The translations under genes were made by a program, and so were the position numbers. Source: a virus. Taken from it: a stretch of DNA of 28,976 bases. Positions 1 to 28,976 of this stretch are shown in pieces; position 1 is the first letter of the stretch, and the number at the start of each line of letters is the position of its first letter. The notes beneath the pieces are model-generated. The model did no database searches, was not told where the DNA came from, and saw nothing but the letters and a program-made list of their open reading frames with translations. The stretch is from IMG/VR virus record IMGVR_UViG_3300013131_000185, positions 1-28,976 of that record, one strand, 5' to 3'.

Positions 1-212
1 GGATGGCGAGGATCGCGGTCAAAAGCAGTCAGCCGTTCAATGGTTTCGCTGAGCGCGACTAGGGTTTTATCTAGCGCCAAGTTGTCTGCTTCATCCAGCC
101 GGTCATAAATGCCGTTGAGCAGGGTGATCAACTCATGTGCGTCAGCAGATTCGATTAGGTCCAGAGCCGTGTTTATGCGGTTCTGGTGTGCTGCTAGGTC
201 ATAGATACTCAT
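1..212 (-). CDS. Partial hypothetical protein, first gene of the left operon
   Basis: This leftward gene starts at an ATG whose complement is at 210-212 and runs off the window start, leaving 70 codons and no stop. It begins MSIYDLAAHQNRINTAL and looks helical, acidic and soluble, with no signal peptide or membrane segment. A strong ribosome binding site, GGAGGTGT on the minus strand (complement of 217-224), sits just ahead of the ATG. It is the first gene downstream of the leftward promoter at 354-382, so it is probably an early gene repressed in the lysogen. I do not recognise the family. The reading frame and start are well supported; the function is unknown. Confidence 0.75.
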   Translation of the reverse strand, partial: MSIYDLAAHQNRINTALDLIESADAHELITLLNGIYDRLDEADNLALDKTLVALSETIERLTAFDRDPRH

Positions 213-353
213 TTAGACACCTCCATATAGATTGCTTCCTGTCGCGCCCCGTGCGGATTCACCGTAGTCCTGCCGCTGCACTGTGGCCACGCTTACTCGT
301 AGAGTCTGGCCTGCCGGGTTTGCCGCAACGCCGAGTCATCAGCGTTGGGAGTA

Positions 354-394
354 ATTATGCAGAAACGCCTAAATGATGTCAAGCGCAAACGCAT
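354..394 (-). promoter_or_regulatory. Leftward early promoter with paired operators (PL/OL-like)
   Basis: On the minus strand the -35 box TTGACA (complement of 377-382) and the -10 box CATAAT (complement of 354-359) are separated by 17 bases. Two related 14-bp sites overlap them: ATGCGTTTGCGCTT (complement of 381-394) and AGGCGTTTCTGCAT (complement of 357-370), offset by 24 bp. The rightward promoter near 1450 has the same sites in the same places, so these are probably operators for the repressor encoded between them. The promoter is seen directly; repressor binding is inferred. Confidence 0.8.
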
Positions 395-414
395 ATTCAA
401 TAAATGAATATGCG
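390..414. repeat. 10-bp inverted repeat with 5-base spacer
   Basis: CGCATATTCA (390-399) and TGAATATGCG (405-414) are perfect inverted copies around ATAAA. The left arm abuts and partly overlaps the outer operator of the leftward promoter, and the right arm runs into another ATGCGCATG-like sequence. It could be an extra operator, a host-protein site or a hairpin. The position suggests regulation, but no protein can be named. Confidence 0.55.
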
Positions 415-488
415 CATGCGAGTAATGTCCCCGCCTAATTAGGGCGCGAGTAAATGAGTTTCCGAAAGAAAACTATAGGTGGTCGGTC

Positions 489-749
489 TTACTTGGACTG
501 AAATACTGACGCCGAGAAAGCTATGGTGCAGATAAAAGCCGATGCGCCTATGACGCCCTGGACTGTTTTTATACTCATAAATCCCATTGCTAGGCAGGCG
601 ATGGCGATTAAACAGACCAGGATGGAGCCAACCACCACGGTACTGAATACCGCCTGCGCTGCCTGTTCTTTGTAGCCGCAACGTAGTCTTTGCAGCTGAC
701 TATGCGTGTTAATCACCAGCGGCTCATCCATGATGTCAGAATCTTTCAT
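489..749 (-). CDS. Small two-helix membrane protein in the immunity region
   Basis: This leftward gene encodes 86 residues. After a polar N-terminus of about 30 residues come two hydrophobic segments, roughly residues 33-58 and 63-83, giving a predicted hairpin in the inner membrane. It begins about 25 bases after the repressor stop, with only a weak binding site, so it is probably co-transcribed with the repressor and expressed in the lysogen. In lambda the same slot holds the rex exclusion genes, and small membrane proteins in this place are often superinfection-exclusion factors. I do not recognise the sequence family, so the exclusion role is inference from position and topology. An alternative start at Met7 would remove only six residues. 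Confidence 0.7.
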   Translation of the reverse strand: MKDSDIMDEPLVINTHSQLQRLRCGYKEQAAQAVFSTVVVGSILVCLIAIACLAMGFMSIKTVQGVIGASAFICTIAFSASVFQSK

Positions 750-774
750 GTGGTACTCACGCGCCGTTTATTAT

Positions 775-1431
775 TTATACGAGCATGCGGATTTCTTTGA
801 CAATGCCGCAGATTACAGCATCATCGCGCATTGCCATAATTGGGTAACGTGCGTTAAGCGGCTTCAGGAAGTATTGCCCGCCATCGATGATCAGTTGTTT
901 GAAAGTGGTTTCTGTACTGTTCTGGCGGACAATCACATAGCTGCCATTGCGCGCCTCTTCTTCCGGTTCCACAATGATCGTGGCGCCGTTCGGAAATTTC
1001 GGTTCCATGCTGTCGCCTTCGACGATCAAGGCATAGGTGTGCTGCTTGACTTGGATTGTCGTTACGATCCAGTCGTCTGAATATCCTGCTACATAGTTAT
1101 CCACGTTTTCGCTCCAGTTACCAGCCGCCACCATGCTAATTAACGGAACTCTTCCCAATTGTGGCCCGGCGCTTAAGGATGCGCCTTTTAGTAATTCAGA
1201 CATCCGTTCATCGGATGTTTTGCCGGTCGCTAGATAAAGGGCATCAACCCCAAGCGCTTGCGCGATCTGCGGAGTCTTGGCGGTTTCCTGTATTTCGCCG
1301 CATTCAATTTTTGAAATAACAGTTTGATCGAGTCCGGCCAGCCTTCCCAAGCCGGCCTGAGTCAACTTGCGCTGCTTGCGGTGAAACTTGATGCGTTCGC
1401 CGAGTGTCTTCATTTGATCATTAAAGCGCAT
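775..1431 (-). CDS. CI/LexA-type phage repressor (HTH plus S24 peptidase domain)
   Basis: The 218-residue protein has an N-terminal helix-turn-helix (about residues 8-65, with LTQAGLGRLAGLDQTVISKIE as its core) and a C-terminal S24 self-cleavage domain. The expected elements are visible: an Ala103-Gly104 cleavage site in VAAGN, nucleophile Ser141 in GDSMEP and the general-base Lys178 in TTFKQL. It should hold the phage in lysogeny and be inactivated by RecA-stimulated autocleavage after DNA damage. The gene lies between two matching operator clusters and is divergent from the Cro-like gene. No ribosome binding site precedes either Met1 or Met7, so the start is uncertain. A leaderless repressor mRNA, as for lambda cI, is possible. 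Confidence 0.93.
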   Translation of the reverse strand: MRFNDQMKTLGERIKFHRKQRKLTQAGLGRLAGLDQTVISKIECGEIQETAKTPQIAQALGVDALYLATGKTSDERMSELLKGASLSAGPQLGRVPLISMVAAGNWSENVDNYVAGYSDDWIVTTIQVKQHTYALIVEGDSMEPKFPNGATIIVEPEEEARNGSYVIVRQNSTETTFKQLIIDGGQYFLKPLNARYPIMAMRDDAVICGIVKEIRMLV

Positions 1432-1436
1432 AAGAC

Positions 1437-1480
1437 TAGGCGTTTGCGCTTGACAAGAAATAGGCGTATGTGCATATAAT
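1437..1480 (+). promoter_or_regulatory. Rightward early promoter with paired operators (PR/OR-like)
   Basis: TTGACA at 1450-1455 is followed by TATAAT at 1475-1480 (19-base spacer), or by CATATA at 1473-1478 (17-base spacer, matching the leftward promoter). Two 14-bp sites, AGGCGTTTGCGCTT (1438-1451) and AGGCGTATGTGCAT (1462-1475), overlap the -35 and -10 boxes at 24-bp offset, as on the left. The expected transcription start (about 1485-1488) coincides with the ATG of the Cro-like gene. The repressor-maintenance promoter must lie in the same interval on the other strand, but I could not assign it confidently. Confidence 0.82.
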
Positions 1481-1487
1481 TAACCCC

Positions 1488-1745
1488 ATGAATTATTTGA
1501 CTTCAACTCCAAAGCAGCTGATCGAGTCTATACGCGATATGGCCGGGCTGTCTGATACTGAGATTGGCGAAAGCATCGGGCTGGCGCAATCCACAGTGGG
1601 ACGACTACGGGCCGGACGCTTAGTTGATACCTCGTCAGCAAATTGGCGCGCACTGATACAACTCCACAAAAAAGTGGCGCATCTGCTAACAAAAGGGCGG
1701 CGTGAGATGACGAGCGATGGCCCAACACACCCAAAAAAGGCGTGA
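1488..1745 (+). CDS. Cro-like helix-turn-helix regulator
   Basis: The product is 85 residues beginning MNYLTSTPKQLIESIRDM. A helix-turn-helix spans about residues 11-45 (LSDTEIGESIGLAQSTVGRL), followed by a helix and a basic tail. Its place, the first rightward gene opposite the repressor, makes it the likely Cro equivalent that shuts off repressor synthesis on lytic entry. An upstream GTG at 1470 is in frame but lies inside the promoter, so ATG 1488 is chosen. Starting at the next Met (codon 12) would remove the first helix. There is no Shine-Dalgarno sequence, and the -10 box ends only eight bases before the ATG, so the mRNA is probably leaderless. Fold assignment is good; the exact Cro role rests on context. 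Confidence 0.82.
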   Translation: MNYLTSTPKQLIESIRDMAGLSDTEIGESIGLAQSTVGRLRAGRLVDTSSANWRALIQLHKKVAHLLTKGRREMTSDGPTHPKKA

Positions 1746-1746
1746 C

Positions 1747-1977
1747 ATGCAAACCGAGCTGCGCGTCCAAGTGCAGAACGAAGAGCTGTCCGTCCTGGAT
1801 GGCTATTGCAATGCAACCGGTAAACCGCGCACTGAGGTGATCCGAGCATTGCTGAAAGAGTGGTCTGATCGAAAATTGCATGAGGCTACTTTAATTTGCC
1901 GGGTCGCTGGGTGCAATCCGACCTCGTTGGATAAGGATCGGAACGTAAGCGCAGATATAGACAGGGGCGATTTATGA
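1747..1977 (+). CDS. Ribbon-helix-helix (Arc/MetJ-type) DNA-binding protein
   Basis: The 76-residue product begins MQTELRVQVQNEELSVLD. It shows the ribbon-helix-helix pattern: a short beta strand (ELRVQV), helix A (NEELSVLDGYCNATG) and helix B starting at PRTEVIRALLKEW. Two cysteines follow in the tail (ICRVAGC). Proteins of this type bind DNA as dimers and often repress or tune early phage promoters. ATG 1747, one base after the preceding stop and six bases after AAGG, is preferred over an in-frame ATG at 1717 that would overlap the Cro-like gene. The stop overlaps the next start in ATGA, implying translational coupling. Its target is unknown. Confidence 0.7.
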   Translation: MQTELRVQVQNEELSVLDGYCNATGKPRTEVIRALLKEWSDRKLHEATLICRVAGCNPTSLDKDRNVSADIDRGDL

Positions 1978-2807
1978 GTGTCCATGTGATGTCGCAGGTG
2001 TTTCAGCGCTATCCATCAGGCGGCGGTGAAATGTTGCTGGCCCTGGCGCTGGCAGATCATGCGGATGATGAGGGGCGGCGTATTTATCCGGCAGTGGCCA
2101 CGCTTGCCCAGAAAACTAGGCAGTCCGAGCGGACCGTCCAGTATCAGCTGCGCAAGATGGAAAAAGAAGGCTGGTTGCTGTTGGTCGCCAATGAATTTGG
2201 CGGGCGAAATCATACTCGTCAGTACCGAATTCATCCTGATTGGATAAAGGGTGCAGATTTTGCACCCATTCAAAATGGTGCAAATGACGACACAAAAGGG
2301 TGCAACCAGACGTATGAAAGGGTGCAACCAGACGTACTAAAGGGTGCAATAGCTGTTGCACCCGAATCATCAAGAATCATCAATAACCATCAAGAAACAT
2401 CAAAGCGCGTGCGCGCGACCTATTCTGAATCACCCAAGCCGGCAGCTCGACTGATCGACCTTGGCGTAGATCCGCAAGTGGCTGCAGATTGGCTAGAAGT
2501 TCGCAAAGCAAAAAAGGCGCCACTCACTCAAACAGCGCTTGACACCCTTTGCCGAGAAGCTGCCAAGGCCGGGGTTTCCGTCAATCAGGCCGTGCAGATC
2601 TGCTGCGCCAGGAACTGGCAAGGATTCCAAGCGCAATGGCTACATAATTCATCTAGCACGCCAGCAGCTAAAGATCCACGGATGTCCACCCTCAATCAGA
2701 TTTGGAGAAATCATGGAAATGAACGACCGATTATCGACGTTACCACTGGCGGATCAGATGCGAGTTATCGAACGGGTATTCCAGAAACTGTCCCTGGCGT
2801 TCGGTAA
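1974..2807 (+). CDS. Lambda O-like replication initiator carrying the origin
   Basis: The 277-residue protein has an N-terminal winged helix-turn-helix (about residues 15-90, including YPAVATLAQKTRQSERTVQYQL and GWLLL), typical of phage replication proteins of the O/helix_turn_helix_36 type. A low-complexity linker (about 92-150) is followed by a helical C-terminal domain (about 155-220). The linker DNA contains iterons and AT-rich repeats, as the lambda O gene contains ori-lambda. The protein should bind these iterons and recruit the helicase loader encoded next. It starts in an ATGA overlap with the previous gene. Its end overlaps the next gene by 95 bases in another frame, which is long for a phage operon; the last 30 or so residues may therefore be dispensable. 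Confidence 0.85.
   Translation: MSVHVMSQVFQRYPSGGGEMLLALALADHADDEGRRIYPAVATLAQKTRQSERTVQYQLRKMEKEGWLLLVANEFGGRNHTRQYRIHPDWIKGADFAPIQNGANDDTKGCNQTYERVQPDVLKGAIAVAPESSRIINNHQETSKRVRATYSESPKPAARLIDLGVDPQVAADWLEVRKAKKAPLTQTALDTLCREAAKAGVSVNQAVQICCARNWQGFQAQWLHNSSSTPAAKDPRMSTLNQIWRNHGNERPIIDVTTGGSDASYRTGIPETVPGVR
2246..2405 (+). other. Probable replication origin: iterons plus AT-rich unwinding element
   Basis: Three direct iterons begin AAAGGGTGCAA at 2295, 2317 and 2339, exactly 22 bp apart; the first two share the 20-mer AAAGGGTGCAACCAGACGTA. GGGTGCA/TGCACCC inverted pairs flank them at 2249-2267 and 2342-2363, and an imperfect copy lies at 2277-2283. From 2366 to 2405 follow four 10-bp units, ATCATCAAGA, ATCATCAATA, ACCATCAAGA and AACATCAAAG, resembling an unwinding element. 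The 22-bp period is not a multiple of three, so the encoded peptide is not repeated and the repetition must serve the DNA. The location inside an O-like gene matches lambda. Confidence 0.87.
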
Positions 2808-3093
2808 TCAGCTGAACAGCAAGTGGGCCGGGATGGATCTTGACCTGGTGTACCGATCCTGGGCGGAAGATCTGGCAACGTATTCCCTGGGCGCCATCAA
2901 CTATGGCATCGAGGTGGCCAAGCGAGATCAGCATCCGCCGAGCCTCGGGGAATTTATTGTGAAGTGCCAGGGATACAAGCCAGCGGATGCCATGCGCTTG
3001 GAACACCGGCTTACACCGGAGCAGTTGGAGGTAAACCGGAAGCGCGTGCAGGCATTGATCCAGGCGCTGGTCAATGGGAAGGTGTTGGCATGA
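2713..3093 (+). CDS. Lambda P-like replication protein (helicase loader)
   Basis: The product is 126 residues beginning MEMNDRLSTLPLADQ. Its central part, with RVFQKLSLAFGNQL, then MDLDLVYRSWAEDLATYS and IEVAKRDQHPPSLGEFIVKC, has the layout of the lambda P family, in which a Trp-containing helix is followed by a PSPGQFVAWC-like motif. It is shorter than lambda P (233 residues) and ends in a basic helix. It should deliver the host DnaB helicase to the initiator bound at the origin just upstream. The start is set by GGAG at 2704-2707 ahead of ATG 2713; the frame stays open further upstream inside the O-like gene, but without such a site. Its stop overlaps the ninB start in ATGA. Confidence 0.75.
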   Translation: MEMNDRLSTLPLADQMRVIERVFQKLSLAFGNQLNSKWAGMDLDLVYRSWAEDLATYSLGAINYGIEVAKRDQHPPSLGEFIVKCQGYKPADAMRLEHRLTPEQLEVNRKRVQALIQALVNGKVLA

Positions 3094-3488
3094 GCAAGCG
3101 CATTTATCGACTGGTACACGATACCGCACGCAAGCTGGCAGCTGGTCTGTGCATGACCGCGCCGGAAGGCTATGTCGTGACGATTGCGGAGCCAACCCGG
3201 TCGCTGGAGCAGAACGCAAAACTCTGGCCGATGCTTGGGGATGTCAGCCGCCAGGTGAACTGGCACGGCCAATATCTGAGCGACGAAGAGTGGAAGGATG
3301 TATTCAGCGCTGCGCTTTCACGCCAAAAGGTGGTGCCAGGACTGGACGGTGGCTTTGTGGTGTGCGGTCAGCGCACCAGCCAGATGGGTAAAAAGGCTTT
3401 TGCTGAGTTGGTCGAATTGATTTACGCCTTTGGTGCCGAGCGCGGCGTGATTTGGTCTGAGCATATCCCAGAAAGGTTAGCTGCATGA
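3090..3488 (+). CDS. ninB: NinB-family recombination protein
   Basis: The 132-residue protein matches the NinB/Orf family in length and pattern: N-terminal basic strand-helix, the central RSLEQNAKLWPMLGDVSRQV block, the WKDVFSAALSR helix, the VPGLDGGFVV turn and a C-terminal SQMGKKAFAELVELIYAFGAERGV helix. In lambda, Orf/NinB binds single-stranded DNA and SSB and replaces RecFOR in recombination. The start is an ATGA overlap with the helicase-loader stop, and the next gene starts in the same way, so this is a coupled recombination cassette in a lambdoid nin-like position. Identification is firm from the conserved block. Confidence 0.9.
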   Translation: MSKRIYRLVHDTARKLAAGLCMTAPEGYVVTIAEPTRSLEQNAKLWPMLGDVSRQVNWHGQYLSDEEWKDVFSAALSRQKVVPGLDGGFVVCGQRTSQMGKKAFAELVELIYAFGAERGVIWSEHIPERLAA

Positions 3489-3955
3489 TTGTGACGCTGA
3501 CGCCCGATGAGATAACGGTGTGTCAGGTGGTTGGCCGGATGCGCTCGTTGATTGCCCGGTCTGCCGGAGTGAAGGACGCCAAGATTGGCGACCAGGATGG
3601 TGCGGAAGCAGATGTGATTGGCATGGCAGCGGAGTATGCCTTTGCCAAAAAGTACAACGTGTTCCCGGATCTCGGATTATCACCCAGGTCCGGATCCTGC
3701 GACGGGGTGTTTAACGGCAAGCGTTATGACATCAAGGCGACGCAGTACAAGTCTGGGCGCCTGCTTTGTACGCGCAAGGACAACCCGGATGTGGATGTGT
3801 ATGTCCTGGCGATTGTGACTTTGCCGACGGTTGATTTTGTGGGTTGGTCGCCGGCCACTGATCTGCGCCGCCCAGAAAATTTGACGGATCTGGGTCATGG
3901 CCAGGGTTATGCGCTGACACAAGCGCAGCTCAAAAAATTGGGGACCAGTGCATGA
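3485..3955 (+). CDS. PD-(D/E)xK-like putative nuclease
   Basis: This 156-residue protein is not one I can name, but its motif order fits a restriction-endonuclease-like fold. Glu50 sits in a helix (GMAAEYAFAKKY). Asp73 follows in a short turn, then an Asp82-x-Lys84 motif in a strand (RYDIKATQY), and then another strand, DVYVLAIVTL. This is the usual E...D-x-K arrangement. It starts in ATGA with ninB and ends a few bases inside the start of the HNH-like gene. Two nuclease-like genes beside a recombination mediator suggest a role in processing replicating or recombining DNA, or in attacking host DNA. The fold call is inference from spacing; activity is unproven. Confidence 0.6.
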   Translation: MIVTLTPDEITVCQVVGRMRSLIARSAGVKDAKIGDQDGAEADVIGMAAEYAFAKKYNVFPDLGLSPRSGSCDGVFNGKRYDIKATQYKSGRLLCTRKDNPDVDVYVLAIVTLPTVDFVGWSPATDLRRPENLTDLGHGQGYALTQAQLKKLGTSA

Positions 3956-4221
3956 GCGCTTTTGGCCGTGCGCATTTAGCCCGTGTCCATGAGTTGCCAT
4001 GCGGGGTGTGTGGCGCCAGCCCGGTGGAAGCGCATCACGTTTTGGAAGGCCGGACGCCTGGGCGCAAGTCGCCGGATGCGCTGGCGATTCCGGTGTGCGT
4101 ATCGTGCCATCGCGACGAACACAATGGGATCCATGGCCGTGGGTTTATGTGGAAGGTTTTGAAAAAAGGTGAGCTGGATGTCCTCGCGGAAACCATTGAG
4201 AAGCTCTACGGAAGGCGCTGA
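3952..4221 (+). CDS. HNH/Ref-like zinc-binding putative endonuclease
   Basis: The 89-residue product shows paired metal and active-site residues: Cys17-x2-Cys20, His28-His29 in VEAHHV, Cys49-x2-Cys52-His53 and His57/His61 in DEHNGIHG. This resembles the compact HNH domain of the Ref/DUF968-type phage recombination proteins, where the AHH motif is the catalytic core and the cysteines hold zinc. P1 Ref is a RecA-dependent nuclease, so a recombination-linked nuclease is plausible here. The gene starts in ATGA with the previous stop. Length and motif order support a complete minimal domain. Confidence 0.75.
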   Translation: MSAFGRAHLARVHELPCGVCGASPVEAHHVLEGRTPGRKSPDALAIPVCVSCHRDEHNGIHGRGFMWKVLKKGELDVLAETIEKLYGRR

Positions 4222-4246
4222 GTGTTGGGGCTGTTTGCACCATGTC

Positions 4247-4381
4247 ATGCGCCGAGTGACAACCGGGCGGGTGCATTTCACCAGCTGGGGTTGCCTGGCA
4301 AAACGCTGGCGTTTTGGGGATAACCGAGAGGCGGCACAGCGACCACGCCCAGTAACGTGCGATGAGAGGAAAGCAGTATGA
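4247..4381 (+). CDS. Possible small Cys-containing ORF
   Basis: Between the HNH-like gene and the next clear gene lie 156 bases whose only plausible frame encodes about 44 residues from ATG 4247 (MRRVTTGRVHFTSWGCLAKR...). It is basic with two cysteines and ends in an ATGA overlap with the following gene, a pattern shared by real genes here. No ribosome binding site precedes it and I recognise no family. The frame also extends upstream into the HNH gene. A 33-codon frame from GTG 4222 is an even weaker alternative. Low confidence. Confidence 0.3.
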   Translation: MRRVTTGRVHFTSWGCLAKRWRFGDNREAAQRPRPVTCDERKAV

Positions 4382-4605
4382 GTGCAAAGAAGCGCCAGGT
4401 GGGTGGTGATCATTACAAGGACATGGGGATTGAGCCGTGGGACGTGGTGGATACCTGGCCACTGGAACAGCAAATCGGCGCCCACCGGTTGGCCGCATTG
4501 AAATATCTGATGCGGATGGGCAGCAAGGACGAGGCGGCGCAGGAAATCCGCAAGGCGGCGCATGTTTGCGAGAAGCTGGCAGAGGTACTGGAGCGGAAAG
4601 CATGA
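4378..4605 (+). CDS. DUF3310-like small phage protein
   Basis: The 75-residue protein has the signature of the DUF3310 family: an N-terminal GGDHYKDMGIEPWDVVD segment, then a HRLAALKYLMRMG helix and a conserved-looking DEAAQEIRKA helix ending in a short coiled tail. The family is common in phages and is sometimes called nucleotide-kinase-like, but its biochemical role is not established. A good ribosome binding site (GAGAGGAAAG) precedes ATG 4378. Its stop overlaps the rusA start in ATGA. Confidence 0.82.
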   Translation: MSAKKRQVGGDHYKDMGIEPWDVVDTWPLEQQIGAHRLAALKYLMRMGSKDEAAQEIRKAAHVCEKLAEVLERKA

Positions 4606-4955
4606 GATTGCCGTACCCGGTGCCGTTGAATGTGGCTTACAGGAATTTCCGCGGACGGACGATTCTGTCGCCCAAGGGGCGCGAGTGGAAGGTGCGGGCG
4701 ACGGCCCTGGCGCAAGACGCCGGGTTGCCGCTGCTAACAGGTGCAGTGCGGGTGCAGTTTGTTTTGCATCCGAAAATAACCAAGCAGGGATTGGCCAGTC
4801 TAGTTCGGCCGGATATTGATGGCATTTTTAAGTTGGCCCTGGATGCGCTCAATGGTGTGGCCTGGGTGGATGACAAGCAGATCGAGGATCTTGCTGCGCG
4901 ACTGGGGCCGCCGGTAGCAGGGGGCGCATTGTCTGTTTTTGTGGAGAGCTTATGA
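4602..4955 (+). CDS. rusA: RusA-family Holliday junction resolvase
   Basis: The 117-residue product has the full RusA core. RPDIDGIFKLALDAL supplies Asp71, Asp73 and Lys77, and AWVDDKQI supplies Asp90/Asp91, corresponding to the acidic residues and lysine that bind metal and cut junctions in E. coli RusA (Asp70, Asp72, Lys76, Asp91). It resolves four-way junctions made during phage recombination and replication before packaging. The frame is open upstream, but ATG 4602 overlaps the previous stop (ATGA) and places the conserved PYPVPLN strand at the N-terminus, as in the family. Length is normal. Confidence 0.93.
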   Translation: MRLPYPVPLNVAYRNFRGRTILSPKGREWKVRATALAQDAGLPLLTGAVRVQFVLHPKITKQGLASLVRPDIDGIFKLALDALNGVAWVDDKQIEDLAARLGPPVAGGALSVFVESL

Positions 4956-5152
4956 ATCCAAAACCATTTCATTCTGCGTTACCTGTCGAGGCGCAGCTGA
5001 TCCTTCGGCGCGCCTGCCTGATCGAGAATACCGAATTCGATTCCTTGGCAAAGCTCAAGGCTATCGACAAAGCTAACGAGCGGATCCGGATTCTCTTTCC
5101 GGAGTACTTTATCCAGGAGGCCGAAGATGCAGATCACGCTGACGCTGAATGA
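4952..5152 (+). CDS. Small hypothetical protein
   Basis: The 66-residue acidic protein is coupled to rusA by ATGA. It is predicted mostly helical (LPVEAQLILRRACLI..., AKLKAIDKANERIRILF) with a DADHADAE tail and no cysteines near known motifs. I do not recognise it. Its last 26 bases overlap the start of the next gene, whose ribosome binding site (GGAGG) lies inside this frame. Coding is supported by tight packing and matching composition. Confidence 0.6.
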   Translation: MNPKPFHSALPVEAQLILRRACLIENTEFDSLAKLKAIDKANERIRILFPEYFIQEAEDADHADAE

Positions 5153-5357
5153 GAAGGGCCGTCGCATTGGGGATAGTCACTGGAATGCCAAGCTGACTAA
5201 CCATGAGGTGGATTTGTTGCTAAAGATGCACGATGAGGGGATGACGTATGGCGCCCTGGCGGCAATCTTTGATATTTCAAAGCGCAGTGTGCGCGACATT
5301 TGTAGTGGTCGCCGTCGCTGTCAAACGGTGATGGGGTTTAAGGTCGTGGAGGTGTGA
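5127..5357 (+). CDS. Helix-turn-helix protein in the Q position
   Basis: The 76-residue protein contains a clear helix-turn-helix: HWNAKLTNHEVDLLLKMHDEG, then MTYGALAAIFDISKRSVRDI (about residues 36-56), followed by a basic CSGRRRC segment. Proteins of this kind, with a G-(D/E)-SHxNAKLT start, are common in phages and usually unassigned. It is the last gene before terminase, where lambdoid phages place the late regulator Q, so a role in late expression is possible but unproven. The start is fixed by GGAGG about eight bases upstream. GGAGGTG near its end serves the small terminase gene. Confidence 0.72.
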   Translation: MQITLTLNEKGRRIGDSHWNAKLTNHEVDLLLKMHDEGMTYGALAAIFDISKRSVRDICSGRRRCQTVMGFKVVEV

Positions 5358-5358
5358 A

Positions 5359-5628
5359 ATGACCAGCAAAGTAGAGAAAACTGTTGAAAAAAAGCTGCCG
5401 CCAAATGCCGGCAAGGGTCGCAAAAAAGGGGTGCCTAACAAAAACACCGCGGCACTGAAGGATATGATCAAGACCGCTCTGGAACGCAAGGGTGGGGTTG
5501 AATACCTGGTCGAGCAGGCGGACGAGCATCCGGTTGCATTCCTGGCGTTGTTGGGCAGGATCTTGCCGACAGAAGTGCGTGGCAGTTTGGACAGCACTGT
5601 GGTGATTAAAGTTGTCACTGGTGTCTGA
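5359..5628 (+). CDS. Probable terminase small subunit
   Basis: The 89-residue protein has a basic N-terminus with the phrase AGKGRKKGVPNKNTAALKDM, then a helix and a segment EHPVAFLALLGRILPTEVRG. This combination is widespread in proteins encoded directly before podovirus and siphovirus large terminases and is generally assigned to DNA recognition for packaging. A GGAGGTG site precedes ATG 5359, and the end overlaps the large terminase start. It is short for a small terminase, so it may be a DNA-binding accessory rather than a full subunit. The call relies on this motif and on position. Confidence 0.7.
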   Translation: MTSKVEKTVEKKLPPNAGKGRKKGVPNKNTAALKDMIKTALERKGGVEYLVEQADEHPVAFLALLGRILPTEVRGSLDSTVVIKVVTGV

Positions 5629-6943
5629 AATCACGGTCCGCCTGGACTATTTCCCGCGGGAATGGCAGCGCGAATGCCATGACCGACGTGAGCGTTTTAC
5701 GGTGTTGGCGCTGCATCGCCGGGCGGGTAAGACTGAGCTGGCCATTATGGAGTTGGTAGACAAGGCGATGAAGTTCAATCAAAGCCTGGGTCTGTTTTTT
5801 TATGTGGCGCCGTATTTGAAACAAGCCAAGGCGATTGCCTGGGCGCGCTTAAAGCAAAAGATCACGCCGCTGATGTTGTCGAATGCGGTGGAGATTAACG
5901 AGAGCGACCTGTCGGTGACGTTCAAATCGAACGGGGCGGTGATCCGGATATTTGGCGCCGACAACCCTGACGCGATGCGTGGTGTGCGCCTGGACGGATG
6001 CGTGATCGATGAGGTTGCGCAGATCAAGCCGGAAGTTTGGGACGACATCCTGCAGCCGGCGCTTTCTGATCGCAAAGGCTGGGCATTGTTTATTGGCACG
6101 CCGCAGGGGATCAACTTATTCAGCGAGCTGTACTACAAAGCCGAGGCGTTGCCTGACTGGCATTGTGCCAGGTACACGGTGTACGACACGAATGCGATTG
6201 ACCAGGATGAGGTCGAGCGCCTGAAGCGGGACATGAATGAAACATCTTATGCTCGCGAGTATTTGTGCGATTTCACGGCGGCCGGTGACGACCAGCTAAT
6301 TTCCCTGGCGGATTGTGAAGAGTCGGCCAGGCGAGGATTCAAGCCGGGCGAAATGGACCATGCGCCACGCATCCTTGGCGTGGATCCGGCGCGCTTCGGT
6401 GATGACCGATCGGTGATTTTTAAGCGCCAGGGATTGCAGGCCTTTGATCCGCTGGTGTTCCGTGGCATCGACAACATGGACCTGGCGGCCAGGGTGGCGG
6501 CGCTGATTGAGTTGTGGGAGCCAGATGCGGTGTTTATTGATTCTGGCGCCGGCGCCGGGGTGATCGATCGTTTGCGCCAGCTGGGCCATGATGTGACCGA
6601 GGTGCCTTTTGGCGGCAAGGCAACAGACACCACGCTATACATTAACCGCCGATCCGAGATGTGGTTCCTGATGGCCGAGTGGATCCGCATGGGCGGCGCG
6701 ATCCCGAATCATCCGACCTTAAAGCAGGAGCTGGCCACGCCGATCTACTGGTATGACGCGGCCGGCAAGCGTGTGCTGGAACCGAAGGACGATATTAAGA
6801 AGCGCCTGCAAGGTGGCGCCTCGCCAGACCTGGCGGACGCCCTGGCGTTGACGTTTGCCTATCCGGTGGCGAAGCGCAACCTGTTACCGGCCAGCGCAAG
6901 GCAAAAGAAAGCGGCCGAGTACGACCCGTACAGGTCTATTTGA
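5621..6943 (+). CDS. terL: Terminase large subunit
   Basis: With start GTG 5621 the protein is 440 residues (VSEITVRLDYFPREWQ...). The ATPase domain shows Walker A HRRAGKT (32-38), Walker B CVIDE (127-131) and the coupling motif GTPQG (159-163). The nuclease domain has Asp255 in GVDPARFGDD, Asp307 in VFIDSG and Asp403 in SPDLADA, the three metal ligands of the RNase H-like fold. It pumps and cuts DNA at the portal. TTG 5612 is an alternative start in frame; neither start has a clear ribosome binding site, and coupling to the overlapping small subunit gene is likely. The 3' end overlaps the convergent lipoprotein gene by eight bases. Confidence 0.95.
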   Translation: MSEITVRLDYFPREWQRECHDRRERFTVLALHRRAGKTELAIMELVDKAMKFNQSLGLFFYVAPYLKQAKAIAWARLKQKITPLMLSNAVEINESDLSVTFKSNGAVIRIFGADNPDAMRGVRLDGCVIDEVAQIKPEVWDDILQPALSDRKGWALFIGTPQGINLFSELYYKAEALPDWHCARYTVYDTNAIDQDEVERLKRDMNETSYAREYLCDFTAAGDDQLISLADCEESARRGFKPGEMDHAPRILGVDPARFGDDRSVIFKRQGLQAFDPLVFRGIDNMDLAARVAALIELWEPDAVFIDSGAGAGVIDRLRQLGHDVTEVPFGGKATDTTLYINRRSEMWFLMAEWIRMGGAIPNHPTLKQELATPIYWYDAAGKRVLEPKDDIKKRLQGGASPDLADALALTFAYPVAKRNLLPASARQKKAAEYDPYRSI

Positions 6944-7175
6944 CGCAGTTGAACGCGCCGCTGAAATCGGCTGTTTTAGCGACAAATTGCGCGTGTTTCC
7001 CGTATTGCGCGCAATGTGATTCTGCAACAGGCAACATGCTTCCGCTGCTGGTGCCAATCGGTGCTTCTGCGTAGCTGACAATAACCGATGATTCTGTTCC
7101 GCTAATAACCTTGGCAGTGCCAGGGGTTGTGGCGCAACCGGCCAGGACGATGGAAATCAAAATCGGTTTTTTCAT
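6936..7175 (-). CDS. Small outer-envelope lipoprotein (reverse-strand moron)
   Basis: This leftward gene encodes 79 residues. It starts MKKPILISIVLAGC, a short signal peptide with lipobox LAGC and lipidated Cys14. The mature part is small, with a C-terminal HCAQYGKHAQFV...FNC pattern seen in several short proteobacterial lipoproteins of unknown function. It has a strong ribosome binding site (GGAGGTG) and its own extended -10 promoter. It stands opposite to all late genes, between terminase and the GNAT gene. These are classic features of a moron expressed in the lysogen. Phage lipoproteins such as T5 Llp block receptors, so superinfection exclusion or surface modification is possible but unproven. 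Confidence 0.85.
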   Translation of the reverse strand: MKKPILISIVLAGCATTPGTAKVISGTESSVIVSYAEAPIGTSSGSMLPVAESHCAQYGKHAQFVAKTADFSGAFNCVK

Positions 7176-7193
7176 GAGACACCTCCTGCGCCG

Positions 7194-7202
7194 AGTATAG
7201 CA
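7194..7202 (-). promoter_or_regulatory. Extended -10 promoter of the lipoprotein gene
   Basis: Read on the minus strand, TGCTATACT gives the extended -10 pattern TGn-TATACT, 18 bases before the lipoprotein ATG. The -35 position (CGAACG) is poor, as tolerated by extended -10 promoters. It lies two bases from the late motif copy at 7205-7215, which fires in the opposite direction. Confidence 0.6.
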
Positions 7203-7204
7203 AA

Positions 7205-7235
7205 GTGCGCGTATTACGTTCGTGTATCAATACCA
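7205..7235 (+). promoter_or_regulatory. Late bipartite motif, copy A (before the GNAT gene)
   Basis: GTGCGCGTATT at 7205-7215 is followed after exactly 14 bases by ATACCA (7230-7235). It shares the upstream box and the spacing with four other intergenic copies. The upstream GG of the other copies is absent here. The ATG at 7244 follows the second box by eight bases. Confidence 0.7.
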
Positions 7236-7243
7236 TGCCGACC

Positions 7244-7702
7244 ATGTTTGATGTGCGCGAATCTACCGTTGATGAGCTGATGCAGTCCGGACAGGCGGAA
7301 ACGCTGTTTGCCGAGCATTGGGATGAGCTGGCATCACACAAGTCGATATTGCCACTGCGACCCAATGTGGATCACTACCGCACCCTAGAAAGCACGGGGA
7401 TGCTGTTGATTCTGACGGCCTGGGCAGATGAGGTGATGGTCGGCTACTCGGTAAATTTTATGACGCCGACGCCGCACTTTGGTGGATTGCTGGTGGTATC
7501 GAACGATCTGCTGTTCTTATCTAAGCCGTACCGTAAAGGCACGGGGTTAGGGCGGGCGCTATTAAAGGCGACGGAAGCGCACGGGTTACGGCGAGGTGGC
7601 AAGCTGATGATGTGGCTGGCCAAGCCTGAATCTCCACTGGCCTGGTTGATGGACAAGCTGGGGTATGTTCCCCAGGAAATGGTTTTTACGAAGGGGTTAT
7701 GA
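7244..7702 (+). CDS. GNAT-family acetyltransferase-like protein
   Basis: From ATG 7244 the product is 152 residues (MFDVRESTVDELM...). It has the GNAT layout: N-terminal helices, a central LLILTAWADEVMVGYSV strand pair, a VVSNDLLFLSKPYRKG strand, the acetyl-CoA loop RKGTGLGRALLKATE and a final KLGYVP motif. Such proteins occur near the portal gene in several podophages; the substrate is unknown. In-frame starts also exist at GTG 7205 and ATG 7235. The GTG lies within the late motif and ATG 7235 overlaps its second box. ATG 7244 has the same distance from that box as the start of the cupin-like gene, so I prefer it. No ribosome binding site is visible for any of them. Confidence 0.85.
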   Translation: MFDVRESTVDELMQSGQAETLFAEHWDELASHKSILPLRPNVDHYRTLESTGMLLILTAWADEVMVGYSVNFMTPTPHFGGLLVVSNDLLFLSKPYRKGTGLGRALLKATEAHGLRRGGKLMMWLAKPESPLAWLMDKLGYVPQEMVFTKGL

Positions 7703-7703
7703 C

Positions 7704-8018
7704 ATGGGAGCTGTGACCAATGCAATTAGTGCGGTTGTAAGTACGATAGCTGGCGGTGGCGGCAGTCCTGCCCCAGCGCCGGTAGCAAATCCTGCAGCGA
7801 ACCTGGCAAACCAATTTAGTTATATCGCTAAGGCTAGCAGCGCTGGCCAGCAGAATATGTCTGGGACTCAGAATGCCAAACAGGCTGGCAGTGGCGCGGC
7901 ACTCTCTTCCGCAATGCAAGCCGGTCTATTAAACGGCAATCAAACCCTGCTGAATGGCCCCAATGGAGTGGAGCCGAGCAAGTTGCTGCTCGACAAAAAC
8001 ACGTTGCTGGGTGGCTAG
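7704..8018 (+). CDS. Small Gly/Ala-rich virion-associated protein with C-terminal NTLLGG
   Basis: The 104-residue product starts at ATG 7704, one base after the GNAT stop and behind AAGGGG. The N-terminus (MGAVTNAISAVVSTIAGGGG) is weakly hydrophobic, the middle is rich in Ala, Gly, Ser and Gln, and the end reads LLNGPNGVEPSKLLLDKNTLLGG. The same ending recurs in the protein at 8514-8876. Similar small proteins ending in (K)TLLGG occur next to podovirus portal genes and are thought to be minor head or connector-region proteins. Exact function is unknown. A longer frame upstream lies inside the GNAT gene and is rejected. Confidence 0.72.
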   Translation: MGAVTNAISAVVSTIAGGGGSPAPAPVANPAANLANQFSYIAKASSAGQQNMSGTQNAKQAGSGAALSSAMQAGLLNGNQTLLNGPNGVEPSKLLLDKNTLLGG

Positions 8019-8050
8019 GGTGCGCGTATTGCGCTGAGCTGCACATAGTC
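8018..8050 (+). promoter_or_regulatory. Late bipartite motif, copy B (before the cupin-like gene)
   Basis: GGGTGCGCGTATT (8018-8030) begins within the preceding TAG stop. Fourteen bases later is ATAGTC (8045-8050), and ATG 8059 follows after eight bases. No ribosome binding site is seen, so a very short or absent leader is predicted if this is a promoter. Confidence 0.75.
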
Positions 8051-8058
8051 TGCGCGCT

Positions 8059-8511
8059 ATGGACGAGATTATTCCTGGTACGCAGATCAATCCTGATCTT
8101 GAGCGTGTGCAACAGCTGGAAGCCCAGATGTTGCAGATGCCTCAGCTTGAGCTGGAAACACGCCACCTGATTCATGGTGGGATGTATGCCAGGACAATCT
8201 TCTTGCCCGCTGGAACGGCCGCTGTCGGGGCGCTATTAAACCTAGACAACATCTGCATCATTGCCGGGGATATGAGTGTCACTACGGACGACGGACCAGT
8301 GCGTTTGACCGGGTATCACGTTTTATCCGCCAGTGCTGGATTCAAGCGCATTGGATACGCGCATACAGATACCTATCTGACAACGCTGTATCCGACAACG
8401 CTTACCACGGTGGCAGAGATCGAGGACGAGATGACCGATGAGGCAGATCGTTTGCAAACCAGGCGGGCTGCATTGCGGCAGCAGGATATCTCACTGATAG
8501 AGGGGGAATAA
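8059..8511 (+). CDS. Cupin-like phage structural or accessory protein
   Basis: The 150-residue protein has a helical N-terminus (LERVQQLEAQMLQMPQ) followed by a beta-rich region: ETRHLIHGGMYARTIFLPAGT, VGALLNLDNICIIAGDMSVTT, then a FKRIGYAHTDTYLTTLYPT strand. The pattern of HLIHGGMYAR, PAGT and later GYAHTDT matches cupin-fold phage proteins found near T7-like and BPP-1-like portal genes. Most have no established role. The C-terminal third is an acidic helix (EIEDEMTDEADRLQTRRAALRQQ). It starts the transcription unit that includes the portal and is followed two bases later by the next gene. Confidence 0.75.
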   Translation: MDEIIPGTQINPDLERVQQLEAQMLQMPQLELETRHLIHGGMYARTIFLPAGTAAVGALLNLDNICIIAGDMSVTTDDGPVRLTGYHVLSASAGFKRIGYAHTDTYLTTLYPTTLTTVAEIEDEMTDEADRLQTRRAALRQQDISLIEGE

Positions 8512-8513
8512 TT

Positions 8514-8876
8514 ATGGCTTTCGTAGTTTCTGCAGTCGTTGGCGCAGGTGCAATGGCGTTGGGCGCTGGCGCCTTGACCGCCGTTGGTGTTGGTCTGGCT
8601 GGCGGCGCATTGTACAACCAGCAAAAAACGGCCAAGGCGCAAGTGGCAGCTCAGAAGCAAGCCAATTCGATAGCACAGCAGTCTGCAACGAAACAGGCGG
8701 CCCAGGCGGACCAGGCCATGAATATGGCAAACCGCAAGACGCCGGATGTTGGGGCAGCCTTAGCCGGCGCACGTCAGGCCTCGCTGCTCGGTGGATCCGG
8801 AACGATGCTGACCGGACCGATGGGCGTAGGCAATGACCAACTCACCCTGAATAAAAACACACTGCTCGGAGGCTAA
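8514..8876 (+). CDS. Small Gly/Ala-rich virion-associated protein, paralogue of 7704-8018
   Basis: The 120-residue product opens with a hydrophobic glycine/alanine-rich segment (about residues 2-33, FVVSAVVGAGAMALGAGAL...), probably membrane-interacting. A Gln/Ala-rich helix (QKTAKAQVAAQKQANSIAQQ) follows, and the end is MLTGPMGVGNDQLTLNKNTLLGG. That ending aligns with the protein at 7704-8018 (GP-GV, L-L-KNTLLGG). It resembles small T7 gp6.7/7.3-class head proteins in size and context, but this is inference. The ribosome binding site GAGGGGGA precedes ATG 8514, and the portal follows three bases after the stop. Confidence 0.75.
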   Translation: MAFVVSAVVGAGAMALGAGALTAVGVGLAGGALYNQQKTAKAQVAAQKQANSIAQQSATKQAAQADQAMNMANRKTPDVGAALAGARQASLLGGSGTMLTGPMGVGNDQLTLNKNTLLGG

Positions 8877-8879
8877 TCC

Positions 8880-10577
8880 ATGAGCCTGCATACCGGGGAT
8901 TCCCAAGCGCATCCGCAGTCGCCATTGCGCGACAAGCTGTACACCCGCTGGGGCCAGCTGCGTGCGGAGCGGGCAACCTGGTGGAGTCACTGGGCGGAGA
9001 TCAGCCAGTACCTACTCCCCAGGTCTGGCCGATTCTTTGTACAAGACCGCAACAAGGGCTGGCGCCGGCATAACGCGATTTACGACAACACTGGTACCCG
9101 TGCATTGCGTGTTCTTGCGGCCGGCATGATGGCAGGAATGACGAGTCCGGCCAGGCCATGGTTCCGGTTGTCGATCAATGATCCGGAGCTGATGCGTTAT
9201 CAACCGGTGAAAATCTGGTTGAACGATGTCACTCGCCTAATGCTGGAAGTATTCCAGAAGTCTAATAACTACCGGGCGCTGCATTCGATGTATGAGGAAC
9301 TGGGCGCCTTTGGTACCTCGGCCTCAATTGTCGTGCCGGATTACGACAATGTGATCCACCATTTTCCACTGACCACCGGCGAGTACGCGATTGCCACAGA
9401 TTACCGCGGCAAGGTGTCCACGCTGTACCGAGAATTTCAAAAGACTGTGCATGAACTGGTCGGTGAATTTGGCTATGAAAATTGTTCCACGGCCGTGAAG
9501 AATATGTATGACCGCGGAAGTCTGGATCAGTGGGTGACGGTGATCCATGCGATTGAGCCGCGGGCGGATCGTGATACTGGTAAGCGCGACAACAAAAACA
9601 TGCCATGGCGGTCGGTATATTTTGAGATCGGCGCCGACAAGGACAAGTTCCTGCGCGAGTCCGGGTTCAAGGAGTTTCCTGCGGTGGTGCCGCGCTGGTC
9701 GATTTCAGGCGGTGACATCTATGGCAACAGTCCTGGCATGGAAGCCCTGGGCGACATTAAACAACTACAGCATGAGCAGCTGCGCAAAGCCCAGGGGATC
9801 GATTACAAAACCAATCCGCCGCTTCAAGTCCCTACCGCCATGAAGAATCGAGACGTCGAGCGATTGCCAGGCGGGGTGTCGTATGTGGATATGAACACAG
9901 CGCATGCCGGGATCAAGACTGCATTTGAGGTCAACCTGGATCTGTCGCATCTGCTGCTGGACATCCAGGACGTGCGGCAGCGGATTAATGGATCGTTTTA
10001 TGCCGACCTGTTCCTGATGCTGGCCAACGGTACGGACGCCAGGATGACGGCGACCGAAGTGGCCGAGCGCCATGAAGAAAAGCTACTGATGCTGGGTCCG
10101 GTGCTGGAACGTCTGCATAACGAACTGCTGGATCCGTTGATTGATATGACCTTTAGCCGGATTGTCGAGGCTGGGATCTTGCCGCCGCCACCGCCTGAAA
10201 TGCAAGGCGTGGATCTGAATGTCGAGTTTGTGTCCATGCTGGCCCAGGCGCAGCGTGCGATTGGCACCAACAGCGTGGACCGCTTTGTGGGCGGTATGGG
10301 CATGGTTGCACAGGCAAAGCCTGAGGTGCTGGACAAGTTTGATGCTGACAAGTGGGCCGACATCTATTCCGACATGCTGGGGGTTGATCCTGAACTGATC
10401 GTCGCAGGTGACAAGGTTGCCATGATCCGGCAGCAGCGTGCAGATGCCATGCAGCAGCAGGAAAAAATCGCACAGATGCAGCAGAAAGCGCAGATCGCCA
10501 AGGACATGAGCGCGACTGATACCCGTGGCCAGAATGCGCTGACCGACGCGACTCACCAATTCAGTGGTTACACCTAA
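8880..10577 (+). CDS. Head-tail connecting (portal) protein
   Basis: The 565-residue protein has the signature of the podovirus head-tail connector family (T7 gp8 type). The N-terminal LRDKLYTRWGQLRAERATWWSHWAEISQYLLPRSGRF segment is followed by the YDNTGTRALRVLAAGMMAGMTSPARPWFRL block. A wing and clip region contains RWSISGGDIYGNSPGMEALGDIK, and the C-terminal stem holds NGTDARMTATEVAERHEEKLLMLGPVLERLHNELLDPL. It forms the dodecameric ring through which DNA enters and leaves. The end is a Gln/Ala/Met-rich coiled tail. GGAGG precedes ATG 8880. Length is typical, and the C-terminus looks complete. Confidence 0.95.
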   Translation: MSLHTGDSQAHPQSPLRDKLYTRWGQLRAERATWWSHWAEISQYLLPRSGRFFVQDRNKGWRRHNAIYDNTGTRALRVLAAGMMAGMTSPARPWFRLSINDPELMRYQPVKIWLNDVTRLMLEVFQKSNNYRALHSMYEELGAFGTSASIVVPDYDNVIHHFPLTTGEYAIATDYRGKVSTLYREFQKTVHELVGEFGYENCSTAVKNMYDRGSLDQWVTVIHAIEPRADRDTGKRDNKNMPWRSVYFEIGADKDKFLRESGFKEFPAVVPRWSISGGDIYGNSPGMEALGDIKQLQHEQLRKAQGIDYKTNPPLQVPTAMKNRDVERLPGGVSYVDMNTAHAGIKTAFEVNLDLSHLLLDIQDVRQRINGSFYADLFLMLANGTDARMTATEVAERHEEKLLMLGPVLERLHNELLDPLIDMTFSRIVEAGILPPPPPEMQGVDLNVEFVSMLAQAQRAIGTNSVDRFVGGMGMVAQAKPEVLDKFDADKWADIYSDMLGVDPELIVAGDKVAMIRQQRADAMQQQEKIAQMQQKAQIAKDMSATDTRGQNALTDATHQFSGYT

Positions 10578-10589
10578 GAGGACGATCCT

Positions 10590-10904
10590 ATGCAAGACAT
10601 GAAAGTGACTAAGCCCGCAATGCCGGGCGAGCCTGCACGCGATGTGCCTGAATATCCCTATGGCCTGCGGTTGTGCCTGGACGACGAGAGCCTGGCAAAA
10701 CTTGGCATGAAGGATCTGCCGGCAATTGACGCGGATTACAAGCTGACAGCTGTGGCGTGCGTGGTGCGGATTAGCCAGGACGAAAGCCAGGGTGGAGAGC
10801 CGCGGCGTTCAGTGGATCTGCAGATTGAGCAGATGGAGCTGACGCCGACTAAAGAAGAGGCTGGTGAGTCGAGTGCAGCGAGCTTGCTGTATCCAAACCA
10901 GTAG
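10590..10904 (+). CDS. Hypothetical head-region protein
   Basis: The 104-residue protein sits between the portal and the second head cluster, with ribosome binding site GAGGA before ATG 10590. It is acidic and beta-rich in the middle (YGLRLCLDDESLAKLGM..., YKLTAVACVVRISQD, RSVDLQIEQMEL) and looks like a single small domain followed by a disordered tail. A protein at this place in related podophages is usually annotated as a capsid staple or as hypothetical. I can support a structural role only by position. Its stop overlaps late motif copy C. Confidence 0.7.
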   Translation: MQDMKVTKPAMPGEPARDVPEYPYGLRLCLDDESLAKLGMKDLPAIDADYKLTAVACVVRISQDESQGGEPRRSVDLQIEQMELTPTKEEAGESSAASLLYPNQ

Positions 10905-10936
10905 GGTGCGCGTATTGATGAAAACCAAATTTAGAG
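10904..10936 (+). promoter_or_regulatory. Late bipartite motif, copy C (before the Bbp19-like gene)
   Basis: GGGTGCGCGTATT (10904-10916) overlaps the preceding TAG. After 14 bases comes TTAGAG (10931-10936), and ATG 10944 follows seven bases later with no clear ribosome binding site. The region between is A-rich and otherwise unlike the other copies, so the conserved parts stand out. Confidence 0.75.
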
Positions 10937-10943
10937 TAGCAGC

Positions 10944-11288
10944 ATGAGCAGTTACGACCCGCTCGATATTCGCGCTCAGGAAGCTGCGGAGGCTGATCGC
11001 AAAACACGCGACAAGCTAGGTGCAGAAAACGAAGAGGCGGATTTTAAGTGGCTCATGGGCAGCAGACGAGGACGCCGGATTGTTTGGCGCCTTCTGGACC
11101 AGGCCGGTGTGTATCGCTTGAGCTTCAACACTAACGCAATGACGATGGCTTTTGCGGAGGGGAATCGAAGCTACGGCAATCGCACGATGGCATTGATCCA
11201 TTCGATCTGTCCGGAGCTGTATCCAACGATGCTACGGGAGAATGTAAATGACAGAAATGCTGATGACGGAAGCCACAACGACCACTGA
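10944..11288 (+). CDS. Bbp19-like phage protein
   Basis: The 114-residue protein has a charged N-terminal helix followed by DFKWLMGSRRGRRIVWRLLDQAGV, then SFNTNAMTMAFAEGNRSYGNRTMALIH and CPELYPTMLRE. This matches the Bbp19-like family first known from Bordetella phage BPP-1, a small helical protein of unknown role encoded just before scaffold and capsid. It may act in head assembly. It overlaps the scaffold gene by 41 bases in another frame. It opens the unit that also holds scaffold, capsid and cement genes. Confidence 0.82.
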   Translation: MSSYDPLDIRAQEAAEADRKTRDKLGAENEEADFKWLMGSRRGRRIVWRLLDQAGVYRLSFNTNAMTMAFAEGNRSYGNRTMALIHSICPELYPTMLRENVNDRNADDGSHNDH

Positions 11289-11925
11289 AGGCCAAACCGC
11301 ATCACAAACCGCCGCTGAAACCAACAGCGCTGGGTTGCAAACCAGCAATGACGGCCAGGCGGCACAGCAGCAAGCCACTAGCGATGCAAGCCAGGCAAGT
11401 TCCCAGGATGGGAATACGACTGGGGAGTCTAGTAGCGAAGCCGGCAAACCCAGTGGCGCGCCGGAGCAGTACTCAGATTTCAGTTTTCCTGAAGGCGCCC
11501 AAATGGATGCCAAGGGAATCGAGGCCTTTACTGCATTCGCCAAGGATTCAAATTTATCGCAAGAGGCTGCGCAGGCACTGATCGACAAGATGGCCCCGGC
11601 AATGGCGGAGCGTCAGGTTTCGGTGTTGAATGAGGCGCGCCAGATGTGGGCAGATCAGTCCCGTGGTGACAAGGAATTCGGCGGTTCAAAGCTGGATGCC
11701 AGTGTCAAAACGGCGAACGATGTGCTAACCCAATATGGCACACCTGAACTGCGCACGCTGCTGGTTGAGTCCGGTCTGGGCAATCACCCGGAAGTTATCC
11801 GCGTGTTATCCAGGGTCGGCAATGTGTTGAGTGCTGACAGCGTAGTCACAGGTTCAACAGGGGCGAAAGCGCCTGCCAGTACCTGGGATTCGATGTCCAC
11901 TCGTTTGTATCCATCACAGCAATAG
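11248..11925 (+). CDS. Scaffolding (capsid assembly) protein
   Basis: The 225-residue protein has the expected profile: a long low-complexity N-terminal half rich in Thr, Gln, Ser and Ala (to about residue 75), then PEQYSDFSFPEGAQMDAKGIEAF and a helical region (FAKDSNLSQEAAQALIDKMAPAMAE, then DQSRGDKEFGGSKLDASVKTA) typical of podovirus and siphovirus capsid assembly proteins. The C-terminus (STWDSMSTRLYPSQQ) probably contacts the coat. It directly precedes the major capsid gene. A GGGAG at 11236-11240 supports ATG 11248, although two further in-frame ATGs follow closely. It is expected to be lost from the mature virion. Confidence 0.87.
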   Translation: MTEMLMTEATTTTEGQTASQTAAETNSAGLQTSNDGQAAQQQATSDASQASSQDGNTTGESSSEAGKPSGAPEQYSDFSFPEGAQMDAKGIEAFTAFAKDSNLSQEAAQALIDKMAPAMAERQVSVLNEARQMWADQSRGDKEFGGSKLDASVKTANDVLTQYGTPELRTLLVESGLGNHPEVIRVLSRVGNVLSADSVVTGSTGAKAPASTWDSMSTRLYPSQQ

Positions 11926-11935
11926 GAGTTAAATT

Positions 11936-12958
11936 ATGGCAACTTTGTCCTCTAGCGCACTGACCTTGGCCGACTGGGCCAAGCGCACCGATCCCAATGG
12001 TCAAGTCCCTGTTGTGGCTGAGCTTCTGTCTCAGTCCAACGAAATTCTCGAAGATTGTATGTTCAAGGAAGGTAACCTGCCGACCGGCGAGCGCGTCGTG
12101 ATCCGCACTGGTCTGCCGACCGCTTACTGGCGTTCGCTGAACATGGGTATCCCGCCCAGCAAGTCCACCACTGCACAAGTGGATGAGGCCTGCGGCATGC
12201 TGGAAGCCCGTTCCGAAGTCGATAAGGATCTGGCAATGCTGAACGGCAACACCAGCCAGTTCCGTCTGTCGGAAGATGTAGCCTTCCTTGAGGCGATGAA
12301 TCAAGCCCAAGCCCAGGCGATGTTCTACGGTAACCCGGCCACCGATCCTAAGCAGTACCTGGGTCTGGCACCGCGCTACGGTACGATCGCTGGCGCCGGC
12401 AATGCGCAGAACATTCTGGATGCAGGCGGTACGCTGTCGAATAACACCTCGGTTTACCTGGTGGTGTGGGGCGACAACACCGTGTATGCGACCTTCCCGA
12501 AAGGCTCTAAGGCAGGCTTGATCCACGAAGATCTTGGTGAGCAAACCGTGTACAACGCCGACGGCACTCGTCTGCAAGCGTATGCCACTCGTTACCAGTG
12601 GAAGAATGGTCTGGTCGTGAAAGACTGGCGTTATGTCGTGCGTATTTGCAACATCAATACCGCTGACCTGATCGCTCAGACTGGCACCCAGGCATCGACT
12701 GCTGCCACCAACATCATCAAGCTGATGGCCCGTGCAATCTACCGCATTCCCAATGCTGGCATGGGCAAGGCTGCCTTCTACATGAACCGTACCGTGCATA
12801 GCGGTTTGGCGATTGCTGCCCTGGACAAGTCCCAGGCAGTGTTGAAGGTGAACGATGGTCTGAGCCAGTTCGGTCAACCGCTGAGCTGGTTGAGCTTCCA
12901 AGGCGTTCCACTGCGTCGCACGGATGCGCTGCTGAACACGGAAGCCCGTGTGGTTTAA
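11936..12958 (+). CDS. Major capsid protein (Bbp17-like)
   Basis: The 340-residue protein begins MATLSSSALTLADWAKRTDPNG and shares the BPP-1-type coat pattern: VPVVAELLSQSNEILEDCMFKEGNLPTGER, RTGLPTAYWRSLNMGIPPSKS, an EDVAFLEAMNQAQAQAMFYGN helix and YLGLAPRYGTI. BPP-1 Bbp17 adopts an HK97-like fold with rearranged topology. Codon use shifts to frequent preferred codons (CTG, GGT, CGT), as expected for the most abundant virion protein. AGGAG precedes ATG 11936. A perfect hairpin lies immediately after the stop. Confidence 0.92.
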   Translation: MATLSSSALTLADWAKRTDPNGQVPVVAELLSQSNEILEDCMFKEGNLPTGERVVIRTGLPTAYWRSLNMGIPPSKSTTAQVDEACGMLEARSEVDKDLAMLNGNTSQFRLSEDVAFLEAMNQAQAQAMFYGNPATDPKQYLGLAPRYGTIAGAGNAQNILDAGGTLSNNTSVYLVVWGDNTVYATFPKGSKAGLIHEDLGEQTVYNADGTRLQAYATRYQWKNGLVVKDWRYVVRICNINTADLIAQTGTQASTAATNIIKLMARAIYRIPNAGMGKAAFYMNRTVHSGLAIAALDKSQAVLKVNDGLSQFGQPLSWLSFQGVPLRRTDALLNTEARVV

Positions 12959-12966
12959 CGGTCAGA

Positions 12967-12988
12967 TACCCAGGGGCAACCCTGGGTA
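12967..12988 (+). other. Perfect 9-bp hairpin with GCAA tetraloop after the capsid gene
   Basis: TACCCAGGG (12967-12975), GCAA (12976-12979) and CCCTGGGTA (12980-12988) form a perfect stem capped by a stable GNRA loop. No T-tract follows, so it is unlikely to be an intrinsic terminator. It could stabilise the 3' end of capsid mRNA or be an RNase processing site between capsid and cement genes. Confidence 0.7.
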
Positions 12989-13018
12989 ACACCACTTAAT
13001 TGAGTAAGGAGCAAGATT

Positions 13019-13453
13019 ATGATTACTGATGCAAATCTCCAACTGTCGAACTTGCAAGCAGTCACCGTGACTGCGGTTTCGACAAACACCGTGGATCTGT
13101 CCGTTGCCCGCGACATGGGCGAAGGTAATGATCTGTATGCCGTATTTACTGTTGGCACCGCGTTTGCCGGGGGTACTTCCACGAAGTTTGAAGTGATCGG
13201 CGCGACAAATGCCGCACTGACAACTGGCGTGGTGGCCATCGGTGGATCCGACGCACAACTGACCGCAGCCTTGGTGGCTGGTAAGCAAATCGCTGTTCGC
13301 ATCGATCCGCAAATTGCTTCCAATGGTCAGCGTTACCTGGGCGCCCGCTACACTGTTGTAGGCACGAACACTGCCGGTACGGTGACCTGCGACATCGTGG
13401 AAACCATTGGTGACGGCCGTAAAGCCTACGCCTCTGGCTTCTCAGTGGTTTAA
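13019..13453 (+). CDS. Capsid cement protein (Bbp16-like)
   Basis: The 144-residue protein matches the cement protein of BPP-1-type heads in its N-terminal LSNLQAVTVTAVSTNTVDLSVARDMGEGNDLYAVF. A beta-sandwich-like region (KFEVIGATNAALTTGVVAIGG, KQIAVRIDP) follows, then GQRYLGARYTVVGTN and a VTCDIVETI strand. The family coats the capsid surface and locks coat subunits together. The gene follows the capsid gene, keeps its strong codon preference and has AAGGAG before ATG 13019, consistent with a product made in similar amounts to the coat. Confidence 0.85.
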   Translation: MITDANLQLSNLQAVTVTAVSTNTVDLSVARDMGEGNDLYAVFTVGTAFAGGTSTKFEVIGATNAALTTGVVAIGGSDAQLTAALVAGKQIAVRIDPQIASNGQRYLGARYTVVGTNTAGTVTCDIVETIGDGRKAYASGFSVV

Positions 13454-13464
13454 GGGGCTAAGGG

Positions 13465-13632
13465 ATGGCAACTTACCGAGTCCTTGAAAAGTCGTTTATC
13501 GGCAACGCCATCCGGGAAGAAGGCGACATCGTGGAGTATGACGGTGAGCCTTCTCCCAATCTGGAATTGGTCAAGCCGGCAAAGCCTGGCAAGGCCAAGC
13601 CAGTACAGGCTGACGATAGCGACACGGAGTAA
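13465..13632 (+). CDS. Small conserved phage protein of the head cluster
   Basis: This 55-residue gene encodes MATYRVLEKSFIGNAIREEG, followed by DIVEYDGEPSPNLELV and a Lys/Pro/Ala-rich tail. A compact KSFI-N...EG-IVEYDGEP...NLE core is typical of very small proteins near capsid and tail-connector genes in many phages; the role is unknown. AAGG lies just before ATG 13465, and the stop is followed by a terminator, so it is the last gene of the head unit. The strict pattern and placement make it a real gene despite its size. Confidence 0.72.
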   Translation: MATYRVLEKSFIGNAIREEGDIVEYDGEPSPNLELVKPAKPGKAKPVQADDSDTE

Positions 13633-13658
13633 GGTTTATCCTGGGGTCACACCCACTT

Positions 13659-13693
13659 TGGGGGTCAAGGGAAACCGCGGCCCCCATTTTTTT
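13659..13693 (+). terminator. Rho-independent terminator between head and tail genes
   Basis: TGGGGG (13659-13664) pairs with CCCCCA (13681-13686), with extra partial pairing possible inside the 16-base loop, and seven Ts follow (13687-13693). The sequence sits between the last head gene and tail tubular protein A. It should end or attenuate the head transcript; tail genes behind it carry no obvious copy of the late motif. Confidence 0.82.
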
Positions 13694-13704
13694 AGAGGCT
13701 GAAT

Positions 13705-14385
13705 ATGGCAAGCGATATAGACATCTGCAACCTGGCATTGTCGCACCTGGGTGATACCGCGACAGTCACCAGTCTTAACCCGCCTGAAGGCTCCATGCAG
13801 GCGCAGCATTGCGCGACGTTTTATACGATTGCCCGCGATAGCTTGCTGGAAATGCACTCATGGGGATTTGCCACGAAGCGCGTGAGTTTGGCGCAGCTGA
13901 GCAATCCATCGACGGAGTGGGATTATTGCTACATGCTACCGACGGATGTGCTGAATGTCTTGGGCATCCTGCCGCCGAACTCTACCGATGATTACAGCGC
14001 GCCGATTGCAGTGAGTCCGCAATATGGTTACCTAAGTATGACCACGCCGGTGGTTGGGGCTGGCAGCTATGTGACGCAGCCGTATTCTGTCGAAACCCTG
14101 GCGGATGGGACGCAGGTCGTTTTCAGCGATCAGCAAGGCGCCATGATGCGCTATACCGCTAAGGTGACGGATACCACCAAGTTCACGCCACTGTTTGTGA
14201 ATACACTGAGCTGGATGCTGGCGTCGATGCTGGCCGGTCCAGTAATCAAGGGCGATGTCGGCGCGGCGGAAGGTAAGCGCTGCTTACAGCTGGCTTACCA
14301 ATTCCTGGGTGCGGCTGAGTCGTCAGATACAAACCAGCGCAACATCAAGCCACAGCAAGTCGTCAACTGGATGGCGGGGCGCTGA
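13705..14385 (+). CDS. Tail tubular protein A (T7 gp11-like)
   Basis: The 226-residue protein has the family's pattern: an N-terminal DICNLALSHLGD helix, the MQAQHCATFYTIARDSLLEMHSWGFATKR helix, the EWDYCYMLPTDVLNVLGI strand region, a middle beta insertion and the late helices FVNTLSWMLASMLAGPVIKGD and CLQLAYQFL. In T7-like tails it forms the ring that joins portal and nozzle. GAGG precedes ATG 13705, just beyond the terminator. Length is slightly longer than T7 gp11 (196). Confidence 0.9.
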   Translation: MASDIDICNLALSHLGDTATVTSLNPPEGSMQAQHCATFYTIARDSLLEMHSWGFATKRVSLAQLSNPSTEWDYCYMLPTDVLNVLGILPPNSTDDYSAPIAVSPQYGYLSMTTPVVGAGSYVTQPYSVETLADGTQVVFSDQQGAMMRYTAKVTDTTKFTPLFVNTLSWMLASMLAGPVIKGDVGAAEGKRCLQLAYQFLGAAESSDTNQRNIKPQQVVNWMAGR

Positions 14386-14386
14386 G

Positions 14387-16852
14387 ATGGCTAATACCCG
14401 CACGCTGCAGATCTCGTTTGCTGGTGGCGAAGTCGCGCCTGAACTTTACGGCCGTATCGATGATGGCAAATACAAGTCTGGCCTGGCGTTGTGCCATAAC
14501 TTTATTTCCAGGCCGCAGGGTCCGATAGAAAACCGCCCAGGGTTTCAGTATGTCAACACAGCGAAGAACACTGGGTCTGCTACCAATAAGGTGCGCCTGA
14601 TCCCGTTCACGTTTTCGACGACGCAGACCATGGTGCTTGAAGTCGGCGCTGGTTATTTCCGCTTTCATACCCAAGGCGGCACGTTGTTATACGCGACGCC
14701 AGCGGCATGGGTGACGGCAACGGTATATGCAGTGGGCGCTTTGGCGTCCAATGCCGGCACCAATTACTATTGCAAAGTTGCTCATACGGCAGGGACGTTT
14801 GCCACCGATCTGGCCGCCGGACGTTGGTATGCCTTGCCGCCCACAATGGTCTATGAAATACCGAATACATTTGCCCAGGCGGATCTGTTTGATTTGCATC
14901 ATGTGCAGTCGGCAGATGTCCTGACGCTGACGCATGCGAATTACCCGCCGCAGGAATTGCGACGGCTTGGTGGGACACAGTGGACGCTCAGCAATATCGC
15001 ATTTGCAGCTGGGATTGCTGCGCCTGCAGCGCCTACTTGTACGTCGAGTGCAAGCGGAACGAATTACACCTACGACTATGTAGTGACCGCAATCGCCGCG
15101 GATCTGGTGACGGAATCCGCAGCCAGTGTTGCTGGCACCTGCACAAATAACCTGTTCGTTTCTGGCGCTAAAAACACAATTACCTGGACGGCGGTAGCGG
15201 GCGCCTCTGGCTATAACATCTACAAGATGCAGGGCGGTTTGTATGGTTATATCGGACGCACTTCAACCGCACTGTCGATTGTGGACGATAACATTGCGCC
15301 TGATCTTGGCAAGACGCCGCCGATCTATGAAACGGTGTTTGCCAGCGCAGGCAACTATCCAGGGGCGGTGAGTTACTTTGAGCAGCGCCGTGTGTTTGCC
15401 GGCACGACTAATCAACCACAAAACATCTGGATGACGCGCTCCGGCACCGAGTCGGCCATGAGCTACTCGCTGCCGATCCGCGATGACGACCGCATTGCCT
15501 TCCGGGTGGCGGCGCGCGAAGCCAATACGATCCGCCATGTGGTGACGCTGACCCAGTTACTGTTGCTAACATCCTCTGCGGAATGGCGCGTGAGTCCGGT
15601 CAATTCGGATGTGATTACACCCAACACAATATCGGTTCGGCCGCAATCTTATGTGGGCGCCAGCAATGTGCAGCCGGTCATCATCAACAATAACCTGTTG
15701 TATATCGCCGCACGCGGTGGCCATGTGCGCGAGCTGGCTTATTCCTGGCAGGCGAATGGCTTTATTACTGGCGACATCAGTCTGCGTGCGCCGCATCTGT
15801 TCGATGGCTATGACATTGTGGATGTGGCCTATTCCAAGGCGCCGATGCCGGTGGTCTGGTTTGTGCGCTCGGACGGCAAGCTGATTGGCCTGACCTATGT
15901 GCCTGAGCAACAGATCGGCGCCTGGCATTGGCACGATACCGATGGCGTGATTGAGAGCTGTTGCGTAGTGGCCGAGGGTAATGAGGATGTTTTGTATATC
16001 TCTGTGCTGCGCACCATCAATGGCGTCATGTCGCGCTATATCGAGCGCTTGTCCAGCCGCCTATTTACCTCACAGTCGGATGCGTTTTTTGTGGATAGTG
16101 GGTTGACCTATGACGGCCGCAATGCCAGCCCGACCACGGCCACACTGTCTGGTGGTGTGACTTGGGCTGCTGGCGAAAACCTCACACTGACGGCTTCGGC
16201 GGCGCTATTCCAATTTCCCGCGACGACCGACGTGGGCGATGCCATCGTCATTACCGATGCCGCCGGCGTGCAATACACCTGCACCATCCTAGCAACCGCT
16301 TCGACGACAGTAGCAACCGTGCAGGCGGACAAGGCCATTCCCGCGGCGCTGCAAGGCGTGGCGACGACGGCCTGGTCATTCGCACGCAATGGTCTTAGCG
16401 GATTGGGTCACCTGGAAGGTAAGACCGTCAATATCCTGGCGGATGGCGCGGTGCATCCCAAGCGCGTGGTGACTGCAGGTGCGATACAGCTGGATATTCC
16501 CGCCAGTGTGGTGCAGGTTGGCCTGCCGATTGCAGCGGATATGCGTACGCTGCCGTTGGCTATGCAAGTGGATTATGGATTTGGCCAGGGGCGATTCAAA
16601 AACATCAATAAGGCTTGGATGCGCGTGTACCGCTCGTCTGGCATTTTTGTGGGTCCCGATGAGAACAATTTGATCGAAGCTAAGCAGCGGACGATAGAAA
16701 CATTTGGCGCGCCACCGGCCCTCAAGAGCGAGGAAATCTCGGTCATGGTAACGCCGGCCTGGGCGGATAGCGGCCAAGTCTTTGTGTGCCAATACGACCC
16801 GCTGCCGATGTCAGTGGTCAACCTGACATTGGAAGTCGCGATCGGCGGTTAA
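14387..16852 (+). CDS. Tail tubular protein B (nozzle, T7 gp12-like)
   Basis: From ATG 14387, one base after the previous stop, the protein has 821 residues. The start FAGGEVAPELYGRIDDGKYKSGLALCHNFISRPQGPIENRPG is the hallmark of this nozzle family. About residues 104-150 form a carbohydrate-binding-like insertion (VYAVGALASNAGTNYYCKVAH...). About residues 208-310 form a fibronectin-type III-like domain (TYDYVVTAIAAD, ITWTAVAGASGYNIYK). The propeller body then follows (YFEQRRVFAGTTNQPQNIW). It makes the lower tail tube and may touch the host surface. An upstream in-frame start lies inside protein A and is rejected. Confidence 0.92.
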   Translation: MANTRTLQISFAGGEVAPELYGRIDDGKYKSGLALCHNFISRPQGPIENRPGFQYVNTAKNTGSATNKVRLIPFTFSTTQTMVLEVGAGYFRFHTQGGTLLYATPAAWVTATVYAVGALASNAGTNYYCKVAHTAGTFATDLAAGRWYALPPTMVYEIPNTFAQADLFDLHHVQSADVLTLTHANYPPQELRRLGGTQWTLSNIAFAAGIAAPAAPTCTSSASGTNYTYDYVVTAIAADLVTESAASVAGTCTNNLFVSGAKNTITWTAVAGASGYNIYKMQGGLYGYIGRTSTALSIVDDNIAPDLGKTPPIYETVFASAGNYPGAVSYFEQRRVFAGTTNQPQNIWMTRSGTESAMSYSLPIRDDDRIAFRVAAREANTIRHVVTLTQLLLLTSSAEWRVSPVNSDVITPNTISVRPQSYVGASNVQPVIINNNLLYIAARGGHVRELAYSWQANGFITGDISLRAPHLFDGYDIVDVAYSKAPMPVVWFVRSDGKLIGLTYVPEQQIGAWHWHDTDGVIESCCVVAEGNEDVLYISVLRTINGVMSRYIERLSSRLFTSQSDAFFVDSGLTYDGRNASPTTATLSGGVTWAAGENLTLTASAALFQFPATTDVGDAIVITDAAGVQYTCTILATASTTVATVQADKAIPAALQGVATTAWSFARNGLSGLGHLEGKTVNILADGAVHPKRVVTAGAIQLDIPASVVQVGLPIAADMRTLPLAMQVDYGFGQGRFKNINKAWMRVYRSSGIFVGPDENNLIEAKQRTIETFGAPPALKSEEISVMVTPAWADSGQVFVCQYDPLPMSVVNLTLEVAIGG

Positions 16853-16885
16853 GGGTGCGCGTATCTCCGGGATGAGCCTTTAAGG
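16853..16885 (+). promoter_or_regulatory. Late bipartite motif, copy D (before the gp14-like gene)
   Basis: GGGTGCGCGTATC (16853-16865) abuts the TAA stop of the nozzle gene. TTAAGG (16880-16885) follows at the constant 14-base spacing. ATG 16913 is 27 bases further on with ribosome binding site AGAGGA, so this copy would give a conventional short leader. It is the only copy ending TATC. Confidence 0.75.
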
Positions 16886-16912
16886 TAGCCACAACCTAAA
16901 GAGGATCAGCCC

Positions 16913-17464
16913 ATGGGATTCTTTGATATTAACCCGCAACAGATAGCAGGAATGTCAGCGATTGGCTCGACGTTCGGCGCCATTTCGTCCGGGATCGGGG
17001 CGTATTACGGCGCCCAGATGCAGCAGATCAATCTGCAGCATGCCGCATTCATGTCGGATCTGAATGCCAAGATGGCCGAGAAAGAGGCGCAATACACTCT
17101 GGATCGCGGCCAGAAAATGATCGGCCAGCTGACGCTAAAAGCCGGTCAGCTGAAATCATCGCAACGCGCCAGGATGGCAGCCAACGGGATTGATCTTGGC
17201 GAAGGCAGTGCCGGTGAGATCCTGGCATCCACCGACATTATGAAGGAGTCGGACGCCCTGACCATCAGCGCGGATGCAACCCGTGCTGCGTGGAATTCGC
17301 GCATCCAGTCCACCAATTATTCCAACGATGCCATGATGAAGCGCGTGTCTGCCAACGGCATATCGCCATTTAGCGCCATGACCAGCTCACTGTTGGGCAG
17401 CGCGGGATCCGTGGCAAATAGCTGGTACAAGTACAGCCAGATACAGCCAGATCGCGTGAGGTAA
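16913..17464 (+). CDS. Internal virion protein, T7 gp14-like
   Basis: The 183-residue product has an N-terminal glycine-rich hydrophobic segment (about residues 12-35, AGMSAIGSTFGAISSGIGAYYGA), followed by a long helix rich in Gln, Ala and Met and the phrase RARMAANGIDLGEGSAGEILASTDIMKESDALTI. This pattern is typical of the small ejection proteins that form the outer-membrane pore in T7-like phages. It is first in the unit of internal virion genes, followed by two larger proteins as in T7 (gp14, gp15, gp16). The start is supported by AGAGGA. Confidence 0.88.
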   Translation: MGFFDINPQQIAGMSAIGSTFGAISSGIGAYYGAQMQQINLQHAAFMSDLNAKMAEKEAQYTLDRGQKMIGQLTLKAGQLKSSQRARMAANGIDLGEGSAGEILASTDIMKESDALTISADATRAAWNSRIQSTNYSNDAMMKRVSANGISPFSAMTSSLLGSAGSVANSWYKYSQIQPDRVR

Positions 17465-17467
17465 GAC

Positions 17468-17629
17468 ATGCCGATTGTTCCGAGTTACGACAACTTCCAA
17501 GTCAGCCCAGGGTCACCTGCAACCGGGCGCTTTTCCGCTTCCGAGGTGCAGGCAACTGCGCCGCAGCAAATGCAGCAGTTTGGCGCCGCCATGCAAAAAT
17601 CCTCTGGCGAAATTGGTCAGCTGGCGTAA
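17468..17629 (+). CDS. N-terminal fragment of the second internal virion protein, cut by in-frame TAA
   Basis: GAGGT precedes ATG 17468, which starts MPIVPSYDNFQVSPGSP, the usual beginning of podovirus internal virion proteins of this class. After 53 codons it stops at TAA (17627-17629). The same frame continues, without a shift, at GGT-ATG (17630-17635) into the next feature, and the combined 578-codon reading looks like one protein. Either a nonsense change (for example CAA to TAA) split the gene, or the product is made in two pieces or by readthrough. A sequencing error is also possible. Confidence 0.7.
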   Translation: MPIVPSYDNFQVSPGSPATGRFSASEVQATAPQQMQQFGAAMQKSSGEIGQLA

Positions 17630-17632
17630 GGT

Positions 17633-19204
17633 ATGCAGCTGGAACTGGATGAGGCCAAGGTTAAGGAGCTGGACAATAAGTTTGCTGAGGCCCTGCGCAC
17701 GCAGATGCACGACCAGGCGGGCGGGTATCTGAATCGCCAGGGCGGTGAGGCAGTAAACCTGCATCAGTTCGCCCGCGACTTGGTGACCAAGACTGCAGAT
17801 GTGTTTGGCCAAGAACTGAAAACGCAACAGCAACAAGCGATGTGGCAAGCCGTGGCCAATCGGCGCGTACAGTCAGCAATGGAGCAAATCGATGTGCATG
17901 CGGCGCGCCAGGGCATGGTTTACCGGGAGGGCCAGACGGTTGCTCGCGTTAAGACCGGCGTGGATGATGCTGTGGCTAACTGGGCCAGCGGTGACGCACC
18001 CGGCAGCGCCTATTCCATGGCGCGTGCGACTGCGATGTCAGAAGTGGAAGCCTTGGCCGGGATGCGCGGCTATAGCTCAGAACAGACTGCACAGCTGCGC
18101 CAGGAAACCCTGACCAGCATGCACGGCAGTGTTTTGAATAACATGATTAGTCTGGGCGCGACCAAGCAGGCCACCGAATACCTGGATAAAAATATCAAGG
18201 AGATCGATCCGGATAAGGTGGACGATCTGCGTAACCTGGTGAAACAGTCCAGCGTCAAGGACGAGTCTTTGCGTTTGTCGATGTCCCTGAATGGCAGCCT
18301 GGCGCAGAAGCGCAAGACGCTGCAGGAAATGTTCCAAAAAGGTGAGATCAGCGCGGATGTCTTTGATGCGACGACCACCCGTGCCGAGCATGACTACCAG
18401 GTGCAAAAAGCCCAGCAAGCTGAATGGGAAAAATCCCTGGTCGGCCAGGCGCAGGACTATCTGATCAAACATCCGGAAGCCACTGTACAAGATCTGCCGC
18501 CACAGATGTATCGCGGCCTGGTGAACTCTGGGCATATTGGCACCATTGCCAGCTTTGCCCGTTCCGGCCGCTTTGATACCGATCCTAAGACCTGGGCCTC
18601 GATTGTGGGCATGCCACAGGCGGAGCTGGCGCGAATGACGCCGACGGATTTCTATAACATCTATCGCGGCAAGCTGGATGACGCCCACCTGGAAAAAGGT
18701 TATGCGCTACTCGCCGCCGCGCATGGCGATGTCAGCGATCCCAAGCACCTGGATATTCTCGGCACTGCAGATCGCGTCAAGGGCGCTGCAGTCAAGCTCG
18801 GCATCATTGATGCCACGGGTAAACAAAGCGATGACCAGGCGGTCGCCTTCCACAACTTTGAACAACAGATCGATCAGCGCGTGCGCGTGTTTGAGGCAAC
18901 CACCCTGGGCGGCAAGCGCAAAGCCAGCGGGGATGAGCTGCAGCAAATTATCGACCGCGCCACGCTGGAAACGGTATGGACGCCAGCAACCTTCTTCAGC
19001 GGCGCCAAGCAGCAGCCACTGGTCACGATGGACCCCGATGATCTGAAAAATGCCTATGTGGTAGTGGGCGGTGAACGAATTGGCGTGGCCACGATCCCGC
19101 CAGCGCAACGGGCGGCCATTACCGACAAGCTGATGTCGCGCGGATTACCCGTGACGGAACAGACGATTGCCTCTTTATGGGTTCAAGCCGGAAAGCCGAA
19201 TTGA
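17633..19204 (+). CDS. Main part of the second internal virion (ejection) protein
   Basis: The frame reopens at ATG 17633 and encodes 523 residues, largely helical and rich in Gln, Ala and Lys (DEAKVKELDNKFAEALRTQM, YLDKNIKEIDPDKVDDLRNLVKQ). The middle and C-terminal parts show the ejection-protein style DFYNIYRGKLDDAHLEKGYALLAAA and a final helical domain. It corresponds to the T7 gp15 slot: a periplasmic tunnel component used in DNA injection. The TAA three bases ahead allows termination-reinitiation, since AAGG overlaps that stop, but spacing to the ATG is poor. The true N-terminus is probably 17468. It ends two bases before the giant protein gene. Confidence 0.82.
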   Translation: MQLELDEAKVKELDNKFAEALRTQMHDQAGGYLNRQGGEAVNLHQFARDLVTKTADVFGQELKTQQQQAMWQAVANRRVQSAMEQIDVHAARQGMVYREGQTVARVKTGVDDAVANWASGDAPGSAYSMARATAMSEVEALAGMRGYSSEQTAQLRQETLTSMHGSVLNNMISLGATKQATEYLDKNIKEIDPDKVDDLRNLVKQSSVKDESLRLSMSLNGSLAQKRKTLQEMFQKGEISADVFDATTTRAEHDYQVQKAQQAEWEKSLVGQAQDYLIKHPEATVQDLPPQMYRGLVNSGHIGTIASFARSGRFDTDPKTWASIVGMPQAELARMTPTDFYNIYRGKLDDAHLEKGYALLAAAHGDVSDPKHLDILGTADRVKGAAVKLGIIDATGKQSDDQAVAFHNFEQQIDQRVRVFEATTLGGKRKASGDELQQIIDRATLETVWTPATFFSGAKQQPLVTMDPDDLKNAYVVVGGERIGVATIPPAQRAAITDKLMSRGLPVTEQTIASLWVQAGKPN

Positions 19205-19205
19205 T

Positions 19206-22200
19206 ATGCCAGACATCTATGACCAGCTGCTCGACAATAAATATGGATTGCGCTCCGATGGCACTCCCAAGGGGGCCGGTTACTTTGGAGAATTGAAGCG
19301 CCCGGACGGCGCTATTTCGACTGAGTTATCGATTGGCGTCAACCTGGATGGCCAGGAACGTGAGATCCCGTCCCTGGTGCCAACCTTGTCAGCGGATGAG
19401 GTGGATCACATGCTTCAGGGCGGCCAGCCGACCGACGGGATTGTGCAAAAAGCCGTGGAGCATGCGCGCATGCGGATGTCCCGCGGCCAGGATGTCTTTG
19501 CGACGGCGGATGATGCGCCGCGCCCAGCACCCAAAAAACCCGATATTTATGACCAGCTGATCGACGGTCAGCTGCAGCAGCAAGAGCAGCAACTGCGCGG
19601 CATGTTAGACATCGCCGGCAAGGGCAACCCGGACCAGGCGGCGGAAGCGCAAAAGCTGGCAGTGCAAACCGGGCTACCGACGGATATGGTCGAACGCAAC
19701 CTGGACGAAGTAAGGCGCCAGGCCATGGTCAAGCGCATGAACCTGCGCGACATGATGGTATCCAGCCCGGTGCTGGCACGCCAGCTGACTGATATGAACT
19801 TTGCGAAGCTGGCATTCGATGACCACGAAAATCTAAGCGGCATAGAAAAAGGTTTTAATTTCCTGAAAAACACTGGTGCTGCATTGGCCACGGCGATCCC
19901 GACCTTCAATGAGGGCGCCTGGGGATTGGTGCAAGCGGCCGGAGATCATTTGCCCAGCCAGCTGGGCGGCGATGATTTGGCGCAATGGGCTAGTGGTTAT
20001 CGGAAATCCGCCAAGGTGCGCGGTGATGACTGGATGCCACAAGCCGATGGGACATTGGAGCGCAGCTGGTATTCAGGCATGCGCTCGCTGGGTCTGAACC
20101 TACTCAACTTGCCGCTGGCCTATGGCACCGGAGGCATGGGCCGGATTTTAGGGGCGATGGGCGCAGAAACCGGCGGCCAGGCGTATGGCCAGGCGCGCGA
20201 TGCCGGACTCAATCAATATGAGTCGCTGTTGTTTGGCTCGTCACAGGGCGTCATTGAGGCCGGCACAGAAATGATCGGGATGCCGGCGCTGCTTGGGATG
20301 CTGAAGCCTGGACAATTTGTGACCAAAGCCATGGAGTACATGGTGAAGGAACAAGGCGGCGAGCAGATTGCGACTCACCTGCAGGATATGAATGAGTGGG
20401 CCATGCTGCACCCGGAAAAATCGCTAGGCGATTATCTGGCAGAACGTCCCAATGCGGCGCTGGAAACCGCGCTGTCCACGGCATTTGCCGGTGGTGGCCA
20501 GGTGGCGGTGATGAAGGGCGTGGCGATGGTGGCCAACCGCGGCCAAAGTGCAGCGGCCGCTGAGCAGCGTGCGGCGGCCTTGGAGCAGCTGAACAACCTC
20601 ATGGCCGCCAGCAAGGTGCTGAGCCGCAGCCCGGAGGCGATGGGCGGGTACGTCGAACAGCTGGCCAAGGAAACCGGCGCGGAAAATGTGTATCTGCAAT
20701 CTGGTTTACTGACTGATCCGGCCTTGGTCCAGGCGCTGAGCCAAGCATCGCCGTCGATTGCCGCGCAGTTCCAAACCGCGCAGGCGACCGGCGGTGAGAT
20801 CCGCATTCCGATGACCGAGTATCTGACGCAGTTGGCGCCCACCTATGGCCAACAGCTGATCGATGATCTGCGCCTGGAAGGGGAGCAATTCACCCGGCGC
20901 CAGGCAACAGAATACATGCAGAACCAGTCTGCGGAGCTGCAACAGGAAGTCGAGCGCGCTCTGGGCGACCAGGCAGGGCATGCCGAATTTCGCGCCAGCC
21001 AGGATGCGGTTAAGCAGCGCGTACTGGATGAGCTGAACACCCTGGGTCGCTTTACCCCGCAAAAGAATGAGCTGGATGCCACGCTGATTGCGGCGCGCTC
21101 AGCCGTCCGGGCCGCCCAGCTGGGGATGACGCCGGAGCAGTTTTTTGAAAAGCAGAGATTGCGCGTTCAAGCCGAAGGGCAGGGCGATCAGTTTGACCAA
21201 GCGGCCAAGCCATTTAATGGATCGATTGCCGAGCTGTCGCATCACGTTGCCAAAAATCCTGGCGATACGGCTTTTTATGTCAACCTGGGTAACGCCGAAG
21301 CGGCCACAGACATCCAAGCGTTGACTGGGATTGATGTTTCTAATGCGCGCATCGTAGCGCTTGGCAGCGATGTTCGGTCGGATACGCGCGATCACCCGAA
21401 TATGACGGCTGAAGATTGGAACCGCGCGGCCGGCTTATTGACGGATCACGATGCCGCAGGTCGGAGCATTGCCCAAAAAGGCGCCCAAGGCGAGCGAATC
21501 ACCCTGGTGAAAGACTTAGGTGATGGTCAGTCCTATGGCGCAGTGTATGAACTTAATGAACGCAAGAGCCACGGCAAGCGCCTACATTTGAAAACATTTT
21601 TTAAGGACAAAACGGCCGGGGTAAATAATTGGTTTGCGTCGAACACGCGAGAAAAATTAGCGCCAAGGCTCACGGCCGCGGGTGGGGACTCCCGCCTTCC
21701 CAATAACCCTGATGAGGGGTCAAACCGGACTTTCCCTGGCGCTGATGGGAATATAGAGGAATATCACCAGCAAGACAATCCCCCAGATCGTCTGGTCGCG
21801 ATGCACAACGTCAGTACCGAGAAGCTGCTGGAGGCGGTGGTCCTAGGCGGCATGCCCGTGCCGTCGATTGGGATTGCCAAGGCAGATTCACCGCTGACCG
21901 GGTTTGGCGATATTACGCTGCTGGCCCGTCGCGACATGATCGATCCGGCAACCGGCACGCCGGTATTTGACGCCGACGTATATTCTGCACGCAAGCCTGC
22001 ATTGTTGTGGCCTAAAGCCAAGACCAAGGCCGCAGAAAAGTTTGTTGCTTGGCTGAGGCCCTATGCCCAGCGCTTCAAGGATTCGTCCACCCCGTCAGAA
22101 GCCTGGGACTTCCTGCTGAATACACCGGATCGCGGACGCCTGGTTGAGCGCCTGGAGCGGTCGGCCGCAATGCGACTGGCTTACCTAGAGGCGCAGGGCG

Positions 22201-25200
22201 AAACGTTTGAGATGCCCATGCGGCAAGCGCCGTTACATTTTCAGTGGTCGAATGATCCTGAGATCCACGGTGGCGCCACTTGGGCAGCGAAGGAACAGGC
22301 AGCGGCCGCAAACCGTTTGGAAGGTGAGGCGCGCGAGGCATTTCTGGCCAGCGATGAGGCCCAGGATCTGCGGGCATTTGCGGCGGTGGTGCATGGCGCC
22401 ATGGACCGCTACCTGGCATTGCATCCTGAACTGACGGACGACGCACGCTTTACGGCACGCGAACGCATAGCAGTCACCTGGGGAAACGATGGCAGCTGGG
22501 CAAATCGCACGGACGGGTTTATTCCATGGAAGGTCGTCGATAAGATTTTCAACGATGTCAGTACTGGGGTGACGGATGAAGTGGACACCTCGGCCGCGGA
22601 AAAGCAGCTGCGGGAACAGACTGATACGCCGGCATTCCACGAATGGGTAATGTCAAAGGTCGAGCCGTTGTATGGCGAACCGTCTATCCAGGTCGGAAGG
22701 AAAAAGCTGCCGGTAACGCTGCATAACGTCGTAGCAGCAATGACGAGCGGGCGCGTCAGTGGGCAAGAGAAAACCATGACCTATGGCGCCGGCCAAGCCC
22801 GCGCGGCGATGGCCACGCGCTATCGGTCTATCGAACAGATCCAGGCGGATCGCGATCGGATTGTATCGCCCGAAGCGCATGAGGCCTTCAAAAAATCCAG
22901 CGATGACACCTTAAGCGCTTACCGTGATCTGGCGTCAACGCGCTTTACCGAAACTAACTGGCGCGGCGAAATCGACATTTGGGGCGCAATGGATGCGTCC
23001 ATGAAGGTGTTGGCTAGTATCGGCGGCAAGAAAAAGCTGACGGATGCCATGATTGTTGCGGCGTACCGCAAAAACGGGTTCAACGTGACGGCGGCGGATG
23101 CGGAGCTGGTGGCCAGTGCGCGCGATGCTGCCCAGGCGCTTAGTTCAACGCCAGTGGATTACCTGGAAGCCAAGCCGCAAAGGGTTGTGCATTTCAACGA
23201 GTTCGCCGGTGCGGTCATTCCCCAAGATGCGTCGCAAGCGGTACGCGAAGCGCTGGCACAGCATGGCGTGCCGGTGATGGAGTACAGCGGGGAGGAAGAT
23301 CGCGGTGCCGTGACTACCGCGTTTGCGCGTCAGCTGCATGGCGAACATGGAGACGTGCTATTCCAAAAGAACCAGCAAAAGAACCGGGGCGCGTTCAATC
23401 CGGAGAGCAACACGATCAGCTTGCTGAAAGATGCGGATTTGTCCACATTCCTGCACGAAGGCGCGCACTACTTTTTTGAGAATGATATTGCGCTGGCCAG
23501 TGAGCTGTCGGCTCAGCAGCAAAATGGTCAAGGGCTAACCACGGGCGAGCAGCAGATCGTGGACGATGTACAGGCCTTGTTGGCCTGGCATGGCATCCAG
23601 GGCGACATCGCGGATCAGCTGAGTCAATGGACCAGTATGAGTTTTGAAGAAAAGCGCGCTTACCATGAGCGTACCGCCGAATCTTTTGAGGCCTACCTAA
23701 TGGAAGGTAAGGCGCCCAGTATTGAGCTGCAGCGTTCTTTCCAGTTTTTCCGGGCCTGGCTGCTGAATGTGTACCGGTCACTGAAGGATTTTCTGGGTCG
23801 CCATCCGGAGGCTGGCAAGCTGAACGCTGAGGTGCGCCAAGTATTCGACAGGATGCTGGCCACGACCGAGCAGATCAAGCTGGCTGAGCAGGCACGTTCT
23901 TTGATGCCATTGTTTGGCACGCCGGAGCAAGCTGGGATGACGGTGGAAGAGTTTGCCCAGTATCAGGCAATGGGGATCGCAGCCACCCAGACGGCGATCG
24001 AGCAGCTGCAGGCCAAGGGTCTGCGGGATATGCAGTGGCTGCAGAATGCGCGCAATAAAAAGATTAAGGCATTGCAGCGCGAAGCGGAGGCCAAGCGTCG
24101 CCAGGTCAGATCCAGTGTGCGCGCTGAAGTCATGGCGCAACCGGTGTACCGCGCCTGGCAATTTTTGACCGGCAAGATCAGCAAGTCGGACAAGATCGAT
24201 CCGATGGCGCCGCGCAAGTCGGATCCTAATGTGTTGGATGAAACCCAGGATTCGTTGTTTACCGCGATTGCCAAGCTGGGCGGCATTGATAAAGCCGAAG
24301 TCATGGCGACCTGGGGGACGGACAAGGCGGATAAGCCGCATTCCGGACTCTTTGGCAAACCGGTATGGCGTGTCGAAAACGGACTCAGTATCGACGGCAT
24401 GGCCGAGGCATTAAGCCAATATGGCTACCTCACGCCGGATGAGCATGGCAAGGTCGATGTGCGCGAGCTTGAGGAAAAGTTTGCGGCCGAGCTGTCCGGT
24501 GATACCCAATACTCGAATGCGTATGAGCCGGATGCGTTTGATCAGATGCGCCCAGGCGAGCAGGTGCCTAACCTAACGGCCATTATTGCCGGCCGCCTGG
24601 ATGCGCATGCGTTGAAAGAAACCAGCCTGACCGATGACCAGATCAAGATCCTGCAGGCCCGCGGAATGGTGGCGGCTGATGGATTGCACCCGGACCTGGT
24701 GGCGGACTTGCCCAGTATCCGCATCGGATCCGGCGATCAGTTGGTTCATCTTTTGGCAAAGGCGAATGATCCAAAGTCCGAGATAGAGCGCCTGACGGAC
24801 GCGAAGATGCTAGAGATGTACGGTGATTTGGCCAGCCCGGACGCGATTCAGAAAGCTGCGGACCAGGCGGTGCATAACGATCTGCGCGGCAAGATGCTGG
24901 CAACGGAAGCCAATGTGTTGGCTCAGGCTATCGGTAAACAAAAAATCCTGGCGGATGCGGCTAGGGAATTTGCCGCCAACATGATTGCCCGCCTGCGCGT
25001 GCGCGAAGTTAAACCGGCGCAATATGTGAGTGCCGAGGTGCGGGCCGCCAAGGCGTCGGCCGAGGCCAGCGACCTGAATGTCAAAGCTGCAGAAAAACGC
25101 AACCAGGTGATTCAGCACTATGCGGCCCAGGCGGCGTATGACGCCATGGACGAAGTGGAAAAGGGCATTCGCTACCTGGGCAAGTTTAATAAGGAATCGA

Positions 25201-27536
25201 TCCGCAGCAAGGTTAATCTGGAATACCTCGAACAGATTGACGCGATTCTGGATCGTTTCGATCTGCGCAAGGGGCAAAGCCTCAAAGCGATTGACCGCCG
25301 CACCAGCCTGGCTAAATGGGTGGCCGCGCAAGAAGAAGCGGGCGTCGAGCCGGATCTGCCGGAGTGGCTGCTGCTGGAATCAAACCGGCAGCATTACAAA
25401 AACCTGACCATGGAGGAATTCCGTGGTCTGGTGGACAGCGTGCAGCAAATCGAACACCTGGGCCGTATGAAGAAGCGCTTGCTGAATGCGCGCGATCAGC
25501 GAGAGCTGGATGCAATTGTGGCTGATCTTACGGCGGAGATTGAAAAGAATTCAGGCGGTCGGATTGTGGATAACGAGATCCGCAACGAAGCGCTGTCGCG
25601 GGCCAAGGCGATCGGCAAGGGGTTTATGGCCATCCACCGCAAGATGGCCAATATGATCTATGAAATGGACGGCTATAAGTATGGTCCGATGTGGGAACAC
25701 CTGATCCGCACCATGAACGAAGCCGGTGACCGCGAGGCCAGCATGCGGGCGGAGGCCACGACCAAGCTATACGACCTGGCCAAGCCGATCCTGAAAGGTG
25801 AGCGGATGGGCGGCAAAGGCAAATATTTCCCGTCGATTGGCCGCAATCTGAACCGTGGCGAGCGCCTGGCGATTGCGCTGAACTGGGGTAACGAGGGGAA
25901 CCGCCAGCGTTTATTAGATGGCCGTAACTGGTCGGCATACAACCTGCAGCCGGTCTTGGATAGTCTGACGGCTGAGGAATGGGGCTTTGTCCAGGACGTT
26001 TGGGATTTCTTTGAATCCTATCGCCCAGAAGTGGCCGCCAAGGAACGGCGGATCTACGGCAAGGAACCCGTCTGGGTGGAACCGGCGCCGTTCACAATTC
26101 GCACGGCGGATGGCCAGGAGCTAAATGTCCGTGGCGGTTATTACCCAATTAAGTATGACATCAGGCAATCCGGCAAGGCCGGCGAGATGGCCGCGAAAGA
26201 TGAGGCGGCCAGTATGATGCGCGCCGCCAATACAGCATCCACCACCCGGCGCAGCTTTGTCAAAACCCGCTCGGCTGAGATTAAGGGACGGCCGCTGCTG
26301 CTGTCGATGGACGGCATCTGGCAGGGCGCCAATGAGGTGATCCATGACCTGGCGTTTCATGAGTGGCTGATTGATGCCAACCGGTTATTGAAGCGCCTGG
26401 ATCCAGCAATCCGGCAGCATTATGGCGCCGAGTATATGGACGAGATCCGCCATGCCATTTTGGATACCGCGCGCGGTGAGCAGGGCGCCAGCAATACTTG
26501 GGAGCGCGCCGTCAATCATGTCCGCACAGGGACAACCGTGGCCGGCCTGGGCTGGAACCTGACCACCGCATTGCTGCAGCCGCTGGGGATCAGTAACTCA
26601 ATGGTGCGCGTCGGTACTGGCTGGATCGGCAAGGGATTGTGGCAGTTTTATAGCAACCCGGTGGCGAAGGCTCAGGAGATCCAGGATAAGTCTGAGTTCA
26701 TGCGTAACCGCGCCCGCACGATGCAGCGCGAGATTAACGAGATCCAAAACCAGATTATGACGGCTAAAAGCCGTAAACAGCAGCTGCTGGAATCCTCGTA
26801 CTTCATGCTGATTCAAAAGCTCCAGGCGACCGTTGATTATCCAACCTGGCTGGGTGCCTATGAAAAGGCGATGGCGGCGAATACTGACGAGGCGGCGGCG
26901 ATTGCCATGGCCGATCAGGCGGTAATCGATTCTCAGGGGGGTGGCCAAACGAAAGACCTGGCTCGGATCCAGCGCGGCGGCCCATTGCAAAAATTGTGGA
27001 CCAACTTTTATTCATTTTTTAGCGTGACCTTGAACCTGGCGGTCGATCAAACCAAAGCCACGGATTTCAAAAACCCAGCCAAGGTGGCGGCGCTGGCCGG
27101 CGATTATGTCCTGCTGTTTGTATGGCCTACGGTTGCGGCCATGCTGCTGAAATCCTTATTGCGCGGCGACGATGACGATGGCGAAGAGCTGGCCAAGAAA
27201 ATGCTGGAAGAGCAGATCAGCTTCCTGATGGGCCAGTTTGTGGGGTTGCGCGAGCTTACTTCTGCCGGCCAGGCATTGTTTGGGGTTGGCTACCAGGGGC
27301 AGGGCTATAGCGGCCCGGCTGGGGCAAGGTTGTTCGCGGAAATGCAGCGTTTGGCACAACAAATCAACCAGGGCGAAGTTGATGCCGCCTTCCTGAAAGC
27401 CACGAACAATGTTGCGGGGATTCTGTTTCATTACCCGGCAGGCCAAGTGGCCCGCACGGTGGATGGAGTTCGGGCGATCATCGATGGTGAAACAAACAAT
27501 CCGCTGGCGCCGGTAGTTGGGCCACCCAAGAAATAG
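19206..27536 (+). CDS. Giant polyvalent internal virion protein (2776 aa)
   Basis: ATG 19206 begins MPDIYDQLLDNKYGLRSDGT; an upstream in-frame TTG at 19167 lies in the previous gene. Visible parts: a conserved phage domain (12-100); helical regions; a nuclease-like domain of the Barnase/EndoU/ColicinE5-D/RelE (PBECR) type at about 690-820 (LGNAEAATDIQAL... VYELNERKSHGKRLHLKTFF); a large-polyvalent-protein domain at about 862-930 (LVAMHNVSTEKLL... GFGDITLLARRDMI); and a zincin metallopeptidase motif His1417-Glu1418-x2-His1421 in STFLHEGAHYFFE. A long coiled C-terminal half ends with a hydrophobic segment at about 2627-2652. It fills the T7 gp16 slot, so it is probably injected into the cell with the DNA. 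T7's lytic transglycosylase is not evident. Confidence 0.87.
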   Translation: MPDIYDQLLDNKYGLRSDGTPKGAGYFGELKRPDGAISTELSIGVNLDGQEREIPSLVPTLSADEVDHMLQGGQPTDGIVQKAVEHARMRMSRGQDVFATADDAPRPAPKKPDIYDQLIDGQLQQQEQQLRGMLDIAGKGNPDQAAEAQKLAVQTGLPTDMVERNLDEVRRQAMVKRMNLRDMMVSSPVLARQLTDMNFAKLAFDDHENLSGIEKGFNFLKNTGAALATAIPTFNEGAWGLVQAAGDHLPSQLGGDDLAQWASGYRKSAKVRGDDWMPQADGTLERSWYSGMRSLGLNLLNLPLAYGTGGMGRILGAMGAETGGQAYGQARDAGLNQYESLLFGSSQGVIEAGTEMIGMPALLGMLKPGQFVTKAMEYMVKEQGGEQIATHLQDMNEWAMLHPEKSLGDYLAERPNAALETALSTAFAGGGQVAVMKGVAMVANRGQSAAAAEQRAAALEQLNNLMAASKVLSRSPEAMGGYVEQLAKETGAENVYLQSGLLTDPALVQALSQASPSIAAQFQTAQATGGEIRIPMTEYLTQLAPTYGQQLIDDLRLEGEQFTRRQATEYMQNQSAELQQEVERALGDQAGHAEFRASQDAVKQRVLDELNTLGRFTPQKNELDATLIAARSAVRAAQLGMTPEQFFEKQRLRVQAEGQGDQFDQAAKPFNGSIAELSHHVAKNPGDTAFYVNLGNAEAATDIQALTGIDVSNARIVALGSDVRSDTRDHPNMTAEDWNRAAGLLTDHDAAGRSIAQKGAQGERITLVKDLGDGQSYGAVYELNERKSHGKRLHLKTFFKDKTAGVNNWFASNTREKLAPRLTAAGGDSRLPNNPDEGSNRTFPGADGNIEEYHQQDNPPDRLVAMHNVSTEKLLEAVVLGGMPVPSIGIAKADSPLTGFGDITLLARRDMIDPATGTPVFDADVYSARKPALLWPKAKTKAAEKFVAWLRPYAQRFKDSSTPSEAWDFLLNTPDRGRLVERLERSAAMRLAYLEAQGETFEMPMRQAPLHFQWSNDPEIHGGATWAAKEQAAAANRLEGEAREAFLASDEAQDLRAFAAVVHGAMDRYLALHPELTDDARFTARERIAVTWGNDGSWANRTDGFIPWKVVDKIFNDVSTGVTDEVDTSAAEKQLREQTDTPAFHEWVMSKVEPLYGEPSIQVGRKKLPVTLHNVVAAMTSGRVSGQEKTMTYGAGQARAAMATRYRSIEQIQADRDRIVSPEAHEAFKKSSDDTLSAYRDLASTRFTETNWRGEIDIWGAMDASMKVLASIGGKKKLTDAMIVAAYRKNGFNVTAADAELVASARDAAQALSSTPVDYLEAKPQRVVHFNEFAGAVIPQDASQAVREALAQHGVPVMEYSGEEDRGAVTTAFARQLHGEHGDVLFQKNQQKNRGAFNPESNTISLLKDADLSTFLHEGAHYFFENDIALASELSAQQQNGQGLTTGEQQIVDDVQALLAWHGIQGDIADQLSQWTSMSFEEKRAYHERTAESFEAYLMEGKAPSIELQRSFQFFRAWLLNVYRSLKDFLGRHPEAGKLNAEVRQVFDRMLATTEQIKLAEQARSLMPLFGTPEQAGMTVEEFAQYQAMGIAATQTAIEQLQAKGLRDMQWLQNARNKKIKALQREAEAKRRQVRSSVRAEVMAQPVYRAWQFLTGKISKSDKIDPMAPRKSDPNVLDETQDSLFTAIAKLGGIDKAEVMATWGTDKADKPHSGLFGKPVWRVENGLSIDGMAEALSQYGYLTPDEHGKVDVRELEEKFAAELSGDTQYSNAYEPDAFDQMRPGEQVPNLTAIIAGRLDAHALKETSLTDDQIKILQARGMVAADGLHPDLVADLPSIRIGSGDQLVHLLAKANDPKSEIERLTDAKMLEMYGDLASPDAIQKAADQAVHNDLRGKMLATEANVLAQAIGKQKILADAAREFAANMIARLRVREVKPAQYVSAEVRAAKASAEASDLNVKAAEKRNQVIQHYAAQAAYDAMDEVEKGIRYLGKFNKESIRSKVNLEYLEQIDAILDRFDLRKGQSLKAIDRRTSLAKWVAAQEEAGVEPDLPEWLLLESNRQHYKNLTMEEFRGLVDSVQQIEHLGRMKKRLLNARDQRELDAIVADLTAEIEKNSGGRIVDNEIRNEALSRAKAIGKGFMAIHRKMANMIYEMDGYKYGPMWEHLIRTMNEAGDREASMRAEATTKLYDLAKPILKGERMGGKGKYFPSIGRNLNRGERLAIALNWGNEGNRQRLLDGRNWSAYNLQPVLDSLTAEEWGFVQDVWDFFESYRPEVAAKERRIYGKEPVWVEPAPFTIRTADGQELNVRGGYYPIKYDIRQSGKAGEMAAKDEAASMMRAANTASTTRRSFVKTRSAEIKGRPLLLSMDGIWQGANEVIHDLAFHEWLIDANRLLKRLDPAIRQHYGAEYMDEIRHAILDTARGEQGASNTWERAVNHVRTGTTVAGLGWNLTTALLQPLGISNSMVRVGTGWIGKGLWQFYSNPVAKAQEIQDKSEFMRNRARTMQREINEIQNQIMTAKSRKQQLLESSYFMLIQKLQATVDYPTWLGAYEKAMAANTDEAAAIAMADQAVIDSQGGGQTKDLARIQRGGPLQKLWTNFYSFFSVTLNLAVDQTKATDFKNPAKVAALAGDYVLLFVWPTVAAMLLKSLLRGDDDDGEELAKKMLEEQISFLMGQFVGLRELTSAGQALFGVGYQGQGYSGPAGARLFAEMQRLAQQINQGEVDAAFLKATNNVAGILFHYPAGQVARTVDGVRAIIDGETNNPLAPVVGPPKK

Positions 27537-27568
27537 GGTGCGCGTATTGGGCTGCCTGGCAGATAGCC
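27536..27568 (+). promoter_or_regulatory. Late bipartite motif, copy E (before the tail fibre gene)
   Basis: GGGTGCGCGTATT (27536-27548) overlaps the final base of the TAG stop. ATAGCC (27563-27568) follows 14 bases later. ATG 27597 lies 28 bases further, after CAGGAG, giving a conventional leader like copy D. Confidence 0.75.
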
Positions 27569-27596
27569 TTAGAGAAACTCCACAGGAGCATGCGAT

Positions 27597-28976
27597 ATGA
27601 CGATTGCAAGCACGACACGCAAGGCGGGGCCGTACGTTGGCGATGGCGCCGCGAATGTATTTGCGTTTACTTATAAGGTATTCCAGGCAAGTGATTTGGC
27701 GGTGTATGCGGTTGTTGCCGCCACCGGGGTTGCGACCGCCTGGGTGTTGAATGCAGACTATACGGTTGCGCTTAACGCCGATCAAAACGCCAACCCAGGT
27801 GGGTCGATTACCGCAGCGGTAGCGCCGCCGGTGGGTACAAATTTAATCATCGTCAGCGCGGCGCAATCATTACAACCGGCAGCGTTGACGAACCAGGGCG
27901 GATTTTATCCAACGGTCATCAACGACGCGCTGGATCGCGCTGCGATTTCTGCGCAACAGAACGAGCTGGCCTTAAGCTATACATTGCGGGCGCCGCTAAC
28001 CGACACCGCGCCTAGCCTGGTATTACCTGCCGCGTCAGCGCGCGCAGGCACAATGTTGGCCTTCAATGAGGTGACAGGCGACGCCGAGGCTGGCCCGAAC
28101 ATTGCGACCGTCAGCACGGTTGCGGCCGGGATTGCAGACATTAGCACGGTTGCGGCCAGCATAACGGCGGTGACGACCGTTTCCACCAATATAGCCAATG
28201 TCAACGCAGTCGGCAGCAACGTTGCTGCCATTACGGCGGTAAACGCCAATGCCACCAATATCAATACTGTCGCCACGGATCTTGCCGGGACAAACAATAC
28301 CGGTACGGTTGCCGGATCGATTGCGAATGTGAACGCTGTCGGCGGGAACATTGCCGCAGTCACCGCAGTGAACGGCAACGCGACAAACATCAACACGGTC
28401 GCTGCAGATCTTGCAGGTGCCAATAACACCGGGACGGTTGCCGGCAGCATTGCGAATGTTAATGCGGTGGGTGGCAAAATCACTTCGGTGGTGGCGGCAG
28501 ATACGAACATGGCAGCAATTATTGCGGCGCCGACCGAAGCATCGAATGCGGCGGCTTCTGCGTCGAATGCTAACGCAAGCGCAGCGGCTGCATTGATCTC
28601 TCAGACGGCTGCGGCTGCAAGTGCCTCAAGCGCCAGCACGGACGCAGCAACGGCCACCACTGCGGCATCTGCGGCTGGGATCTCGGCGGCTGGCGCCTCT
28701 GGCAGCGCGGCAACTGCGGCAGCATCTGAGCTGGCTGCGGCGACCTCTGCGGGAAATGCGCAGACATACGCGACCTCTGCATCAAATTCCGAAGCGGCTG
28801 CACTGGCGCAGGCGCTGGATGCCAATGCCTCAGCGTTGGCTGCAGCCGGATCCGAGGCAAGCGCACTGACCTATTGGACCAACATCGAGGCGCAGGTGAC
28901 GATCCCAATTACCCAGATGGCCGCCAACCTAATCAACACGCAGGCCATCGTGGTTGCCCACCACGCCTTTGCTTAA
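27597..28976 (+). CDS. Tail fibre protein with T7-type N-terminal anchor
   Basis: The 459-residue protein ends with TAA at the last base of the window. Its N-terminal 150 residues (RKAGPYVGDGAANVFAFTYKVF..., LNADYTVALNADQNANPGGSI, TNQGGFYPTVINDALDRAAI) are the virion-anchoring domain of T7-like fibres. Residues about 175-310 form a repetitive beta-strand region with 43-residue tandem repeats. Residues about 305-420 are a very Ala/Ser-rich coiled stalk. The end (YWTNIEAQVTIPITQMAANLINTQAIVV) lacks a recognisable receptor-binding tip, so a separate downstream gene probably carries that part. CAGGAG precedes the start. Confidence 0.92.
   Translation: MTIASTTRKAGPYVGDGAANVFAFTYKVFQASDLAVYAVVAATGVATAWVLNADYTVALNADQNANPGGSITAAVAPPVGTNLIIVSAAQSLQPAALTNQGGFYPTVINDALDRAAISAQQNELALSYTLRAPLTDTAPSLVLPAASARAGTMLAFNEVTGDAEAGPNIATVSTVAAGIADISTVAASITAVTTVSTNIANVNAVGSNVAAITAVNANATNINTVATDLAGTNNTGTVAGSIANVNAVGGNIAAVTAVNGNATNINTVAADLAGANNTGTVAGSIANVNAVGGKITSVVAADTNMAAIIAAPTEASNAAASASNANASAAAALISQTAAAASASSASTDAATATTAASAAGISAAGASGSAATAAASELAAATSAGNAQTYATSASNSEAAALAQALDANASALAAAGSEASALTYWTNIEAQVTIPITQMAANLINTQAIVVAHHAFA
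28194..28520 (+). repeat. 129-bp tandem repeats in the tail fibre gene
   Basis: Two full repeats, 28194-28322 and 28323-28451, and a partial third from 28452 encode 43-residue units starting ANVNAVG(S/G)N(V/I)AA and containing NATNINTVA(T/A)DLAG and NNTGTVAGSI. The period is a multiple of three, so the repetition serves the protein. Repeats of this kind allow fibre length change by recombination. Confidence 0.8.

Follow-up and report, generated by a model that had tools for sequence, protein, structure and literature searches.

The window analysed here is a stretch of 28,976 nucleotides of viral DNA (IMG/VR virus record IMGVR_UViG_3300013131_000185, positions 1 to 28,976). Its late region carries five copies of a bipartite element, and the features that matter are the following:

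5127 to 5357, + strand: gene for a 76-aa HTH protein, the predicted late activator reading the -35 box; BPP-1 Bbp27 homologue (tblastn/HMM family, covariation, AlphaFold2)
7205 to 7236, + strand: predicted late promoter 1; box GTGCGCGTA at 7205-7213, -10 TACCAT at 7231-7236, predicted +1 at 7243/7244
7244 to 7702, + strand: GNAT-like gene (phrog_1249 acetyltransferase); start predicted to be leaderless and to lie at ATG 7244 rather than GTG 7205
8020 to 8051, + strand: predicted late promoter 2; box at 8020-8028, -10 TAGTCT at 8046-8051, predicted +1 at 8058/8059
8059 to 8511, + strand: short tail fibre-like gene (phrog_12032) with its ATG 7 nt from the -10, a near-leaderless start
10906 to 10937, + strand: predicted late promoter 3; box at 10906-10914, -10 TAGAGT at 10932-10937, predicted +1 at 10944, the A of ATG
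10944 to 11288, + strand: phrog_528 gene, predicted leaderless; heads a module with the protease, major head protein and tail proteins
16855 to 16886, + strand: predicted late promoter 4; box at 16855-16863, -10 TAAGGT at 16881-16886, predicted +1 at ~16893; leader of ~20 nt, Shine-Dalgarno-like sequence
16913 to 17464, + strand: internal virion protein gene (phrog_418); heads the ejection-protein module
27538 to 27569, + strand: predicted late promoter 5; box at 27538-27546, -10 TAGCCT at 27564-27569, predicted +1 at ~27576; leader of ~20 nt, Shine-Dalgarno-like sequence
27597 to 28976, + strand: tail fibre gene (phrog_1640), continuing past the contig end

The five copies (at 7205, 8020, 10906, 16855 and 27538) are exact and point in one direction, as a first-pass annotation of this DNA had reported; a scan of the whole window found none on the - strand, and no sixth site of comparable score on either strand. 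Shuffling the window 1000 times with dinucleotides preserved never produced the full bipartite pattern given in that annotation. When 9-mers of any sequence were counted blindly at 17 bp ahead of TANNNT, the highest multiplicity was 5 on the + strand and 1 on the - strand, and at most 2 in 1000 window shuffles.

The architecture consists of GTGCGCGTA at -38 to -30, exactly 17 bp, and then a sigma-70-type -10 hexamer, TANNNT. The 11-base box originally described is a true repeat, but its conserved part is this 9-mer, the next T and Y being weak in relatives. The second box, WTA(G/A/C), was correctly placed at the -10 position but is actually the front of the TANNNT hexamer, whose T-12, A-11 and T-7 are intact in all five copies (TACCAT, TAGTCT, TAGAGT, TAAGGT and TAGCCT); the supposed 14-base distance is thus exact, yet better counted as 17 bp from box to -10. 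A TTGACA-like -35 is absent from the window elements, and GTGCGCGTA stands there instead. The spacers are mutually unrelated in sequence, as first observed, and since the motif is bipartite around such spacers, a T7-type contiguous promoter of ~20 bp is absent; annotations of relatives contain no polymerase gene, and the window itself is a fragment.

Every copy lies in a gap, and four of the five begin at the preceding stop codon; the earlier account of this placement does not extend to the copy at 7205, which follows an opposite-strand lipoprotein-like ORF (6936-7175) and no late-gene stop. Placement of this kind might suit an RNA element, a packaging site or a recombination hot spot lying in gaps by chance. 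Such a non-promoter role is extremely improbable in view of a TANNNT at exactly 17 bp, C and A at -1 and +1, and an ATG at +1 or +2 in many relatives, together with the unrelated spacers.

Relatives were fetched by their portal proteins, and the same architecture, with a phage-specific box of the form GTNNNC(G/A)T(A/G), is present in 361 related loci. In the window and the first set of relatives, GTNNNCGTN-N17-TANNNT occurs at 125 sense versus 7 antisense sites, and the same two parts at spacings of 13-16 and 18-21 occur at 0-4 sites. Loss of the spacing in relatives had been named as an outcome that would speak against a promoter; the 17-bp spacing is kept. Blind searching for 9-mers repeated at least 3 times 17 bp before TANNNT returned 55 sense and 0 antisense cases, almost all of them GTNNNC(G/A)T(A/G)-like. 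Among 366 unique sites, the commonest offsets of ATG from the -10 are 6 nt (119 sites) and 7 nt (43 sites), C is over-represented at -1, as is A at +1, and neither a leftover TTGACA-like signal nor the usual -35 hexamer is seen under the box in the aggregate. The sites go together with the HTH gene: loci of at least 16 kb that carry it (n=117) have 217 sense and 12 antisense sites, and loci of that length without it (n=31) have 3 sense versus 2 antisense, which is chance level. The strict pattern finds no site in 33 of the 117 long HTH-bearing loci, many of which show diverged boxes by eye.

The window shares with the BPP-1-like (Rauchvirus-type) late promoter class the box, the 17 bp, the TANNNT and several copies at late gene starts, and it also has a Bbp27-type HTH gene by the terminase, with D57 and R56 accompanied by G at -34 and G at -36. 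It is strongly supported by these sequence comparisons that the five elements are late-gene promoters of a kind common to hundreds of BPP-1-like phages, and the late-promoter reading first proposed is borne out by the exact spacing and the TANNNT -10, by the bias to one strand and by where the sites lie in hundreds of relatives. A Rho-independent terminator overlapping the promoter was considered as a further general trait and rejected, being found at 1 of 366 sites (the BPP-1 tail-fibre promoter only) versus 6 of 3360 controls; under a stricter scan even the terminator at that BPP-1 promoter was not detected.

The HTH gene sits directly upstream of the terminase genes. Its product has a recognition helix at about residues 52-60, and the AlphaFold2 model has a core pLDDT of ~90 with a middling mean of 74. 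On alignment, this model resembles three-helix HTH proteins of a generic kind (Hin, Tn3 resolvase, Tc3 and GcrA, Z ~5), and PDB sequence and fold searches gave generic HTH only among the matches listed. The protein matches Pfam HTH_7 (resolvase HTH) at 24.8 bits, against a cutoff of 23.8, while its sigma family scores stay below threshold (Sigma70_r4 E 0.02).

Covariation between protein and box was measured in 101 representatives, with 491 portal columns as background, and it pairs R56 with box position 3 (-36), D57 with position 5 (-34) and N20 with position 7 (-32). Alignment column 53 (D57) shares 0.888 bits with -34, where portal columns have a mean of 0.044, an sd of 0.067 and a maximum of 0.355; column 52 (R56) shares 0.434 bits with -36 (portal maximum 0.275), and column 15 (N20) shares 0.333 bits with -32 (portal maximum 0.287). 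Only these three pairs exceed the portal background, and covariation at -35 and -30 does not. At residue 57, D goes with G at -34 in 36 of 36 cases, K with C in 24 of 30 and G with G in 9 of 10; at residue 56, Q goes with A at -36 in 8 of 8 and R with G in 31 of 31. On the portal tree, 13 independent pairs differ at -34, of which 11 are concordant and 0 opposed (p ~0.001); corresponding tests at -36 and -32 run in the expected direction with too few pairs for significance. The HTH's own tree has few well-supported branches, so tests on it have little power. The pair of loci L230 and L231, with portals 98.7% identical, carry the helix residues RDIC with box GTGCGCGTA and AKIC with box GTGCCCGTA or GTGCCCGTT, respectively, and thus amount to a natural swap of HTH helix and box. 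In held-out loci, base -34 was predicted correctly for D to G in 4 of 4 and K to C in 7 of 7, and for 13 of 18 overall; the five failures were four Gln and one His. Gln was not in the prediction rule, although Gln with C had occurred once in training, and the provision sending unlisted residues to G is rejected as wrong for Gln.

The usual major-groove chemistry pairs Arg with G, Gln with A, Lys with G on the other strand and Asp with C on the other strand, and the observed residue-base pairs fit it. Covariation speaks to recognition, and it suggests that the HTH protein recognises the box; because the box word shifts with two adjacent HTH residues, this protein is almost certainly the switch of the late structural genes. 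The first-pass annotation had offered an activator encoded by the phage or, alternatively, an RNA polymerase in altered form, and of the two the activator is favoured by this covariation, the -10 being that of sigma-70. A phage-encoded sigma factor or altered polymerase reading both boxes would account for a bipartite motif of fixed spacing, much as phiEco32-like phages use a phage sigma, but it is very improbable here: the -10 retains sigma-70's T, A and T, neither a sigma factor gene nor one for RNA polymerase is annotated in BPP-1, ctEw122 or ctQRb9, and the protein that covaries with the box lacks a sigma family match above threshold.

The preferred reading, with a probability of roughly 0.88, is that these late promoters rely on host RNA polymerase carrying sigma-70 to read the -10 and on the phage HTH protein to recognise the -35 box; its basis lies in repeats, spacing, the -10, homology and covariation. 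All five promoters would be used by host polymerase carrying the housekeeping sigma factor, whose region 2 would contact TANNNT. The -35 hexamer would be replaced by the phage-specific 9-bp box (GTGCGCGTA in the window), and the HTH protein would bind it at the normal place of sigma region 4, making the promoters active only once that protein has been made. Through this dependence, the late region would be turned on in five blocks, namely the GNAT gene, the short tail fibre together with the portal, the head genes, the ejection proteins and the tail fibre. Activation rather than repression, contact with or replacement of sigma region 4, and timing are each steps that we infer.

The same HTH protein might instead be a late repressor or timing switch that blocks these promoters, as the -35 region overlapped by the box is a frequent repressor site. 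This is quite improbable, given that the 366-site aggregate has no usual -35 hexamer beneath the box and that the box replaces the -35 at exact spacing and changes together with the HTH; such promoters should be weak without a helper. A more serious contender, at somewhat less than even odds, keeps the same promoters and makes the HTH protein a class II-type activator that lies over or beside the -35 and touches a DNA-near sigma region 4 without replacing it. It differs from the preferred reading in the last mechanistic step only. Many activators sit near -35 and contact sigma region 4, and Mu C overlaps the -35 at Pmom (PMC4461284). Against it, no TTGACA-like signal is left in the relatives' aggregate, and the covarying positions -36, -34 and -32 share the major groove, between -32 and -37, that the AsiA HTH occupies in the T4 sigma-appropriation complex (PMC6755090). 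A bolder form of the preferred reading, also at somewhat less than even odds, is that the 76-aa protein does the work of sigma region 4 as a separate molecule. Attached to the holoenzyme, it would confer a new -35 specificity through a simple code (56/-36 and 57/-34) that evolution has rewritten many times together with the promoters of the genome, and it would drive leaderless late mRNAs.

Several known systems resemble this arrangement in part. At T4 middle promoters (MotA/AsiA; PMC6755090) a phage-protein box replaces the -35, the sigma-70 -10 is kept and host RNA polymerase is used, and the window likewise has a box in place of the -35 and an intact -10, with reading of the box by a phage protein drawn from covariation. 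However, the MotA box is centred at -30/-31, whereas the 9-bp box of the window spans -38 to -30, and T4 employs two proteins, with a MotA double-wing fold, for middle genes, where here there is one 76-aa HTH. Mu C (late) and Mor (middle) similarly provide a phage DNA-binding activator for several late promoters with a poor -35, but C is a dimer with a site upstream of or overlapping the -35 (PMC4461284); the box of the window is non-palindromic, 9 bp long and in register with the -35, apparently for one HTH unit. Late promoters of phiEco32 and 7-11 are also bipartite with phage-specific sequence, yet depend on a phage sigma factor (PMC8948821), whereas in the window only the -35 word is phage-specific. 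The phage-derived activator GafY/GafZ of the Caulobacter gene transfer agent aids RpoD at a degenerate -35, but GafY binds far upstream, needs IHF and has no activator box at -35 (PMC11150451). Epsilon15 was rejected as a near model; it has no HTH and one chance match per strand.

An ATG at +1 or +2 in the elements at 7205, 8020 and 10906 had gone unremarked in the first-pass annotation. Transcription from these three promoters would begin at the ATG or one base before it, so that the late mRNAs there are predicted to be leaderless. Of 195 distinct sequences upstream of the start homologous to that of the phrog_528 gene, 124 share the geometry of the promoter at 10906.

The literature searched contains no earlier account of how BPP-1-like phages control their late genes. 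The present reading would provide the switch with both its parts, the promoter and the protein that reads it, for hundreds of phages together, with start sites predicted to the single base and a specificity code testable by swaps of one or two residues. One protein and several distant boxes changing together would also make a clear natural case of joint change in the specificity of a regulator and its regulon.

BPP-1 is the model phage for diversity-generating retroelements. Its Bbp27, named 'endonuclease' in RefSeq, is the homologue of the HTH protein of the window and is encoded at the corresponding place in the genome. Three GTGCCCGTG-N17-TANNNT sites are present in BPP-1, each of them within the late region, and the phage differs from the window in having C at -34 and G at -30 of the box and AKIC in place of RDIC in the helix. 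If the HTH protein is indeed a substitute for sigma region 4, the BPP-1 protein would also drive the diversity-generating retroelement operon. One of the three predicted BPP-1 promoters lies at ~6184 on the minus strand, just upstream of bbp9-mtd-avd-TR-brt, and may thus time tropism switching.

The five bipartite elements that the first-pass annotation had placed in late intergenic gaps were all found exactly at their positions and on the + strand, and the bipartite pattern did not occur in 1000 shuffles. Rewritten with the -10 hexamer they take the form GTGCGCGTA-N17-TANNNT, in which a 9-bp box stands 17 bp before the hexamer; the most frequent 9-mer at this distance from TANNNT has five copies in the window versus at most two in 1000 shuffles. 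The hexamers carry T-12, A-11 and T-7, as sigma-70 promoters have, and the box spans -38 to -30, exactly where a -35 element belongs. The five predicted promoters are as follows.

7205, + strand: -10 TACCAT, predicted +1 at 7243, ATG at 7244
8020, + strand: -10 TAGTCT, predicted +1 at 8058, ATG at 8059
10906, + strand: -10 TAGAGT, predicted +1 at 10944, ATG at 10944
16855, + strand: -10 TAAGGT, predicted +1 at 16893, ATG at 16913
27538, + strand: -10 TAGCCT, predicted +1 at 27576, ATG at 27597

From the positions of +1 and ATG, three of the five are predicted to yield mRNAs with a leader of zero or one base; for the other two (16855 and 27538) the predicted leaders measure about 20 nt and contain a Shine-Dalgarno-like sequence.

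The genes of the window (terminase, portal, a phrog_528 gene, protease, major head protein, tail proteins, internal virion protein, a 2789-aa protein and tail fibre) affiliate it with the BPP-1-like podophages, and its portal is about 70-73% identical to those of BPP-1, DC33, zth2-2, ctEw122 and ctQRb9. The 28,976-base viral contig, an IMG/VR record, has no end repeats and, as it is a fragment, further promoters may lie beyond its ends. The 2789-aa ORF (19167-27536) makes up 29% of the contig at the ejection-protein position and matches solely families of unknown function (phrog_9880). Between the terminase and the 7205 promoter, a 79-aa lipoprotein-like ORF lies on the opposite strand (6936-7175, -; MKKPILISIVLAGCATTPG...). 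It has a good Shine-Dalgarno sequence and resembles an accessory gene that has been inserted into the late region. The record of Limnohabitans phage DC33 (PQ492659) files it under Inoviridae, yet its structural genes are those of a tailed, BPP-1-like phage.

The same element, with other words in the box, is found in late gaps of DC33 (GTACCCGTA), ctEw122 (GTGCCCGTA), ctQRb9 (GTACCCGTA) and BPP-1 (GTGCCCGTG). In the window and the first relatives GTNNNCGTN-N17-TANNNT has 125 sense versus 7 antisense sites, and the fixed spacing described in the first pass is kept in relatives, with 125 sense sites at 17 bp versus 0-4 at spacings of 13-16 and 18-21 bp. With the box left unspecified, 9-mers present at least three times per locus 17 bp before TANNNT numbered 55 sense and 0 antisense among 361 loci. 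At 366 unique sites there is an excess of C at -1 and of A at +1, and the distance from -10 to ATG is most commonly 6 nt (119), then 7 nt (43). The phrog_528 gene has a promoter with ATG 5-8 nt past the -10 in 124 of 195 distinct upstream sequences, and a Shine-Dalgarno-like match precedes it in 7 of these 124 versus 22 of the 71 others. The reading that the element is not a promoter fits this anatomy worse, as does the reading that a phage sigma factor reads these promoters with their sigma-70-like -10 hexamers.

A 76-aa ORF adjoining the terminase genes (5127-5357) encodes a small helix-turn-helix (HTH) protein, conserved in relatives (Bbp27 in BPP-1), whose recognition helix comprises residues 52-60 in a structure model. 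Of the loci 16 kb or longer, the 117 with the HTH contain 217 sense and 12 antisense sites, and the 31 without it, including epsilon15, contain 3 and 2, about chance level. The strict pattern has no site in 33 of the 117, and many of these 33 show diverged words by eye. In RefSeq, bbp27 (NC_005357; 26337-26573, -, in the BPP-1 locus L011) has the product name 'endonuclease', which is probably wrong for a small DNA-binding HTH protein; its homologue in ctQRb9 goes under the name '54S ribosomal protein'.

For 101 representatives, protein columns were scored against box positions by mutual information, with 491 portal columns of the same phages as the background of shared descent, at sites chosen with a weight matrix itself derived from box-pattern matches. 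HTH column 53 (D57 in the window) and -34 form the top pair at 0.888 bits (the portal columns average 0.044, sd 0.067, and reach at most 0.355). Next come column 52 (R56) against -36 at 0.434 (highest portal value 0.275) and column 15 (N20) against -32 at 0.333 (highest portal value 0.287). At -34, D57 goes with G (36/36), K57 with C (24/30) and G57 with G (9/10); at -36, R56 goes with G (31/31), Q56 with A (8/8) and H56 with T (3/5). The base at -34 changes 24 times on the portal tree, and 13 independent pairs on well-supported branches gave 11 concordant and 0 opposed (p ~0.001; tree tests by a fast method). Where portals are more than 75% identical, residue 57 is common to 125 of 160 pairs with the same base at -34 versus just 3 of 89 with different bases. 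The loci L230 and L231 have portals 98.7% and late regions about 93% identical, yet both HTH and boxes differ.

The held-out set comprised new loci (238 sense, 12 antisense sites) with an HTH less than 85% identical to every earlier one, and here alone the covarying box positions 3-5 were given neutral weights in site choice. The base at -34 was predicted correctly in 13 of 18 cases, with D giving G in 4/4 and K giving C in 7/7; the prediction failed for four Gln, a residue absent from the rule and seen once, with C, in the training table, and for one His. The 16/18 at -36 carries little weight, since 15/18 are G regardless. The Caulobacter phages RapA and SR18, whose HTH has 'VRDI', gave 0 late sites by the strict pattern; a looser, post hoc scan of RapA located GTGCGCAT(A/G) at three late positions, 43170, 38719 and 22645 (-), only suggestive in having the expected G at -36 and -34, with -10 regions that deviate from TANNNT, perhaps through an alphaproteobacterial -10 difference.

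The sequences show the promoter anatomy, its conservation, and a covariation strong enough to identify the HTH protein as the reader of the box, in line with the phage-encoded activator that the first pass had offered beside an altered RNA polymerase. Encoded just ahead of the terminase genes, the protein would bind -38 to -30 and enable the sigma-70 holoenzyme at promoters without a -35 element, and the late modules would be opened together; a role as repressor fits worse. On ordinary promoters the same DNA is occupied by sigma region 4. The HTH of AsiA in the T4 middle complex occupies -32 to -37 (PMC6755090), so it is plausible that the phage protein takes the place of region 4, the main rival being that it contacts region 4 from beside without replacing it. 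Phage activators that substitute for the -35 element are an already known kind (T4 MotA, Mu C); open-access papers, to which the search was confined, gave no description of these promoters as a class, of Bbp27-type proteins reading them, of the base-residue code or of the leaderless arrangement.

In BPP-1 (NC_005357) the predicted promoter ahead of bbp9 and the mtd/DGR genes lies at about 6184 on the minus strand (36310 in the reverse complement of L011), where it overlaps the strong hairpin of a terminator (-31 kcal/mol). As its predicted start lies at the hairpin loop, its own transcripts would be without the 5′ arm and would escape termination.

What the first reader, a model, noticed from the sequence alone, without database searches (positions are those of the whole stretch)
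7230..10946. Three late units may start with leaderless mRNAs
For copies A, B and C the next ATG (7244, 8059, 10944) falls 8, 8 and 7 bases after the second box, where transcription would begin, and none has a ribosome binding site. For D and E the ATG is 27-28 bases away and both have a good binding site (AGAGGA, CAGGAG). This correlation supports the promoter reading and predicts leaderless translation of the GNAT, cupin-like and Bbp19-like genes. It also argues for 7244 as the GNAT start over two upstream alternatives.
Basis: partly seen in the sequence, partly recalled or inferred. Interest (0 to 1): 0.75.

Follow-up and report, generated by a model that had tools for sequence, protein, structure and literature searches.

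The report
Leaderless late promoters in BPP-1-like phages
In a large family of bacterial viruses, the switch that turns on several late genes sits so close to the gene that the messenger RNA should start exactly at the start codon, with no ribosome-binding site, and a small phage protein that reads this switch can be identified by how it co-evolves with it.

Summary
Five exact two-box units (GTGCGCGTAT[T/C], 15 nt, TAnnnT) lie on the + strand; 0.02 are expected by chance. In A, B and C the ATG is 8, 8 and 7 nt past the hexamer, and these are the only late genes examined without a Shine-Dalgarno (SD) site; D and E have 27-28 nt leaders with SD.

The unit is conserved across BPP-1-like phages. 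Of 172 distinct Bbp19 upstream regions, 122 carry TAnnnT 6-11 nt before the start codon, 69 at exactly 7 nt. RNA polymerase prefers to start 7 nt past the -10 (PMC5730371). Among 133 promoters of other genes, start distances are bimodal: 6-9 nt without SD, or 21-37 nt often with SD. Bbp19 orthologues lacking the unit have SD more often. Leaderless translation is therefore well supported, though no transcript was mapped.

New here: a 76-aa HTH protein (5127-5357; BPP-1 Bbp27) covaries with the box. Residue 57 tracks box base 6 and residue 56 tracks base 4, so it is very probably the activator. Phage leaderless late mRNAs (phiYS40) and boxes replacing the -35 (T4 MotA) are known; this combination I found nowhere described.

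The parts
7205..7215 (+). activator box of unit A (GTGCGCGTATT)
   Evidence: exact match; PWM score 16.3
7231..7236 (+). -10-like hexamer TACCAT of unit A
   Evidence: fixed 26-nt offset from the box start
7244..7702 (+). GNAT-family gene, predicted leaderless; ATG 8 nt past the hexamer
   Evidence: PHROG acetyltransferase 1.4e-9; start supported by SD-led relatives L047, L009
8020..8030 (+). activator box of unit B
8046..8051 (+). -10-like hexamer TAGTCT of unit B
8059..8511 (+). cupin-like gene (PHROG short tail fibre), predicted leaderless; ATG 8 nt past the hexamer
   Evidence: frame closed by TGA just upstream
10906..10916 (+). activator box of unit C
10932..10937 (+). -10-like hexamer TAGAGT of unit C
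10944..11288 (+). Bbp19-like gene, predicted leaderless; ATG 7 nt past the hexamer; first gene of the scaffold/capsid unit
   Evidence: Pfam PF25181 5.8e-15; unit conserved at 122 of 172 distinct homologue upstreams
16855..16886 (+). unit D, leadered promoter (27 nt to ATG 16913, SD AGAGGA)
16913..17464 (+). internal virion protein gene, first gene of unit D
   Evidence: PHROG internal virion protein 5.5e-24; SD -6.8
27538..27569 (+). unit E, leadered promoter (28 nt to ATG 27597, SD CAGGAG)
5127..5357 (+). 76-aa HTH protein (BPP-1 Bbp27 homologue), predicted late activator that reads the box
   Evidence: recognition-helix residues 56/57 covary with box bases 4/6; HTH_7 2.4e-5

Best explanation
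The five units are late promoters of a BPP-1-like phage. A small phage HTH protein encoded just upstream of the terminase genes (5127-5357) binds the GGTGCGCGTA box at about -38 to -28, where it stands in for the -35 element. It thereby recruits host sigma70-type RNA polymerase to a weak TAnnnT -10. At units A, B and C polymerase starts 7-8 nt past the hexamer, on or 1 nt before the A of the ATG, so GNAT, cupin-like and Bbp19-like mRNAs are leaderless and are initiated by 70S-type leaderless initiation. At D and E the start codon lies 27-28 nt away and is SD-led. Shown here: unit geometry, conservation, the SD contrast, and protein-box covariation. Inferred: activation by the HTH protein, the exact transcript start, and leaderless translation.
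For: Five exact units, 0.02 expected. A matrix trained on Bbp19 promoters of 36 relatives finds 101 distinct sense hits and 0 antisense hits in the first set at score 12 or more, and 381 against 11 in 295 loci. Start distance: Bbp19 7 nt in 69, 6 in 27, 8 in 13, 9 in 10 of 172 distinct upstreams. For 133 non-Bbp19 promoters 43 lie at 6-9 nt, 4 at 10-20, 64 at 21-37. RNA polymerase uses positions 6/7/8/9 at 3/70/23/4 % (PMC5730371). Strong SD (-6 or lower) in 3 of 43 at 6-9 nt against 37 of 80 leadered, Fisher 5e-6; 6 of 7 when the ATG lies inside the promoter. Bbp19 orthologues with the unit have strong SD in 6 of 122, those without in 23 of 50. HTH residue 57 and box base 6: D to G 15/15, G to G 5/5, K to C 41/43, R to A 11/15; disjoint related pairs p = 5e-10.
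Against: No transcript 5' ends or N-terminal peptides exist here. Some clades start Bbp19 with GTG (30 of 172), and non-AUG leaderless starts are poor in E. coli (PMC9031893). A marine clade sits at 6 nt, a rare initiation position. Pyrimidine before the ATG, expected of an initiator, is just as common in the leadered class, so it does not help. In L025-like phages the GNAT ATG at 7 nt is out of frame. The HTH protein could bind the box as a repressor; fold search gave no significant match.
Confidence: 0.83

Rival explanations
1. The units are promoters, but GNAT, cupin-like and Bbp19 are translated from read-through mRNA of upstream promoters by SD-independent or coupled initiation; the ATG position is incidental.
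For: All late genes point the same way, so read-through is likely. In the L327/L328/L332/L341 clade the GNAT ATG lies inside the promoter and has an SD in the spacer, so it must be read from longer RNA.
Against: The peak at 6-9 nt and the loss of SD only there have no reason on this view. Upstream stop codons lie about 40 nt before ATGs B and C, too far for ordinary coupling.
Confidence: 0.1
2. The unit is a translational or RNA operator at the start codon rather than a promoter.
For: Its 3' edge often abuts a start codon.
Against: The same unit stands 21-37 nt or more from starts at other genes. Its second half is the sigma70 -10 signature TAnnnT. Its first half covaries with a DNA-recognition helix.
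Confidence: 0.03
3. The HTH protein is a repressor or packaging-site protein that binds the boxes, and another phage factor or host sigma alone activates the promoters.
For: Its gene lies next to the small terminase gene; HTH proteins are often repressors. The HTH protein is also present in 15 loci where TAnnnT at Bbp19 was not found.
Against: The box takes the place of a -35 element and no -35 consensus remains. Five of those 15 loci keep the box with CAnnnT. Weak profile matches include sigma region 4, a D5-like regulator and a late activator.
Confidence: 0.12
4. The boxes are promoters of a phage-encoded single-subunit RNA polymerase.
For: Repeated conserved sites ahead of late units.
Against: T7-type promoters are one continuous block ending near +6 (general knowledge); here a 15-nt spacer is unconserved. 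None of the window proteins searched or the BPP-1 genes listed is labelled a polymerase other than the BPP-1 reverse transcriptase.
Confidence: 0.02

Closest known systems
Bordetella phage BPP-1 (Rauchvirus) late region
   Same: Same gene order around portal, Bbp19, scaffold and capsid. It has the unit at bbp24 (GNAT, 8 nt), bbp19 (7 nt) and bbp9 (28 nt, leadered), and the HTH protein Bbp27 just before the small terminase gene.
   Different: Box reads GGTGCCCGTG and recognition residues are A-K instead of R-D. No unit was seen at its cupin-like gene bbp23.
T4 middle promoters (MotA box with sigma70 -10, sigma appropriation)
   Same: A phage activator box centred near -30 replaces the -35 and is combined with a sigma70-type -10 (PMC2988021).
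   Different: Different box, and a single short HTH protein with no AsiA partner identified. T4 needs an excellent -10 while these hexamers keep only TAnnnT. Leaderless starts are not part of the T4 scheme.
Thermus phage phiYS40 leaderless middle/late mRNAs
   Same: A phage whose middle/late mRNAs lack leaders (PMC3594737).
   Different: Different host and phage type. Here only some late units are leaderless, in phages of proteobacteria, each with an activator box.
Lambda cI leaderless mRNA
   Same: Leaderless mRNA in a proteobacterial phage (PMC9031893).
   Different: A maintenance transcript of one repressor gene, not a recurring architecture of late structural units.

Membership tests
Leaderless genes | Start codon at or within about 5 nt of the transcript 5' end | not testable with these tools
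   Only predicted: ATG at 7-8 nt past the -10, the preferred initiation positions.
Leaderless genes | No Shine-Dalgarno site before the start | tested here: met
   -1.6, -1.1, -2.4 against -5.2 to -13.2 for other genes; family-wide contrast.
Leaderless genes | AUG start (strong preference in E. coli) | tested here: met
   ATG in all three window genes; some relatives use GTG.
Activator-dependent phage promoters of the MotA type (works like) | Phage box in place of the -35 plus sigma70 -10 | tested here: met
   Fixed geometry in the window and relatives.
Activator-dependent phage promoters of the MotA type (works like) | Phage protein that binds the box | tested here: inconclusive
   Strong protein-box covariation; binding and activation not assayed.
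T4 MotA family (member of) | MotA homology and TGCTTtA box | tested here: not met
   Different box; profile matches are HTH_7/sigma-region-4-like, not MotA.
BPP-1-like phages | Homologous portal, Bbp19, scaffold, capsid block | tested here: met
   34% of the 7.3-kb query covered at 69% identity in BPP-1; portal 71% identical at protein level.

The most novel reading that the evidence does not exclude
BPP-1-like phages use obligate leaderless heads on key late operons as a second lock. Read-through RNA carries no ribosome-binding site, so GNAT and Bbp19 (and what is coupled to it) are made only from transcripts started by a previously undescribed family of phage activator that stands in for the -35, with a readable residue-to-base code (57 to base 6, 56 to base 4).
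Probability: 0.4. Interest if true: 0.85.

Novelty: new variant of a known kind. Interest (0 to 1): 0.74.

Why it matters
It gives BPP-1-like phages, including the model diversity-generating phage BPP-1, a predicted late-gene switch: box, transcript start and activator. It shows a conserved leaderless architecture in structural operons of proteobacterial phages, where SD-led initiation is the rule. It also bears on gene annotation, because tools that demand an SD will misplace such starts. The protein-box covariation offers a natural specificity code that can be tested by exchanging residues in reporter assays.

Tried and rejected
An exact search of the two-box pattern (14 specified bases) in viral contigs gave 68 contigs, nearly all single chance-like hits, because the box drifts between phages; homology-based collection replaced it. 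The generic sigma70 scan did not report the units because no TTGACA-like -35 is present. Pyrimidine before the ATG as an initiator signature was tested and dropped: the leadered class shows it equally. The HTH alignment was too divergent for a pattern scan; single HTH proteins were used. Fold search of the HTH model gave no match better than E = 0.1, so no structural family is claimed. The alternative GNAT starts GTG 7205 and ATG 7235 were rejected: both lie inside the promoter and add residues absent from SD-led relatives.

Full report
Check of the observation. The window is a 28,976-base viral contig whose late region is related to Bordetella phage BPP-1, phage zth2-2, and isolates ctQRb9 and ctEw122. 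Counting from the last T of the hexamer to the A of the ATG, the distances are 8, 8, 7, 27 and 28. Pairing energies with the anti-SD are -1.6, -1.1 and -2.4 for the three near genes, and -5.2 to -13.2 for every other late or packaging gene examined whose start is certain.

Conservation. Portal-based searches of viral contigs and of bacterial genomes, and HTH-based searches, gave 295 loci (with five phage records). Upstream of Bbp19 homologues there are 172 distinct 45-nt sequences; 122 have TAnnnT 6-11 nt before the start codon (27 at 6, 69 at 7, 13 at 8, 10 at 9), and nearly all of those carry a recognisable box at a fixed offset. The 50 without it are mostly distant relatives. Five of them keep a box with CAnnnT in place of TAnnnT. 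The box itself drifts: GGTGCCCGTG in BPP-1, GGTACCCGTA, GGTGCACGTA and GGTGCGCGTA in others.

Promoter statistics. A matrix trained only on Bbp19 promoters found 101 distinct sense and 0 antisense hits in the first set, and 381 sense against 11 antisense in 295 loci. For 133 non-redundant promoters of other genes the distance to the start codon is bimodal: 43 at 6-9 nt (38 of them at 7 or 8), 4 at 10-20, 64 at 21-37. RNA polymerase initiates at 6, 7, 8 and 9 nt past the -10 with probabilities of 3, 70, 23 and 4 % on a model promoter (PMC5730371). The near class thus sits where the transcript should begin.

SD contrast. Among non-Bbp19 genes, strong SD (-6 kcal/mol or lower) occurs in 3 of 43 starts at 6-9 nt and in 37 of 80 leadered starts (Fisher 5e-6; medians -2.4 and -5.9). 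When the ATG lies inside the promoter (1-5 nt), 6 of 7 have strong SD. Bbp19 orthologues with the unit have strong SD in 6 of 122, those without it in 23 of 50. SD is therefore lost at the position where an SD would be untranscribed. These counts come from related sequences; redundancy was reduced but tree structure was not fully corrected.

Start of the GNAT gene. L047 (MYEIRESTVSEML) and L009 (MTEIRPSNVDEML) have longer leaders (23 and 22 nt), with SD energies of -6.5 and -5.5, and their first residues align with the window's MFDVRESTVDEL at 7244. L313, a leaderless type, starts MTVIRESTVDEV. ATG 7235 overlaps the hexamer and GTG 7205 is the box itself.

A 76-aa HTH protein is encoded at 5127-5357, before the putative small terminase gene (5359); BPP-1 Bbp27 is its homologue. 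Across 90 protein-box pairs, the strongest corrected mutual information among all residue-base combinations is residue 57 with box base 6, and residue 56 with base 4 is third; both lie in the recognition helix. D57 goes with G (15/15), G57 with G (5/5), K57 with C (41/43) and R57 with A (11/15); Q56 goes with A (7/7) and H56 with T (3/4). In disjoint pairs of related proteins, box base 6 differs together with residue 57 in 25 of 27, while pairs with the same base differ at residue 57 in 7 of 40 (p = 5e-10). The window pair is R56-D57 with GTGCGCG, in line with the other R-D phages. The profile weakly matches sigma region 4, a D5-like regulator and a late activator. AlphaFold gives three helices with a confident core, but no significant structural neighbour was found. 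In loci with enough upstream sequence, promoter and HTH protein co-occur (84 both, 29 neither, 15 HTH only, 4 promoter only).

Mechanism. The box takes the place of a -35, the hexamer keeps the T, A and T most important for sigma70 region 2 (general knowledge), and no other -35 is present. I conclude that the HTH protein recruits host polymerase, much as MotA does at T4 middle promoters (PMC2988021), and that units A, B and C make leaderless mRNAs. Geometry, conservation, SD contrast and covariation are shown; activation, exact 5' ends and leaderless translation are inferred.

What is known. Leaderless middle/late mRNAs are documented for Thermus phage phiYS40 (PMC3594737), and lambda cI is a standard leaderless mRNA (PMC9031893). 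I found no paper on late promoters or on Bbp27 of BPP-1-like phages in the library searched; subscription journals are largely absent from it. The kind is known; this conserved combination in proteobacterial phages, with its activator identified by covariation, appears to be a new variant.

Open points. GTG starts in one group of phages and 6-nt spacing in a marine group sit less easily with leaderless initiation as known from E. coli. The out-of-frame ATG of L025-like GNAT genes is unexplained. The host of the window phage is unknown; most prophage relatives that carry the unit are in betaproteobacteria.

Noticed in passing
window 6936-7175 (-) and 7190-7236: A minus-strand lipoprotein-like gene (MKKPILISIVLAGCATTPG) with strong SD GCAGGAGGTG and an extended -10 (TTGCTATACT) lies back to back with box A, so activator binding at A could shut it off. 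BPP-1 bbp28 is also a minus-strand lipoprotein-like gene next to bbp27.
   Followed up: partly
L327, L328, L332, L341 (GNAT start): The GNAT ATG lies 2 nt after the hexamer, inside the promoter, with a GGAGG-type SD in the spacer: SD-led reading from longer RNA at a locus that is leaderless in relatives.
   Followed up: partly
L025, L033, L036, L037, L038, L041 (GNAT start): The ATG 7 nt past the hexamer is out of frame with the GNAT gene; an in-frame GTG follows at 11 nt.
   Followed up: no
L027, L028, L034, L035, L311, L315, L321, L330, L332, L342 (Bbp19 start): A group of phages uses GTG 7 nt past the hexamer, a start codon that works poorly on leaderless mRNA in E. coli.
   Followed up: no
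L009 (PQ492659.1): Limnohabitans phage DC33, a 39-kb tailed-phage genome of BPP-1-like gene order, carries a filamentous-phage (Inoviridae) taxonomy line in the record.
   Followed up: no
window 356-398 and 1434-1476: 43-nt inverted repeat, 81% complementary, flanking the region with the S24/LexA-like repressor gene (775-1431, -).
   Followed up: no
window 19167-27536: Single open frame of 2789 aa in the internal virion protein region; relatives ctQRb9 and BPP-1 also have giant genes there.
   Followed up: no
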